Assembly: GCA_027311065.1 (NCBI GenBank)
Contig: DAICZP010000090.1
Location: forward strand, 1-59,151
DNA from: Thiomonas sp.
Lineage (GTDB): Bacteria; Pseudomonadota; Gammaproteobacteria; Burkholderiales; Burkholderiaceae_C
Direction: 5' to 3'
Length of the DNA: 59,151 nt
Position 1 is the first letter of the stretch; each line of letters starts with the position of its first letter. The notes under the pieces are model-generated. The model was not told where the DNA came from. It was given only the letters and a program-made list of their open reading frames with translations, and made no database searches. Positions 1 through 59,151 of this stretch are shown here, one piece after another. The position numbers and the translations under genes are program-made.

Positions 1-87
1 CCCCCCCCCCCGACCCCAGCACCACGCACCGACGCGGTTCCCCGCCCGACGGGCGGCAAGATCGTCCACGACCTGCCCGTTTTTTGA
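1..87 (+). CDS. 3' end of a gene upstream of tssK (partial)
   Basis: Frame 1 is open from the first base to a TGA at 85-87 and ends in the residues KIVHDLPVF. The stop lies 20 bases before the tssK start, as expected for the preceding gene of a type VI secretion operon. The visible part is Pro/Thr-rich and too short to identify; the lipoprotein TssJ or an FHA-domain protein often precedes tssK, but that is only context. The window opens on a run of about a dozen C residues, which in this frame encode prolines. Confidence 0.4.
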   Translation, partial: PPPPTPAPRTDAVPRPTGGKIVHDLPVF

Positions 88-107
88 CGCCTCGGAGTTG
101 CCACCTC

Positions 108-1493
108 ATGGATCCGCATCAATGCATTTACTGGCATCAAGGCATGTTTTTGCAACCGCAACATTTCCAGTGCAGCGAACTGGCGACGCGCTTTCAGGCG
201 TCTGCCCTGTACGACGCCAACCCCCCGATGTGGGGTGTGGGAGCACTCTGCCTCGACGCGGCCGGACTGGGTGCCGGACGCATCGAGGTGCGGCATGTGC
301 GACTGCTGCTGCACGACCACACCTTGGTCGAGTACCCTGGCAACGCCGTACTCGCGCCGCGCAGCCTGCAGTTCGACGCCGTGGATCCCCAGCACGGCCT
401 TGACGTTTATATCGGCGCGCGTCGCCTGGACCCGAACGCGTCCAACGTCACGGTCTGCGCAGATTCCGATGCCGCGGCCCTGGCATCGACGCGCTTTGCG
501 ACGTTGGATCAACCGCTGGAAGTAACAGACATCCATGCCGACGATCCGCCCGTACCGATCCATCGGCTCGCCAACGTCTTGCGCTTGTTCCTTGGATCGG
601 AAGGGCGCGAGTCGGGCTCCTATGAATTGATTCGCATCGCCCGGCTGATCCGCGTCGGCCCTCACGTTGCGACCTGCTCTCGATTCGCGCCTCCGGCCTA
701 TGCACTCGCGGGTGCGCCAGCCCTGGCACAGTTGCTCGCGGAGGTGCGCGACGCGACCGCAGCGTGTTCGCGCCGGCTTGGCACATCGGGTCCCACGGAG
801 AACGATGGCATGCTCGTGCGCGTCGTGCTCGCGCGCGGCTTCATGACGCTGGCGGCAATGACCGAGGCGGCCCGGCACGTGCACCCATGTGCGGCCTACG
901 CGCGGTTGTGCGAGTACGCAGCCGAACTCCGTACCCTCGCCGCTTCCACGACCATTGACGTCGTGGAGGGCGCGAGCGACGATATGGTGCTGCCACCGTA
1001 CGCGCATGAGGCCGCACAAGCCTGCTTCGCCAGGGCTCACCACCTCGCGATGCGATCGCTTGCAGCACTGGCACCCGGTCCCGCGTTCCTGCGTGCGTTC
1101 GCGCCCACGGAGCAACGCGACGTGCAGTCGACAGCGCTGCCACCGGACACGCCAGCGGCGCGAGGCGCGGCACGCACGTACTGGCTCTTGGCACATCCAC
1201 GCGCCGGCTCGCGCTGGCTCGATAGCGCACCTGCAGTCTGGCTGCGCGTCGCCGCCGCGCACGACATGCGCGCACTGGACCAGCACGCCCTCCCGGGTTT
1301 GCCGATTGACGAAGCGGTGGCGCCGCCGCCAGCGCTTCCCCGGCGCCCAGGATCACGCTGCTTTTGCATCGAAACGTCGGGGCCGCTGTGGGCGGCGGCC
1401 CTGGCGACAGGGACGCTGGCGGTGCATTGGCCCGGCTCGGAGCAGCAGGTTGATCTCGAACTTGCGGCACTCCGCGGACGCGTCGCATCATGA
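108..1493 (+). CDS. tssK: Type VI secretion baseplate protein TssK
   Basis: TssK links the T6SS baseplate to the membrane complex TssJLM. The 461-residue product begins with the family hallmark WHQGMFLQPQHFQ within its first 25 residues, and its length fits the family (about 440-460). ATG 108 was chosen because GGAG at 94-97 lies 10 bases upstream; a TTG at 84 would only add residues overlapping the previous stop. The stop overlaps the next start (ATGA), so tssK, tssL and tssM are translationally coupled. The middle of the protein is Ala-rich and divergent, but the N-terminal motif makes the call secure. Confidence 0.93.
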   Translation: MDPHQCIYWHQGMFLQPQHFQCSELATRFQASALYDANPPMWGVGALCLDAAGLGAGRIEVRHVRLLLHDHTLVEYPGNAVLAPRSLQFDAVDPQHGLDVYIGARRLDPNASNVTVCADSDAAALASTRFATLDQPLEVTDIHADDPPVPIHRLANVLRLFLGSEGRESGSYELIRIARLIRVGPHVATCSRFAPPAYALAGAPALAQLLAEVRDATAACSRRLGTSGPTENDGMLVRVVLARGFMTLAAMTEAARHVHPCAAYARLCEYAAELRTLAASTTIDVVEGASDDMVLPPYAHEAAQACFARAHHLAMRSLAALAPGPAFLRAFAPTEQRDVQSTALPPDTPAARGAARTYWLLAHPRAGSRWLDSAPAVWLRVAAAHDMRALDQHALPGLPIDEAVAPPPALPRRPGSRCFCIETSGPLWAAALATGTLAVHWPGSEQQVDLELAALRGRVAS

Positions 1494-2110
1494 ATCTGCT
1501 CGACTGCCTGGCCCCGATCGTGGCGCTCCTGGTCGGCCTCATGGAAGACGTCGCAAAACAGCGCCGATACTCCGCGAAGGCTTTTGCCGCCACCCTCGAG
1601 CGCTGCATTCGCGATGTGCATGCGCAAGCTGGCGCCTTGCGTATCACGGCGGACGATTTCACGGAGGGGCTGTTCGCCGTCACCGCGTGGGCGGACGAGG
1701 CGCTGCGCAGGCTGGACTGGTGCGAAGGCCAGCAGTGGCCCAGCCAATTCCTCCAGCGCCGGCTGTTCGGATTGAGCGACGCCGGCATCGAATTCTTCGA
1801 GCGTCTGCGCCGCCTCGAACACGGGCGACCCGCCGTGCGCGAGGTCTATCTCGCCTGTCTGGCGCTTGGCTTTCGCGGTCGCTACGCATTCGACTGCGAC
1901 ATGCATGCCATCACGGCGACACGGCAGATCCAGCAGCGCATCCTGGACGCCGATGATCCACCTTGCGACGCCGCCCCCGCGCAGCCCCGCCCAGCCTCGC
2001 GAGCGCGCGGCGCGGCGCGCCGGTGGGTCTGGTGGTACGGACCCCTGCTGGTGCTGCTGGCCTGGGCAGTGCTCGTGAACCGCCTGCTTGTTCATGGCGC
2101 CTGGATATGA
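1490..2110 (+). CDS. tssL: Type VI secretion protein TssL (DotU family), short form
   Basis: TssL/DotU is an inner-membrane component that binds TssM and TssK. The 206 residues contain the conserved cytoplasmic helical domain (ALRITADDFTEGLFAVTAWADEAL, then FFERLRRL) and one C-terminal membrane segment (WVWWYGPLLVLLAWAVL). There is no C-terminal OmpA peptidoglycan-binding extension, so peptidoglycan anchoring must come from another protein. The start overlaps the tssK stop by 4 bases and the stop overlaps the tssM start as ATGA. Hook-shaped cytoplasmic domain plus tail anchor is the standard short TssL layout. Confidence 0.9.
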   Translation: MNLLDCLAPIVALLVGLMEDVAKQRRYSAKAFAATLERCIRDVHAQAGALRITADDFTEGLFAVTAWADEALRRLDWCEGQQWPSQFLQRRLFGLSDAGIEFFERLRRLEHGRPAVREVYLACLALGFRGRYAFDCDMHAITATRQIQQRILDADDPPCDAAPAQPRPASRARGAARRWVWWYGPLLVLLAWAVLVNRLLVHGAWI

Positions 2111-5100
2111 GCCGCGCGATGCACCACGGAACGCGATGGCGCCGCGCCGGCACCCTCATCAGCGCGTGCGTCACCCGTTTGCGCGCGCACATGGGCCGCC
2201 GCGACCCTGCTCCCTGGTACCTGATGCTTGGCGACCCCGGCAGCGGCAAGTCCACGCTCGTCAGGCGCAGCCATCGACAGGCGATCATGACGATTCATCG
2301 CGCGGCTTCACGGGATGTCGACGTTTTTCAGGTCGCAGATGCTGTACTGCTCGACACCAGTGCCCCCGATCCTCGATCGCGGGATGGCCGTGATGCGCGC
2401 TGGGCACATGCCATCGACCTGGCACTGCACGCGCGCAGGCGCGTCGACGGGGTCCTGCTCGTGGTCAGCGCCGCGCACCTGCGCGACCACGCCCGCGCAC
2501 GTGTGGATGCCGACTCGCGCATCGACGCGCTGCGCGCCCGCCTGCACATGGCGTCGCGGCGCTGCGGCGTGCGGATTCCCGTGCATGTCCTGGTCACCCA
2601 GTGCGACACACTCTACGGATTCGAGTCGTGGGCCGGTGCGCTGGAACCACACGACACCGCCCGTGTGCTGGGCGCGCGTTGCGATCCGGATACCGAGATC
2701 GACCACAAGATTGATTCGGCCTTGACGGCTGTTGCCCGCCAGTTGCATGCACACCGCCGTCGGTCACTGCAGCGCACGGGCGACGTCATCGACATGGGCA
2801 GGCAACTGATGCTTCCCCTGGAAATCGAGACCCTGCGCGCGCCGCTGCGACGCGACCTCGGCGCCCTCTTTCGCGCGGAACCGACGGACGCGTCGGCTCG
2901 CCTGTGCAGCATTCACTTCTGCTGTGCGCGTCGATGTGGTGGCGCGCGCGCCGGCGCAACAGCGCTTTCGGCACTGCCAACGCATGCCGATTCCGACGAC
3001 GGACATTTTCTCCCGGCCATTCTTGCAGTTGCAATCATCCCCAACCGGCCGCGTCCTGAGGCAACGGAGACTGCACGCCGTCAACGCAAGCGCTGGCAGC
3101 GACTGGCATGGATTACCTGGGTTGCACTGGCATGTGCGGCGGCGGCTGCGGTCGGTGCCGCCGCTGGCTCAGCGCAGCGACTGATTGCGCTGCGGCATGA
3201 ACTCGAACAACCGCTTGACTTCCGCGACGTCACAGCCATGCTGCGCGCCGACGCCGAGATACGCCGCACCGCGTCAACATCGCCGCTTGTGTGGTGGATC
3301 GCAACAGGCGCTGGGCTCGGTGATTTGCCGGCGCGCCAGCGCCAGCGCTTTCTCGGCAGCTACCGCCAGGGCCAGAGCTCCGCGTGTGCCGACCTCGGCC
3401 CCTGGCCCGCGCGGGACCTGGCATCCATGGCACAACGCGTACATGTGCTGCAGGGTCGCGTCGACGGCAATGATCTGCCGCAGATCCGGCTTCACTGGCC
3501 CGCCAACACTCCCCGCACCGACGAGGCGCGGGCGCTGGCGATCGCGGCGCTTTCGCACACCGCACCGAGCGATCACCACCTGCTGACGTGTCTGCGCACG
3601 GCGCGACGCGATTTCGACGACGCTCTGGGGCGTGACGAACCGTGGGAGGACATGCAACGTGCTCCACCCCTGCCGGCCGCCGTACGCGAGATCCGGGCCT
3701 CCGACTTCTGGCATGCGGTGCCGGGTGCGTTTCCGTCCGCGGTCGATGCCGTCCTTCCCGCCCGTGCGACCCAGGCAGCGTCCCGCGCCATCGAGGCAAT
3801 GCTGGTGACCATGCGGGCTGCGAGTTCGGATCCTCTGGCGTTCGACGTCCGCAGCGCGCAATTTCGGCAGACCTGGCTTGACCGACGCATGGCGAGCTGG
3901 GCGGAATTCGCCACGGCCTTCGCGGCCGGACCCCCGCCCCTGGCAGGAGAACGCGGGTGGCGCGTCGCCCTGGACACGCTCACGGGTGCCGACAATCCTT
4001 ACGCTCGATTGCTGCGCACAATCGCCGCCGAGTTTTCCGACCAACCCGTCCACACATTGCCACGATGGCTCGCATTGGCGCGGAGCTGGTCAGGCTTGCA
4101 GGCGCAGTCAAGGCGATTTGGCGGCCGCGGCGCGGTGCTGCGAACCGTGGCCGCGACCCACCTCGCGGCCACTGCCGCACTGCGCGACATGCTCGGTCTC
4201 CCCACGGACGCCGGCCCGCGGCGGGTCGACGAAATCGCCACCCTGCTCACGGTGATCGCGCGTTTTGAAGCCCGTAGCGCGGAATTGGCCACCGCCGTGA
4301 CTGCCGGGCGCGCGAGCGCTCTGCGTGCCTTGTCTGCGCTGCATCGGGCAAACACAGACATGGGTGGCGACGAAGCGGCGTCTGCCGCTTACGACGCCTG
4401 GAGCAGCCTGAATGCGTTGCACACTGCAATCACGACCAGTGAGACCGATCGCCGCGCGGATCCAGCGGGCATGGCGCCGTTCTGGGGGCTGGTGGCAGCA
4501 CCGCTCTACCGTGTCCTCGACTACGCGCGGCAACAGGCGGGCTGCGCGCTGCAAGCGCAGTGGGAGCGGGACGTCCTGTGGACCTTGCATACAACCCCGG
4601 CAACGGGCGCGCAGCGTGCTGACCCGATCGGCGCGCGGTCAAGCGTCTTCGGATTTGCATCGGGTCCTGCACGCCCTTTTCTTGCCCGCCACGCGAACGA
4701 CACCGCGGTCCAGGTCACCGAAGGCATCCGCGCGCCGCTGCTCGATGCGTTGCCTGCACTGCTCGACCGCGCAGTGTCGACCCAGCGCGACATCGACCAG
4801 GCCAGGTCCGACGCCGAGATGCAGGCGCGAGCGCGCGCCCAGGCGCTGGAGAATGCGCGCGCCGAACTCGCGCGCGTCGAAACCAGAATGGCAACCCGGT
4901 CAAAGCTGATCGAGGCCGCGCGCACGCGCCGCGTCCCGCTGCGTATTGAAGCGCAACCAACCGGCACGTCGGCGCGCGCAACCGCGCGGCCCTCCCTGAC
5001 CACGCTGGAGATCGCTTGTGACGATGCCAGGCATGTGCTGCCCAACTACAACTTTCCCGTCTCGATGTCGCTGCAATGGTCGCCATCACATTGCGACGGC

Positions 5101-5556
5101 GTCACGCTCACGCTGGTGGTCGGCACGGTTGTGCTGCATCGGTCCTATCCCGGACCGCTCGGCGTCGCGGCCATGCTCGAGGACTTCGCCGGCGGATCAC
5201 GAACCTTCATCCCAGCCGAGTTTCCGCTCCAGGAACCAGCGCTGCGCGCTGCCGGTGTACAGTGGATGACGGTGCATTATGCCGTCGAAGGTCGCGCACA
5301 GGCGCTGCAAACCGCGGCGTTGCTCGACGCGCAAGAGAAAGCGCAGCGGCGCGACCTCGTGCGTCTCGCGCAGATCCAGGACACATTGGCCGAATCCGCC
5401 GTACGTCTGGCTGCGGGGGCGGATGAAACGCGGAGGGTTTCGGATCGTTCGCCAGTGCGACCCCCGGACGTCCCGGTGCGCATCGCGCCCTGTTGGAACC
5501 CTGGGGCTGAACAAGATCAGGCCCAGAGCGCATCCACGGGGGTGTCCAGCCAGTAA
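2107..5556 (+). CDS. tssM: Type VI secretion membrane-complex protein TssM (IcmF family), lacking the N-terminal membrane hairpin
   Basis: TssM is the large inner-membrane and periplasmic subunit of the T6SS trans-envelope complex. The product has 1149 residues, close to the family norm. ATG 2107 overlaps the tssL stop. A Walker A motif GDPGSGKST is at residues 42-50, followed by an NTPase-like domain. One clear membrane segment lies near residues 327-350 (WITWVALACAAAAAVGAAAG), then a roughly 800-residue periplasmic part with a coiled stretch before the C-terminal domain. Typical TssM proteins have two membrane segments before the Walker motif; here only about 40 polar residues precede it. 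The 3' end overlaps the convergent response-regulator gene by 40 bases. No frameshift was evident that would restore a longer N-terminus. Confidence 0.9.
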   Translation: MSRAMHHGTRWRRAGTLISACVTRLRAHMGRRDPAPWYLMLGDPGSGKSTLVRRSHRQAIMTIHRAASRDVDVFQVADAVLLDTSAPDPRSRDGRDARWAHAIDLALHARRRVDGVLLVVSAAHLRDHARARVDADSRIDALRARLHMASRRCGVRIPVHVLVTQCDTLYGFESWAGALEPHDTARVLGARCDPDTEIDHKIDSALTAVARQLHAHRRRSLQRTGDVIDMGRQLMLPLEIETLRAPLRRDLGALFRAEPTDASARLCSIHFCCARRCGGARAGATALSALPTHADSDDGHFLPAILAVAIIPNRPRPEATETARRQRKRWQRLAWITWVALACAAAAAVGAAAGSAQRLIALRHELEQPLDFRDVTAMLRADAEIRRTASTSPLVWWIATGAGLGDLPARQRQRFLGSYRQGQSSACADLGPWPARDLASMAQRVHVLQGRVDGNDLPQIRLHWPANTPRTDEARALAIAALSHTAPSDHHLLTCLRTARRDFDDALGRDEPWEDMQRAPPLPAAVREIRASDFWHAVPGAFPSAVDAVLPARATQAASRAIEAMLVTMRAASSDPLAFDVRSAQFRQTWLDRRMASWAEFATAFAAGPPPLAGERGWRVALDTLTGADNPYARLLRTIAAEFSDQPVHTLPRWLALARSWSGLQAQSRRFGGRGAVLRTVAATHLAATAALRDMLGLPTDAGPRRVDEIATLLTVIARFEARSAELATAVTAGRASALRALSALHRANTDMGGDEAASAAYDAWSSLNALHTAITTSETDRRADPAGMAPFWGLVAAPLYRVLDYARQQAGCALQAQWERDVLWTLHTTPATGAQRADPIGARSSVFGFASGPARPFLARHANDTAVQVTEGIRAPLLDALPALLDRAVSTQRDIDQARSDAEMQARARAQALENARAELARVETRMATRSKLIEAARTRRVPLRIEAQPTGTSARATARPSLTTLEIACDDARHVLPNYNFPVSMSLQWSPSHCDGVTLTLVVGTVVLHRSYPGPLGVAAMLEDFAGGSRTFIPAEFPLQEPALRAAGVQWMTVHYAVEGRAQALQTAALLDAQEKAQRRDLVRLAQIQDTLAESAVRLAAGADETRRVSDRSPVRPPDVPVRIAPCWNPGAEQDQAQSASTGVSSQ

Positions 5557-6233
5557 CCAACGCCACGCATGGTGCGCAAAAGCAGGGGTCGCCGCGGATT
5601 GTCCTCGATTTTGCGCCGCAAACGCAGAATCTGGACGTCAATCGAGCGGTCGAACACATCGTCGAAGGCTCGCGTGTGCTCGAGACACTGCTCGCGCGTC
5701 ACCACGCGCCCCTGCGCTCCAAGCAGCACAACCAGCAGGTTGAATTCCCCATTGGTCAGCATCGCCTTGCGCCCGTCAAGGGCTTGCAGCTTGCGCGTGT
5801 TGAGGTTCAAGGTCCAGGCGCCGAATCGATACGCGCGTGGGTGCCGATTACGCGTCAACGGCATCCGGACCGGTACCGCGGTCCGGCGCGCCACCGCGCG
5901 CATCCGCGCGAGTAGCTGGCGTAGTGAATACGGCTTGGCGACATAGTCATCCGCTGCCAGCTCCAAGGCCATCACAACGTCAGCCTCATCCACATTTCGG
6001 CTTGTGCAGATAATGGCATTCACGCCTTGTGCCCGGCAATCGCAAGCAAGCGCGATGCCCTCCTGCGTGCGCGCGCCAAAATCGAGCAGCACCATGTCGT
6101 AGCCTCTCGACGCAAACGCGAGGCGAACATCGGCCGCGCAAGCCGCAACATCCACGCTGAATCCATGTGCGGAGAGATACGTGCTCAGCGTCCGTCGGAC
6201 CGAATCTTCGGCGTCCACCACCAGGATGCGCAT
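5517..6233 (-). CDS. OmpR/PhoB-family response regulator
   Basis: Two-component response regulator of 238 residues from the MRILVVDAED start. The receiver domain has acidic residues at 7 and 9-10, the phospho-acceptor Asp51 (MVLLDFG), Thr78 and Lys100 (DDYVAKPYS). The C-terminal winged-helix DNA-binding domain ends in the typical RGVGYWLD signature. An in-frame ATG at 6299 would add 22 residues; neither start has a good ribosome site. No histidine kinase lies next to it. It converges on tssM and overlaps its end, so a role in T6SS control is possible but unsupported. Confidence 0.88.
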   Translation of the reverse strand: MRILVVDAEDSVRRTLSTYLSAHGFSVDVAACAADVRLAFASRGYDMVLLDFGARTQEGIALACDCRAQGVNAIICTSRNVDEADVVMALELAADDYVAKPYSLRQLLARMRAVARRTAVPVRMPLTRNRHPRAYRFGAWTLNLNTRKLQALDGRKAMLTNGEFNLLVVLLGAQGRVVTREQCLEHTRAFDDVFDRSIDVQILRLRRKIEDNPRRPLLLRTMRGVGYWLDTPVDALWA

Positions 6234-6530
6234 CGGTGGCGCACTTTGCACGGAGGGATCAATCGGGGTCAGGGTCGCGTCCACACCGTGTTGGATCATC
6301 GCGGGGGCACGAGGTTTGTTAGCACCACGTTCAATTGGCGCTTCGTGCTGGCCCGGACCGCAACCGGGGCTGCGGCGCAATCGTATCGGCACGAATCTGG
6401 CCGCATTCACCGCGCTGATTGCGTGCTCCCGCCAGGCCGCCTCACCTGCAACAGCACCCCGAGGCGCAGCGCGAGCCCGGAGGGGCTCTAAAATGCGCGC
6501 TTTGACCCCGCAGCGACTTCGCAATCACGC

Positions 6531-7718
6531 ATGAACCGCCCACTTCCCCTCCGCCGCCGGCGCCCGCGACTGCTCGCCTGGCTGCTCGCAGCGGCATGCG
6601 TAGGGTTGGCGCTGGGTGCCGAACAGATCCGCCTGCACCGAAGCACCTCATTGGTGGAGATGGTCGCGCCGCTACCGCAGGGTTTCGAACCGGTGTTGCC
6701 AAGCAGTTCCCTGGCCTCCCTTCGCAGCCGGGGCTTCGAGGATCAAGCTGAAGCCGGTTTGATCCGCATCTACCAGCTCGTGGCAAGAGGGCGTCTGTCC
6801 CAGGCCACGCATGACAGTGCCACCCTCGCGGAACGCTATCCCAATTTCACGCTGGCGCAAGTCCTGCGCGGCGACCTGTTGCTTGCCAACGCCGGGCGGC
6901 TCACGCACTTTGTCGACGTTCCGCCCGGCTCGGGCAAGCCAGGGCAGGTCGCGGCCCTCGTGCAGGAGGCGCGGCAGCGTGTGCGCGCCTACACCGAAGC
7001 GCCGGCGTTCGGCGACATTCCGAGCAATTTCGTCGAACTCGGACCCAACGTGCGCCATGCCATCCTGGTGGACACCAGCCGATCAAGGCTCTACCTATTC
7101 GGGCGGGCACCCAACGGCGCACTTCATCTGGAAGCCAATTTCTACATCACGCAGGGCAAGCTCGGCGCTGAAAAGCAACGTGCCGGTGATCTTCGCACGC
7201 CACTGGGCGTCTACTTCATTACGCGAGAGGTGGGGAAGCGATGGCTCGCCCAGATCTACGGTGCCGGCGCAATGCCCCTCAACTACCCCAATGCCTGGGA
7301 TCGTCTGCTCGGCCGCACGGGCGGAGGGATCTGGCTTCATGGTGTACCCCCTGAAAGCTATGCGCGCCCACCCCTTGACAGCGACGGCTGCGTCGTCCTG
7401 GCCAACCCGGATATCGAATCACTGATGCGCCATGTCGACGGCGGAACAACACCGGTGGTGATCACACGGCACGTCGACTGGCTCGACGCCTCCCAAATCG
7501 CAGCGCGCCGCGCGGCGCTGCGTCAGATGCTGGCACGCAATGGTGCAGCGTCGGACAAGGAACGCCAAGACGCCACGATGTTGTATTTCAATGGGCAGCA
7601 CGAGCTGCTTGTCGTGCAATATTCCGGCGACGGCCGGCAGCATCCGGTCACCCACCGCGACTACTGGTCAAAGCAAAACGGCCAATGGCACCTTTTCCAT
7701 ACAGGAGTGCTTTCATGA
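6531..7718 (+). CDS. L,D-transpeptidase (YkuD family), exported
   Basis: Predicted periplasmic peptidoglycan cross-linking or protein-anchoring enzyme of 395 residues. An Arg-rich N-terminus is followed by a membrane or signal segment (LLAWLLAAACVGLALG). The YkuD domain begins near residue 180 (HAILVDTSRSRLYLF) and contains His270-Gly271 and the catalytic SDGC motif with Cys287. A C-terminal extension ending in WSKQNGQWHLFHTGVL resembles the small alpha+beta tail seen in some YafK/ErfK-like proteins. The stop overlaps the next start (ATGA), coupling it to the exported cyclophilin. The exact cross-link made cannot be read from sequence. Confidence 0.9.
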   Translation: MNRPLPLRRRRPRLLAWLLAAACVGLALGAEQIRLHRSTSLVEMVAPLPQGFEPVLPSSSLASLRSRGFEDQAEAGLIRIYQLVARGRLSQATHDSATLAERYPNFTLAQVLRGDLLLANAGRLTHFVDVPPGSGKPGQVAALVQEARQRVRAYTEAPAFGDIPSNFVELGPNVRHAILVDTSRSRLYLFGRAPNGALHLEANFYITQGKLGAEKQRAGDLRTPLGVYFITREVGKRWLAQIYGAGAMPLNYPNAWDRLLGRTGGGIWLHGVPPESYARPPLDSDGCVVLANPDIESLMRHVDGGTTPVVITRHVDWLDASQIAARRAALRQMLARNGAASDKERQDATMLYFNGQHELLVVQYSGDGRQHPVTHRDYWSKQNGQWHLFHTGVLS

Positions 7719-8320
7719 CGCTGCCACGTCCCATCTCGATGCTGCGCCGGCGACTGCTCGCTGGTGCGGCCTGCACACTCGTCGCGTTCGGCGCCCTGGC
7801 GATGCCGGCACAAGCGCATACCCAGGCCCCGCGCGTGGAGCTGCAAACCTCGATGGGTAACATCGAGGTGCAACTCGATCCTCAACGCGCACCGAAGACT
7901 GTTGCGAATTTCCTCCAATACGTCAAAAAAGGTTTTTACGCGGGGACAGTTTTCCATCGCGTCATTCCAGGGTTCATGATTCAAGGTGGCGGCTTCACCC
8001 CGGACATGCAGCAAAAGCCAACTGGAGCACCCATTGCCCTGGAGAGCCGCAATGGCCTCAAGAACCTGCGGGGAACCATTGCCATGGCCCGCACCGGCGC
8101 ACCCGACTCGGCAACCTCGCAATTTTTCATCAACCTCGTCGATAACCCCAGTCTCGATTACCCACAGCCCGATGGTCATGGCTACGCAGTGTTCGGCCAT
8201 GTCATCAAGGGCATGGCGATCGTCGATCGAATCGCCGCCGCGAAGACACGGACGGTTGGTCCGTTTCAAAACGTCCCTGCCCAGGCCATCGTCATCAAGC
8301 AGGCTGTGATGTTGCAATAA
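7715..8320 (+). CDS. ppiA: Periplasmic peptidyl-prolyl cis-trans isomerase (cyclophilin, PpiA type)
   Basis: Cyclophilin that assists folding of exported proteins. The 201-residue product has a cleavable signal peptide (RRRLLAGAACTLVAFGALAMPAQA) followed by a complete cyclophilin domain with [15 protein letters not shown] and the GTIAMAR and SQFFINL blocks. ATG 7715 overlaps the transpeptidase stop. The next gene is a cytoplasmic cyclophilin with nearly the same core, so the pair looks like an ancestral tandem duplication with separate compartments. Confidence 0.93.
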   Translation: MTLPRPISMLRRRLLAGAACTLVAFGALAMPAQAHTQAPRVELQTSMGNIEVQLDPQRAPKTVANFLQYVKKGFYAGTVFHRVIPGFMIQGGGFTPDMQQKPTGAPIALESRNGLKNLRGTIAMARTGAPDSATSQFFINLVDNPSLDYPQPDGHGYAVFGHVIKGMAIVDRIAAAKTRTVGPFQNVPAQAIVIKQAVMLQ

Positions 8321-8347
8321 CTCAATCCGTCAAGCAAAGGAACCATC

Positions 8348-8839
8348 ATGGTTGAACTCCAAACCAACAAGGGCGTCATCCGCATCACCCTGGATACCGA
8401 GAAGGCACCGAAGTCTGCCGAAAATTTTCTCGCCTACGTCCGCAGCGGTCATTTTGACGGAACCATTTTCCATCGGGTCATTGATGGTTTCATGATCCAG
8501 GGTGGCGGCTTCGAACCCGGCATGAAGCAAAGGCCGACACAGGCCCCGATCGACAATGAGGCGAACAACGGACTGAAAAACAAAAAATATACCGTGGCAA
8601 TGGCGCGTACCAACGATCCGCATTCCGCCACGGCGCAGTTCTTCATCAACGTGGCAGACAATGCGTTCCTCGATCACAGCGCGCCCACTTCGCAGGGCTG
8701 GGGCTATGCGGTGTTTGGCGACGTGGTCGAAGGCCGCGAGGTCGTGGACGCCATCCGCGCCGTGAAAACCGGCAGCAAGGGCTTTCACCAGGACGTACCC
8801 GTCGAGGATGTCGTGATCCTGAAAGCCATTGAAGCCTGA
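8348..8839 (+). CDS. ppiB: Cytoplasmic peptidyl-prolyl cis-trans isomerase B
   Basis: Cytoplasmic cyclophilin of 163 residues with no signal peptide, starting [16 protein letters not shown]. It carries the core motifs [33 protein letters not shown] and the C-terminal [12 protein letters not shown]. The length matches E. coli PpiB (164). It follows the periplasmic cyclophilin by 27 bases and overlaps the probable lpxH start by 11 bases. The ppiB-lpxH order is common in beta- and gammaproteobacteria. Confidence 0.95.
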
Positions 8840-9632
8840 GGCCGTCCTGGAGGCCCCACCGGGCTGGCGCCGTGTGGCCTTCGTCTCGGATCTGCATCTC
8901 GGAGCCGACGCGCCGCGCACCGGCGCGCGTTTCCTTGCCTGGCTGCGCAAGGGCGCGGCGGAAGCCGACGCGCTGTTCATTTTGGGTGATCTGTTCGAAG
9001 CCTGGATCGGCGACGCGCAGTGCGCGCTCGAATCCATGCCTGGCGGACACGAGGTGTGCGACGCACTGACCGCGCTGGGCTCACACGGCTGCGCGGTGGC
9101 CGTGCAGCGGGGCAATCGTGATTTTCTTCTGGGTTCAGACTTCGCGCACGCCAGCGGCACCTCGCTCCTGCCCGACCCGTGCGTGCTGGTCCTTGGAGGG
9201 CAGCGCATCACGCTCACGCATGGAGATGCGCTGTGTGTGAGTGATCTGGCATATCAGCAATGGCGGGCGCTTTGCCGCGCGCCCGCGTGGCAGGCACGTT
9301 TTCTGGCATTGCCGGTGGACGAGCGCTTGCGTCAGGCGTCCGCGGCCCGCGCGCAGAGCCGCGCCACGCAGGGGTCGATGGAACTGCTGACCGACGCAGA
9401 CGCGACGGAGGCCGCACGGCGGTTGGGTGAGGCGGAAAGTGACTGGATGATCCACGGTCATACCCATCGCCCCATGGATCATTGGCAAGGCGGCCAACTG
9501 CGTCAGGTGCTGTCGGACTGGGATCTCGACCACGCGGCCGCGCCCCGTGCCCAGATCCTGTGGCTCGAGGTGGGACCGCGCTGGCTGACGGTGCGCAGGG
9601 AGTTTCTCGCAGCCCCGCGCGCAATCACCTGA
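8829..9632 (+). CDS. lpxH: UDP-2,3-diacylglucosamine hydrolase (lipid A synthesis)
   Basis: LpxH cleaves UDP-2,3-diacylglucosamine to lipid X and UMP in lipid A synthesis. The protein is a calcineurin-like phosphoesterase with all metal motifs: SDLHLG (DxH), [18 protein letters not shown] and HGHTHRP. It is 267 residues if TTG 8829 is the start, which overlaps the end of ppiB; a GTG at 8874 just before the first motif is an alternative and would give 252 residues. It is convergent with cysE, with a shared hairpin between them. Confidence 0.9.
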
Positions 9633-9647
9633 GGGCTGTCGATCAAC

Positions 9648-9670
9648 AGCTTGTCAAGGCACAAGCTTTT
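9648..9670. terminator. Hairpin at the lpxH/cysE convergent ends
   Basis: A 7-bp perfect inverted repeat (AGCTTGT, 6-base loop, ACAAGCT) spans 9648-9667 and is followed by TTTT on the plus strand. It lies after the lpxH stop and overlaps the last codons of cysE. The T-run is short, so termination strength is uncertain. Confidence 0.4.
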
Positions 9671-10421
9671 CGAGCTGGTCCCGGTCGAAATGCTCTGTCC
9701 GCAGCGCCTCATCGGGGCAGGCTTGCGGCGGGCATAATCCGCGCTGCTCGAGTTCGCGCCAGAGCAGCGCGACCTGGTGTTCGAGCTGTGCCGCATGGTC
9801 GATCAAGCCGCGCACGGCCTGGCTGAGCGGATCGTCCCCGTTCTGGGTCACGGCATACGCCGAAAACCCCATGCGGGCCGCTGCCGCCTCACGCTGCTGT
9901 TCGGCTTCCTTCAGAATCACCCGCGCGGGATTACCTACGGCAGTAGCGCCTGCCGGGACGACCTTGACCACGACGGCATTCGATCCGATCCGCGCACCCC
10001 GCCCAACCGTGAATCCGCCAAGAACCTGCGCCCCGGCGCCTACAACCACGCCCGATTCGAGCGTGGGATGGCGCTTGGCGCCTTTGTACAGCGAGGTCCC
10101 GCCCAAGGTGACACCTTGGTAAATCGTGCAATCGTCACCGACCTCCGCGGTTTCCCCGATGACGACCCCCATCCCGTGGTCGATGAAGACGCGCCGACCA
10201 ATGGTCGCCCCCGGATGAACTTCGATTCCGGTCAGAAAGCGCCCCCAGTGAGAGATCCACCTTGCCGGCCAGTGCCAGCCCCGGATCCACAGGCGATGCG
10301 CGAACCGATGCAGCAAGAGCGCGTGCAAACCGGGATAGCAGGTCAACACTTCCCAGCGCGAGCGTGCCGCGGGATCGCGCTCAAGGATGACCTGGATATC
10401 TTCGCGAAGATGCGTGAACAT
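9654..10421 (-). CDS. cysE: Serine O-acetyltransferase
   Basis: CysE makes O-acetylserine from serine and acetyl-CoA, the first step of cysteine synthesis. The 255-residue product has a short N-terminal helical part, then a left-handed beta-helix of hexapeptide repeats beginning [11 protein letters not shown]. The [15 protein letters not shown] block holds the catalytic Asp-His residues. Its C-terminus (about 70 residues after the helix) is longer than in minimal EpsC-type enzymes. It is convergent with lpxH and lies downstream of trmJ on the same strand. Confidence 0.93.
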
Positions 10422-10465
10422 GGGAACAAGTGTATTGGAGGGGCAGTCACCGTGCTGACGGGAGA

Positions 10466-11260
10466 TTACTCAGCATCCGGACCCCTGTTTCGAAGTCGAT
10501 TCAAGCCAGACTCGCAGATGCCTCGCAGAATGTGCAGCTCTGGCCGCGTCAGCGAAGTGCGTGCCAGCAGTCGCGCCAACCGCGGCATGAGGCGTTTGGG
10601 GCTGGCCGGGTCCAGGAAGCCGAGGGCTTCGAGCGCCCGCTTCGTGTGATCCAGCAAACCCTCGATCTCCAGCACCGTGGCAGGCTCTTCGGCCGGCGGC
10701 CCCGGAGGCAGTCTGAAACCGCCGAGCGCCTTGCGCCACTCCCAGGCAACGATCTGGACCGCTTGCGCGAGATTCAGTGAAGCATATCCGGACCAGGCAG
10801 GAAGGCTCAGCAGTGCGTCGCAACGATAGACCGTCTCGTTGTCGAGTCCATAGCGCTCGCTTCCGAAGACGAAGCCGACTCGCCGTCCCTGTGCCGCAGC
10901 TTGCGCGGCCAGTTCGGGAAGCCAGGAAGGATCGCGCAGCGGTGGGCCGAAATCGCGCACGCGCGACGAAAGGGCGACCAGCACCCCGCAGTCGCCCGCT
11001 GCCTCGGATAGCGTCGATGCCTGCCGTGCATCGCGCAGCACATCCTGCGCGCCACTCGCGAAGGCGATCGCTTCGGAACGCTGACGTACGTCCTCCCAGC
11101 GCGGCGCCACGAGCGCAAGGCTGTTGAATCCCATGGTCTTGATGGCCCGCGCAGCCCCGCCCACGTTACCTGGCTGACTGACATGCATGAGGACGAACAA
11201 CGGTTGCGGGCCAGGCGGGCCGGCGCCGCCATCCAGCCCTCCGATAGAATCCAACGGCAT
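10466..11260 (-). CDS. trmJ: tRNA (cytidine/uridine-2'-O-)-methyltransferase TrmJ
   Basis: SPOUT-class methyltransferase for position 32 of tRNA. The N-terminal part has the family pattern [18 protein letters not shown], then [13 protein letters not shown] and [13 protein letters not shown], which form the trefoil-knot SAM site. The 264-residue length from ATG 11260 matches the family. It is divergent from suhB with only about 80 bases between the starts. The open frame extends further upstream, but that stretch would overlap suhB and lacks homology signals. Confidence 0.92.
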
Positions 11261-11338
11261 TCGCTCTTTGAAATCCACCGACGTGCCCTCCTCGATCTGT
11301 TCCCGAGGCACCATTGTCGCGCGCCCGGGACCCCCGCC

Positions 11339-12148
11339 ATGCATCCAATGATCAACGTCGCCGTTCGCGCAGCACGCGAAGCCGGCAAAATCATCAATCG
11401 CGCCAGCCTCGATCTCGATTTGCTGAGGATTTCGCAAAAGTCTGCCAACGACTTCGTCACCGAAGTCGACCGTGCCAGTGAACAGGCCATCATCGACATC
11501 CTGCTGAAGGCCTTTCCGCATCACGGCATCCTGGCGGAAGAGACAGGAACCACGCATGGCCGCCAAGGCGCCGAATACCAGTGGATCATCGATCCGCTCG
11601 ACGGGACGACAAACTTCATTCACGGTATGCCGGTTTACGCAGTTTCGATTGCGTTGGCGCACCAGGGCGTCGTGCAACATGGCGTGGTTTACGACCCCTC
11701 ACGCGACGAGCTCTTCACAGCCAGCCGCGGCGGCGGTGCTTTTCTCGACAACCGGCGCCTTCGCGTCTCGCGCCGCACCCAGATTGAAGATGCACTGATC
11801 GGCACGGGCTTTCCTTTCCGCAAGGACGACGATATCGACACCTACCTGGAGATGTTCAAGAAGGTGTCGCAGCGCTGCGTGGGCCTGCGGCGGCCAGGCG
11901 CTGCGGCGATCGATCTGGCCTACGTCGCGGCGGGCCGCTATGACGGATTTTTTGAACGTGGACTCAAACCCTGGGACATGGCCGCGGGGTCGCTGCTGGT
12001 TTCCGAGGCCGGGGGTCTGGTCGGGAATTTCACCGGCGAATCGGATTTCCTCGACACCGGCGAACTCGTCGCCGGCAGCCCCCGCATCTATGCGCAACTG
12101 GTCAGCATTCTCAAACCCTACAGCGCCTTCAACCCAGGGCAGGCATGA
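11339..12148 (+). CDS. suhB: Inositol-1-monophosphatase SuhB
   Basis: Mg-dependent inositol monophosphatase family; SuhB also acts in rRNA transcription complexes in E. coli. The product has 269 residues and begins [16 protein letters not shown], almost identical in layout to E. coli SuhB, which fixes the start. Metal-site residues are visible as Glu67 (EETG), Asp85 and Asp88 ([15 protein letters not shown]), and the second motif KPWDMAAG is near residue 215. The divergent arrangement with trmJ is common in Burkholderiales. Confidence 0.95.
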
Positions 12149-12182
12149 CAGCGGATTGCCGCGACCCGCGCTGGTCGCGGCC

Positions 12183-13826
12183 TCAGTACACCAGCAGGTC
12201 GGGGTACAGGCGTCGCCAGAACGCGCAGCGATGCGCAGACGCCGCATCCATGGTTCCCATGGCGTGAGGATCGAGCCGCATCACGCTTGAGGCCGCGTCG
12301 AAACGTGGCCAGACGGGTGCGCCCTTCGCCACCGGCCGTCCATCGCGGACAAAGCTGGCCCAGTACTCCCGCATCCAGACGGCCAGTTGTGCCGAGTCGC
12401 CCTGTGGCACGGTTCCCGTGCGTGCATGCGTGTAATCCACTCCAGGAAAAAGATATGGCAGCTCGGCGCCATGCACGGCGCCGCGCGAGACTGTCGGGTC
12501 GGTGCCCACGGGCGGTGCGCCCGCGTCGGCAAAGTCGAACTGATAGACGGGGACGACCCGCGCGAAGCCCGCGCCCTGCGCCAGGAACAGACATTGCCCG
12601 ATGTTGTAGACCGGCTGAAAATCGGTGAGCGCGTGTGCGAGCGCATCTTCCGCCGAGGGATAAGCGCGCAGTGGATATTCGCGCGCGACTTCAGGTGCAT
12701 GCCTTCCGTACACCGTCTTCAACAGCGCTGGGTAGGTTGATGGCGTGATGTCCGCGCCGGCGCGGATGCCGTAGTCCACGTAGAGCTGTAGTTCGTCATC
12801 CATGCCGCCGAGCAACATCGGTACATGCATGAAATCTCCTTTTCTTACCGCGGCGGCGACGGCGCGCTGGCCACGGCCGCCAATGACCAGCGGCTGGAAG
12901 GCGGCGATGCGCGCGCCCTGGACGGTGACCTGTGCACGCAGCAGATCCGGCACGGGCTTGTCGCGCAGGCAACGCATCACGTCGTGCGTCGTGCCGCACC
13001 CCGCAGCCCTGGTGAAGGCATCCGCAAGCTTGCGCGCCGCTGCGAGGTCGGGCATCGGCCCGGTACAGGCGGCGCTTTGAATGATGGCGCGCTGGAACAA
13101 CCCGGCGTTCTCGATTGGCCGCATGACCTGGGCGCAGACGCTTCCGGCGCCTGCCGACTCGCCTGCGAGGGTGACGCGGTGTGGATCGCCACCGAAGGCG
13201 CCAATATTGTGCTGAACCCAGCGCAAGGCCAGACGTTGGTCTTCAATACCGTAACCGTCCCCCTGCACCGCGGGAAACGCTCGGTGGTTCATGAATCCGA
13301 GGGCGCCGAGCCGGTAATTGACCGACACCATGATCATCGGACCGGTCCGCGCCAGTGCCTCGAGCGGATAGAGCGATCCAGCGCCGCCGACGAAAGCGCC
13401 ACCGTGAATCCAGACCATGACAGGCAGCGGTCGATCGGATGCGGGAACACGCTGGACCACCACGTTCAGGAACAGACAATTTTCGTTGGTGCTCGACACC
13501 GGGCTGCCCATGCGCTCTGGTTGCGGGCAGTCGGCACCGTCATGCGTGGCCTCGCGAACCCCTTGCCAACGTGGCAAGGCCTCCGGGGGGGACCAGCGCA
13601 AGGCGCCGACCGGCGGGCGGGCATAGGGAACGCCCAGAAACGCCGTGACCCCATTACTGGCAACCCCGCGCAGCATGCCGGCTGGTGCGTCGACCGTGTC
13701 CGACGCGGGGACCGACAACGCGGCTGCCGACGCGTGCGGAACGCCGAGCAGCGTGACGGCGCCAACCCACAGCGTGCGCACCAGCAACCGGGCCATGCAT
13801 GCCTGGAACATCCTGATTTTTGTCAT
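12183..13826 (-). CDS. Secreted type-B carboxylesterase
   Basis: Alpha/beta-hydrolase of the carboxylesterase/para-nitrobenzyl esterase family, 547 residues. An N-terminal signal peptide ends near ASAAA (residue 36). The N-terminal block FLGVPYARPPVG, oxyanion loop HGGAF (141-145) and nucleophile GESAG with Ser224 are all present, as is the C-terminal catalytic His region AVHGAELPYLF. It sits convergent to suhB with a 34-base gap. The substrate is unknown; such secreted esterases range from drug esterases to hydrolases of plant esters. Confidence 0.9.
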   Translation of the reverse strand: MTKIRMFQACMARLLVRTLWVGAVTLLGVPHASAAALSVPASDTVDAPAGMLRGVASNGVTAFLGVPYARPPVGALRWSPPEALPRWQGVREATHDGADCPQPERMGSPVSSTNENCLFLNVVVQRVPASDRPLPVMVWIHGGAFVGGAGSLYPLEALARTGPMIMVSVNYRLGALGFMNHRAFPAVQGDGYGIEDQRLALRWVQHNIGAFGGDPHRVTLAGESAGAGSVCAQVMRPIENAGLFQRAIIQSAACTGPMPDLAAARKLADAFTRAAGCGTTHDVMRCLRDKPVPDLLRAQVTVQGARIAAFQPLVIGGRGQRAVAAAVRKGDFMHVPMLLGGMDDELQLYVDYGIRAGADITPSTYPALLKTVYGRHAPEVAREYPLRAYPSAEDALAHALTDFQPVYNIGQCLFLAQGAGFARVVPVYQFDFADAGAPPVGTDPTVSRGAVHGAELPYLFPGVDYTHARTGTVPQGDSAQLAVWMREYWASFVRDGRPVAKGAPVWPRFDAASSVMRLDPHAMGTMDAASAHRCAFWRRLYPDLLVY

Positions 13827-14343
13827 AGGGCCTCTCTCGTGGTTTGATCAACCGCCAGAGATAAGGTTCCCGAATATGCGGTTGTTCGGGGTCAGTTTAG
13901 GCACCGCGTGCTCCCGGCATCATGATGCGGGACGGTGGGATGGCATGAACGTCGCGTGACCGCTCCATGAATGCCGCATGCCGCGATGAAAGCATTCCGC
14001 CATCAGCATGCTTGCCTTAATCCCGCATGAAATCTCCAGGACGTGCTGGAACCCTTGATCGATCACATTTATCTTCAAAGCCTTGGCAACAAGCGATGCA
14101 TGGCCTGGGAAATCCCGCCGTCATTCGGGATCAACGGTCTGTGTTGTGCCGGGATACCCCCGGAAGTTTGTTACCTGCAGTTACCAAAGAGCCTGGAAAA
14201 TTTTGACGATCTTTGTATGCTTACCAAACCCTTACTCGGCACGGTGACTGCCGACCACTGGCAGCGTGTCTGACGACTTCGGGTGGAATCAACCTCGCCA
14301 GGTCCGGCACCGCTCCACCATGCTCGACAAGCAAAGGAACGAC
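13827..14343. other. Intergenic region between carboxylesterase and BTAD regulator
   Basis: About 520 bases with lower GC than the flanks. It contains the promoters of both divergent genes. A 76-codon frame opening with GTG at 14043 exists but has no convincing ribosome site or recognisable product, so it is not called. No repeat or RNA gene was recognised. Confidence 0.5.
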
Positions 14344-15108
14344 ATGAGCAACGAACCATCACACGCGCACATCACATTTCTGGGTCCCGTGCGCATCGCA
14401 TGCGACGGTCAGGTGTTTGAAGCCAACGATAAAAAGGCGATCCTGCTCCTGTTCATCCTTGCCGTTCGCGGCGCGACAAGCCGGCAGCAAATGGCCTCGC
14501 TGCTGTGGCCAGGCACCGACAGCGAGCGGTCGCAGGGAAGCTTGCGGCTACGAATCCACAAGATCAATCGCATGTGTCCAGGCCTCATTCGCAGTCAACT
14601 CAATTCCATTTTTCTCGACCCGGCGGTAACGCATGACTTGGGATTTATTTCCACTAATGAAGAAATGACGCTCCAGGTTGCGCTGGATGCGCATCGTGGG
14701 CATCTGATCGCCGCTCTCGATTTTCCTGAAAACCCGCAGCTCAACGCGATCATCTCGCACTACCGGCAGCAAATCGTCAACAAAGCGACGACCCTCCTGT
14801 ATTCGCACGCACGCCTGGCCGCGCTTGCGAAGAGTTATCGTGATGCCGTGTACTACCTCGAACAGATCCTGCTGCTGTCGCCGCGCAATGAAGCGGCATG
14901 TCGCCATTTGATGCGGGTGCATGTGCTGAACGGCTGCCGGGCCGCAGCGATTGAGACTTACGAAGCCTTCCGGAAAAATATGCGTGAGAGTCTCGGAATC
15001 GAACCCGACACCAAGACCAAGCGTCTACACATGGAAATCCTGACGCTGCAGCATGACGCCGACTACGCCGCCACCATACAGGCTGACCTCGACTCGACCA
15101 TGATTTGA
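14344..15108 (+). CDS. BTAD/SARP-like transcriptional regulator
   Basis: 254-residue protein with an N-terminal OmpR-like winged-helix domain (HITFLGPVRIACDG to about residue 95, including SRQQMASLLWPGT) and a C-terminal bacterial transcriptional activation domain of TPR-like helices (YRDAVYYLEQILLLSPRNEA, then ETYEAFRKNMRESLGIEPD). This is the minimal architecture of SARP regulators. ATG 14344 follows AAAGGA by 4 bases; upstream in-frame starts lack a site. Its stop faces the unknown gene at 15234-16172 on the other strand. SARP-type regulators are mainly described in actinomycetes; the target here is unknown. Confidence 0.82.
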   Translation: MSNEPSHAHITFLGPVRIACDGQVFEANDKKAILLLFILAVRGATSRQQMASLLWPGTDSERSQGSLRLRIHKINRMCPGLIRSQLNSIFLDPAVTHDLGFISTNEEMTLQVALDAHRGHLIAALDFPENPQLNAIISHYRQQIVNKATTLLYSHARLAALAKSYRDAVYYLEQILLLSPRNEAACRHLMRVHVLNGCRAAAIETYEAFRKNMRESLGIEPDTKTKRLHMEILTLQHDADYAATIQADLDSTMI

Positions 15109-15233
15109 ACCTCGGAATCCGCGACCTCGTGGGCACACGCCGGATCATCGACTGTGCGGTGGCCTTCGACACCCGCCGGGGGTTGGCGACGGGGTCGCGG
15201 CCGTGCGTGCTGCCGCAAGTGGGACGAGCAGGA

Positions 15234-16172
15234 TCAAGACGCGGTGAAATTGCCGTATTTGTCCTGCGATGGATACGCAAAGCCACGACCCACTTCGGTT
15301 GATTTTTGCGCGCCGTCCACCGGGGTCACACTTTGCCCCTTGACGACCACCGCCTGCGCACGGGTTCCGGCTTCGTACGTGCTGCCGTATTCATGCGCAT
15401 ACGGGCTGGTCCGCGACGAAGCAGAAGAGGCCACCCTGGCACGACTGCCGGCCTTGCCCGTGGTCACGGTTTTTGGCCGGACCGCGGACCCGACTTCATA
15501 TTCGCGAATCGAAGGGGTAGGCGCAAACCTGACGGTCTTTTTGACCTTGATGACTGATGCAGCGGCGAGCCGCTGCCGCACGCCCGGCACCGCCTGGATG
15601 TCTTTCATGAGCTGATCGTGAATCTCACCACGGACTTTGACAAGTTCCGCGCGTGCGGTGGACGCAAATTTGCGTTCGTTTGCGCTCAGGCCACTCGATT
15701 GTCGCGAGATCTCCGCCAATTCATTGACTCTTCGATCGATCGCAAGCGATGCCTCGTCCACTGCTCTGAGGTGCCGATCCGCGAGTGCGCCGATGGCATG
15801 GAGTTTGCCAACCGCCTTCGCTGCGAAAAACGTGGTGCCGTTGAATTTGAATCCGATCCGCCTCAGGATCCGGTTGTAATCTGGTTGCCTCCAGAAGCTG
15901 TTGTAAATATTTCTCAACGCCTCGACGTGGTGCGACCCCGATTGCGGGCCGCCGCATGCGTTGTTGTGCAGTGCACTCTCGACAGCAGAGGCAAGCCGCA
16001 CCCGCACGAGCGCGTGGGCGCAAATCTGCCTGAACTCGTCGAGCGTCGGCAATTTATCCTTGGTAGGCACCAGATCCTTCCCGAAGCGTGATTCCGTTGC
16101 ATAGTGTTTGAATTGATTGTCAGTCGACTGCGAATATGTCGCGTGCTGCAGACGATGGGTGAAATCAGTCAT
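15234..16172 (-). CDS. Unknown protein, possible BTAD-regulated cargo
   Basis: 312-residue protein that was not recognised. ATG 16172 follows an AAAGGA site by about 8 bases. No signal peptide or membrane segment is visible. The middle is helical and charged (around residues 110-190). The C-terminal third is rich in Ser, Ala, Arg and Lys (KAGSRARVASSASSRTS) and looks disordered. Codon usage is less GC-rich than its neighbours, hinting at a different history. It converges on the BTAD regulator. A secreted effector or a structural DNA-binding role are guesses only. Confidence 0.7.
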   Translation of the reverse strand: MTDFTHRLQHATYSQSTDNQFKHYATESRFGKDLVPTKDKLPTLDEFRQICAHALVRVRLASAVESALHNNACGGPQSGSHHVEALRNIYNSFWRQPDYNRILRRIGFKFNGTTFFAAKAVGKLHAIGALADRHLRAVDEASLAIDRRVNELAEISRQSSGLSANERKFASTARAELVKVRGEIHDQLMKDIQAVPGVRQRLAAASVIKVKKTVRFAPTPSIREYEVGSAVRPKTVTTGKAGSRARVASSASSRTSPYAHEYGSTYEAGTRAQAVVVKGQSVTPVDGAQKSTEVGRGFAYPSQDKYGNFTAS

Positions 16173-16508
16173 GGCGATAGTCCTTTTTCCGGTTGTTGGG
16201 TCGATGTTCATGGATGGATGTTGCCGCGAAGCGTCTGACTGCACATCGTGACGCCCGGTGCTGCGTGCCTGCATACAGCTGAGAGTCCCGGAAAACTACG
16301 CGGTTCCATGTGTATCCGGGATGCTGACGTTTTATTGCGTGTTCGCGCAGCACGCCAGATGCCACGCGACAAATCACATATAAATATGGCTCGCTTGACA
16401 CTGATGACATCATTCCAATGATTCAATATGTGAACGACGGCGCACGGCGAAGATGCAATGGCCGAACGGCAGATGAATTTGCATTTGAGTTCACCACACG
16501 AGGCAATC
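16173..16508. other. Divergent promoter region, unknown gene / sulfite dehydrogenase
   Basis: About 335 bases between divergent starts, AT-rich around 16375-16440. It should hold both promoters, but no clear operator, repeat or small gene was found. Confidence 0.5.
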
Positions 16509-17744
16509 ATGACGAACGACAAGGAGCGTGCCGGTGTTTCCAGGCGCGCCATTCTCGGCACCGGCATGCTGGCGGCACTGGCATGGCCGCGCCGCAGCAT
16601 GGCAGGCGACACGATCCGCATGCCATTCGAGGGCGGCGGGCGTGAACGCACGATGATCACCAACTATCCCGGCAAGGGTCCGATGATTCTGCAACGGACG
16701 CGACCTCCCCTTCTGGAAACCCCGTTTTCGGTGTTCGACAAGCAGGTGTTCACCCCAGTGGATCAGTTCTTTGTTCGCTGGCACTGGGGCGACATCCCGG
16801 ATCAGATTGACCCGGCGACATTCCGCGTGCGGGTTTGCGGGCACGTCGGTCAAACGCTGGCGTTCACCGCGGATGACCTTATGCGCAGATTCAAGCATGT
16901 GGAACTCGCGGCGGTGAATCAGTGCGTCGGGAATTCCCGCGGCTTTTTCGAACCTCGCGTCACCGGCGCGCAGTGGGGCAACGGCGCCATGGGCAATGCG
17001 CTGTGGCGCGGCGTCCAGCTTCGCCACGTGCTCGACGCCGCGGGTGTCAAACCTGGCGCCGTCCAGGTCCAATTCGAAGGAGCTGACCGTCCCCCGTTCG
17101 CGGACGCGCCAAACCTCAGGAAATCGCTTGCCATCGACCATGCGCGTGACGGCGAGGTCATGATCGCCTGGGCAATGAACGGCCGCCAACTCACACGGGA
17201 CCACGGGTTTCCCTTGAGGTTGATCGTTCCGGGCTGGTATTCGACATACTGGATCAAGATGCTCCAGAGCATTTGCGTCCTTGACCACGCTGACACCGGA
17301 TTCTGGACGCGATCGGCCTACAGAATTCCGGACAACTGGCCTCGCGCGGCGATGCGGCCAGGGGACAGGAATGTCCAATTCGTTCCCATCAGTCGCATGG
17401 TGCCGCGTTCGTTCGTCACCAATCTGGATGATGGCGCGCATGTTCAGGCCGGGGAGGCACTGCAGGTGCGCGGCATCGCATTCGGAGGTGACAGCGGTGT
17501 GAAACGGGTTGATGTTTCCACTGACGACGGTGCCACCTGGATGCCGACGCGCCTCGGCGCCGACCACGGCAAATACAGTTTCCGACGCTGGAGCCTCCGG
17601 CTGAGGTTGCCCGCCGGCGCGCACACCCTTCAAGTCCGCTGCACGAACGCTGCAGGCCTGGCACAACCGGCTCAGGCGAACTGGAATCCAGGCGGATTCA
17701 TGCGCAATGTGATCGAGTCGGTCAGCCTCCAGGCGTCCTCTTGA
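16509..17744 (+). CDS. Sulfite dehydrogenase molybdopterin subunit (SorA/SorT type)
   Basis: Periplasmic molybdenum enzyme of the sulfite oxidase family, 411 residues, oxidising sulfite to sulfate with electrons passed to a cytochrome c. A twin-arginine signal SRRAILG (11-17) precedes a hydrophobic stretch. The molybdopterin domain has the Mo-ligand Cys139 in NQCVGNSRG, and the C-terminal dimerisation domain includes VDVSTDDGATW. The next gene encodes a c-type cytochrome, the usual SorA-SorB pair. ATG 16509 places the Tat motif at the N-terminus. A general sulfite-oxidase-like function is more certain than the exact substrate. Confidence 0.87.
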   Translation: MTNDKERAGVSRRAILGTGMLAALAWPRRSMAGDTIRMPFEGGGRERTMITNYPGKGPMILQRTRPPLLETPFSVFDKQVFTPVDQFFVRWHWGDIPDQIDPATFRVRVCGHVGQTLAFTADDLMRRFKHVELAAVNQCVGNSRGFFEPRVTGAQWGNGAMGNALWRGVQLRHVLDAAGVKPGAVQVQFEGADRPPFADAPNLRKSLAIDHARDGEVMIAWAMNGRQLTRDHGFPLRLIVPGWYSTYWIKMLQSICVLDHADTGFWTRSAYRIPDNWPRAAMRPGDRNVQFVPISRMVPRSFVTNLDDGAHVQAGEALQVRGIAFGGDSGVKRVDVSTDDGATWMPTRLGADHGKYSFRRWSLRLRLPAGAHTLQVRCTNAAGLAQPAQANWNPGGFMRNVIESVSLQASS

Positions 17745-17789
17745 ACATCCGCACGCCCATTCAACCCTGAAATGCACACAGGAGAAATC

Positions 17790-18155
17790 ATGCATCCGGC
17801 CGCGCGCCTCGCCATCGGTCTGTGTATCGCCACCGCGACGTCCACTGCATCCCCAAGACCCGCCAGTGCCTTGACGCTGCATCCGGTCAGCATCAAGCCT
17901 GCGATCAGCGACAAGATTTTTCCGGGCGGTCCGGGGGCCGCGGCTGCCAATGCGTATTGCCTGGCCTGTCACTCGGTCGGCATGGTCATGAACCAACCGG
18001 ACATGACGCGGGATGGCTGGCGCACGGAAGTCACCAAAATGCGCGACGCCTTCAAGGCGCCGATCCCCGATGACCAGATCGCCAATCTCGCAAACTATCT
18101 GTACGCGATCAAGGGCGCGGAACATGGCGCGCAGCCAGGGGGCGATGCATCCTGA
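17790..18155 (+). CDS. Cytochrome c subunit of sulfite dehydrogenase (SorB-like)
   Basis: Small exported monohaem cytochrome c, 121 residues. A signal peptide covers about residues 1-28 and the haem site CLACH is at 57-61. A later Met-containing segment (VTKMRDAF) could supply the axial ligand. ATG 17790 follows AGGAGA; a further in-frame ATG at 17772 is less likely. It lies 45 bases after the molybdoprotein and should accept its electrons for the respiratory chain. Confidence 0.85.
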
Positions 18156-18162
18156 AGAAACC

Positions 18163-18188
18163 GCGCCCGCGCTCCCGGCCGCGGGCGC
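18163..18188 (+). terminator. GC-rich hairpin after the sulfite dehydrogenase pair
   Basis: A perfect 9-bp inverted repeat (GCGCCCGCG, 8-base loop, CGCGGGCGC) starts 8 bases after the cytochrome stop. No T-run follows, so it may be a weak or Rho-assisted terminator or an mRNA 3' stabiliser. Confidence 0.4.
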
Positions 18189-18352
18189 TCGGTCACGTAC
18201 CGTTACGCACGAAATTGCGGTTCAGCAACACTTCGGGTGCACCGCGCGGTGGCCGGAGGGTATCCTGCGTCGACGCGCGAGGCGCCGCCTGGATGAACGT
18301 CCACGCCGGTGCCTCCCCCAGATCCGTCCCATGCACACGAGTGGAGACCCCG

Positions 18353-19966
18353 GTGAATACGTTGCGGCCAACTTTCAAGATCGCCACCAAGATGTCACTC
18401 ATGATGGGGGTGATTTTCCTTTTGTTCATCACTGCGATGATCATCAACTTCGCCGGCCTTCGCGCGATCAGCCAACGTTTCTCGGCATTCAACAACGGCA
18501 ACGTCGTACTCGGCAGCAAGCTGAGGGATTTATACGCACAAGGGCTGCAAACTGGTCAGGCATTGCGCAATATCGTGCTCGACCCCGCGAACAAGATGGC
18601 CTATCGGAATCTTGAGGCAGCAAACACGGCATTCCAGCGTGATCTCCGCATGGCACAGGTCCTGGCGATGGACGACGCTGCAATGACTGCGAGCCTGTCT
18701 GAAATCCGCGTCCTGCGCGAGCGCGAAGACAACGTGGTCAATCAGGTTGTCGGCCTTGCCAAGACCGATCGGGCAGCAGCCACAGCAATGATCAACCAGA
18801 GTGACACGCCAGCCTGGCGACAGATCCGCTCCCGCTTGCTGCACCTGGTTCATGATCAACAGGCCCGAAACGTGGAGGCGCGCCAACAAGTTGATGCACT
18901 GGCCAGCGCGGCGAGGGTCTGGAGCGCGTCGGTGGGCATGCTGGCGATCGCGCTTGGGGCCTTGCTCACCTGGCTTCAGGTGCGTTCGATCACCCGCCCG
19001 ATTGCCCAGGCAGTCAGCGTTGTCGAGCGCGTCGCCACCGGAGACTTGACGGTCAGGATCGACGTGCAGTCGAACGATGAAATCGGGCGCCTTCTGGCTG
19101 CGATGTCGGAAATGGTGCAGCGCTTGACCGCGACCATCGGTTCGGTCCGCGCATCGGCCCAGCAATTGCTTTCCGCATCCTCGCAAATTTCGGCCACATC
19201 GCAGAGCTTGTCGCAAGCGACGAGTGAGCAGGCAGCTTCCGTCGAGGAAACTTCCGCGACCATCGAGCAGGCGACCGCTTCGATCCGGCAGAACGCCGAT
19301 AACGCACGTCTGACGGACACGATGGCGCAGCAGGCGGCGGGGCAGGCCGGCCATGGCGGGCAGGCCGTCCAGCAGACCATGACTGCGATGCGCGCGATTG
19401 CCGAGAAAATATCGGTGATTGACGACATCGCGTATCAGACAAACATGCTGGCGCTCAACGCCGCCATCGAAGCGGCGCGAGCCGGCGAGCACGGCAAGGG
19501 TTTCGCGGTGGTGGCTGCCGAAGTTCGCAAACTTGCCGAAAAAAGTCAGGCTGCGGCAAAGGATATCGGTGATCTTGCGGTGACGACGGTGCAGCAAGCG
19601 GAAATGGCCGGCAAATTACTGACGGACATGGTGCCGTCCATTGCCAAAACGTCCGATCTCGTGCAGGAGATCACGGCGGCTTCCGAGGAGCAGTCGGTCG
19701 GGATGCAGCAGATCAACCAGGCGGTGGGGCAGTTGAACGCGGTCACACAACAAAACGCATCCGCATCAGAGCAACTTGCATCGACTGCAGAGGAAATGAG
19801 CGCCCAGGCGCGTGCGCTGCAGGAACTCATCGCCCAGTTCAACATCGCTGATTCACAACGCACGGCCACTCCGGTTCAAGCTCGAAGCGGCACGGTGCCG
19901 CGCGCGGCAACGGCGGCACACGCGCCACGCAGCGCGGTTTCCTCAGACGAATTCGTCAGGTTCTGA
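18353..19966 (+). CDS. Methyl-accepting chemotaxis protein
   Basis: Chemoreceptor of 537 residues. Layout: N-terminal membrane segment ([17 protein letters not shown]), periplasmic four-helix-bundle sensor, second membrane segment ([15 protein letters not shown]), HAMP domain ([20 protein letters not shown]), then signalling domain with the invariant tip region [23 protein letters not shown] 18353 was chosen because GGAG at 18343-18346 lies 6 bases upstream and puts the first membrane helix near the N-terminus; starts further upstream give an implausible leader. No CheR-binding NWETF pentapeptide is present at the C-terminus. The ligand is unknown. Confidence 0.92.
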
Positions 19967-20074
19967 ACCGCCGAATGCCTTGCGGTTCGCGGGCGCGGGC
20001 CGCGGGGTCTCGCACGCATCGGCGGCCAACACCATGGCGTACCATCGTCATCATCCCCATCACAGAGACGCTTG

Positions 20075-21085
20075 ATGACCGCCAACTTGCGCGTCGTACT
20101 CGCCAGCCGCCCGACGGGGGCTGTCGAGATGTCAAATTTCCGCGTCGAGCATGCGGCGCTGCCGGAGCCAGGCCCCGGACAGGTGCTTGTTCGCAATTTG
20201 TGGCTCTCCCTCGATCCTTACATGCGAGGCCGCATGTCTGAAGCGCGCTCCTACGTCGCGCCGGTTGAAGTCGGCGAGTGCATGCCCGGCGGAACTGCTG
20301 GCGAAGTCATCGCATCGCGAGATGCCGGATTTGCGGTAGGTGACCATGTGGTGGGAATGCTTGGCTGGCAGCAGTACGGCGTGGCGGAAGCCCAGGCACT
20401 GCGGAAAGTTGACAAGAACGGCTTCCCGCTGCAGGCGTTTCTTGGAACGCTCGGCATGCCGGGAGTCACGGCGTGGCACGGCGTGCAGGAGATCTGCAAG
20501 CCCGCGGCCGGGGAAACCTTCGTCGTTACCGCCGCATCAGGAGCTGTCGGCAGCGTCGCCGGTCAATTGGCGAAGGCCGCCGGGTGCCGGGTGGTTGGTG
20601 TCGCAGGGGGTGCCGACAAGTGCCGCCACGTCGTGCATGATCTCGGTTTCGACGCCTGCGTGGACTACAAGGCCGGACGCCTGCACGAAGACCTGGCGAG
20701 CGCCCTGCCCGACGGGTTCCATGCGCTGTTCGAGAACGTTGGCGGGCCGATTTTCGACGCTTTGCTCACGCTTGCCCGGCCGTTCGGCCGCATTGCGCTG
20801 TGCGGCTTGATTTCCGATTACAACGCGCTCGAACCTTATCGCCTCAAAAACCTGCGCGCTGTGCTCATCAATCGGTTGCACGTGCAGGGCTTCATTGTCT
20901 CGGACCATCCCGCAATCTGGCCGCAGGCGCTGCGCGACCTGGGGTCATTGGTGGTTGCCGGCCGCTTGCAGTCGCGCGAGACCATCGCCGAGGGGCTCAT
21001 GGAGGCACCCGACGCGTTCATCGGCTTGCTCGCCGGGCGCAACCTCGGAAAACAACTCGTGCGGGTGTTTCCAGCGGCTGGTTGA
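20075..21085 (+). CDS. Zinc-independent medium-chain NADP-dependent oxidoreductase (CurA/leukotriene B4 dehydrogenase-like)
   Basis: 336-residue member of the MDR superfamily that reduces alpha,beta-unsaturated carbonyls. It begins MTANLRVVLASRPTG and has the family block LWLSLDPYMRGRMSE, then the Rossmann motif AASGAVGSVAGQLAK and a conserved FENVGGPIFDALL segment. The catalytic zinc ligands of alcohol dehydrogenases are absent. ATG 20075 was preferred over TTG 20072. It appears monocistronic and follows the chemoreceptor by about 110 bases. Confidence 0.9.
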   Translation: MTANLRVVLASRPTGAVEMSNFRVEHAALPEPGPGQVLVRNLWLSLDPYMRGRMSEARSYVAPVEVGECMPGGTAGEVIASRDAGFAVGDHVVGMLGWQQYGVAEAQALRKVDKNGFPLQAFLGTLGMPGVTAWHGVQEICKPAAGETFVVTAASGAVGSVAGQLAKAAGCRVVGVAGGADKCRHVVHDLGFDACVDYKAGRLHEDLASALPDGFHALFENVGGPIFDALLTLARPFGRIALCGLISDYNALEPYRLKNLRAVLINRLHVQGFIVSDHPAIWPQALRDLGSLVVAGRLQSRETIAEGLMEAPDAFIGLLAGRNLGKQLVRVFPAAG

Positions 21086-21140
21086 TGCGCCCGCGTCCCG
21101 AGCCGTGAACAAGTCCGGCTCGGTCTTTGTTCAGTCGCGG

Positions 21141-21348
21141 CTAGAACTTCACGAACTGCGCGGACGTTCCCGCCGGAACCGGAGTTCTCGCTTTGCTCGA
21201 TTCCGGTGGACTGCGCAGCGCTCGCGGCGTTGATCTCCTCGACCGGATCCTTCGTCTTCGTGATCGCGGGCACCATCTGGCGCAGTAACGCACCCGCCAG
21301 TTTGCGCACTTCCGCTGCCACCACGGCAAAGCCTTTGCCATGCTCACC
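21141..21348 (-). pseudogene. Remnant of a methyl-accepting chemotaxis protein
   Basis: The minus strand encodes [18 protein letters not shown], identical to the signalling tip of the chemoreceptor at 18353-19966. It jumps straight to GALLRQMVPAITKTKDPVEE, which skips about 25 residues present in the intact protein ([20 protein letters not shown]), then ends after about 15 more residues. A different frame supplies a C-terminal AQFVKF and stop at 21141, matching the SSDEFVRF end of the intact receptor. So this is a fragment with an internal deletion and a frameshift, lacking sensor and HAMP parts. Confidence 0.75.
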
Positions 21349-21400
21349 AACACAGGGAAAGACTAAGATCGGATGCGTAACTGCCAAACCAGGACAGCGC

Positions 21401-22192
21401 ATGCCCATCCGTCAACCACTTCGCTTCGTCACCGCTGCAGCATGCATTCTTGCGCCGCTGCCGCAAGCATCGGCGTTCGATTTGAGCGGCCTGACAAGCC
21501 AGATCGGCGGCGCGGTCCAGTCGTTGCAACCGCAAACGGCACCGCCACCGCAAACCCAGAACGGCGCCGCGCTAGCGGCATTGAGTCAAGGCGAGGTCGG
21601 ACGGGGACTGAAAGCGGCGCTTTCGCGCGGCGTCGACAGCGCCGTGAGCATCCTGGGACGTCCCGACGGCTTCAACGGCAATCCGCGTTGGCGCATTCCT
21701 CTGCCTCCGGGGCTCGAAAAGGCGGCCAGCGCGATGCGGATGGTCGGCATGGGTGCGCAAGCCGATGCGCTCACGGTGGCCATCAACCGCGCGGCTGAAG
21801 CCGCAGTGCCGCAGGGCAAGGCGCTTCTCGTGTCCGCAGTCAGGAATATGAGCATCCAGGATGCAAAAGGCATTCTGACCGGCGGCGACCAGGCTGCCAC
21901 TGATTATTTCCGTCGCACCACCCATGACGCGCTGGCAGCAGCGTTTTTGCCGGTGGTGCATCGAGCCACGGTTCATGTCGGGCTGGCGCAGGCCTATGAC
22001 CGTTACGCGGGTGAAGCAGCCCAATTCGGACTGGTGAATCGCGATGAGGCCGATATTGACCACTACGTCACGGAGCAGGCGCTCAACCGACTGTATCAGG
22101 CGATCGGTGAGCAGGAGAAAGCCATACGCGCGGATCCGGTCGGGGCGGGAAGCGCCTTGATTGCCAAGGTGTTCGGCGCGTTGCGTCCTTGA
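21401..22192 (+). CDS. Exported DUF4197 family protein
   Basis: 263-residue protein with a signal peptide (FVTAAACILAPLPQASA) and a DUF4197-type body: LSQGEVGRGLKAALSRGVDSAVS, then helical repeats such as SAVRNMSIQDAKGILTGGDQAATDYFR. ATG 21401 follows AGGACA. Family function is unknown; it is periplasmic or lipid-interacting by prediction only. It stands alone between the chemoreceptor fragment and the catabolic island. Confidence 0.85.
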   Translation: MPIRQPLRFVTAAACILAPLPQASAFDLSGLTSQIGGAVQSLQPQTAPPPQTQNGAALAALSQGEVGRGLKAALSRGVDSAVSILGRPDGFNGNPRWRIPLPPGLEKAASAMRMVGMGAQADALTVAINRAAEAAVPQGKALLVSAVRNMSIQDAKGILTGGDQAATDYFRRTTHDALAAAFLPVVHRATVHVGLAQAYDRYAGEAAQFGLVNRDEADIDHYVTEQALNRLYQAIGEQEKAIRADPVGAGSALIAKVFGALRP

Positions 22193-22278
22193 ATGGGGAT
22201 CCAGGGCGGCGACAAAGCCGACTTGAAAGCCGGACGAAAGTCAGCAATCGGGATCTCGTTTTGTGGTCGCGCACGAAT

Positions 22279-22318
22279 ATGCGCGCGAATCGCACACCAA
22301 TGCGCGTTATTCGCGCAT
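22279..22318. promoter_or_regulatory. Tandem palindromic operator A (probable IclR sites) upstream of EamA permease
   Basis: Two 19-bp inverted-repeat units separated by 2 bp. The proximal unit at 22300-22318, ATGCGCGTTATTCGCGCAT, is a perfect 7-5-7 palindrome. The distal unit at 22279-22297, ATGCGCGCGAATCGCACAC, is imperfect. Centres are 21 bp apart. Three other promoters in the island carry the same 40-bp architecture (28995, 45207, 46158). Confidence 0.75.
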
Positions 22319-22334
22319 CTGCTGGACTGACGCG

Positions 22335-22364
22335 TTGAGCTAGATGAGGCACGCTTCGTAACAT
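22335..22364 (+). promoter_or_regulatory. Possible sigma-70 promoter for EamA permease
   Basis: TTGAGC (22335-22340), an 18-bp spacer and TAACAT (22359-22364). The -35-like box begins 16 bp after operator A, similar to the 17-bp gap at the promoters near 45189 and 46215. The boxes are weak matches, so the shared spacing is the main support. Confidence 0.35.
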
Positions 22365-22418
22365 CGGTGCATGCAGGCGAAGCGCCTGAATTCTTCGCAC
22401 CCGCCGCAAATCGCTCTC

Positions 22419-23387
22419 ATGGAATACGCAGCATCCGGCAACAGCAGATTCGCCGCGGTGTCCCACTGGGCACGCAGCGATCGTCGTCGAGGCGTGCTGA
22501 TGATGGTCGTCGTGACGGTGGGCTATGCGACGATCGCGGCGCTATCCAAGCTGCTGATGCAGCGCTGCCCGGTCGTGATGATCGCGTGGGCGCGGTACGC
22601 CACGCCTTTCGCGATGGGTGCCTCGGGGTTGTTTCGCACAGGTGAGTCGCCTCCTTGGCCTGTGCCTGACCTCGGCTGGCAGCTGCTGCGCAGCACACTG
22701 ATGATTGCTGGCACGCTGCTCATCATGCTCGCTTACAAGGTCTTGCCCCTGGCGCAGACACTGACGATCAGCGCAATCCATCCGTTGCTATTGACGGCTC
22801 TGGCTGCCTTGTTTCTTGGCGAACGCGTAACGGCCGGAATGTGGGCCAGTGCCGCACTTGGTTTCGTCGGTGTGCTCGTCATCGTGCGGCCGGGCAGCAA
22901 CATGTTCACGCCTGCCGCGCTGCTGCCGCTGGGAATGGCATGTACATATGCGGGATACATGGCACTAACGCGGCGACTCGCGAGGTGCCAGACCCCTGCT
23001 CGCTCACTCTTCTACGGCACCAGTGTTGGCACGCTATTGACCTCGTGCCTGCTCGTGCTCGACTGGGTCAAGCCTGATGTTCAGATGCTGAGCGCGCTGG
23101 CCCTGATCGGTGCGCTGTCGGCGGGCACCCACTGGCTGACGATAAAGGCCTTGAGAGCTGCGCCGGCATCGTTGCTTGCGCCAATCTCGTACGCGCAGTT
23201 GCTGTGGTCGGTCGCCTTCGGCGCGCTACTTTTCGGTGAAATTCCCGATGTCATCACGCTGACCGGAATGGGTGTGGTCGTGGCAGGCGGCCTCTTACTC
23301 AATGCGACGCAGCGACACGCAGCCCCTTGCGCTTCTTTTGCAAACGCAGCGCCGCATCGCGTGAGTTCGCCGCGCAACGACACCTGA
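22419..23387 (+). CDS. EamA-family (DMT) permease
   Basis: Ten-helix drug/metabolite transporter with two EamA repeats, about 322 residues from ATG 22419; an in-frame ATG at 22371 would add 16 residues but coincides with the predicted transcription start. Conserved blocks include ISAIHPLLLTALAALFLGE and LGFVGVLVIVRPG at the end of the first repeat, and LLAPISYAQLLWSVAFGALLFGE in the second. It is clearly paralogous to the permease at 43312-44265. Operator A upstream ties it to the IclR-controlled island. Import or export of a pathway acid is plausible but direction is unknown. Confidence 0.87.
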   Translation: MEYAASGNSRFAAVSHWARSDRRRGVLMMVVVTVGYATIAALSKLLMQRCPVVMIAWARYATPFAMGASGLFRTGESPPWPVPDLGWQLLRSTLMIAGTLLIMLAYKVLPLAQTLTISAIHPLLLTALAALFLGERVTAGMWASAALGFVGVLVIVRPGSNMFTPAALLPLGMACTYAGYMALTRRLARCQTPARSLFYGTSVGTLLTSCLLVLDWVKPDVQMLSALALIGALSAGTHWLTIKALRAAPASLLAPISYAQLLWSVAFGALLFGEIPDVITLTGMGVVVAGGLLLNATQRHAAPCASFANAAPHRVSSPRNDT

Positions 23388-23624
23388 CGCCATGGCACAA
23401 AAATCCAACGACTGCGGCTGCGACAAGATCTTGCCACTCGTGGTCATCGATGGCATGACTGCCCTGCCCCTCGGGCGAATCCCGCGCGCGCCGGTTGCCC
23501 CAGCCTGCGTGCCGCTTCACAAGCGCAACAGAAATGGATTGCATGAGGCGGTCATTGGGTTATGCACGCGGTTGGTCCGCGTATTGCTGCAGCCGTATGA
23601 AACGAACAGTGAAAGGACACGACA

Positions 23625-24458
23625 TTGATCAATGGTTCAACCCAGCTCATACCGCATATCGGTTATCCGACGGAAGCGTTCCGTGCACCCATGATCTACA
23701 ACCCATGGTTCGCGAGCAAACAGATCAACGCAATCGTGGTTCCAATGGGCGTGAAGCCGAAGGACTTCGCCTCGACACTGACCAGCATTTTTGCGATGAC
23801 CAATGTTCGAGGCGCCTTGATCACGATGCCTCACAAGGTTGAGGCAGCATCATTGGTGGACTCACTTTCGGTCACCGCAAGCATCGCTGGCGCCTGCAAT
23901 GCCATTGCCCGCAACCCTGACGGATCGTTGACGGGCGATCAGTTTGACGGCATTGGCTTTGTTCGCGGCCTGCGGCGCAAAGGCGTCGAGCTCACCGGCG
24001 CACGCGCTCTCGTCGCAGGCTGCGGCGGCGTTGGATCAGCCATTGCGGCATCGCTCGCCGCTGCTGGAGTCGACGAACTCCACCTCTTCGATCTGGATCA
24101 GCAAACCCGTGAGCACTTGTCACAGCGCTTGCGAACACACTACCCGCATCTGCGCGTCGTCGCAGGCTCAACGGATCCAGATGGCTTCGACCTGGTGTGT
24201 AACGCCACCCCTCTGGGCATGCACGACGAAGACCCGCTGCCATTTGATGTTTCAAGGCTCGCACCCTCCACATTTGTCGGCGAAGTGGTGATGAAACGTG
24301 AAATCACGCCACTACTTGCTGCCGCGCGCAGCCGTGGATGTCGCTACCAGATCGGCACCGACATGCTGTTCGAAATGATTCCCGCGTATCTGGAGTTCTT
24401 CGGCTTTCCTGAAGCGACACCAGAGGAGCTGCGCGCCGTCGCAACTCTGCAGTACTGA
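23625..24458 (+). CDS. Shikimate dehydrogenase-like protein lacking the SxS substrate motif (paralogue 1)
   Basis: 277-residue AroE-family NAD(P)-dependent dehydrogenase. The substrate domain keeps the catalytic Lys in ITMPHK and the Asp in GDQFDGIGF, and the nucleotide domain has GCGGVGSAIAASLA. Instead of the usual shikimate-binding S-x-S-P near the N-terminus it has FRAP (PTEAFRAPMIYN). The start is TTG 23625, supported by GAAAGGA about 7 bases upstream; no good ATG exists. It resembles paralogue 3 (46305-47183) much more than the canonical AroE at 33238. A strong terminator follows. Probably catabolic, on a shikimate- or quinate-like alcohol. Confidence 0.87.
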   Translation: MINGSTQLIPHIGYPTEAFRAPMIYNPWFASKQINAIVVPMGVKPKDFASTLTSIFAMTNVRGALITMPHKVEAASLVDSLSVTASIAGACNAIARNPDGSLTGDQFDGIGFVRGLRRKGVELTGARALVAGCGGVGSAIAASLAAAGVDELHLFDLDQQTREHLSQRLRTHYPHLRVVAGSTDPDGFDLVCNATPLGMHDEDPLPFDVSRLAPSTFVGEVVMKREITPLLAAARSRGCRYQIGTDMLFEMIPAYLEFFGFPEATPEELRAVATLQY

Positions 24459-24502
24459 AACCGGTCATCTCCAGGGCAGAGTGATGAGCTGCCACTTTGC
24501 AT

Positions 24503-24527
24503 GGCCCGATCGTCTCGGGCCTTTTTT
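24503..24527 (+). terminator. Rho-independent terminator
   Basis: Perfect 7-bp stem GGCCCGA / TCGGGCC with a 5-base loop (24503-24521) followed by six T residues (24522-24527). It ends transcription of the AroE-like gene at 23625-24458 and lies before the GlcG/HbpS gene. Confidence 0.85.
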
Positions 24528-24575
24528 CTCACCGGAAAAAGGCGCTATCGTCATGTCTTTTCAAGGGGATTCGGA

Positions 24576-24995
24576 ATGCCGACTATCGAGTATGGGCCAC
24601 CATTAAGCTTGGCCGACGCCAGGCGTATCGTCAATGCCGCGGAATTTGAGGCCGAAAAGCAGGGATGGGCGATGGTGATCGCGGTGTTCGACAGCACTGG
24701 CCATCTCGTCGTCCTGAACAAAATGGACCACGCCCAGTACGGCAGCATCGAGCTGGCGCAGGCAAAAGCACGGACGGCGACCCACTTCAAACGTGCGACA
24801 AAGCTCTTCGAAGACGCCATCGCCCAGGGTGGGTTGAGCTTGCGTCTACTCTCTGCTCCCGACTTCTGCCTGTTTGAGGGCGGTCTTCCACTATGGCGCG
24901 ACGACAAGCTCGTCGGCGCCATCGGAGTATCGGGCGCGAGCTCGAACGAGGACGGGATTATTGCTGCGGCGGGGGCCCGCGCCTTGCAAGGCTAA
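24576..24995 (+). CDS. GlcG/HbpS family protein (DUF336)
   Basis: 139-residue single-domain protein of the GlcG/HbpS family. Visible blocks are LADARRIVNAAEFEAEKQGW, MVIAVFDSTGHLVVLNKMDHA and the C-terminal GAIGVSGASSNEDG. ATG 24576 follows an AAGGGG site; the frame is open further upstream but that part overlaps the terminator. Members bind haem or lie in catabolic clusters without a known reaction. No signal peptide, so cytoplasmic. It is convergent with the LysR gene (gap 7 bases). Confidence 0.85.
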   Translation: MPTIEYGPPLSLADARRIVNAAEFEAEKQGWAMVIAVFDSTGHLVVLNKMDHAQYGSIELAQAKARTATHFKRATKLFEDAIAQGGLSLRLLSAPDFCLFEGGLPLWRDDKLVGAIGVSGASSNEDGIIAAAGARALQG

Positions 24996-25002
24996 TACAC
25001 GA

Positions 25003-25944
25003 TTATCCAAGCTGCCGTAGCGCAAATGCGCCGGATGCAAGCTGCTCACGCAGGAATTGCACGCAGACGCGAACCTTCGCTGATTGACTCGGACGCACCG
25101 TGCTCGCAGCCCAGAGCGACGTAGGTTGCGACCATTCCGGCAGGACTTGACGCAACCGCCCCGCGCGTATGTCGTCACTGATGTCCCATCCTGCCTGGAG
25201 CAAGATGCCATGCCCGTCTCCGGCCCAGCCGCGCACGATTTCGGAGTTGTTGGATGAGAGCCTCGCGGTGACCTTGACACTTCGCGCCTGATCTCCACGC
25301 ATCAGACGCCATACTCCGAACGCCTGATTGCGATCGCGCAGCACCAGACAGTCGTGCCGCGCGAGATCAGCGAGATCTTCCGGCGTCCCATGTGTGTCAA
25401 GATACGCAGGAGAGGCGCACAGTACACGGGGACTCTCCGCAAGTCGATAGGCGACCAGATGTGGTTCGTCCACTTCGCCGATACGCACATCGAGATCGAC
25501 GTTTTCGCTGAGCAGATCAACGCGACGATCAACCGCGTCCAGCGTGATCTCGAGGGCGGAGTGGCGCCGCGCCAGCAGCGACAGAATCGGTCCGATATGT
25601 GTGCGTCCCAGCCGGAAGCTTGTCGTCACGCGCAAAGGTCCTCGAGGCTCGGCGCGGCCGCCGGCGACAGCCTCCCCCATCTGGTCAACACCGTCGAGAA
25701 TGCGCTGCGCCGAAGCATAGACGTGCTCGCCTTCTTCGGTGACCGTGACTCGACGCGCGGAGCGATGGAACAACGCCACCCCTAACTCGCGCTCCAGTAT
25801 CGCAATGCGCTTGCTAACGTAGGCCGGAGACATGCCGAGCTCGGTCGCAGCGGCGGTGAAGCTCGCGTTACGTGCCGCGAGGCAGTACACACGCAAATCG
25901 GCGAGCTGGATTTTGAGCAACACGTTTCGTGAATTGAAAGTCAA
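25003..25944 (-). CDS. LysR-family transcriptional regulator
   Basis: LysR regulator of up to 313 residues. The N-terminal winged helix reads YCLAARNASFTAAATELGMS, and the substrate-binding domain follows. The frame begins with TTG at 25944; a GTG at 25923 is also possible, and neither has a clear ribosome site. It is divergent from the acyl-CoA dehydrogenase gene (26079) and so probably controls the acyl-CoA dehydrogenase / CoA-transferase pair and itself. It belongs to the CrgA-like subgroup by the PRGPLRVTTSFRLGR motif. Confidence 0.9.
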   Translation of the reverse strand: MTFNSRNVLLKIQLADLRVYCLAARNASFTAAATELGMSPAYVSKRIAILERELGVALFHRSARRVTVTEEGEHVYASAQRILDGVDQMGEAVAGGRAEPRGPLRVTTSFRLGRTHIGPILSLLARRHSALEITLDAVDRRVDLLSENVDLDVRIGEVDEPHLVAYRLAESPRVLCASPAYLDTHGTPEDLADLARHDCLVLRDRNQAFGVWRLMRGDQARSVKVTARLSSNNSEIVRGWAGDGHGILLQAGWDISDDIRAGRLRQVLPEWSQPTSLWAASTVRPSQSAKVRVCVQFLREQLASGAFALRQLG

Positions 25945-26078
25945 CGCACTGCGCGTTGTTCCCTATTCGAAGCAACCCTATATTAATCGACAAATTGCGA
26001 GGGATCGCGATCGCGCCACCATGATCCACCGTCGCGCGAACCGCGCTCCCACGTTCCCATCGCATGACCGGAGGTGCT

Positions 26079-27239
26079 ATGGATTTTGCATTGACAGACG
26101 AACAACGCATGATGATCGACACGGTGAGACGCTTCATCCGAGCCGAATTGGCACCGCTGGAGCAGGCTGTGGAAGATAGCGGCGAGCTTGACCCAGGTGA
26201 GGGCCGGCGCCTGTGCGAGGCGTCGAAAGCGCTGGGTCTATATGCGCTGAACATGCCAGTCGAATTCGGTGGCGGGGGATTGAGTGCAGTCGATCGCATG
26301 CTCTGTGAGGAGCAGTTTGGCCATACGAGCGATATTCTCATAAGAAGAGCTTTCGGCAACGTCTACGAACCGCTACTGGTCTGCCGTGGCGCCCAGATCG
26401 CGCGGTGGCTGCTGCCGACGGTACGCGGTGAAAAGACTTGCTCGATCGCCATGACCGAACCCGGTGCCGGATCCGATGCGCGGAGCATCAAGACCCGCGC
26501 CACACGGACAGCCTCCGGCTGGATCCTCAACGGCAGCAAGCATTTCATCAGCGACGGCGATTGGAGTGACTTTTTTCTCGTCTCGGCGCGAACGGAAGGT
26601 GGTGCCATCTCGATGTTCATGGTCGACAAGGGCTTGCCCGGCTTCGGCATCGGCAAGGATCAAAAAATGATGGGCCTGCGCGGCACACAACATGTCGAGC
26701 TGTCTTTCGAGGATGTCGCTCTCGAGCCGGTTTCCCTGCTCGGCGAACCCGGGCAAGGTTTCAAGCTTGCGATGGAGGCACTCAATGTCGTGCGGCTGGC
26801 GCAAGTGGGAGCCCGCGCTGTCGGCAAGGCGGCGCATGTCCTCGAATTGGCAGCAACATACTCCGCGGATCGGCATCAATTTGGCCAACCGATCGCAAAC
26901 TTCCAGCTGGTCCAGCAAATGCTGGCCGACAGTGTCATCGACATCAACGCGGCGCGACTTCTGGTGCTGCAGGCGGCATGGATGATTGATACGGGATCCG
27001 ACGCGCGCGACCAGATCTCGATGGTCAAGGTGCATGCCGCCGAAATGCTGGGGCGCGTCGTCGATCGAGCGGTACAAATCTTCGGTGGCATGGGCTATTG
27101 CAAAGAATTGCCGGTCGAGCGCTACTACCGGGACGCACGCATCTACCGGATTTTCGACGGCACATCGGAAATCCACCGCACCGTCATCGCCAAGAGTCTG
27201 CTCAAGCGTGGCGCGACGCTGTTCGATCTCCACCGTTGA
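26079..27239 (+). CDS. Acyl-CoA dehydrogenase
   Basis: 386-residue FAD-dependent acyl-CoA dehydrogenase. The N-terminal helical domain begins DFALTDEQRMM, the beta domain has CSIAMTEPGAGSDARS and GSKHFISDGDWSDFF, and the C-terminal domain has QIFGGMGYCKELPVERYYRDAR. The usual catalytic Glu of the YEGT segment is Asp here (IFDGTSEIHR). ATG 26079 follows GGAG by 5 bases. It lies 10 bases before a CoA-transferase, so CoA activation then alpha,beta-oxidation of a carboxylic acid is implied. Confidence 0.92.
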   Translation: MDFALTDEQRMMIDTVRRFIRAELAPLEQAVEDSGELDPGEGRRLCEASKALGLYALNMPVEFGGGGLSAVDRMLCEEQFGHTSDILIRRAFGNVYEPLLVCRGAQIARWLLPTVRGEKTCSIAMTEPGAGSDARSIKTRATRTASGWILNGSKHFISDGDWSDFFLVSARTEGGAISMFMVDKGLPGFGIGKDQKMMGLRGTQHVELSFEDVALEPVSLLGEPGQGFKLAMEALNVVRLAQVGARAVGKAAHVLELAATYSADRHQFGQPIANFQLVQQMLADSVIDINAARLLVLQAAWMIDTGSDARDQISMVKVHAAEMLGRVVDRAVQIFGGMGYCKELPVERYYRDARIYRIFDGTSEIHRTVIAKSLLKRGATLFDLHR

Positions 27240-27249
27240 GGGTTCAGCA

Positions 27250-28836
27250 ATGCGATCGAAGTTTGTCACACCAGAAGAAGCCGCCGCCATGATCGACGAC
27301 GGAGATACCGTTGCACTGATGGGCGGCGGCGGCGGTCTGATGGAAGCGACCTGCCTGTTCCAGGCCATCGAACACCGCTTCCTGCGCACTGCTCGTCCCC
27401 GCGATCTGAGCGTGGTCCATGCGCTCGGGATCGGCGACAAGCAGGCGCAGGGCATGAATTGCTTTGCGCACGAAGGACTGGTGCGCAAAGTTATCGGAGG
27501 TCATTGGGTCTGGTCACCACGCATGCAGCAATTGGCCCGGGATGAAAAAATCGCTGCCTATATTCTTCCAGGGGGCGTCTCATCGCAGCTGCTGCGCGAA
27601 ATTGGCGCAGGACGCCCAGGGCTTGTCACACATGTCGGCCTTGGCACTGTCTGCGACCCGCGCCAAGGGGGAGGACGCATGAATGCCTGCGCGAAGGAAG
27701 ATCTCGCCGAGTTGATGACCCTGGATGGCGATGTATACCTCCGCTACAAGCCTTACGTCGTCGACATCGCGCTTGTGCGGGGCTCGATCGCCGACGAGGA
27801 TGGCAACATCAGTTTTGACCATGAGGCTGCCGATCTGGATGCCCGCGCCATCGCGCTGGCAGCGCGCGCATGCCGCGGACGGGTGATCGTGCAGGTTCGT
27901 GCGCGCGTGCCACGCGGCGCCCTCGGCGCGCGCCAGGTCCGTATACCCGCAGCCTGGGTTGATGCCATCGTCGTAGACCCGGGTCAGCGCACCAGCTACG
28001 ACATCAAATTCGATCCTGAGTTGACAGGGGAACTAACCGGACCAGCCCGGCTAGCGGTGCCCCGGCGCTTGGCAGAACAAGTTGATGAGGCATTCAATGC
28101 GCGCCATGCGATTGCAAGACGGGCCGCGTGCGAACTGTTCGAAGATGCCGTCGTGAACTACGGCGTTGGTATTCCGGATGCCGTCGCCAGGCTCGTCGCG
28201 ATGCGTGGGGAACTCGATCGGATTTACCAAACAATCGAGCATGGCATCTACGGCGGCACCTTGCTCGATGGCTCTCTGTTCGGCTACGCGTGCAACCCCA
28301 GCGCTATCCTGGATGCGCCGACCCAGTTTGACTTTTATGCCGGTGGCGGACTCGACATCGCGATGCTCGGGTTCGGCGAGTTCGATGCCTATGGGAATGT
28401 CAATGTATCCAGGCTGGATGGACGAACTGTCGGGCCGGGAGGCTTCATCGACATCGCGCAGAATGCGCGCAAAGTCGTGTTTTGCGGCACCCTCGCCGCC
28501 AAGGGCGTCGAGCTTGTTACTGGTGACGGCAGCATGCGCATCACTCGGCAAGGCCAGGTTTGCAAGTTGGTCAAGAACGTCGAGCAGATCACTTTCAGCG
28601 GAGCCCAGGCCCAGCTGCGCGGCCAAGAAGTTTTGTATTTGACGGAACGCGCGAGTTTTCGCCTGACGCCAACCGGCGTCGAATTATTCGAGATTGCCCC
28701 GGGCATTGATCTGCAGCGCGATGTACTCTCCCAGATGGGATTCCATCCCCGGCTTGCAACGACGATTGATGTCATGCCAGCGTCGCATTTTCGCATTGAG
28801 GACGACGGCTGTGGCTCGCTGTCGCGTCGTGACTGA
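27250..28836 (+). CDS. Acetate/propionate-type CoA-transferase (YdiF family)
   Basis: 528-residue fused class I CoA-transferase with both alpha and beta halves. The N-terminal half starts FVTPEEAAAMIDDGDTVALMGGGGG. The C-terminal half has the catalytic Glu330 in TIEHGIYGG, then YAGGGLDIAMLGFGEFDAYGNVN. ATG 27250 follows the dehydrogenase stop by 10 bases. It moves CoA from a donor such as acetyl-CoA to a carboxylate, giving the substrate for the upstream acyl-CoA dehydrogenase. The physiological acid is unknown. Confidence 0.9.
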   Translation: MRSKFVTPEEAAAMIDDGDTVALMGGGGGLMEATCLFQAIEHRFLRTARPRDLSVVHALGIGDKQAQGMNCFAHEGLVRKVIGGHWVWSPRMQQLARDEKIAAYILPGGVSSQLLREIGAGRPGLVTHVGLGTVCDPRQGGGRMNACAKEDLAELMTLDGDVYLRYKPYVVDIALVRGSIADEDGNISFDHEAADLDARAIALAARACRGRVIVQVRARVPRGALGARQVRIPAAWVDAIVVDPGQRTSYDIKFDPELTGELTGPARLAVPRRLAEQVDEAFNARHAIARRAACELFEDAVVNYGVGIPDAVARLVAMRGELDRIYQTIEHGIYGGTLLDGSLFGYACNPSAILDAPTQFDFYAGGGLDIAMLGFGEFDAYGNVNVSRLDGRTVGPGGFIDIAQNARKVVFCGTLAAKGVELVTGDGSMRITRQGQVCKLVKNVEQITFSGAQAQLRGQEVLYLTERASFRLTPTGVELFEIAPGIDLQRDVLSQMGFHPRLATTIDVMPASHFRIEDDGCGSLSRRD

Positions 28837-28994
28837 GACGCCGGGACGGAGCGTGCTGACGCTGCCTGGTCCCGAGCCCTGTCTATCACTGCAGAATCGT
28901 TCCGAATTGAACGTGGGGCTGTGACAGCGTCCAGCCAGAGCCTCTTCGTGCACGGACTGCAACAGACATCGCCACACCGACATTCGCTCGACAT

Positions 28995-29034
28995 ACGCGC
29001 GAAATGCGCGCGCGATGGTGCGCTATTCGCCCGA
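28995..29034. promoter_or_regulatory. Tandem palindromic operator B upstream of FMN reductase
   Basis: Two 19-bp units with a 2-bp gap: ACGCGCGAAATGCGCGCGC (28995-29013) and TGGTGCGCTATTCGCCCGA (29016-29034). Both are imperfect, but their spacing (21 bp centre to centre) and core (GCG-N5-CGC) match operators A, C and D. It lies 114 bp before the FMN reductase start in a 311-base gene-free stretch (28837-29147). No convincing -35/-10 pair was found beside it. Confidence 0.5.
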
Positions 29035-29147
29035 TTCTTTCCAGGCGCGCGCCCGCGGCGCCGACAGCACCGTTACGCTGGCGGCGTGGGTTGGATGGGG
29101 ACGCTTTTCCGCCGCTCACGTCGTCACCACACAAAGAGGAGACACGC

Positions 29148-29729
29148 ATGGAGACCTTCAGCGTTGCCGTCATTGTTGGCAGCCTGCGACATGAATCCAG
29201 CAACCGCAGACTTGCCGATGCACTCGCTCGACTTGCCCCAGCAAACCTGCTTTTCGAGCAGATCGACATCGGTAACTTGCCACTGTTCAATCAGGACGCC
29301 GAGCGGACGGATTGCCCGCCTGTTTCCCACTTTCGCGCGGCGGTGCAGCATGCGCATGCTGTCGTGTTCGTTACTCCCGAATACAATCGGTCGATTCCGG
29401 GGCCGCTGAAAAATGCGATCGACCAAGGCTCTCGCCCTGCGGGACAGAGCATATGGGCCGGCAAGCCAGCAGGCATCCTGGGCATCAGTCCGGGACCTCT
29501 TGGCACGGCTCCTGCCCAGCAGCATCTGCGCAACGTGCTGGCGTGTCTCGACATGCAAACGATGGCGCAACCAGATGTCTACCTCCAATACAAGGAAGCC
29601 ATGTTCTCGATCGATGGCCAGATCGGAGACTCCGCGCGCCCACTGCTCGAACGCTGGATGGCAGGCTTTGCGCGCTGGGTTGCATGGCATTCCCATTCCC
29701 ATTCCGATTGCGTGCAGGCCGAACAATGA
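29148..29729 (+). CDS. NAD(P)H-dependent FMN reductase
   Basis: 193-residue flavodoxin-fold reductase. The FMN phosphate loop is GSLRHESSNRRLADAL and the second motif FVTPEYNRSIPGPLKNAID is characteristic of NADPH-dependent FMN/azo-/quinone reductases. ATG 29148 follows AGAGGAG. Its stop overlaps the next gene, a LysR regulator (ATGA). It may reduce flavin or a quinone arising from aromatic catabolism; that role is inferred from location and operator B only. Confidence 0.9.
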   Translation: METFSVAVIVGSLRHESSNRRLADALARLAPANLLFEQIDIGNLPLFNQDAERTDCPPVSHFRAAVQHAHAVVFVTPEYNRSIPGPLKNAIDQGSRPAGQSIWAGKPAGILGISPGPLGTAPAQQHLRNVLACLDMQTMAQPDVYLQYKEAMFSIDGQIGDSARPLLERWMAGFARWVAWHSHSHSDCVQAEQ

Positions 29730-30649
29730 AGCTGAACGCTTTGCAGGCACTCGTCGCCGCCATCGAGGATGGCAGCTTGCGAAGAGCCGGGAAACGCCTG
29801 GGCTATTCCCAGCCGGCACTGACCAAGATGATCAAAGACCTCGAACTTGAACTCACCGCACCCCTCCTGGTGCGAAACACCCGCGGAGTGGTTCCAACCA
29901 TTCAGGGAAAACTCTTGTTCGAGCACGCCCGTCGCGTCAAACAGGAGATTGACAACGCGACACAAAAAATCGCACGACTCGGCGGATCAATATGCTGCGA
30001 GGTGAATATCACCTCCGTCCCGGTTGCCCTCATGCTGCTGGTACCGGAGGCGATGCGAACATTCGCGCCAGAATTTCCCGAGGTGCATTTGCGTGTCAAC
30101 GAGGAACTATATCTTGAGCAACTGCAGCAACTGCGCTCGGGCGCCGTCGACATCGCCGTCGGCGGTGCTCCACCGAATCTTGCGCAGGGCGAATTTCATG
30201 TCGAGGAACTGATGTCGACGACGATGATTGTGGTCGCTGGAAAGGGCAGCAGGCACGCACGATCACGCAGCTTGCACGACCTCGCCAATGCCAAGTGGGT
30301 AGACATCAATACCGCCACGGACAGTGGCTACACAAAAGATTTCTTCAAACGCTGGGACATACCCGCCCCTCCGATCGGCGCAGTGGTGAATTCCACACTG
30401 GCGCTACTTGCGCTCATCGCGACCGGCGACTACGTGGGCTTGGTGCCTGAGCAAATCATGCACCATGCCTTGGCGAGCGGTCAGATTGAAAGCGTACCCA
30501 TCAAGGAAACCGGACTTCCAATTCGCATTGATGCCATCGTACGCGCGAGCAATCACGTCACCCCGGCGGTGCGCCACTTCATTGCGCAACTGCATCGCGC
30601 TGCAAAGCGTTACGGATACTGCCAACAACCTCGCGCATGGGCCGCCTGA
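29726..30649 (+). CDS. LysR-family transcriptional regulator
   Basis: 307-residue LysR regulator. The N-terminal winged helix is LQALVAAIEDGSLRRAGKRLGYSQPALTKMIK, and a full effector-binding domain follows. ATG 29726 overlaps the FMN reductase stop, so the two genes are coupled. No target promoter can be assigned from position; it is followed by a large hairpin. Confidence 0.92.
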   Translation: MKLNALQALVAAIEDGSLRRAGKRLGYSQPALTKMIKDLELELTAPLLVRNTRGVVPTIQGKLLFEHARRVKQEIDNATQKIARLGGSICCEVNITSVPVALMLLVPEAMRTFAPEFPEVHLRVNEELYLEQLQQLRSGAVDIAVGGAPPNLAQGEFHVEELMSTTMIVVAGKGSRHARSRSLHDLANAKWVDINTATDSGYTKDFFKRWDIPAPPIGAVVNSTLALLALIATGDYVGLVPEQIMHHALASGQIESVPIKETGLPIRIDAIVRASNHVTPAVRHFIAQLHRAAKRYGYCQQPRAWAA

Positions 30650-30708
30650 TGCCCATAAAATAATTCGCTGATCCGGATCAAGCCGTTCGGCTCATGCCTC
30701 GACGATTT

Positions 30709-30737
30709 GGGGGTTACCAGCTTCGCTGGTAACCCCC
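30709..30737. terminator. Bidirectional hairpin between convergent LysR and binding-protein genes
   Basis: A perfect 12-bp stem GGGGGTTACCAG / CTGGTAACCCCC with a 5-base CTTCG loop. It starts 60 bases after the LysR stop and ends 8 bases before the stop of the convergent binding-protein gene. T-runs are poor on both sides, so it may act with Rho or as an mRNA 3' end. Confidence 0.65.
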
Positions 30738-30745
30738 GGCTTTGA

Positions 30746-31909
30746 TTACTTCGAGAGCTTCGAAGCGCTGGCCGGAAATTCCTTGATCACGACCTGTTTA
30801 CCACTCTCGACCTTCACAATGTAGCTTTGGCGGATGATATCGCCATTCGGCTCGTAGCTCAGATCCATCAAAACACCTGGGTTTTCCTTGGCGCTCAGTT
30901 GCATATGATGCAGTGCGTTTGCCAAAGCCTGCGAATCAAACTTGCCCAGCTTAACCGTCGCGGCTTTTACCGTCTGCATTGCAATGTAGCCCTTGAAGCT
31001 ATTCTGATCCGGAACCGCGTGGTATTTATTCTGATAATCCGCTACAAATTTTTGCACCAACGGCGATTTCGTTGCTGTCGTCAAACCAACCTGACAATAA
31101 ACACCGTCGGCGGCACTCTTTGCAAGCGAGATCACCGAGGGGTTTGCAAGCGATGATTGACCGACAATCGGCTTTGCGAAACCATACTTACGCAACTGCA
31201 CAAGGAAGCGCGCGTCGCCACCTTCATTCAAATAAAGAAAAAGCGCATCAGGCTTGCTACCTTGCACTTTCAGGATGGCGCTAGTGTAGTCGACCTGCCC
31301 TTGCTCAACCGGGATATCGGTGACCACGCTGGCGCCAAGCTTCTCCAAATCGGCGCGGATACTGTCACGGCCGTCTTTACCGAAATCATTGTTGACCCAG
31401 ACCAGTGCAACCTTCTTGGCATGCAAATCCTGCGTCAGGAAACTCGCAACAGACGGCATCGACTGCGCTTGATCAAGCGAGGTACGAAATACATAACCAT
31501 TACCTTGCGCAGTGATGTTGTTGGCTTCTGCACCGACCAGATCCGGAATCTTCGCCAAAGCCGCCTGTTTTTCGCTGATGATCACCGAACCCGAAAATCC
31601 CGGCCCGAGAATTGCATAAGCGCCATCGTCGGCAGCCTTGCGGATCAATGCGCTCGCCACGCTTGGGTTCGACTGCGTATCAAAATCGCGGAATGCGATC
31701 TGGCGCCCCAAAATTCCGCCGCTGGCGTTGATTTCTTTCACGGCCATCTTCGCGCCGTTGTCGAAATTCGTTCCAGAAATCGCCCCGGCTCCCGACAATT
31801 CCTCCACGGCATCGATTTTTACCGTCGGCGCTGCAGATGCCACGTGCAAGACGCCGCCATGCGCGACCACTAGGGACGCGGTCAACGCTGCGAATTTCAG
31901 ATATTTCAT
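30746..31909 (-). CDS. ABC transporter periplasmic binding protein (LivK family)
   Basis: 387-residue periplasmic binding protein of the branched-chain amino acid/amide/aromatic acid (HAAT) class. The signal peptide is cleaved after ASA at residue 26, and the mature protein starts APTVKIDAVEELSG. Typical blocks are GAKMAVKEINASGGILGR and AILGPGFSGSVIISEKQA. It follows the long leftward operon after a 480-base gap and has its own possible promoter. No liv permease genes are adjacent; the nearest set is LivHMGF at 47387-50673, so it is the likely partner. Ligand unknown. Confidence 0.9.
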   Translation of the reverse strand: MKYLKFAALTASLVVAHGGVLHVASAAPTVKIDAVEELSGAGAISGTNFDNGAKMAVKEINASGGILGRQIAFRDFDTQSNPSVASALIRKAADDGAYAILGPGFSGSVIISEKQAALAKIPDLVGAEANNITAQGNGYVFRTSLDQAQSMPSVASFLTQDLHAKKVALVWVNNDFGKDGRDSIRADLEKLGASVVTDIPVEQGQVDYTSAILKVQGSKPDALFLYLNEGGDARFLVQLRKYGFAKPIVGQSSLANPSVISLAKSAADGVYCQVGLTTATKSPLVQKFVADYQNKYHAVPDQNSFKGYIAMQTVKAATVKLGKFDSQALANALHHMQLSAKENPGVLMDLSYEPNGDIIRQSYIVKVESGKQVVIKEFPASASKLSK

Positions 31910-31940
31910 GCGAATCTCCTCTTCCTATGAGTTGTCAATA

Positions 31941-31967
31941 TTTATAATCTGTTGGCCATAGCGTCAA
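31941..31967 (-). promoter_or_regulatory. Possible sigma-70 promoter for the binding-protein gene
   Basis: On the minus strand TTGACG (31962-31967) and TATAAA (31941-31946) are separated by 15 bp, slightly short of ideal, 32 bp before the start codon. The sequence around is AT-rich, unlike the rest of the window. Confidence 0.35.
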
Positions 31968-32389
31968 CGACCATCCCAGACAAAGAGTGTGCGGAACATC
32001 ACATTGATTTTCATATGCGATCATCCGCGCATCCAGAACACAATTATCGTAAATTTATCATCGAATAGGATCAGTTAAAACCCTTATACGTATTTTTTAT
32101 CGCGCCAGGAATGAGCGATCAAGGCGGCCGCACGGTGATGCGAGCTCATTATTGCGTTGTACTACACCGTATTTTTTCATTAGCACACATCCCAAGCAAG
32201 GCTCCGCCTTGTCGCTGTGCAACATGCAAGTGTCTGACGGCTTGTTCGATTAACAAAGTGAGCCTACTGCGCATCGGCATAACGTCGGACGCGCTGGCCG
32301 GTGGCTGGCGCTACGCTGTTCGAAAGTGACGCTGCGCTGGAGCAGGTTGAAAACCGACCATGAAACTAAAGCACCTTCCCAGTTTGCTT
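31968..32389. other. AT-rich intergenic region before the binding-protein gene
   Basis: About 420 bases after the end of the leftward catabolic operon. The GC content dips markedly around 31980-32110. An element near 32014-32033 (ATGCGATCATCCGCGCAT) matches one half of the IclR-type palindrome but lacks the tandem partner. No gene or RNA was recognised. Confidence 0.45.
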
Positions 32390-33232
32390 TCAATCGAACT
32401 GGAACAACTGGCGCGCACTTTCGAACATCAGCTGATGGCGGTCTTCCGGGGAAAACATGCGCTCCCAGCGCCGCAGCATCGGACCGAAATCAAGGCGGAA
32501 TGGCGCCTTGAGATAAGGCCAGTCCGAGGCCCAGATGCAGTGCTGCACGCCAAATGCCTGCACCAGCGCGTGGATGTATGGTTCAACATCGTTAAACGGA
32601 AACGGAGACGCGGCAAACTTGGCCTCCCCAGAAAGCTTGACAACCGCCCGACGCTCCCGACCGAGCGCAAGCAGCGTCGCAAACCCCGGCTGCGCGAGTC
32701 CGCGCGATACGACGGGCCGACCGCAGTGATCGAACATCAAACGCAAGTCAGCAATACCGTCGATCAGAGGCAGAAGTTCGGCCAGCTGGTCACCCTCGAT
32801 CTGGAACTGCGCCCACATGCCAAGCTCGGCGAGTCTCCGCAACAGCGGCACCATGCCGCCGTAGTGCGCGACGCCGTAAATCGCCGGATTGAAGGCGAGC
32901 CCGATGACGCCTCGCGCCTTCAACGTCGCCAGCGTCTCCAACGGGACATCCAGGGGAAGCACCGCGATGCCCTTGAATTTACCGCGTCCAGTGTCGAGCG
33001 CATGCAGCAGACAGCTGTTGTCGACGTTGTAGCCTGAGTTCGGCCCGACCAGCAGCGCATGCGTCACGTTGAAGCACGCCATAACCTGCTCAAAATAGTC
33101 CTGCCCGCCGACCTCCTGGCCTTGCGGACGATAGGTGACGTCCGGCGCGTAGGGAAAATGCGCAGGATCGAGCAGATGACAATGGGTGTCGATTTTTGCC
33201 TGGTCGAAGACGTTCATGGCAGTACTGGACAT
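32390..33232 (-). CDS. Amidohydrolase (COG3618, 2-pyrone-dicarboxylate lactonase-like)
   Basis: 280-residue TIM-barrel hydrolase of the amidohydrolase-2 family, related to 2-pyrone-4,6-dicarboxylate hydrolase and other lactonases. Metal-site features are the DTHCHLLDP start (His17, His19), FDHCGRP and the C-terminal ASDWPY Asp. It lies 5 bases after aroE, the last gene of the eleven-gene leftward operon. Lactone hydrolysis in a ring-degradation pathway fits, but no ring-cleaving dioxygenase is present in the window. Confidence 0.83.
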   Translation of the reverse strand: MSSTAMNVFDQAKIDTHCHLLDPAHFPYAPDVTYRPQGQEVGGQDYFEQVMACFNVTHALLVGPNSGYNVDNSCLLHALDTGRGKFKGIAVLPLDVPLETLATLKARGVIGLAFNPAIYGVAHYGGMVPLLRRLAELGMWAQFQIEGDQLAELLPLIDGIADLRLMFDHCGRPVVSRGLAQPGFATLLALGRERRAVVKLSGEAKFAASPFPFNDVEPYIHALVQAFGVQHCIWASDWPYLKAPFRLDFGPMLRRWERMFSPEDRHQLMFESARQLFQFD

Positions 33233-33237
33233 CGCGT

Positions 33238-34074
33238 TCAGAACGTCGCAGCCAACGCTGCGCGCAGCGCAGCGTTGATGCTGGGCTTCACCCCGAACCA
33301 CAGTTCGAAACCGCGCCTGGCTTGATTGAGCAACATGCCTAGCCCGTTTACGGTGACATTGCCCCTTGCGCGCGCCGCGGCAAGGAGCGGAGTCTCCAAC
33401 GGAATGTAAATTACATCGGAAACCAGCGCGGAACGCGGCAGTCGATTCAACGGTAGATCCAGCGCTGGCTGACCGTGCATGCCCTGGTTCGTGGTGTTGA
33501 TGAGCAGGGCAACATCGGCAATCGCCTCCGCCCGAACGCTCCAGTCATGCACTTCAACCGCCGCACCAAATTCTGCTGCGAGCGCCTCGGCCTTGCCCCT
33601 GGTCCGATTGAGTAGTCGGATACGCGAGGCGCCTTCGTCGAGCAGGCTGAGCACGACGGCTCGCGCAGCCCCGCCAGCGCCAAGCACAGTGATGGGCCCG
33701 TCCGTTGCGCGCCAGTCAGGCTTGGCATCACGCAGCGATTGCAGGTAGCCATAGCCGTCAAAGTTATATCCGGTCAGTGCTCCATCGGACCCCGCCACCA
33801 CGGTATTGACTGCGCCCATGCGGCGGGCCAGCGGATCGACAACGTCAAGCAACGACATAATCGCGACCTTGTGCGGAATCGTGACATTGCAGCCAGCAAT
33901 GCCAAGTGACCGCAAGCCACGCACCGCATCATCCAGCGCGTCCGACTTGACGGGAAACAACCCGTACGCCGCCTGAAGGCCATGTTCGCGTATCCAAAAA
34001 TTGTGAATGACAGGCGACCGCGAGTGCGCAACTGGCCAACCCAGCACGCCAGCAAATTTGAAGGTTTTTTCCAT
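33238..34074 (-). CDS. aroE: Shikimate dehydrogenase, canonical AroE type (paralogue 2)
   Basis: 278-residue NAD(P)-dependent shikimate/quinate dehydrogenase. It has the substrate motif HSRSP (S-x-S), the catalytic Lys in VTIPHK, Asp in GYNFDGYGY, the nucleotide loop GAGGAARAVVLSL and a NRT motif (LLNRTRGK), which usually signals NADP use. The C-terminal GLGMLLNQARRGFELWFG is standard. It sits inside a catabolic operon between citryl-CoA lyase-like and amidohydrolase genes (gaps 12 and 5 bases), so a degradative role is likelier than biosynthesis. Confidence 0.92.
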   Translation of the reverse strand: MEKTFKFAGVLGWPVAHSRSPVIHNFWIREHGLQAAYGLFPVKSDALDDAVRGLRSLGIAGCNVTIPHKVAIMSLLDVVDPLARRMGAVNTVVAGSDGALTGYNFDGYGYLQSLRDAKPDWRATDGPITVLGAGGAARAVVLSLLDEGASRIRLLNRTRGKAEALAAEFGAAVEVHDWSVRAEAIADVALLINTTNQGMHGQPALDLPLNRLPRSALVSDVIYIPLETPLLAAARARGNVTVNGLGMLLNQARRGFELWFGVKPSINAALRAALAATF

Positions 34075-34086
34075 ATTCTCTCCAGG

Positions 34087-34929
34087 TCAGGCTTCGCGCG
34101 CAGGTGGAAGCTCACGCCGCGCGGGGCCGGTGTAGGTGTAGGGGATTTCCTTCGGCATTGGCCCCTTGATACGGGCGCCTTGCTGCTTTTGCTCCCATGC
34201 GTGCGCCAGGATCCCGACCGAGCGTGACAAAATGAACAAACCACGGCCGAGTTCGGGTTCGAAGCCCAGTTCGCAAAAAATGACTGCGGTGATGCCGTCG
34301 ATATTCATCGGAATATGGCGCCCCTTGGCCACGGCCAGCGCAGTCTCGACCGCGCGGCCGATCGCTGCAAAGCGGCCGCTGACCACGCCATCGGCAACCG
34401 CCCTTTCAACGAGCCCGAACAGAGGCGCGGTGCGTGGATCGACTGGATGGAAACGGTGGCCAAAACCGGGAATGATCTTGATACCGGCGGCCCGCCAACG
34501 CGCGAGCACAGCCTCTGTCGCACGCGCAAAATCACCGTCCAACGATTCCGAGGCAATGTCCAGGTAGAGCTGCATGCACTGCTGGCCGGCGCCGCCATGC
34601 ACGTCATCAAGCACATTGATCGCGGACGCCATCGCTCCATTGACCGGCAGACCGCAGCTCACCGCCATGCGCGAAATCGCAATTGACGGCGCGTGCGGAC
34701 CGTGGTCGACGCCAGGCACCAACGCCGCTTCCAGCAGATCTGATTGCGCGCGGCTTGGCAACTCTCCCCGCAACATGAGCCAGATCATGTCCGGAAAACG
34801 CGCCCGGCCAATCAACTGCTCAACAGGATAACCGCGAATTGCGATTTTTCCGGGATGGATGTCGATGATGGATGTCGACCACCAGTCAGAAGCTTTTTGC
34901 AACCTGTCCGCTTCGAGGTTTAATTCCAT
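34087..34929 (-). CDS. Citryl-CoA lyase / citrate synthase-like protein
   Basis: 280-residue short member of the citrate synthase superfamily, similar to proteins annotated as citryl-CoA lyase. All three catalytic positions are kept: His111 (HGGAGQQ), His158 (PGFGHRFHP) and Asp211 (MNIDG). It lacks the N-terminal part of full citrate synthases, as do stand-alone lyase types. ATG 34929 follows GAGGAG. It lies 10 bases downstream of the acylating aldehyde dehydrogenase. Likely reaction: Claisen-type cleavage or formation between an acyl-CoA such as acetyl-CoA and a 2-oxo acid. The real substrate is unknown. Confidence 0.8.
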   Translation of the reverse strand: MELNLEADRLQKASDWWSTSIIDIHPGKIAIRGYPVEQLIGRARFPDMIWLMLRGELPSRAQSDLLEAALVPGVDHGPHAPSIAISRMAVSCGLPVNGAMASAINVLDDVHGGAGQQCMQLYLDIASESLDGDFARATEAVLARWRAAGIKIIPGFGHRFHPVDPRTAPLFGLVERAVADGVVSGRFAAIGRAVETALAVAKGRHIPMNIDGITAVIFCELGFEPELGRGLFILSRSVGILAHAWEQKQQGARIKGPMPKEIPYTYTGPARRELPPAREA

Positions 34930-34939
34930 CGTGTACTCC

Positions 34940-36364
34940 TCACGCCTCAAGTGCGGGATCGTAAAAATCGCCGAACAGCTCGGCATCGGCTGGGCGATCT
35001 TCCTTGATCGGCAGCGAGACCCATGTTGTATTCATGTAGTGCTTCAGGTGCACATTCTCCGATACGACGTTGCCGCCCCATGTGCCGCAGCCCAGGCTCG
35101 ACGTCATCGGCATGCCATTGTTGAACGCGCCGGCGTTGGCCTTGGACTGTGGCTGGCGCACCATGATTCGGCTTACCGGAGCCGCCAGCGCGAGGCGGTG
35201 GATGTGCTCTGCACTAAAGGAGTAAATGCCGCAGGAATGGCCCTTGCCGCCAACTTCGTAAACCCTCCTCATCATGTCAAGGGCTTCTTCAAAGTCAACG
35301 TATGAGTAAACCGCCAGAAGCGTCGTGAGCTTCTCGCGTGAAAAAGGATGCTGGCGTCCGATTCCATCGCCATGCACAACGATGAATTTGCGGTCATCGG
35401 GTATGGTGAACCCCGCCGCGCGCGCCAATTGCTGGGGTGCGACTGCCACCGTGTCGGGGAGCCGGTGACCTTCGTCATCCCACATGACGCGGCGCAGCGC
35501 GTCCTTCTCCGCTTGCGATGCCATGTATCCGCCTTCGACTTGCAGTTGGCACAGCATGGCGTCAAACACGGTTGCTTCAATGATCAAATTGCCATCCGCC
35601 GAGCAACCCGAGCCAAAATCCGATGTCTTGGATTGACGCGTGTTGCGCGCCGCCTCGATGATGTCGGCGGTTTCGTCGATGATCATGGTCGAGTTGCCGG
35701 CGCCGACACCATAGGCCGGCGTCCCCGAGCTATATGCAGCGCGTACCATCGGCTGCCCGCCGGTGGCGATGACCAAATCGGCGCGGGCCATCAGCGCCTG
35801 CGACATCGGAATGTTGACCTTGGTCAGGCATTGCAGCAGATCGGGTGGTGCACCTTCGCGCTCAAGCGCCTCACGCATCAACCTCACGGTCTCGAACGAT
35901 GTATTCTTCGATCGCGGGTGCGGAGAAAAGATCACGGCATCGCGGGCCTTGATCGCGTAGATGGCGTTGCCGGCCGGCGTCAGATCAGGATTTGTCGTCG
36001 GCACGATGCAAGCGATCACGCCTACTGGTTTGCCATACTTTGCGATTCCCTTCTCCGGAATTTCCTCGATGATGCCAACGCTTTTCTGGCGTAGCGCGTC
36101 GCGCAGAACACCGCGAATCTTCATGCGTTTGTTCATTCGACTTTCCGGGTCGCCGAGGCCGCTCTCGGCGACCCCCTCGTCGACCAGCCGTGTGAAAGTC
36201 GCCTTGTTGGCCACTGCCCACCCGATCGCCTGGCACAAGCGATCGACCCGAGCTTGATCGTATGTTTCGATGATTGCCAATGCCACGCGAGCACGCTCGA
36301 ACGCCATGTCGAGTTCAATCTGCTGCTCTTCGGTAATGCCCTTGTTGATTGGGGATCCAAGCAT
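34940..36364 (-). CDS. CoA-acylating aldehyde dehydrogenase (sulfoacetaldehyde/acetaldehyde dehydrogenase-like)
   Basis: 474-residue aldehyde dehydrogenase of the CoA-acylating group, related to EutE/AdhE aldehyde domains and to sulfoacetaldehyde dehydrogenase SauS. The catalytic Cys254 is in SGCSADGNLI, and the cofactor loop is VIACIVPTTNP. It would convert an aldehyde plus CoA into an acyl-CoA with NAD(P)H, or the reverse. The operon position next to a citrate-synthase-fold lyase and a second, hydrolytic aldehyde dehydrogenase suggests short aldehyde intermediates. Confidence 0.85.
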   Translation of the reverse strand: MLGSPINKGITEEQQIELDMAFERARVALAIIETYDQARVDRLCQAIGWAVANKATFTRLVDEGVAESGLGDPESRMNKRMKIRGVLRDALRQKSVGIIEEIPEKGIAKYGKPVGVIACIVPTTNPDLTPAGNAIYAIKARDAVIFSPHPRSKNTSFETVRLMREALEREGAPPDLLQCLTKVNIPMSQALMARADLVIATGGQPMVRAAYSSGTPAYGVGAGNSTMIIDETADIIEAARNTRQSKTSDFGSGCSADGNLIIEATVFDAMLCQLQVEGGYMASQAEKDALRRVMWDDEGHRLPDTVAVAPQQLARAAGFTIPDDRKFIVVHGDGIGRQHPFSREKLTTLLAVYSYVDFEEALDMMRRVYEVGGKGHSCGIYSFSAEHIHRLALAAPVSRIMVRQPQSKANAGAFNNGMPMTSSLGCGTWGGNVVSENVHLKHYMNTTWVSLPIKEDRPADAELFGDFYDPALEA

Positions 36365-36416
36365 TCTTGATTATCTCGCGGTCGATGAATCGTTCAATGT
36401 CGTGCGACGCTGCGCT

Positions 36417-37907
36417 TCAGCGCCGCACAAAGGGATTGACCACGTCAAGTTCCGACGACAGCCAGACGCATTTTGTTTCGAGGTATTCCCGTATCGCGTC
36501 GACACCCGACTCGCGCCCGATGCCGGATCGCTTGTAGCCTCCGAAGGGCGAGGTGTAGCTCGTGGCGCGGTAGTTGTTGACCCAAATGGTGCCAGCTTTC
36601 ACGCGCTCGATGACGTAGAGTGCGCGCTGCAGGCTCCGGGTCCAGACGCCTGCTGCCAACCCAAACTGCACATCATTGGCGATGCGCACCGCGTCGGCTT
36701 CATCGTCGAACGGAATCACCGCCAGGACCGGCCCGAAAACCTCCTCTTGCGCAATACGCATACGGTTATCGACGTCAACGAAAATCGTCGGCTCGATGAA
36801 CTGCCCACCGCCGAACTCGCGCCGCGCGCGCCCACCGAGCACGCAGCGCGCACCCTCGGCCCTGGCGATCTCGATGTAGGACATAATCTTTTCGAACTGC
36901 GGACGCGTCGCGATTGGTCCGATCTGCGTGCTCGCATCTGTGGGATCGCCAAGGCGTGCTGCTGAAGCGAACTCGACCAGCCGCTGCACAAAGGCATCGT
37001 GAATGCTGCGTTGCACCAGCAGGCGCGAGCCGGCTTGGCAGGTCTGCCCGGCCGCGGCGAAGATGCCGCTGACCGCGCCGAGCATGGCCCGCTCGAGGTC
37101 GGCATCGTCGAAGACGATATTGGGCGACTTGCCGCCCAGCTCCAAGGTCACCGTCTTCAGGCCGCGCGCGGCCGCCTCGTAGATTTTCTGTCCGGCGATT
37201 TCACCACCGGTGAACCCTATGTGCGCGACGTCCGGGTGATTCACCAGCGGAACGCCCACTTCTTCCCCAAAACCGGTCACGACGTTGACGACGCCCGGCG
37301 GATAACCCGCTTCTGAAAACAAAGCGGCAAATTCAAGCATCGAAGCTGACGTGAACTCCGAGGGTTTGATCACCACCGTGCAGCCAGCCGCGAGCGCCGG
37401 GGCGAGCTTCCAACTCGTGAGCGTCAGTGGTGAGTTCCAGGGCGTGATGATCGCCACGACGCCTTTGGGCTCATGGCGCGTAAACGCCAACACACCTGCC
37501 TTGTCAGTCGGGATGACGTCCCCCTGCACCTTGTCGGCCAGCCCGGCGTAGTAATGAAAATACTCAGCGAGGTAATTCACCTGAGTGAGAACCTCAGCTG
37601 CCACCTTGCCATTGTCACGCTGCTCGATGCGTGCAAGTCGCGGTGCGTGCGCGACGATCAGCTCAGCCACGCGGCGAAGCAAGGCGCCGCGACGTGAAGC
37701 ACTGAACGTTGGCCACGGCCCGTCTTCAAAGGCGAGCCTCGCCGCACCGACCGCACGATCGACGTCGGCCGCGGAACCGCGTGCAATCAACGCCCAGTCC
37801 TTGCCTGTGTAAGGATTCTGCGTCGGGAAATAGTCCGCGACGATGGGAGGCGTTGGCGCGCCGTTGATGTAGAGCTCGTAACGCGGCAGCATTTCAACTT
37901 GTGACAT
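36417..37907 (-). CDS. NAD(P)-dependent aldehyde dehydrogenase
   Basis: 496-residue classical aldehyde dehydrogenase. Motifs: ITPWNSPLTLTSWKLAPALAAG, the catalytic Glu in TLELGGKSPNIVF and Cys in AAAGQTCQAGSR. It oxidises an aldehyde to an acid and is similar in layout to betaine-aldehyde and hydroxymuconic-semialdehyde dehydrogenases. The start MSQVEMLPRY is at 37907. It follows aroD by 42 bases in the leftward operon. Substrate cannot be named. Confidence 0.93.
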   Translation of the reverse strand: MSQVEMLPRYELYINGAPTPPIVADYFPTQNPYTGKDWALIARGSAADVDRAVGAARLAFEDGPWPTFSASRRGALLRRVAELIVAHAPRLARIEQRDNGKVAAEVLTQVNYLAEYFHYYAGLADKVQGDVIPTDKAGVLAFTRHEPKGVVAIITPWNSPLTLTSWKLAPALAAGCTVVIKPSEFTSASMLEFAALFSEAGYPPGVVNVVTGFGEEVGVPLVNHPDVAHIGFTGGEIAGQKIYEAAARGLKTVTLELGGKSPNIVFDDADLERAMLGAVSGIFAAAGQTCQAGSRLLVQRSIHDAFVQRLVEFASAARLGDPTDASTQIGPIATRPQFEKIMSYIEIARAEGARCVLGGRARREFGGGQFIEPTIFVDVDNRMRIAQEEVFGPVLAVIPFDDEADAVRIANDVQFGLAAGVWTRSLQRALYVIERVKAGTIWVNNYRATSYTSPFGGYKRSGIGRESGVDAIREYLETKCVWLSSELDVVNPFVRR

Positions 37908-37949
37908 ATCTATCCAGTGTGCAAAGCGTCCATCACCGGGCTGGACGCG

Positions 37950-38732
37950 TCAGGCTCTGTGCAGCGCACGCGTGAGCACGTCAACCACCAAGCGCAGATC
38001 ATCGATCGGCACCTGCCCCGGTGCGGAAGCCAGATCCCCCACCGCGAAGCTGACACTGGAGCCGAACATCCAGCCAAACATGCGCGTCAAGGCGCCATAT
38101 CCGCCCATAGACATCGTGATCAGTGGCAACTTCACAAGGCGCGAGCCCTGCAAGGTGGCGTTCAACAGGGTCAATACGTCCTCGAGGGTCTGCGGCATGA
38201 CCGCCACCTTCGCAAGGTCGGCGCCAAGGCTTTCAGCAGCACGAAATTTGCCCACGATGTCATCAGCCGCCGGGGTGCGCTGAAAATCATGAAACGACGC
38301 AATGAGCTGGACGTCGTGGCGGTGCGCAGCATCGAGCGTGCGGCGGAAGTCCGAAGGTGCGCAACTTAGCTCGCAGTCGATGAAATCAATGAAGCCGCTG
38401 GCGCATGCTGCCTCCTGCAATGCAACGACTTGCTGTTCGTCGATGCCAATCGACTCCCCGCCCTCGCGGATCGAGCGTCGGGTAAAAATCACCGGAATCG
38501 TCCCCGCAGCAGCACGCACATCGGCGGCGCTGGACAGAACCTGTGAGATATCCCCAATGCCTGCAAAAAAATCGATTCGCCATTCGATCAGGTCAGGCTT
38601 CTTCGCCACCACCTTCGCGGCTTCGATGCGCAGCGTCTGTGCATCCCGGGCAACCAGAGGGGAACAGATCAACGGCTCCTTGCCCTGACCAACAACGCGT
38701 CCTCGCTGGACAATAGTTTGGCTCATGTTCAT
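37950..38732 (-). CDS. aroD: Type I 3-dehydroquinate dehydratase
   Basis: 260-residue class I dehydroquinase (Schiff-base aldolase fold), converting 3-dehydroquinate to 3-dehydroshikimate. Active-site features are EWRIDFF (Glu50, Arg52), TRRSIREGG, Glu121 in DFIDCELS, His148 in ASFHDFQRTP and the Schiff-base Lys175 in DLAKVAVMP, ending with SAPGQVPIDDLR. ATG 38732 follows AGGAG. Betaproteobacteria normally use the unrelated type II enzyme AroQ for biosynthesis, so this copy, in a catabolic operon, is probably for quinate or a related acid. Confidence 0.93.
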   Translation of the reverse strand: MNMSQTIVQRGRVVGQGKEPLICSPLVARDAQTLRIEAAKVVAKKPDLIEWRIDFFAGIGDISQVLSSAADVRAAAGTIPVIFTRRSIREGGESIGIDEQQVVALQEAACASGFIDFIDCELSCAPSDFRRTLDAAHRHDVQLIASFHDFQRTPAADDIVGKFRAAESLGADLAKVAVMPQTLEDVLTLLNATLQGSRLVKLPLITMSMGGYGALTRMFGWMFGSSVSFAVGDLASAPGQVPIDDLRLVVDVLTRALHRA

Positions 38733-38857
38733 TTTGTCATGCTCCTTTCTGTGGTGGAATCGATGGAACGAATCCTTGAATTTTCCACCGGCCTCGGGAC
38801 GCGCGTATGTCGACACCGCGCGCCCCAAGGCCGCCGGGCACCAGCCCGGCCCCGGGA

Positions 38858-40228
38858 TCAGAAGCGATACAAAGCTCCGATCTGAATACCCTCAACCTTT
38901 TGTCCTTTCACCGTCGCCGCAGGGAAATTCTTGTAAGGTGCGCCCGCCGAACCGACAAATCCGAAGCTCGCATTGGCGTTGTTATCCATGGCGTCGCCAA
39001 ACGCATAGAAAGTGACATTCTTGAAGGCGTCGTAGTACGCGCCCACGTTGTAGCCCGATGCGTTATTGCTCGAATTCGCGCTGTCGCGGATCAGTCCATA
39101 CAGCGCGCCAATGCGAAGCTTGGGGCTAACGCGGTAATCAGCTGAAATCTGATAGATGTTGTAGTAATCGCTCGGCGTTGTGACTGCCAGCTGCGAATTG
39201 CTGCCGATGACAGGTCCGCCGACGTTGTTCAGTGCGCCGTTGCCATTGTTGGAACGCACGTAGTTTGCGTAAATCGTGCCACGACCATAGTCGTAATTGG
39301 CATAGAAATCACTGTAGGTGACGTTGCCCTTGCCGACCGTGCTGCGCCCATCGATGCCAGCGTAGCCCAGGCGCCACGGACCGTTCAGATAGTCAGCTCC
39401 GAGCTGCATGATGCTGCCGTAGGTGATGCTAGCTGTCGGGCTCTGGTTCGACGAACCAACCGCGTAGTGCGCCTGGACCTGCAAGCCGTCGATGCGTGGT
39501 GCGATATAGGCGATGTCACCGTCAAAGCGTGATGGCACGCCGAAACTGTTGACAACCGAGCCCATGGTACGCGCCGTGTAATCGACGAAGCCGCCAGCAT
39601 AGAAAATTGCCGTGTTTTGGCGACCGATACGGAACTCACCGTGCGGGGTACTCAGGCCAGCCCAAGCCTGACGGTCGAACAGACGCCCGTTGCTGGTGGT
39701 GTTGGACGTCCCGCTGTAGCTCGGGGTGTCGGTGTTATTGCCATTCTCAAAGTTCAAACTTTGCTCAATCTGCGCCTCGGCTTTATAGCCCGCGCCCATA
39801 TCGCGCACGAACAGCATTCCCAGGCGACTCTTCAGAATTGCACCATCATTGAGCGCCTGGATCGTCTGCCCATTCGCGTGCATGTAGTTGAAGTACTGGT
39901 CGACGTCACCATAAAGCGTGAACGCGTTATCGCCGAGCTTGAGTGACATCACGTTTTGCACAGGCGTCAGCGAGGCTCCGGCATTGCGACCCAATGGCGC
40001 TGGCGCGGGCGCCGCGGTCACCACGATGGCGTTCGCGGGCAATACCGATGCGGTCGTAGATGCTGCAGCCGTATGCGCCTGTTGCATCTTCAACTGTTGA
40101 ACTTCCGCCTGCAGTTGCTGCACGGCAGCCTTCAGATCACCGATTTCGTCGGCGTGTGCTGCCGGGAACGCTGCAACGAGAATGCCGGCTGAAAGCAGCG
40201 CGGCGGTGAGAGATGTAAATCTTTTCAT
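38858..40228 (-). CDS. Outer-membrane porin with coiled-coil N-terminus
   Basis: 456-residue outer-membrane protein. The signal peptide (LTAALLSAGILVAAFPAAHA) is followed by a short coiled coil (IGDLKAAVQQLQAEVQQLKM) and a beta-barrel starting LKLGDNAFTLYGDVDQYF, ending IQIGALYRF with a terminal Phe. The gene is embedded in the catabolic operon between the TPP enzyme and aroD, so it is probably a dedicated channel for the pathway substrate. It belongs to the Burkholderiales general porin/DcaP-like group by layout. Confidence 0.87.
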   Translation of the reverse strand: MKRFTSLTAALLSAGILVAAFPAAHADEIGDLKAAVQQLQAEVQQLKMQQAHTAAASTTASVLPANAIVVTAAPAPAPLGRNAGASLTPVQNVMSLKLGDNAFTLYGDVDQYFNYMHANGQTIQALNDGAILKSRLGMLFVRDMGAGYKAEAQIEQSLNFENGNNTDTPSYSGTSNTTSNGRLFDRQAWAGLSTPHGEFRIGRQNTAIFYAGGFVDYTARTMGSVVNSFGVPSRFDGDIAYIAPRIDGLQVQAHYAVGSSNQSPTASITYGSIMQLGADYLNGPWRLGYAGIDGRSTVGKGNVTYSDFYANYDYGRGTIYANYVRSNNGNGALNNVGGPVIGSNSQLAVTTPSDYYNIYQISADYRVSPKLRIGALYGLIRDSANSSNNASGYNVGAYYDAFKNVTFYAFGDAMDNNANASFGFVGSAGAPYKNFPAATVKGQKVEGIQIGALYRF

Positions 40229-40287
40229 TTGACTCCTCCTTCTTGGTGTGTGTGCCGTAAACGGCGATGAAAATAACAGCGGTTGAA

Positions 40288-42051
40288 TCAATCGGTGCTC
40301 ACATGCGACACCCCGCCCTGCGGCGAATAGATGTCGAGAATGTTCCAGTGGCCCGAGGTCGGAACGGGGTTGTTACGCATTGCCACATCAATGACAAACG
40401 GCTGATTTGAGGCAACGGCGCGTTCGAGAATTTCCTTGAACGCAGCGGCCGACTCAACCCTCTCTCCTTGCGCACCGTAAGCACGCGCGACGGCCGCAAA
40501 GTCAGCCTGGTAGGGCTTGCCGTCCTTCAAAAACAGCGTGCCCAGCGTGGTGCCGAAATGCGCCTTTTGGAGGCCGGCAATCGTGCCGAACGCAAAGTTG
40601 TTCATGACAACCCAAACAACGGGGATGTTCTCTTCCACCGCAGTCGCGAGCAGCGCCGGATTTTGCCCGAACCCTCCGTCCCCGACGAGCGAGACAACCA
40701 CTCGGTTTGGGTACGCAAGTTTGGCGCCCATCGCCGCCGGCGCGCCGAACCCCATCGTCGCGTAACCGCCCGGGGTCAGGATCGAGCCCGGCTCGTAAAC
40801 GGGAAACTGCTGACCGACGCCGTTCTTGTTCCAACCGACGTCGGTCGTGATGATGGCGTCGCGCGGCAGGACTTCGCGCACCACCGAAAGAATGCGCTCC
40901 GGCATCATCGGAAAGCCTTCATCCTCGACAAATTTGCGGTTGCCGGCAACGAAGGCCTCACGGTAATCAGCGACCTGTTTGCGCAAGGCATCATTGCGCC
41001 GACCGTCCGGCAGCATTTCGCGCGCCACCCGGTTCAGTACCGACAGCGCCTGGCGCAAATCGGCGACGACCCCGATCTCGGCCGGATAGTTGCGCCCGAT
41101 CTCGCTCGGATCGACGTCAATGTGAATGAGCTTGCTGTTCCCCGGAATATCGAAGGTGTAGGCGCTCTCCCACGAGCTGCAGTCGGCTTCGCAAAATCGC
41201 GTTCCCAGGCCGAGAATCCAATCGGCACCGCGACAGCGCTCATTGACAAACTCGGTTCCCCAAAAGCCCGTCATGCCCAAGGTCAGATCATGATCGTCAG
41301 GAAGAACGCCCTTACCCATCAACGAATGCGCCACCGGCAGGCTCAAATGGTCGACCAACTGGCGGAGTTCGTCGGCTGCATCCGCAAGAATCACACCGCC
41401 ACCGGCGTAGATCAGTGGGTTGCGCGCGTCGAGAAGTGCCTGCACGATCCGCCGCGCGGTCGGATCGTCGATCGACGGCTTGGCCAGTTTGCGCGTGTGT
41501 CTGCTGACCCGAGCGAATAGCGCTTCGTCGATTTCTACCGAGAACAGATCCATAGGCACCGACACCAGCACCGGCCCGGGCCGGCCGCTCTCAGCCAATT
41601 GGAATGCCTTTTCGATGATCTCGGGGAAGAGCTCGGCGCGATCGACACGCCATGCTCGCTTGACGAAAGGCCGGTAAATCTCCCACTGCGCCGCATCAGC
41701 ATGCATATTCACTTCCTGGTGAGGATGCTTGCCGAAGTAGTAGCTGGGGATATCACCCGCAATCACAACCATGGGAATCGAATCAAGTGCTGCATTGGCG
41801 ACACCCGTTGCGGCATTCGTCAGACCAGGACCTAAGTGGCTGAGAACAACGGCGGTCTCATGCTTTACGCGGGCATAGCCATCAGCCGCATGTGCGGCGA
41901 TCTGCTCATGCCGAGTGTTGATGAAGCGGATCGGACTGCTCTCGAGGGCGGTCAGGACGGCGATGTTGGTATGCCCGCAAAGGCCGAATATATGGCTGAC
42001 GCCGCGCGCCTCGAGATAGCGAACGAGCTGGTGCGAAATAAGTTGTTTCAT
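40288..42051 (-). CDS. Thiamine diphosphate-dependent enzyme (acetolactate synthase-like)
   Basis: 587-residue TPP enzyme with PYR, central and PP domains. The catalytic Glu49 lies in NTRHEQIAAHAADGYA. The Mg/TPP motif starts GDGGFGQ at 457 and ends with Asn-Asn at 484-485 (VWVVMNNFAFG). Homology points to the COG0028 group (acetolactate synthase, 2-oxo acid decarboxylase, Xsc-like). It would decarboxylate or transfer a 2-oxo acid to give an aldehyde for the two downstream aldehyde dehydrogenases. ATG 42051 (MKQLISHQ) is chosen; extra upstream codons overlap the intergenic gap. Confidence 0.88.
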   Translation of the reverse strand: MKQLISHQLVRYLEARGVSHIFGLCGHTNIAVLTALESSPIRFINTRHEQIAAHAADGYARVKHETAVVLSHLGPGLTNAATGVANAALDSIPMVVIAGDIPSYYFGKHPHQEVNMHADAAQWEIYRPFVKRAWRVDRAELFPEIIEKAFQLAESGRPGPVLVSVPMDLFSVEIDEALFARVSRHTRKLAKPSIDDPTARRIVQALLDARNPLIYAGGGVILADAADELRQLVDHLSLPVAHSLMGKGVLPDDHDLTLGMTGFWGTEFVNERCRGADWILGLGTRFCEADCSSWESAYTFDIPGNSKLIHIDVDPSEIGRNYPAEIGVVADLRQALSVLNRVAREMLPDGRRNDALRKQVADYREAFVAGNRKFVEDEGFPMMPERILSVVREVLPRDAIITTDVGWNKNGVGQQFPVYEPGSILTPGGYATMGFGAPAAMGAKLAYPNRVVVSLVGDGGFGQNPALLATAVEENIPVVWVVMNNFAFGTIAGLQKAHFGTTLGTLFLKDGKPYQADFAAVARAYGAQGERVESAAAFKEILERAVASNQPFVIDVAMRNNPVPTSGHWNILDIYSPQGGVSHVSTD

Positions 42052-42109
42052 TATGGTCTCCCGATAGGGCCGGCTCCCCTGGGGTCCGGCGTAAGTTGTC
42101 GACGATTGC

Positions 42110-43315
42110 TCAGATGATGGCTTGCTCTCGCAGCGCGGAAATGTCTCCGGCCGCATAGCCAAGCGACTGGAGAATCTCTTCGCTGTGCTGGCCGAGGCGC
42201 GGTGGCGCCAGCGAGACATCTGGATCTCCGCTGCTCATCTTGAAGCCTGCGCGGACAACATCGAAGGCGCGCCCGCTACCGTTATCTGCATCAAAATGCG
42301 CCAACAACCTGCGATGTCTGATCTGTGGGTGCGCCAGAGCCTCCGGCACTGTGAGCACGCGCCCGGCCGGCACCCCGTGCGCCGACAGGATTTGCTCCCA
42401 TTCATTGGCATCCCGCGCGCCCAGCCCAAGCTCGATCTCGTGCTTGAGTGCGACCCGGTTGCGCTTGCGCGCTTCGCGCTCCGCAAAGCGGGGGTCAGCG
42501 GCGAGTTCGGGGCGCCCGATCAGTGCAACCAGGTCCACGAACTGTTCCTGCTTGTTCGCTGCGATGTTCAACAGGCCTTCGGCGGTGGCGAATGTTCCCG
42601 ACGGCGCTGCCGTAAAGTTCTCGTTCCCCATCGGTTGGGGTTCCCGACCCGCAATAAGATAGTTCGAAACAGCCCAACCCATCGTCACCAGCGTTGCGTC
42701 GAGCATTGATACGTCGATGAATTGGCCGCGGCCATCGCGCGGTCGGCCCACCAGTGCGCTGGTGATCGCGAATGCGGCCGTCATGCCACCAAGGGTGTCG
42801 CAAATAGGGTAGCCGACGCGCAGCGGAGCACTTTCAGCGTCACCCGTGATGCTCATCACTCCGGACAGCCCTTGCACGATCTGGTCGTAGGCGGGCGCGG
42901 TCTTCATCGGTCCGTCCTGGCCGAACCCCGAAATTGCACAGTACACCAGTGCCGGATTGCGCGCGCTCAGCGTGGCGTAATCCAGCCCGAGCCGCTCCAT
43001 CACTCCTGGCCTGAAGTTTTCAATCAGCACATCGGCGGTCTCGACCAAACGCAACAGTACGTCCCGACCTGCGGCCGCTTTCAGATCGAGCGCGATCGAC
43101 CTTTTGCCAGCATTTTGTGCGATGAAAGATGCGCCCATACCCTGCGCATTCAGTTGCGCATCGGCGCCGAGTTGACGTGCCAGATCGCCGCGACGCGGCT
43201 CTTCGACCTTGATCACGTCGGCGCCAAGAAGCGCCAACTGGTACGCACAAAAAGGGCCTGCAAGCACATTGGTCAGGTCGAGCACGCGGATGCAGGACAA
43301 GGCTTTCTGAGTCAA
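42110..43315 (-). CDS. CaiB/BaiF family CoA-transferase
   Basis: 401-residue class III CoA-transferase. The N-terminus VLDLTNVLAGPFCAYQLALLGADVIKVEEP is the family signature, and the catalytic Asp is in PAYDQIVQGLSG. The start is TTG 43315, overlapping the stop of the upstream permease gene as TTGA, which explains the lack of an ATG. It would transfer CoA from a thioester such as succinyl-CoA to the pathway acid, feeding the citryl-CoA-lyase-like enzyme downstream. Donor and acceptor unknown. Confidence 0.9.
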   Translation of the reverse strand: MTQKALSCIRVLDLTNVLAGPFCAYQLALLGADVIKVEEPRRGDLARQLGADAQLNAQGMGASFIAQNAGKRSIALDLKAAAGRDVLLRLVETADVLIENFRPGVMERLGLDYATLSARNPALVYCAISGFGQDGPMKTAPAYDQIVQGLSGVMSITGDAESAPLRVGYPICDTLGGMTAAFAITSALVGRPRDGRGQFIDVSMLDATLVTMGWAVSNYLIAGREPQPMGNENFTAAPSGTFATAEGLLNIAANKQEQFVDLVALIGRPELAADPRFAEREARKRNRVALKHEIELGLGARDANEWEQILSAHGVPAGRVLTVPEALAHPQIRHRRLLAHFDADNGSGRAFDVVRAGFKMSSGDPDVSLAPPRLGQHSEEILQSLGYAAGDISALREQAII

Positions 43316-44265
43316 CGGATCACCCCAGTAATGGACGCCGTGCTCGGCGCCGCGCGGCGCGCCAAGGTGGCCAGCAGCCCCCCGGCGACGATCAGTGCGA
43401 TACCCAGCAAGGTCAGACCTGCTGGAAAATTTCCGAAAAACAGCACACCAAGCATGATGACCCAAAGCACCTGCACATATGCCACCGGAGCGAGCTTCGA
43501 TGCGGGGGAGGAGCCGAGCGCGCGAATCATCAAGAAATGCCCGCCGCCTGAACACAAGCCTGCGCATACGAACAAGGCGGCATCGCGCGACCCCGGCATC
43601 TTGTCCACGAACAGCAGCGAAACCCCGGTGACCACGGTGCCGACCAGCATCACGTAGAACAAGGAATTGATCGCCGCATCACGCGCAGTGACATGACGCG
43701 TCAAAGCCTGATACCCCGCGTAGCACAGCGCCATCGCCAACGGAAGCAATGCCGGCGACGTGTCGAAGCCACCACCCGGGCGCACGATCACAATCACTCC
43801 ACCAAATCCGAGCGCAATCGCCACCCAACTGAGCGGATGTACCTTTTCATGGAGAAACAGCACCGCGAGCAACATGAGTAGCAAGGGGTGCACAAAACTG
43901 ATTGACTGCGCCTCCGCGATCGGCATCAAGCGCATGGCGAGCACGATGGTCAGTGTGCATATGACGAGGAGCACACCGCGGAGCAGTTGCACAGCGGGAT
44001 GACGCGTGCGGAACAAACCAAAGCCGTATTGCGGACCATACACAATGCAGACGAAAAGCAAAGGCACCGCATAGCGAGCGAACGCGACCTGGTTGACCGG
44101 ATAATCGCGTGCCAAATATTTCGACAGCGTGTCGGCAAATGCAAACATGAGGGTCGCGCCCACCCCCAGCATCGCGCCGAGCTGCACGTGGTGGCGCCGG
44201 TCAACGGCGCTCACGAGGACGCCCCGCTGACGCTGCAGCGGATACGCGAAGCCAGCATGCGGCAT
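43312..44265 (-). CDS. EamA-family (DMT) permease
   Basis: 317-residue ten-helix transporter, paralogous to the permease at 22419-23387: compare ISFVHPLLLMLLAVLFLHE and LGFGGVIVIVRPGGG with its counterparts. ATG 44265 is 7 bases after the TIM-barrel gene stop; the stop overlaps the CaiB-family start by 4 bases. Second gene of the leftward operon. Direction and solute unknown. Confidence 0.88.
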   Translation of the reverse strand: MPHAGFAYPLQRQRGVLVSAVDRRHHVQLGAMLGVGATLMFAFADTLSKYLARDYPVNQVAFARYAVPLLFVCIVYGPQYGFGLFRTRHPAVQLLRGVLLVICTLTIVLAMRLMPIAEAQSISFVHPLLLMLLAVLFLHEKVHPLSWVAIALGFGGVIVIVRPGGGFDTSPALLPLAMALCYAGYQALTRHVTARDAAINSLFYVMLVGTVVTGVSLLFVDKMPGSRDAALFVCAGLCSGGGHFLMIRALGSSPASKLAPVAYVQVLWVIMLGVLFFGNFPAGLTLLGIALIVAGGLLATLARRAAPSTASITGVIR

Positions 44266-44272
44266 CGCTGTT

Positions 44273-45106
44273 TCACGCCCTCGCCTCGATCGTCGCCGCG
44301 TGCTTCGCCACGTAAGCCTTGGCCGACTCAAGACAGCGGAACGCGTGTTCGGCATACCCGAACTCCCTCGCGCGCTGCAAGTGCGGCAACTCGATCGAAT
44401 AGACCGAAACCGGCAGATGGTGGAGGATGGAAGCGATATCAATGCCACCCTCGCCAACGTACAGTCGCTCCTCACGCAAGATCCGCGTCATTTCAGCGCG
44501 ATCCTCCGGGATTTTCGCCTGCGCGTCGCACAAATGCGCGAAGTGGAACCACTCTCGCGGCAAAGCATCAAGGTCTTCGGGGCGATCGAGTGCGCGATTA
44601 AAATGATGCATGTCCACCATCAAACCCGCGTTCGGCCGTTGCGCGGCGCGCAGCACCGCAGCAGCTGACGCCAGCGTATTCACGCTTGAAATCGGCACGT
44701 ACTCCAGATCGACCGTAAGCCCAAAGGGCGCAGCGAGATCACAGATCTGTGCAAATTTTTCAATTGCGTAAGGGATATGCTGCGTCCAGATACTCGCCAA
44801 TACGGCCTTGGCGCCGAGTTCCGCGGCGACTTCCATCGCCGGCAGATACTTGGTCGCGTGCATGTCGTCGTGAACCCGCGCCAGCTCGATATCGTGCACC
44901 TGCAGCCCTGTCTCGACGAGCGCACGTCGCGTCTTGCGCAACAGCACGGCGTCATCGGCCAGCGCATAGTTGGGCTCACCGGGCAGTCCCATGTAGATCA
45001 CGCGCGGGCTGACATAGTCGTAACCAGCGCGCGCCGCGACGTAAATCATTTCCGGAGTCGGACAGCCGAGTACGGTCAAATGCGCTAAGGAATATCGAAT
45101 CGTCAT
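44273..45106 (-). CDS. Xylose isomerase-like TIM barrel protein (dehydroshikimate dehydratase/isomerase family)
   Basis: 277-residue AP-endonuclease-2-fold TIM barrel. The metal-site pattern appears intact: Glu in VDLEYVPIS, Asp in MVDMHHFNRA, His in FHFAHLCDAQ and Glu in SIELPHLQ. The family includes sugar isomerases, 3-dehydroshikimate dehydratases (AsbF, QsuB N-terminal domain) and hydroxypyruvate isomerases. First gene of the leftward operon; promoter and operator C lie just upstream. ATG 45106 (MTIRYSLAHL) matches the family N-terminus. Conversion of dehydroshikimate to protocatechuate is one option. Confidence 0.83.
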   Translation of the reverse strand: MTIRYSLAHLTVLGCPTPEMIYVAARAGYDYVSPRVIYMGLPGEPNYALADDAVLLRKTRRALVETGLQVHDIELARVHDDMHATKYLPAMEVAAELGAKAVLASIWTQHIPYAIEKFAQICDLAAPFGLTVDLEYVPISSVNTLASAAAVLRAAQRPNAGLMVDMHHFNRALDRPEDLDALPREWFHFAHLCDAQAKIPEDRAEMTRILREERLYVGEGGIDIASILHHLPVSVYSIELPHLQRAREFGYAEHAFRCLESAKAYVAKHAATIEARA

Positions 45107-45160
45107 GGGTAGGTCGCCGGAGCAAACACTTGTCGATCTCAATGCGGGATCAATGTGTTG

Positions 45161-45189
45161 ATGCTAGAAATCGACCACTGAACCAACAA
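45161..45189 (-). promoter_or_regulatory. Possible sigma-70 promoter of the leftward catabolic operon
   Basis: Minus strand: TTGTTG (45184-45189), 17-bp spacer, TAGCAT (45161-45166), about 55 bases before the first start codon. The -35-like box starts 17 bp from operator C, the same geometry as at 46215, which suggests activation from an upstream site. Confidence 0.38.
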
Positions 45190-45206
45190 TGCAGCCAGAC
45201 AGGTTA

Positions 45207-45246
45207 CTGCGCGCTATTCGCGCAGAATGCACCGCATAGCGCGCAC
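45207..45246. promoter_or_regulatory. Tandem palindromic operator C of the leftward operon
   Basis: CTGCGCGCTATTCGCGCAG (45207-45225) is a perfect 7-5-7 palindrome. After 2 bp the imperfect unit TGCACCGCATAGCGCGCAC (45228-45246) follows. Centres are 21 bp apart. It lies between the IclR gene end and the first operon gene, on the promoter side of the eleven-gene operon. Confidence 0.78.
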
Positions 45247-45368
45247 TTTGCCGATTCAAGGTCGAGCCTCGGGAACCAGGGAAGGTTGGCCGGACGTGCG
45301 TGCCAGAGGTGCGAGTGCGCGTCGCGCTCAGCGAGATGGCGCCCGGCCAAGGGTTTTTCGGCGTACCG

Positions 45369-46139
45369 TCAGAGCAATGACAACAGAGAGTGTTCGGCCT
45401 GCCGCAAGAGGGGCAGCACGCGCGCCACGGCGGCTTTTGGGGACTCGCTGCCAATCGGCAAACTCACGCTGAGCGCACCCACCACCTGGCCGCTGCGCGA
45501 CTGCACTGGCACCGCGATGCCGCGACGATCGCGTTCCATCTGTTGCTCAAGAATCACAAAACCGTCCTGGCGCGCGCGGTTGATGACGGCGCACACTTCG
45601 TCAGGCCGCGTCAAGGTCATCGGCGTGTAGGCGACAAACTTCTGACGCGACAGCCAAGCATCGACTTCGACCGGCGACATGCACGACAACAGCGCGATGC
45701 CCGCTGACGCCAGACTGGCCGGGACGCGGGCGCCGAGCATGAAGCTCAACGTCTGGAAACTGCTCGAGACATTGCGGGCGATGAAAACGAGATCTCCTTC
45801 GTCAAGCACGCCGAATGACACCGTCACCCCACCGAGTTCACGGCTAATCTGCTGCAGAAATGGCTGGACGGTACGAGGCAGGCGCGCGGAATCGAAATAC
45901 GACCATCCGAGCCGAAGAACTCTCGGCGTAAGCCAGAACATCGTGCCGTCGCTCTCGAGGTAACCCAGCTCGCGCAGGGTCAACAGGTAGCGACGCGCAG
46001 CGGTCCGACTCAGACCCGTGCGCCGGGCCGCCGTCGATGCACTCAACCGTGAGTGCGCATCTGCGAACGCCTCGATCACGCGCAAACCCTTTTCGATACC
46101 TGCGATCCAGTCGCGCCTGGCGCCTTCGCGCTCATCCAT
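45369..46139 (-). CDS. IclR-family regulator, PcaR/PobR-like
   Basis: 256-residue IclR regulator. The N-terminal winged helix has GIEKGLRVIEAF and LSRTAARRYLLTLRELGYL with the following FWLTPRVLRLGWSYF, a pattern typical of the PcaR/PobR/PcaU branch controlling protocatechuate and hydroxybenzoate genes. The effector domain (GAF-like) follows. It is divergent from the AroE-like gene at 46305, with operator D between them, and lies directly upstream of the leftward operon. It is the best candidate for binding all four tandem operators. Effector unknown; aromatic or shikimate-type acids are likely. Confidence 0.92.
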   Translation of the reverse strand: MDEREGARRDWIAGIEKGLRVIEAFADAHSRLSASTAARRTGLSRTAARRYLLTLRELGYLESDGTMFWLTPRVLRLGWSYFDSARLPRTVQPFLQQISRELGGVTVSFGVLDEGDLVFIARNVSSSFQTLSFMLGARVPASLASAGIALLSCMSPVEVDAWLSRQKFVAYTPMTLTRPDEVCAVINRARQDGFVILEQQMERDRRGIAVPVQSRSGQVVGALSVSLPIGSESPKAAVARVLPLLRQAEHSLLSLL

Positions 46140-46157
46140 GTCAGCCTCCGAGCCAAA

Positions 46158-46197
46158 ATGCGCGATTAGCGCACACCTATGATCGATTTTCGCGCGC
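46158..46197. promoter_or_regulatory. Tandem palindromic operator D between IclR and the AroE-like gene
   Basis: ATGCGCGATTAGCGCACAC (46158-46176) and ATGATCGATTTTCGCGCGC (46179-46197), 2 bp apart and 21 bp centre to centre. The first half-site is shared exactly with operator A (ATGCGCG...CGCACAC in the distal unit of A). Position between divergent genes fits autoregulation of IclR together with control of the rightward unit. Confidence 0.72.
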
Positions 46198-46214
46198 TAC
46201 TGAAAATATTGCAA

Positions 46215-46243
46215 TGGTTCCGCGGCCCCACTCTGTCTACGAT
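46215..46243 (+). promoter_or_regulatory. Possible promoter of the AroE-like/liv unit
   Basis: TGGTTC (46215-46220), 17-bp spacer, TACGAT (46238-46243), starting 17 bp after operator D. Weak boxes; support comes from the same operator-to-box distance as at 45189 and nearly the same at 22335. Confidence 0.33.
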
Positions 46244-46304
46244 TGTGCAGCAAAACATTAGGCACCCAGCATCCTGACGCGGTGCCCGACGAGAGAGACA
46301 AACT

Positions 46305-47183
46305 GTGCACATCACCGGAACGACGCAGGTCTACGCCATTGTGGCTGACCCCATCACGCAGGTTCGCGCACCTGAAGTGTTCAACGACATCTTCGGACGC
46401 TCGGGCATCGACGCCGTGATGATTCCGCTCCACGTCAGCGCCACGGATGTTGACGCCTTGAGCCACAAGCTCTTCGATGCATCGAATTTGCGGGGCCTTG
46501 TTGTTTCAATACCACACAAAGGCGCGCTTGCGTCCTCGATCGGTCGGAACGACCTGCTTGCATCCGTCGCAGGCGCAGTCAACGCCGTCCGGCGCGGGCG
46601 CGATGGGCAACTCGAGGGGGCACTGTTTGACGGCGAGGGCTTCGTGCGCGGTCTCGAGGCCGATGGACTGCCCTACCGAGACCGGAGCGTCCTGATTCTT
46701 GGTGCAGGTGGCGCAGGGGCGGCGATCGCCGCATCCCTGGCGCAGCATGGCGCCGCATCGGTTTCGTTGTTTGATCCCGCCCGAGACAAAGCATCCAGTG
46801 TGGCTGCGCGGGTGCAGACGGCATTCGGCGTTCCCTGCAACGTAGTTACGAACAACTCGCCCGCCAACTATGGCTTGGTCGTCAATGCGACGCCCCTCGG
46901 CTTGCATGCCCGCGACCCGCTCCCCTTCAATCCCGCCGAACTGGATCCTGGCGCCACCGTCTGTGACATTCTGATGAAAAATCAACCGACTCCGCTGCTG
47001 CGCACGGTGCGAGCGTTGGGCGGCGTTGCACAACCTGGCTTCGAGATGTTGATCCAGCAAATGCCACTCTATCTGGAATTTTTTGGCCACCACAAGGCGG
47101 CGCAGCAGAGCCGCGACGAACTGCGATCGCTACGCGAACTGCTTTACCCGCAAGCGTTACGAGACGCATGGATCACGGCTTGA
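46305..47183 (+). CDS. Shikimate dehydrogenase-like protein lacking the SxS substrate motif (paralogue 3)
   Basis: 292-residue AroE-family dehydrogenase. Catalytic Lys is kept in VSIPHK and Asp in GALFDGEGF, and the nucleotide loop is GAGGAGAAIAASLA. The shikimate-binding S-x-S is replaced by VRAP (DPITQVRAPEVFN), as in paralogue 1. The C-terminus EMLIQQMPLYLEFFG is shared with paralogue 1 and differs from canonical AroE. The start is GTG 46305 after GAGAGAG. It heads the rightward unit before livHMGF, so it probably acts on the imported compound. Confidence 0.88.
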   Translation: MHITGTTQVYAIVADPITQVRAPEVFNDIFGRSGIDAVMIPLHVSATDVDALSHKLFDASNLRGLVVSIPHKGALASSIGRNDLLASVAGAVNAVRRGRDGQLEGALFDGEGFVRGLEADGLPYRDRSVLILGAGGAGAAIAASLAQHGAASVSLFDPARDKASSVAARVQTAFGVPCNVVTNNSPANYGLVVNATPLGLHARDPLPFNPAELDPGATVCDILMKNQPTPLLRTVRALGGVAQPGFEMLIQQMPLYLEFFGHHKAAQQSRDELRSLRELLYPQALRDAWITA

Positions 47184-47386
47184 TTCGTGCACGCCCTCGC
47201 GGGGCCACAACACGTGCGCCGAAACTGCTCGGCGGCTCTGGTGTGCCGGCCGCGACTGCTACCTGGAAACGACGATGAGACGATTCACCACAGCTTGTTC
47301 ACCCGTTGCCGACAACGACCACCCCTGGTCGGTGTGTCGACTGGCATCTGCTCACTCTTGACACGTATCGACGAGGACCGCCCGCT

Positions 47387-48265
47387 ATGTTCATGTTTCT
47401 CCAACTGGTAATTTCAGGGCTCGCGACTGGTGCCATCTACGCGCTCGTGGCATTGGGCTTCACACTCCTTTGGCAAGCCTCGGGCACCATCAACTTCGCG
47501 CAAGGCGAATTTGTCATGCTCCCGGCATTCATGATGCTGTTTTGCCTCAACACACTGCATGCGCCGCTCTGGCTCGCGTTCGTGATCACATGTGTGGTTG
47601 CAATGGTCGTGCTTGGACAATTTTTCAATCGACTGCTTGTGGCTCCGTTGCGGCGCCACGGCGTCATTCCCCTCGTGATTGCGACGCTCGGCTTGTCGAC
47701 GGGCCTGCAGGCGCTGGTGAAAACGCAGTTTGGCGCAGAGCCCCTACCCTTCCCGAGTATTTTCCCGTCTGACCTCCTGCACATCGGCCCACTCACGGCC
47801 TCGTGGTCTGATGTCGGAACGTTCGTGATTGCAGGCCTGATCGTGTTCGGCATGCAGGCACTTTTGACGCGTACGCTGACTGGACGCGCCATGCAGGCTG
47901 TGGCGCAGAACACTGAGGGGGCCCAGGTGCTCGGCATCAACGTCAAGCGGATGGTTTTATACACATTCCTGGCTAATGCAGCGCTCGCGTCCGTGGCCGC
48001 ATTGCTCGTCACGCCAACATATCTGGCGCAGTTTGACATGGGCAACACCTTGAGTCTGAAGGCGTTTTACGCTGCCATCATCGGCGGATTCAACGAAACA
48101 CGCGGAGCCTTGCTTGGCGGACTGCTGATCGGCGTGTTGGAGAATCTGGTGAGCGCCTACGTGTCACCAAGTTACAAGGATGGAGTCGCACTGATCCTTT
48201 TCATGGTCGTCATCATGTTCCGGCCCGAAGGTTTGCTTGGCAAGATGGAGGAGCGCAAAGTATGA
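47387..48265 (+). CDS. livH: ABC transporter permease LivH
   Basis: 292-residue inner-membrane permease of the HAAT class, starting FLQLVISGLATGAIYALVALGF with the conserved GTINFAQGEFVMLPAF. Several membrane helices and the C-terminal GFNETRGALLGGLLIGVLENL are typical. ATG 47387 follows GAGGA. It is 203 bases after the AroE-like gene, with no terminator seen between. The stop overlaps livM (ATGA). Confidence 0.93.
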   Translation: MFMFLQLVISGLATGAIYALVALGFTLLWQASGTINFAQGEFVMLPAFMMLFCLNTLHAPLWLAFVITCVVAMVVLGQFFNRLLVAPLRRHGVIPLVIATLGLSTGLQALVKTQFGAEPLPFPSIFPSDLLHIGPLTASWSDVGTFVIAGLIVFGMQALLTRTLTGRAMQAVAQNTEGAQVLGINVKRMVLYTFLANAALASVAALLVTPTYLAQFDMGNTLSLKAFYAAIIGGFNETRGALLGGLLIGVLENLVSAYVSPSYKDGVALILFMVVIMFRPEGLLGKMEERKV

Positions 48266-49200
48266 AACGCGAGACTGCAAGGAACATTGCCGTTCCATTT
48301 GGCATCCTGGCGCTGGGGCTGGCACCACTGGCTCTCAAAGGCTACGGAATCTATCTGTTGACACTTTGGTGCGTGTATGCAATGGCCAACTTCGGACTCA
48401 ACCTCGTAGTTGGGTACGCAGGTCTGATGTCGCTGTGCCAGGCGGCCTTCCTAGGCATTGGCGCATACACCGCTGGCATCCTGATGAACCTTGGCTACTC
48501 CTTCTGGTTTGTATTACCAATCGCAGCGTTGATCTGCTTTGCGCTCGGGTTGCTGATCGGATTCCCGGCATTGCGCGTACAACATCATTACCTGGCGTTC
48601 GCGACGCTGGGCTTCAACGTGTTGGTCTATCTGGTGATGCGCAACGAGCAATGGCTGACCGGCGGTCCATTTGGCATACCGAATGTGCCGCGGCCCTCGC
48701 TGTTCGGATACGCAATCAATGGCGCGATTCCATTTTTCTATCTAACCTACGCGTCGGGATTGGTGCTCGTGGCCGTGATGGCCTGGCTGCTCCGCTCTCC
48801 CTGGGGCCGCGCATTCAACGCTTTACGCGACAACCCTATCCGGGCCGAAAGCCTGGGCGTCAACATCACCCTGTACACGCTTCTGGCGTTTGCCATCGGT
48901 GCCGTCTTCGCCGGGATTGCCGGCGCCTTTTACGCCACGCTGGTTCAGTTCATCGATCCGGGGCCGTTCACGTATTCCGCATCGCTGATGCTCCTGCTCG
49001 CCGTCATCGTTGGTGGCGCCGGCCGCTTCTTTGGGCCCGCCATCGGTGCGGCAATCGTCGTGCTGCTGCCGGAGTGGCTGCGCTTCGCCCAGAACTGGTA
49101 CCTCGTGATCTTCGGTTTCTCCATCGTCATGCTCATGCTCTGGCTGCCTGGAGGACTGCTTGCGCTGCCCGAGCGCTTTGGTTGGACGGATAAGGCATGA
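48262..49200 (+). CDS. livM: ABC transporter permease LivM
   Basis: 312-residue second permease of the same transporter, with NFGLNLVVGYAGLMSLCQAAFLGIGAYTAG and the coupling-helix region WGRAFNALRDNPIRAESLGVN. It overlaps livH and livG by ATGA junctions, so the subunits are made in balance. Solute class inferred from the LivK-type binding protein elsewhere in the island. Confidence 0.93.
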   Translation: MKRETARNIAVPFGILALGLAPLALKGYGIYLLTLWCVYAMANFGLNLVVGYAGLMSLCQAAFLGIGAYTAGILMNLGYSFWFVLPIAALICFALGLLIGFPALRVQHHYLAFATLGFNVLVYLVMRNEQWLTGGPFGIPNVPRPSLFGYAINGAIPFFYLTYASGLVLVAVMAWLLRSPWGRAFNALRDNPIRAESLGVNITLYTLLAFAIGAVFAGIAGAFYATLVQFIDPGPFTYSASLMLLLAVIVGGAGRFFGPAIGAAIVVLLPEWLRFAQNWYLVIFGFSIVMLMLWLPGGLLALPERFGWTDKA

Positions 49201-49952
49201 ACTCCTCGAAGACTTCTTTCCTCGCTGTGCGCGAACTGCGCAAGCACTATGGTTCGATCAAGGCTGTCGACGGAATCAGCTTTGCTGTCGGACCTTGCGA
49301 AATCATCGGAGTCATTGGCCCGAACGGGTGCGGCAAGACGACCTTGTTCAACTCCATTCTTGGACAGATCGAACCGACCTCCGGCTCTGTATCGTTCTGC
49401 GAAGAAACCATCACCGGAAAATCTCCGCTTGAACTGTCTCGCCGTGGCATCGGACGCACCTTCCAGAGCCTGCAGGTCTTTGGAAAGCTTTCCGTCAGGG
49501 ATAATTTGATCATGGCGGCACAGGAATTCGTTGGATCGATGCCGATGCGACTCTGGATGCGCCCGGATGCCGGCCTTGGCGAACGCGCCGACGAAATGCT
49601 CGAACTGTTTCACCTGCAGAACGTCGCACACAAGGAAGCCGGCTGCCTTGCCTATGGCCAGCAGAAGCTGATTGATGTCGCGATGGCTTTTATGCCGGCT
49701 CCGCGTCTCGTGCTGCTTGATGAGCCTTGCGCTGGAATCAATGCCAGTATGGTGGAGGAACTGCGCGAAATCCTGCAGACGCTCAATCGTACGCATGGTG
49801 GCAGCTACGTCGTGATCGAGCACAACATGGATTTCATCATGAAGCTGTGCCCTCACATCATTTGCATGGTTGAAGGTCGAATTTTGGCCGAGGGAAACCC
49901 GGAATCCATTCGATCGAACAAGCAAGTTCTGGAGGCGTATCTTGGGAACTGA
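49197..49952 (+). CDS. livG: ABC transporter ATP-binding protein LivG
   Basis: 251-residue ATPase with Walker A GPNGCGKTT, the LivG-typical GRTFQSLQVFGKLSVRDNL and Walker B LVLLDEPCAG. The signature loop is YGQQKLIDVAMAFM rather than LSGGQ, which is the norm for this family. It overlaps livM (ATGA) and the livF start. Confidence 0.94.
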   Translation: MNSSKTSFLAVRELRKHYGSIKAVDGISFAVGPCEIIGVIGPNGCGKTTLFNSILGQIEPTSGSVSFCEETITGKSPLELSRRGIGRTFQSLQVFGKLSVRDNLIMAAQEFVGSMPMRLWMRPDAGLGERADEMLELFHLQNVAHKEAGCLAYGQQKLIDVAMAFMPAPRLVLLDEPCAGINASMVEELREILQTLNRTHGGSYVVIEHNMDFIMKLCPHIICMVEGRILAEGNPESIRSNKQVLEAYLGN

Positions 49953-50673
49953 AGCACTGATTGAATTCGACCACGTCGTGGCCGGCTACGGCAACCTGAC
50001 AATCCTGCAAAAAGCCAGTTTCTCGGTACGCGAAGGAATGATCACCCTGCTTACCGGGGCGAACGGTGCCGGAAAATCTACAGCGCTAAAAACCCTTTTT
50101 GGCCTGATTCGACCGAACTCCGGTGACATTCGCGTCAACGGCACATCAACCGTGGGGTACACACCCAGGCAGATGCTTGATCTCGGCATTGCCTACGTTC
50201 CCCAGGAACGTACCCTGTTTCCAAGCCTCAGCGTGTATCACAATCTCGAACTGGGCGCGATCACTCTGTCCCGCAAAGAGATCCGGGAACGCATCGACGA
50301 GGTGCTTGAACGGTTTCCGCGCATTCGCGAGCGCATCCAAAGCCAGTCCTCAACGCTGTCTGGGGGCGAACGCAAGCAACTGGAAATTGCGCGCGCTCTC
50401 CTGCTGCGCCCACGCATCATGTTGATTGATGAACCGTCGATCGGGCTATCCCCGAAAATCGTGTCAGAAGTGTTCGAACTGCTCGGCCAGCTCACTGTCG
50501 CTGGAACCACGGTGCTCGTCGTTGAACAAAACGTTCGCAGTGCGTTGAAAGTTGCGCACCACGCCTACGGCATGGAAATGGGGGCCATCACACTTGACCT
50601 TCCGGCCGACCAAATCCTGGACAATCCCGAATTCAATCGGCTGCTGCTCGGGGGGCACGTCGAAACACATTAA
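49942..50673 (+). CDS. livF: ABC transporter ATP-binding protein LivF
   Basis: 243-residue ATPase with Walker A GANGAGKST, LSGGERKQLEIARAL signature and Walker B IMLIDEPSIGLSP. The start is TTG 49942, with GGAGG 6 bases upstream and overlapping the livG stop; no suitable ATG is nearby. Completes the LivHMGF set. Confidence 0.93.
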   Translation: MGTEALIEFDHVVAGYGNLTILQKASFSVREGMITLLTGANGAGKSTALKTLFGLIRPNSGDIRVNGTSTVGYTPRQMLDLGIAYVPQERTLFPSLSVYHNLELGAITLSRKEIRERIDEVLERFPRIRERIQSQSSTLSGGERKQLEIARALLLRPRIMLIDEPSIGLSPKIVSEVFELLGQLTVAGTTVLVVEQNVRSALKVAHHAYGMEMGAITLDLPADQILDNPEFNRLLLGGHVETH

Positions 50674-50759
50674 CATCCACCGACGACGGTCGAATCAGAT
50701 CACCGTACGACGCCTGTGCCGGGCTGCGCCGGGGCTGAACACCTTGACTGGGGAAACAG

Positions 50760-51623
50760 ATGCCTGTCACGATAGATTCGAAGGTCTGCAGTGATGCCAA
50801 CGTTCTTGGCATGCGCGGGTTGGAGTTTGTGGAATATGCCACCGATGACCCGGACGCGTTCGGTGCCTCACTTGAAAAGCTTGGTTTCGTGCGCGTTGCA
50901 CGGCATCGGTCAAGGCGCGTGTTTCTGTATCGGCAAGGCCCGATCAATATCATCGTCGATGCCGATCCAGACGTACTGTCCACGAGTATCCAGTGTCCTG
51001 GCGACGTGGCGCTCAGCGCGCTGGCGTTTCGGGTCGCCGACGCGCGCGAGGCGTATCAATACCTGATCGAGCGCGGTGCATGGCCGATCCCGACACGCGC
51101 CGAGGCGATGGAGTTGAACATCCCTGGCGTACACGGCGTGGGGGATTCGATCTTGTATCTCATCGATCGCGACGACGAAATTTCGATCTACGATGTTGAT
51201 TTCGAATACGCGCCCGGGGTTGCGCGGCATCCTCCCGCAGCATTAGGGCTGCAAGTGCAAGGGGTTGTTCAGGCGATAGACAATTGGCGAACCGATGTTT
51301 GGTGCGACTTTTACGCGCAACTGTTCGGCTTTCAGCCGGTGCCGTATGGAGATGGGGAATCCGGCGCAACCCGGCTGGTGAGTCCGTGCGGAAAATTCTT
51401 CGTGCGGCTGCTTGAACTGTCAGACGACGTTGCGCGTGACCCGCACTGGGATGAGGGATTTACGCGCCTGGTGTTCGGCACAGATGATCTGGACGCCGCG
51501 GTTGCCAGCTTACGCGCCCGGCATTTTGAATTTGATCCGCGTAGCACGAACGCCGTAGCACTGACACACAGCGCGACTGGAAAAGCACAGTTCGAATTTG
51601 TTGCACGTGCGCCGCAGCCATGA
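50760..51623 (+). CDS. VOC/4-hydroxyphenylpyruvate dioxygenase-like protein (homologue of QsuB/QuiC C-terminal domain)
   Basis: 287-residue protein of two vicinal-oxygen-chelate modules, starting GLEFVEYATDDPDAFGASLEKLGF, similar to the HPPD-like half of bifunctional dehydroshikimate dehydratases. By manual alignment, the two metal-binding His of HPPD are replaced (Val in the LQVQGVV segment, Arg in DEGFTRLVFG), while a C-terminal FEFV Glu is kept. ATG 50760 follows GGGGAAA. The stop overlaps the next gene by 4 bases (ATGA). So the domains that are fused in QsuB/QuiC are separate genes here, in reverse order. Activity is uncertain. Confidence 0.82.
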   Translation: MPVTIDSKVCSDANVLGMRGLEFVEYATDDPDAFGASLEKLGFVRVARHRSRRVFLYRQGPINIIVDADPDVLSTSIQCPGDVALSALAFRVADAREAYQYLIERGAWPIPTRAEAMELNIPGVHGVGDSILYLIDRDDEISIYDVDFEYAPGVARHPPAALGLQVQGVVQAIDNWRTDVWCDFYAQLFGFQPVPYGDGESGATRLVSPCGKFFVRLLELSDDVARDPHWDEGFTRLVFGTDDLDAAVASLRARHFEFDPRSTNAVALTHSATGKAQFEFVARAPQP

Positions 51624-52483
51624 TTCAGGATAACGTCAGCTTCGATCCCATCGCGCTACCGGGGCCTCTGGTCGGAAAACTGGAGCAAGCGCGAAACGCT
51701 GGTTTCACGCAGATCATGCTCTGGGGCAGCGATCTCGCAAACCATCCGGGAGGGTTCGACGACGCTGTGAGACACGTGCGATCCAGCGGTTTGCGTATCA
51801 GTGGCATGCAATTGCTGCGTGATTTCGAGGGACGCAGCGCTGTACGGCACAAGTACAAGCTCGACATCGCGATGGAAGCGCTGAAAGTGTGCCGAGCCGT
51901 CGGGGCTCCGCTGCTTCTCGTATCCTCGAGCACAGAGACGCCCGCTCCCGATGCGCAAGACCCCGTGCACGACTTGCGTAAGCTCGCAAACTTAGGCGTT
52001 CCGCTCAATGTTCGCATCGGGTACAAAGCGATTCCGTGGGCCCACAGCGTGCGCACGGCTGGTGACGCTTGGGCGATGGTGAGTGCGGTCGATCATGCCA
52101 ATTTTCACTTGGTCCTGGATACGCTGCACCTGCTCATGACCGGGGAAGACCTGAACTTTCTCGGTAGCGTTGACCCACAGCGCGTTGCGCTGCTGCAGCT
52201 GGCAGATTTTAGTGATGCAATCGTCGCTAATGACCCTGACCGGAAATCCGCCGCAAATCACGGCCGCGTGTTTCCGGGCGATGGCAGCCATAGCGCACGT
52301 CTCGCCGCGATCGTGCGCGAGATTGACCGTGCAGGTTACCGGGGCGACTACAGCTTCCTCGTCATGAACGACGATTATCGGCAGTTGCCATCGGGGGTTG
52401 TCCTCGAGCATGCCAAACGCTCCGCAAACTGGTTGACCAATCAAGTGTTGCGCCGCGCCCTGCAGCCGCGCCGGCAGCGCTGA
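51620..52483 (+). CDS. Dehydroshikimate dehydratase-like TIM barrel with altered metal site
   Basis: 287-residue TIM barrel resembling the N-terminal half of QsuB/QuiC dehydratase. The conserved frame is present: VLDTLHLLMTG, LLQLADF and FPGDGSHS. However, the metal-binding Glu expected in YEALAW is Lys (GYKAIPWAH), and the Glu expected in LEVFND is Leu (FLVMND); Asp and Gln ligands appear kept. ATG 51620 overlaps the VOC gene stop. It ends the rightward unit. It may be inactive as a dehydratase, use another metal-free reaction, or form a complex with the VOC protein. Confidence 0.8.
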   Translation: MIQDNVSFDPIALPGPLVGKLEQARNAGFTQIMLWGSDLANHPGGFDDAVRHVRSSGLRISGMQLLRDFEGRSAVRHKYKLDIAMEALKVCRAVGAPLLLVSSSTETPAPDAQDPVHDLRKLANLGVPLNVRIGYKAIPWAHSVRTAGDAWAMVSAVDHANFHLVLDTLHLLMTGEDLNFLGSVDPQRVALLQLADFSDAIVANDPDRKSAANHGRVFPGDGSHSARLAAIVREIDRAGYRGDYSFLVMNDDYRQLPSGVVLEHAKRSANWLTNQVLRRALQPRRQR

Positions 52484-52845
52484 CCGAACGATCGGATCCG
52501 ATCATTGGCGCTGCGCGCGCGACCAGCACCATCGCTGCAATATTTCGTGACAGCTGATTGGCGGTCAGTGTCGGCGCTACCGTACCGGAACCCGTTATCG
52601 CGTCATCCACTTCGGGTCTGCTCGGTGCAGACATTGATGACAGAGGCACGAAAGATCATGCTGAGGCGAGGCCACTTTCTGCACGGCGTTCCGGACATTC
52701 GCGTCGGCGCTGCCGCGCCGTTCATCACTGCGTCGAGGCGTGTCGGCGTCGAAGCGATGGCGGCCCGCACTGGTGGTGGCATCGCCATGAGACGAAAGGT
52801 GGCATCGAGCCGCCACCGAGACCGCATCAGCCTGCGGATGGGGGC
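52484..52845. other. Non-coding gap before the DUF1800 gene
   Basis: About 360 bases at the right border of the island. The DUF1800 reading frame is open through part of it but shows no family similarity before the lipoprotein signal. No repeat, attachment site or RNA was recognised. Confidence 0.45.
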
Positions 52846-54474
52846 ATGATGGGTGGCGCCATGTGCGTTCGACGCGCCCTGATTGGCACGGCAGCGGCCG
52901 TCGCGCTGGCCGGCTGCAGCGTCCAGCCGGTGCAAGCGCCAGGCGCGGCTGAGGTTCGTCCTGCTTCTCTCGACGCCGCGGCACGCGCCCACCCCGTGGC
53001 ATTTCTCGATCGCCTGGGCTGGGGCGCGAACCCGACGCAACTGCGCCGATTGCGGAATCAAGGCGCCATGCGGCTACTGGATGCGCAGTTGCGGCCTGTC
53101 GCGCAGCCCGCCTTGCCGGCGTCGATGGCAGGACGGCTGGCACGCCTGGCGGTGAATGCTCCTCTTCAGGATTGGGTTCCAGCGCTGGTCGCGCAGCAGC
53201 GGCAACTCTTCAGGCGCGCGCACGAAGGCGATGCAAGGAATGATCCAGGTGCCGTGGAGGCGCTGCGCAAGCGCATCCAGCGGCGCCAGGAGATGTTGAC
53301 CCGCGAAGCCATGGCGCAGCAACTCCTGCTGGCCGTCTACGCCCCGAACCAGTTGCAGCAGCGTCTGACCTGGTTCTGGATGAATCACTTCAACGTGTTT
53401 CGGGGCGGCTTCCCCGGAATGATGATGGGCGACTACGTGCAGCGGGTGCTGGCACCCCATGCGCTGGGGCATTTCCGCGATCTCCTGCAGGCGACCATGT
53501 TCTCGCCGCAGATGTTGCTCTACCTCAACAACGCACAGAACGCACGCGGTCACATCAACGAGAACTACGCCCGCGAAGTGATGGAGTTGCACACCTTGGG
53601 CGTGGGTGCGGGTTATACCCAGGCCGACGTCACCAACCTGGCGCATGTGCTGACGGGACTGGGCGTCGATCTCATGCACCGACCCGTCCGGGTTCGTCCA
53701 GCCCTGCGTCAGCTGGTCTGGCAAAACGGGCTGGTCGTGTTCAATCCCGCACGACACGATCCCGATCCGCAGTCCGTGCTCGGCCACGTGCTGCAAGGCC
53801 AAGGTGTGGGTGAGATTCAACAAGTGATCGCGCTGCTGGCCGATGATCCGGCAACCGCAAGGCATGTGTGCTACGAGCTAGCGCAGTATTTCGTTGCCGA
53901 TCGCCCCGATCCGGTGATGGTTGGGGCGATGGTGCGCACTTGGCAGCGCAGCGACGGCGATATCGCCGAGGTGCTGCGCACCATGTTCACCAGCACCTCG
54001 TTCATCAACAGCCTGAGCCATGGGCAATTCAAGGATCCGATGCGCTATGTGATCTCCGCCGTACGCGCCAGCGTGGGCGGACGCATGATCCGCAATCCCC
54101 AGCCCTTGATCGGCATGCTGGCGCGCCTGGGTGAGCCACTGTACGGACGGAGCACGCCGGACGGATACCCGATTGATGGCAGTGCCTGGGACAGCCCTGG
54201 GCAATTGACGACACGCTTCCAGATCGCACAGCAATTGGGTGCCGGTGCGCCCGCTCTGTTCAGCGCCCCGCCCATGGATCTGGCCGGCATGGTGGCACCC
54301 GCCGCGGCGGGTACCGGGGTGCGCGTGCCAGTTCCCGACCTCGCTGCGAGCGCCGTCTTCCTGAACGCCGAGCCGTCGCTCCAACCCTCTACCGTGCAGG
54401 CTCTCGCACAGGCCCGTGGCGGTGCAGGCTGGAACGCGCTTTGGCTTGCATCGCCTGAGTTCATGAACGATTGA
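52846..54474 (+). CDS. DUF1800 family lipoprotein
   Basis: 542-residue protein with a lipobox LAGC near residue 25 (AAAVALAGCSVQ), so probably lipid-anchored. The body has DUF1800 features: FLDRLGWGANPTQLRRL, LTWFWMNHFNVF, NENYAREVMELHTLGVGAGYTQ and RHDPDPQSVLG. ATG 52846 was taken because of the adjacent GGGGG and the signal sequence. It precedes a DUF1501 protein, the usual partner. These pairs are often exported and of unknown function. Confidence 0.88.
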   Translation: MMGGAMCVRRALIGTAAAVALAGCSVQPVQAPGAAEVRPASLDAAARAHPVAFLDRLGWGANPTQLRRLRNQGAMRLLDAQLRPVAQPALPASMAGRLARLAVNAPLQDWVPALVAQQRQLFRRAHEGDARNDPGAVEALRKRIQRRQEMLTREAMAQQLLLAVYAPNQLQQRLTWFWMNHFNVFRGGFPGMMMGDYVQRVLAPHALGHFRDLLQATMFSPQMLLYLNNAQNARGHINENYAREVMELHTLGVGAGYTQADVTNLAHVLTGLGVDLMHRPVRVRPALRQLVWQNGLVVFNPARHDPDPQSVLGHVLQGQGVGEIQQVIALLADDPATARHVCYELAQYFVADRPDPVMVGAMVRTWQRSDGDIAEVLRTMFTSTSFINSLSHGQFKDPMRYVISAVRASVGGRMIRNPQPLIGMLARLGEPLYGRSTPDGYPIDGSAWDSPGQLTTRFQIAQQLGAGAPALFSAPPMDLAGMVAPAAAGTGVRVPVPDLAASAVFLNAEPSLQPSTVQALAQARGGAGWNALWLASPEFMND

Positions 54475-54505
54475 CCTGATTGGTCAGTATCGAGGGAGGA
54501 TCATC

Positions 54506-55714
54506 ATGCAACGTCGACAATTCGTGCAGGTCGCAGCGGCTTCACTGGCGCTGCCAATGCCAAGTGTGTGGGCGGCGCCAGTGCGTGGGCAACCGAAATT
54601 CATCCTCGTCTTCCTGCGCGGCGCCTACGACGCGGCCAACGTGCTGGTGCCCTACGGCAGCGATTTCTACTATGCGTCGCGGCCGAACATCGCCGTGCCG
54701 CGGCCGGGGAGCGGCGCTGATGCAGCCATCGCTCTAGGCACCGATTGGGCGCTGCACCCCGCATTGCGCTCGAACGTATTGCCGTTATGGCAGGCTGGCC
54801 AGCTCGCCTTCGTTCCATTCGCGGGCACGCGCGACCTCAGTCGCAGTCATTTTGAGACCCAGGACCACATTGAGCTCGGCCAGGGGCCATCCCCGCGCGA
54901 CTTTGGCGATGGCTTTCTCAATCGGCTGCTGGCGCAGTTGCACGGGCGTTCCCGGCCGATGGCCTTCAGCGCGCAGCTGCCCCTTTCATTGCGTGGGCCA
55001 CAGCGTGTGCCGAACGTTGCCGTGGCACAACCGGGTGGCGGCGCCATCGCGCCAGCCCAGCAGGCCTTGCTCGAGAAAATGTGGAGCAACACGGCCCAGG
55101 CAAGTTCGGTCCGTGAGGGCTTCTCGGTGCAGGCAACCGTCAGACGGGACATGCTCGGATCTGCGTGGCGCGAGGAGATGCGCGCGGCCAGTCGCGGCGC
55201 CATTGCCCCCTGGGGATTCGTCGCCGAAGCGACACGCATTGGCACGCTGATGAGAGATAGTTTCGATATCGGATTCATCGATGTGGGCGGCTGGGATACC
55301 CACGTCAACGAGGCTGGCGCGAACGGCGCTCACGGACAGCTGGCCATGAAACTGCGCTCCCTCGGCGATGGCCTGGCGGCATTGCGGCAAGCGCTTGGCC
55401 CAGCCTGGGGAGAAACAACGGTAGTTGTGCTCAGCGAATTTGGCCGAACCTTCCGCGAAAACGGCAACCGTGGCACCGACCACGGCCATGGCAGCGTCTA
55501 TTGGGTGATGGGCGGCAATGTGCGCGGGGGGCGCATCGTCGGTGAGCAGGTCGCGCTGTCGCCAACCACGCTTGACCAGAATCGCGACTACCCGGTGCTG
55601 ACGAACGATCGCGATCTTCTGGGTGGTCTGTTCGGGCGTCTATGGGGCCTCAATGCGCAACAGCTCCAGGCGGTGTTTCCGGGGAGCCGACCGCTCGACT
55701 TGCAATTGCTCTAA
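54506..55714 (+). CDS. DUF1501 family protein, exported
   Basis: 402-residue DUF1501 protein. N-terminus MQRRQFVQVAAASLALPMPS resembles a twin-arginine-type signal. The alkaline-phosphatase-like core has FLRGAYDAANVLVPYG, FIDVGGWDTHVNE and LSEFGRTFRENGNRGTDHGHG. ATG 54506 follows GGGAGGA. It is 31 bases after the DUF1800 gene; the two likely form one exported complex. Substrate unknown. Confidence 0.9.
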   Translation: MQRRQFVQVAAASLALPMPSVWAAPVRGQPKFILVFLRGAYDAANVLVPYGSDFYYASRPNIAVPRPGSGADAAIALGTDWALHPALRSNVLPLWQAGQLAFVPFAGTRDLSRSHFETQDHIELGQGPSPRDFGDGFLNRLLAQLHGRSRPMAFSAQLPLSLRGPQRVPNVAVAQPGGGAIAPAQQALLEKMWSNTAQASSVREGFSVQATVRRDMLGSAWREEMRAASRGAIAPWGFVAEATRIGTLMRDSFDIGFIDVGGWDTHVNEAGANGAHGQLAMKLRSLGDGLAALRQALGPAWGETTVVVLSEFGRTFRENGNRGTDHGHGSVYWVMGGNVRGGRIVGEQVALSPTTLDQNRDYPVLTNDRDLLGGLFGRLWGLNAQQLQAVFPGSRPLDLQLL

Positions 55715-55781
55715 AGCCAAGCGCAAGGGGCAGCACGGCGATCAACCGGGATCCACGGCAAACTTGGCGTGGAACAAGGAT

Positions 55782-56123
55782 TCACCTCGGCGTGTCCGAT
55801 ACCCGAATACCGATCCGGACCGTGGCCGCAGCGATCATGACCTCGCGAAGGAATGCAACAAGCGCCAGAAACAAGGTCAACATTGCCAGGACGAAGAGAA
55901 CCGATACGAGCCAACCGGTTTCGAAACCCATTGAGGCGCCGAGAAACAGGGTGGCGATCACCGTGCAGATCAGAAGCGCCGTCGTCGTGCACAGAGCGAT
56001 TGCGCTGCTCACCAGTGACAGGCGTCGACGCAGGGTCACAAGTTCGCTCTGGATCTCGTCGATGCCCTCTGCAGCGTCCTTCATCCGCTGCTCCAGAAGC
56101 CGCGCCTGGTCAGCAGCGCACAC
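55782..56123 (-). CDS. DUF2721 family membrane protein
   Basis: 113-residue protein with a charged N-terminal helix (LLEQRMKDAAEGIDEIQSEL), LRRRLSLVSSAIALCTTTALLICTVIATLF and a second membrane helix. The start is GTG 56123, immediately next to the stop of the DehI-family gene, so translation is probably coupled. DUF2721 function is unknown. Confidence 0.78.
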   Translation of the reverse strand: MCAADQARLLEQRMKDAAEGIDEIQSELVTLRRRLSLVSSAIALCTTTALLICTVIATLFLGASMGFETGWLVSVLFVLAMLTLFLALVAFLREVMIAAATVRIGIRVSDTPR

Positions 56124-57005
56124 TCACCCCAATTGCGCACGCAGAAATGCGATGTTCGTGACCAGACCAGGAAGCAGCCACTGGAACAGTCGTGCCACCG
56201 CGAGGACTTCGGCCAGCGGCGCATCTGCGGCAGCGGCTGCGCGCAACGCTTCGCCGCGCAGTGCAGCCGGGTTGGGCAAAGCATGGGCCACCCGCTCGAG
56301 CACCCCGGCATGCAGTTCGTCACAGATTGCTCGGTAGTCGTCGCCTTGTACACGCGACGCCAACCCGTTCCAGGCTGCCTCGAAATAACTCGGCCAGCGC
56401 GCCAGTGCCCGGTAGTCGGTGTTCACGAAGGGAAGCCCGAGTGTGCGCTTGATGTCGGCATACACCGCGCGCGTCGGCGCGTCAGCATGGTGCGCCTCCA
56501 TCAGTACCAACGCGCTCCCCGGTTGCGGTCCGTGACGGCCTTCAAACGGCTGTGCGTCACCCAAACCGTCGAGTTCACCACCTTCGAGCAGCAGGCGTGT
56601 GATGCTGGCAATCAGCAGGTAGGGCTGGTTGCCATGCGAGAACACCTCCAGCAAGTCGCGAATCTGCTGCAGCTCACGCGGCGCGTACCCCAGATCGAGC
56701 AGCGCGGCCGTCAGGCTCCCGGGATGCAGGCGCTGCGCAGCCAGCTCGGCATGCGCGCGCAAGGCACGGCTGTGGGCGACGAACGCCACACTTTGCACGA
56801 TGGGCGCAAGACCCGTCCACAGGGTGCGAAAAAACGTCGGGTAGTGGGCGTAGGCCATCGTGACCACTCCCATCCACGGCACTTGCAGCGCTTGCTTCAT
56901 CTTTGCGTAAGCGGCGGCGCGCTCGCCATCGACCAAGTACTCGGCAAGCGGATGCAAGGCGGGGATGGAGGACGGCAGCAGTCGTGGCAGCAACGGGGTT
57001 GGCAT
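56124..57005 (-). CDS. DehI-family (haloacid dehalogenase group I-like) protein
   Basis: 293-residue protein made of two similar halves, typical of DehI (D,L-2-haloacid dehalogenase) fold proteins: YAKMKQALQVPWMGVVTMAYAHYPTFF in the first and YADIKRTLGLPFVNTDYRALARWPSYFEAAWNGL in the second. ATG 57005 follows GGAGA. Many relatives are not dehalogenases, so function is not assigned. No adjacent transporter; coupled with the DUF2721 gene. Confidence 0.8.
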   Translation of the reverse strand: MPTPLLPRLLPSSIPALHPLAEYLVDGERAAAYAKMKQALQVPWMGVVTMAYAHYPTFFRTLWTGLAPIVQSVAFVAHSRALRAHAELAAQRLHPGSLTAALLDLGYAPRELQQIRDLLEVFSHGNQPYLLIASITRLLLEGGELDGLGDAQPFEGRHGPQPGSALVLMEAHHADAPTRAVYADIKRTLGLPFVNTDYRALARWPSYFEAAWNGLASRVQGDDYRAICDELHAGVLERVAHALPNPAALRGEALRAAAAADAPLAEVLAVARLFQWLLPGLVTNIAFLRAQLG

Positions 57006-57303
57006 GGTGGTCTCCAGGGAATTGACAGCCGATTGTGCAGCACCGGCGTCATTTGATGTACCAACCATTCCATTACTTGGTCCTGACACCAGCCTCGACC
57101 CGCGGCGGCGCACGCCCTGCTCCCCGACTCAGTGCAGCGCGCAGGACTGACCTTTGACATCCTCTTCGCCCTTGGCCTTCGGCCACCGCTTGCGCGGGAA
57201 GGACGGAGATTCCTACGGCGCTCAGGCACGGCAATCGCCGAGGAGCGGCCTGGCTGGGTGTCCAATACGCGAAGCAGCAGCCCCCTGTTCGCCTGCGCGC
57301 GGT

Positions 57304-58365
57304 TCAGAACGAATAGCTCACACCGGCGGATGCGGTCCAGTGCGGAAACAATTGATAGCCCTGCAGATTGCTGTGGGCCGGCAGTTGCACAAAGCCGTAG
57401 GCAACGACTCCGCGCGCCAGCGCAACGCTTAATCCCGGGCTGAGGTAGGCCACGGTCCCCGCCGTGTCCGCGGTGTCGGCCAGGGCCCCCTGGTCGGCGC
57501 TCTTGTGGGTCAGGTTGACCTGCAACTGCGGTACCCAGTCCGGGTTTTTCTCATAGCGCAGCCCGAAGCTCAGGTTCTCCTGGTTTCCGGGGCGGTAGTC
57601 CTGGCCGGGCTGGTCGAGGCGGTGCATGACCGAGGCCTGGAACTGCCCGCTGGCAAAGGCATCGAAGTTCTGGCTGACGGCCTGGTAGTCGTAGGCGCCG
57701 ACAATCAGGTCGGTGCTCCCATTGCCGGCCTGCAGACTGGTGTCGAGCAGGTTGCCCGGCGACGCCTGCCGGGCATTCGGACCGGTCGAGAACGCCGTGG
57801 GGTTGCGGCCAACGGTGCCGGTACCCGCAGCGTTCGGCCCGCCATAGCTGCCGGTGGGCAGCTTCACGCCCAGCTGAAACCCCAGCGCGTGGGTCGGCAG
57901 CAGGCCCTGCCAGGCCGCCAGGAACTTCACATCGCCGATCCCGCTGACGGTCGCGCCGCTCACGTCCTGCGGCGACAGCGGATTGGTCGCCGCCCCATAG
58001 GTCGTGTGGCTGCGATCGATAGACGGCAACAACAGGCTGAAGTTCCAGTCCGCGCTGGGGCTATAGGCCAGCCCCAGGGTCCAGTAGCGGTTGACGGTTT
58101 GCTGCTCGACCTCCTGGTTGCCTCCCGCATCGTTGATGGCCGCGACTTGCGACGGCGAGACGGCCGATGTGCCCGAGCGCAGCTGGCTCTGGTCGATGTA
58201 GTCGTATTGCAGGCTAATGCGCCAGCCCGCGGAGGCGCCGTACCCCATCGCTGCGTCCGGGGACAAGGAACATCCGCAGCTTGCACAGGCGAACGCGGTT
58301 GCAGGGGCAAGCGCGGCGCAGCACAGTGCGAACGCGCGTAGCGTCGCGAGATGATTGGAATGCAT
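57304..58365 (-). CDS. Outer-membrane beta-barrel transporter-like protein
   Basis: 353-residue exported protein. Signal peptide followed by FACASCGCSLSPDAAMGYG, a Cys-rich start typical of a group of outer-membrane proteins in metal or C1-associated loci. The body is beta-rich with alternating hydrophobic residues (WTLGLAYSPSADWNFSLLLPS) and the last residue is Phe (ASAGVSYSF). ATG 58365 follows AGGAG. The three clustered cysteines could bind metal. Function unknown. Confidence 0.82.
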   Translation of the reverse strand: MHSNHLATLRAFALCCAALAPATAFACASCGCSLSPDAAMGYGASAGWRISLQYDYIDQSQLRSGTSAVSPSQVAAINDAGGNQEVEQQTVNRYWTLGLAYSPSADWNFSLLLPSIDRSHTTYGAATNPLSPQDVSGATVSGIGDVKFLAAWQGLLPTHALGFQLGVKLPTGSYGGPNAAGTGTVGRNPTAFSTGPNARQASPGNLLDTSLQAGNGSTDLIVGAYDYQAVSQNFDAFASGQFQASVMHRLDQPGQDYRPGNQENLSFGLRYEKNPDWVPQLQVNLTHKSADQGALADTADTAGTVAYLSPGLSVALARGVVAYGFVQLPAHSNLQGYQLFPHWTASAGVSYSF

Positions 58366-58474
58366 GAAGAAGGTTCTCCTGGTACGGCCACGCCCTCCAC
58401 CCGTGAGCGCGTCGGCGGTACGAATGAAGGCCGAGGCCGCGCGCGGGCCGGCCGGCCTCGCACGCGGTGACGTT

Positions 58475-58852
58475 TCAGACTCGCGCGGTGGAACCCGGAG
58501 GCGCGCGGGGCGGCGGGCGCCAGGCGAGTGCCGGCGCCGCGACGGGTTCACGTCGACGCGTCGCATCGACGTTCGTCGTTTCCGGCCGGTCACACGCCTG
58601 TCGAACCGTCGTCGGGAGCGCCAACTGAAGGTGGTTCGCGCTCACTTGCGCATGACTGGGAAAGCGCAGGACGATGCGCCGCGGCAAGCGCGTACCTGCC
58701 TTGATCAGGCCCTGTCCCGTACAGTAGGGAACGACAATCGCCAGCTGCCTGGGTTGCGCCCAGGCCGCCAGCGGCGCGCACACATACGCAGCCAGCAGCA
58801 ACCAGACGAGGATGGCCCGACTCGACCAATGCGGGCGCGCAGAAACTGTCAT
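58475..58852 (-). CDS. Small exported protein of unknown function
   Basis: 125-residue product with a signal peptide (AILVWLLLAAYVCAPLAAWAQ) and a Cys-containing body (YCTGQGL, RQACDRP). The C-terminal third is Pro/Ala-rich. It is on the same strand and about 110 bases before the beta-barrel gene, so the two may be co-transcribed. Not recognised as a known family; possibly DUF2946-like. Confidence 0.5.
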   Translation of the reverse strand: MTVSARPHWSSRAILVWLLLAAYVCAPLAAWAQPRQLAIVVPYCTGQGLIKAGTRLPRRIVLRFPSHAQVSANHLQLALPTTVRQACDRPETTNVDATRRREPVAAPALAWRPPPRAPPGSTARV

Positions 58853-59006
58853 GGGCGGGTTGAGGAGGTGCGTCGATCATACCAAGTCGCCCGCGATCGG
58901 CCGTTCCTCCTCATCACCCGCAGCGCCCTCGCTGCGGGCGCACGCAGCCACAGGCGTCTTTGTCTAGCATGGCAAACTTGCAGAGCCATCTCTACAGGGA
59001 GGTTTT

Positions 59007-59151
59007 ATGGCCATGGATCGGCATCCGCCCTCGCACCCCGATCGCTGCATCGCCAGCCGTCGCGACCTGCTGCGACACGCGCTGGCCTTTGCGCTGCTTG
59101 GCACCGTTGACCCGCGAGCCTTCGCCGACGAGACCCTGCGCGTCGGCGCGA
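59007..59151 (+). CDS. 5' end of a Tat-exported protein, probable ABC/TRAP binding protein (partial)
   Basis: ATG 59007 follows AGGGAGG. The first 48 residues contain a twin-arginine signal SRRDLLRHALAFALLG and a likely mature start ADETLRVGA, the usual first strand of substrate-binding proteins. The gene is cut by the window end, so the family is not certain. Confidence 0.6.
   Translation, partial: MAMDRHPPSHPDRCIASRRDLLRHALAFALLGTVDPRAFADETLRVGA

Follow-up and report, generated by a model that had tools for sequence, protein, structure and literature searches.

Paired palindromes are an established kind of operator for IclR-family regulators. In the survey by Suvorova and Gelfand (2021; PMC8222616), tandem IclR palindromes with centers 18 to 22 nt apart are predicted for 94 orthologous groups and are explained by tetramers, with the dimers lying on one DNA face. 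One of the recurrent gene sets comprises quinate/shikimate and 4-hydroxyphenylpyruvate metabolism together with aromatic transport. TtgV, an efflux regulator of the family with a DNA-bound structure (2XRO), is cited in that survey for tetramer binding. Among the regulators of aromatic catabolism, PcaU of Acinetobacter baylyi is an activator-repressor with two facing promoters, controlling its own promoter and the one that faces it (PMC4213383). The motif of TphR, the terephthalate regulator of Comamonas sp. E6, is given as TTTTTGCGCATAGCGCAAAAA (Table 1 of PMC8222616).

The window, by which we mean the whole 59,151-nucleotide stretch of Thiomonas sp. DNA analyzed here, contains four 40-bp blocks that are predicted to be operators of this kind. 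The P1 block (46158 to 46197, forward strand) lies between an iclR gene and an AroE-like/liv operon, the P2 block (45207 to 45246, reverse strand) precedes a leftward eleven-gene operon, the P3 block (22279 to 22318, forward strand) precedes EamA1 and AroEa, and the P4 block (28995 to 29034, forward strand) precedes genes for an FMN reductase and a LysR-type regulator, LysR2. A preliminary description of this DNA had placed the four sequences at these coordinates, and the two perfect palindromes that it quoted are correct to the letter. It had also described every block as two 19-bp palindromes of 7-5-7 form, which holds for the two perfect units but not for the other six, in which 2 to 6 of the 7 arm pairs match (5 and 7 pairs in the units of P3, 6 and 5 in P4, 7 and 2 in P2, and 5 and 3 in P1). 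In P2, the unit nearer the promoter is the perfect one and the distal unit is chiefly a half-site, an arrangement that recalls the palindrome plus extra half-site of PcaU and PobR in A. baylyi. The distance of 21 bp between unit centers was recovered in all four blocks, and a scan of spacings from 15 to 45 peaks at 21. When all tandem positions of this spacing in the window were ranked by symmetry alone, P3 and P4 took ranks 2 (ties counted) and 5, whereas P2 and P1 took ranks 263 and 1047; symmetry was dropped as a criterion, since P1 and P2 do not stand out by it.

The 21-nt interval falls within the 18 to 22 nt of the survey, but the half-site, TGCGCG/CGCGCA, is not one of the surveyed group 1 types (PMC8222616). 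Compared with the family half-site GTNCG (consensus GTNCG-N5-6-CGNAC), 3 of the 16 half-sites match exactly, 12 have one mismatch, and 1 has two, with GCGCG standing in most of them in place of GTNCG. The TphR motif also has TGCGC...GCGCA arms, but they are closer together. Tandem IclR operators are already known as a kind, and the four blocks would add a new case.

The specificity of the blocks was assessed with a symmetric matrix whose 18 distinct units all came from blocks in relatives, the window being excluded. Its training set held orthologous blocks of P2 and P1 and no counterpart of P3 or P4. Among all tandem positions in the window with centers 21 bp apart, the four blocks rank 1 to 4 (P1, 35.8; P3, 30.6; P4, 29.8; P2, 29.0), and the fifth-ranked position scores 15.4, which is 13.6 bits below the fourth block. 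At every other spacing from 15 to 45, no pair in the window exceeds 25.3. A relaxed composite pattern for the whole 2.76-Mb assembled genome was derived from the four blocks themselves, so that their exact fit, including that of P1 with zero mismatches, is by construction; no further exact fit was found in this genome, and the other loci that the pattern picks out have matrix scores below 17. The random genome-wide scatter that would have spoken against a regulon is therefore not seen for the tandem arrangement. The lone 17-bp palindrome was rejected as a query for the genome scan. With zero mismatches it occurs only at 22301 and 45208, but with up to two mismatches it is common and hence unspecific, with 251 forward and 235 reverse matches compared with 161 and 158 in the reversed control. 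The specificity of the feature comes from the tandem layout.

All four blocks stand at one distance from a TANNNT -10 element, a regularity that is new here and absent from the preliminary description. The elements are TACGAT for P1 (46238 to 46243, forward strand), TAGCAT for P2 (45161 to 45166, reverse strand), TAACAT for P3 (22359 to 22364, forward strand), and the -10-like TACGCT for P4 (29074 to 29079, forward strand), at 40, 40, 40, and 39 bp past the block end, respectively. The P4 element is weak as well as being at 39 bp. P2 has a fair -35 element, TTGTTG, 17 bp upstream of its -10 element, and the need for an activator is not obvious there. None of 20,000 first-order Markov sets showed an equally uniform spacing, nor did any of 20,000 random sets from the window, the offset being free to vary and the TANNNT motif fixed in a test of a motif and offset noticed beforehand. 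In addition, all 22 promoters examined in relatives have a -10 element at that distance, these being related genomes rather than independent samples, with L009 and the Cupriavidus loci left out. They comprise seven P1 promoters (TAGGAT or TACGAT, offset 40), eight P2 promoters (TAGCAT, offset 40), five P3 promoters (offset 39 or 40), and two P4 promoters, which keep the offset of 39. The Results of the survey give positions from the start codon, and a fixed distance to the -10 element was not seen there (PMC8222616).

The predicted target genes were characterized by family scans of selected ORFs of the window. P1 is predicted to serve genes at 46305 to 52483 on the forward strand, encoding an AroE-like protein (AroEc), LivH, LivM, LivG, LivF, an HPPD-like protein, and a TIM barrel protein (TIM2). 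The last two match the two halves of QuiC: of the QuiC profile NF042435, the ORF at 51620 to 52483 covers positions 7 to 268 (115.1 bits) and the adjoining ORF at 50760 to 51623 covers positions 281 to 486 (84.8 bits), scores that lie below the cutoff of 1200 for QuiC as a single fused protein. The eleven P2 genes (32390 to 45142, reverse strand) encode a TIM barrel protein, an EamA transporter, a CaiB-type coenzyme A (CoA) transferase, a ThDP enzyme, a porin, a type I AroD, an aldehyde dehydrogenase (ALDH), an acylating-ALDH-like protein, a citryl-CoA lyase, an AroE, and an amidohydrolase. P3 is followed by genes for an EamA transporter, an AroE-like protein, and an HbpS-like protein (22371 to 24995, forward strand); the transporter more likely starts at 22419 than at 22371, which is 7 bp past the P3 -10 element. 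P4 is followed by the FMN reductase and LysR2 genes (29148 to 30649, forward strand), the ATG of the former at 29148 being preceded by GAGGAG, while the listed ORF start at 29004 falls within the block. Behind the blocks there are thus AroE-, AroD-, and QuiC-like genes along with genes for transport and CoA enzymes, a set that could yield protocatechuate. Unlike in the PcaU and PobR systems, the targets are of the quinate/shikimate, transport, and CoA-enzyme types, and none was called a pca or pob gene in the family scans made.

The predicted binder is a PobR/PcaU-like IclR-family regulator of 256 amino acids (45369 to 46139, reverse strand), as the preliminary description had proposed. It matches the Pfam domains IclR_C (9.1e-24, 84.4 bits; cutoff, 24) and HTH_IclR (1.4e-14, 54 bits; cutoff, 22). 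With TIGR02431 (PcaR/PcaU/PobR) it scores 246.4 bits, under the NCBI cutoff of 284.75, which sets it apart from PcaU and PobR, yet it is identical to PobR at all nine DNA-reading positions listed in Table 5 of PMC8222616. TtgV is distant in sequence (phmmer, 5.7e-06), and when the genome's three further HTH_IclR matches were compared with the protein by tblastn, none gave an E value better than 0.31. The promoter of iclR itself (TTGCAA, 17 bp, GAAAAT; 46186 to 46214, reverse strand) has its -10 element (46186 to 46191) within the P1 block. In all nine sequences examined, this promoter has the form TTG-N3, 17 bp, and an AAAAT- or ATAAT-type -10 element, and in all nine the -10 element lies within the block.

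Counterparts of all four blocks were found in genomes of the same genus, several of which have them on separate contigs, so all four promoter types carry blocks in relatives, including the two types absent from the training set. The P1 block, at the iclR promoter, is conserved among near relatives whose IclR proteins are 81 to 87% identical, and in Cupriavidus related units lie just upstream of the genes for the 50 to 55% identical proteins. In the distal unit of P2, the GTGCGCG half is the best-kept part. P3 counterparts precede EamA1 in two loci (L109 and L110) and AroEa in three (L113 to L115), and the place ahead of AroEa in L111 scores only 18.1; P4 counterparts occur in L109 (31.4) and L111 (26.2). 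In a pattern search of 21 genomes, 17 of the 18 top-scoring matches fall in genomes with a close IclR protein, at a cut chosen after the list was known and with two matches elsewhere close behind. Two matches in genomes without a close IclR protein score 22.5 and 22.4, above the P3 block of G003 (21.2). G006, an assembly that is 82% complete, has the P3 block, and a close IclR protein was not found in it.

These observations make it probable that the blocks are operators at which paired dimers of the IclR protein activate four promoters and repress iclR. The protein is the favored binder because one block lies at its own promoter and all four have counterparts in the genus, because it shares the PobR residues, and because the best pattern matches track a close IclR protein while tandem matches are not scattered genome-wide. 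Two dimers would sit side by side on one DNA face as a tetramer, with site centers 21 bp apart, just upstream of each promoter, the proximal center at about -62 and the distal one at about -83 if the -10 hexamer is taken as -12 to -7. With an inducer, possibly a quinate-, shikimate-, or dehydroshikimate/protocatechuate-like acid, the pair would activate uptake and catabolic genes of the quinate/shikimate type, and since the P1 block overlies the iclR -10 element, the same complex would repress iclR. It is the constant spacing between block and -10 element that leads from an operator held in common to the expectation that the protein activates. An unlikely alternative uses the same operators and protein but has it repress all four operons until an inducer releases it. 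The family includes repressors, activators, and dual regulators (PMC8222616), the iclR -10 element falls within a block, and P2 has its fair -35 element, but the blocks end 39 to 40 bp before the -10 elements of P1 to P4, leaving the core promoters free, and a repressor would have no need of one fixed distance.

That another regulator binds the blocks, most likely one of the LysR-type proteins of the window (25003 to 25944 or 29312 to 30649), is improbable. LysR2 is itself encoded downstream of a block, and a LysR1 homolog lies beside iclR in Cupriavidus (L010 and L019), but the iclR neighborhoods of L111, L112, and L117 have blocks on either side of iclR and no LysR1 homolog at an E value of 1e-15; in addition, the motif is similar to those known for the IclR family, and the IclR protein has the reading residues of PobR. 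Least credible by far is an origin of these GC-rich palindromes by chance or in another role, such as REP-like elements or RNA structure: lone palindromes with up to two mismatches are indeed common in the genome, about half above the reversed control, but the tandem layout, the matrix scores, the location at promoters, and the fact that all four promoters keep their blocks in relatives argue against it.

The four gene groups look built for the uptake and breakdown of quinate- or shikimate-like plant compounds. For classical protocatechuate cleavage, the genome gave no PF00775 match, and its sole LigB-family protein is 4,5-DOPA-dioxygenase-like (161.4 against a model cutoff of 233). Of the genomes searched, seven have a close IclR protein; among these, neither an intradiol dioxygenase nor LigA was found in G000, G001, and G003 (92, 95, and 86% complete), and LigA is present in G002, G004, G007, and G009. 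It is a doubtful, speculative reading that the regulon degrades such acids without protocatechuate ring cleavage by these two dioxygenase classes, using instead the CoA-transferase, a ThDP lyase, the acylating aldehyde dehydrogenase, and the citryl-CoA-lyase-type enzyme. The earlier idea of one regulon across separate gene groups is supported by the same block and -10 spacing at four promoters, to which the IclR protein would bind, and four neighboring groups that had been read separately become one testable regulon. This gives a functional frame to the unusual eleven-gene operon, which mixes shikimate-type and CoA-type enzymes, and the rule of a block, 40 bp, and a -10 element could serve in the search for more promoters under PobR-like IclR activators.

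The four putative 40-bp tandem operators (blocks) that the preliminary description placed at 22279, 28995, 45207, and 46158 are present at these coordinates in the window sequence, each with two 19-bp units whose centers are 21 bp apart. The description of each block as two palindromes held only in part, as two of the eight units are perfect and the units at 45228 and 46179 are hardly symmetric, with 5, 7, 6, 5, 7, 2, 5, and 3 of the 7 arm positions being complementary in the eight units. When all window positions were ranked by symmetry only, just two of the four blocks came near the top. A search of genome contigs with iclR (45369-46139, minus strand), encoding the PobR/PcaU-like regulator predicted to bind the blocks, yielded 30 loci, including 8 from Thiomonas or betaproteobacterial records (81% to 87% identity), 1 from a MAG (L009; 59%), and others from Cupriavidus, Ralstonia, Delftia, and related records (50% to 55%). 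In the 14 loci whose flanks were inspected, comparable blocks were found upstream of iclR and, in near relatives, also upstream of the adjoining TIM-barrel gene. From 15 blocks, 18 distinct units were combined into a symmetric matrix; the blocks are those in loci L001 to L009, excluding the window, the L004 upstream block (cut by a contig end), and the L005 downstream block. The window blocks rank 1 to 4 with this matrix, scoring 35.8, 30.6, 29.8, and 29.0, and the next tandem position scores 15.4; the training set includes orthologs of two blocks and no counterpart of the EamA and FMN reductase blocks. The 21-bp tandem spacing is specific; at other spacings from 15 to 45, the top window score is 25.3. 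A lone, fairly good palindrome unit (13.6) also lies within a CoA-transferase ORF (27592-27610), and the best-scoring pairs include no tandem partner for it.

The assembly to which the window belongs (2.76 Mb, 143 contigs, 92% complete) was scanned with a composite pattern derived from the four blocks themselves. With no mismatches, the pattern finds the four blocks and nothing else; one mismatch adds two further places, and up to two mismatches on both strands give 29 matches versus 26 with the reversed control. The single palindrome, scanned separately, lacks specificity. On 20 loci of the remaining pattern places, the best tandem matrix score is 16.8 (L047), the other 19 being at most 15. 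Among 21 genomes, 7 carry a close IclR (83% to 100% identity), and 6 more have only weaker homologs (≤45%). Of 56 pattern places in these genomes, 18 reach a matrix score of 23.6, a cutoff picked after the list was seen. Genomes with a close IclR hold 17 of them, several being training blocks and one lying on contig 95 of G001, outside the places examined; the 18th is from G006, a congeneric genome that is 82% complete, and represents its EamA block. Just below the cutoff are places in G008 (22.5) and G014 (22.4), both genomes without a close IclR, and because these outscore the EamA block of G003 (21.2), the separation by close IclR is not clean. In G004, a close IclR is present without a strong pattern match; there, 63 bases separate the iclR start from the end of the contig.

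Nine stretches from relatives were searched with 32 window proteins. A block precedes EamA1/AroEa in L109 (23.4) and L110 (25.8), AroEa in L113 (26.0), L114 (26.0), and L115 (24.7), and the FMN reductase gene in L109 (31.4). L111, in which FMN reductase was not detected, has a block (26.2) upstream of the homolog of LysR2 (29312-30649), and the blocks of iclR and the TIM-barrel operon occur in L111, L112, L116, and L117. Counting against this conservation are the L007/L111 place upstream of AroEa, where one unit is good but the score reaches only 18.1, and the Cupriavidus units near iclR, which are different, form partly three-unit series, and score lower (about 16 to 28). Several Cupriavidus genomes (e.g., L019, 7926-7986) have three motif-like units in a row at 21 bp upstream of iclR, a series longer than the window's blocks. 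A homolog (54% to 56% identity) of LysR1 (25003-25944) adjoins iclR in the Cupriavidus loci L010 and L019, and L019 has a weak block (16.6) between AroEa and an HPPD-like gene.

The window regulator is assigned to IclR by Pfam, and its closest NCBI model, PcaR/PcaU/PobR, is matched with 246.4 bits, under the cutoff of 284.75. The PobR residues A24, G25, K28, S55, R56, T57, A58, R60, and R61, tabulated in PMC8222616, are all identical and equally spaced in the window protein. The association of Arg at HTH positions 28 and 32 with G/C in the motif, stated in the same source, is consistent with the GC-rich half-site of the blocks. The assembly has three other HTH_IclR matches, none of which gave a tblastn match to the window IclR better than E 0.31. 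For 94 orthologous groups, PMC8222616 already predicts tandem IclR sites 18 to 22 nt apart, and it names quinate/shikimate and 4-hydroxyphenylpyruvate metabolism with aromatic transport as a recurrent IclR gene set; therefore, neither the architecture nor the class of binder nor the theme is new. As far as seen, the window regulon, its half-site, and its fixed -10 distance are new, the regulon not being described in the titles and abstract openings searched, a coverage outside which most subscription journals lie.

The 46158 block (promoter P1) faces genes for an AroE-like protein, LivHMGF, and two adjacent ORFs (50760-52483) that are apparently the two halves of a split QuiC in swapped order, the HPPD-like half preceding the TIM-barrel half. 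The 45207 block (P2) faces genes for a TIM barrel, EamA, a CaiB-type CoA-transferase, a ThDP enzyme, a porin, type I AroD, two ALDH-type enzymes, citryl-CoA lyase, AroE, and an amidohydrolase. EamA, AroE-like, and HbpS-like genes follow the 22279 block (P3), and FMN reductase and LysR genes follow the 28995 block (P4). The P2 operon (32390-45142) combines AroD and AroE with the CoA-transferase, the ThDP enzyme, a protein resembling acylating ALDH, and citryl-CoA lyase, whose assignment is clear (435.6 bits; cutoff, 261); no pathway is obvious from the gene content of the operon. Several target enzymes match general models only, below cutoffs, and the best guess from the predicted genes is that the regulon may serve quinate/shikimate use. 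Among the 13 genus genomes searched (the window's own and 12 others), several of which are incomplete, intradiol dioxygenase (PF00775) was found in none and LigA (PF07746) in 8, being absent from G000, G001, G003, G008, and G012.

Toward the target genes, a TANNNT motif lies 40, 40, 40, and 39 bases from the end of the four window blocks. This offset was noticed by eye, and the test was written afterwards; of 20,000 sets resampled from a Markov model and 20,000 drawn at random from the window, none placed TANNNT to within one base in all four members at any offset between 15 and 75, and none had three at an identical offset. In relatives, TANNNT is at 39 or 40 in all 22 promoters examined (P1, 7; P2, 8; P3, 5; P4, 2; L009 and Cupriavidus left out), which represent related genomes and not 22 independent events. 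Of the four promoters, only P2 has a fair -35 region (TTGTTG, 17-bp spacer); those of the others look poor. On the iclR side, TTG-N3 is followed after 17 bp by a -10 of the AAAAT or ATAAT type, and the block contains this -10 in all 9 sequences examined. Judged from sequence, this geometry would fit a regulator that activates the outward operons and represses the gene encoding it, and this proposed dual role of the window IclR resembles that of PcaU, which PMC4213383 describes as an activator-repressor acting on a pair of facing promoters.
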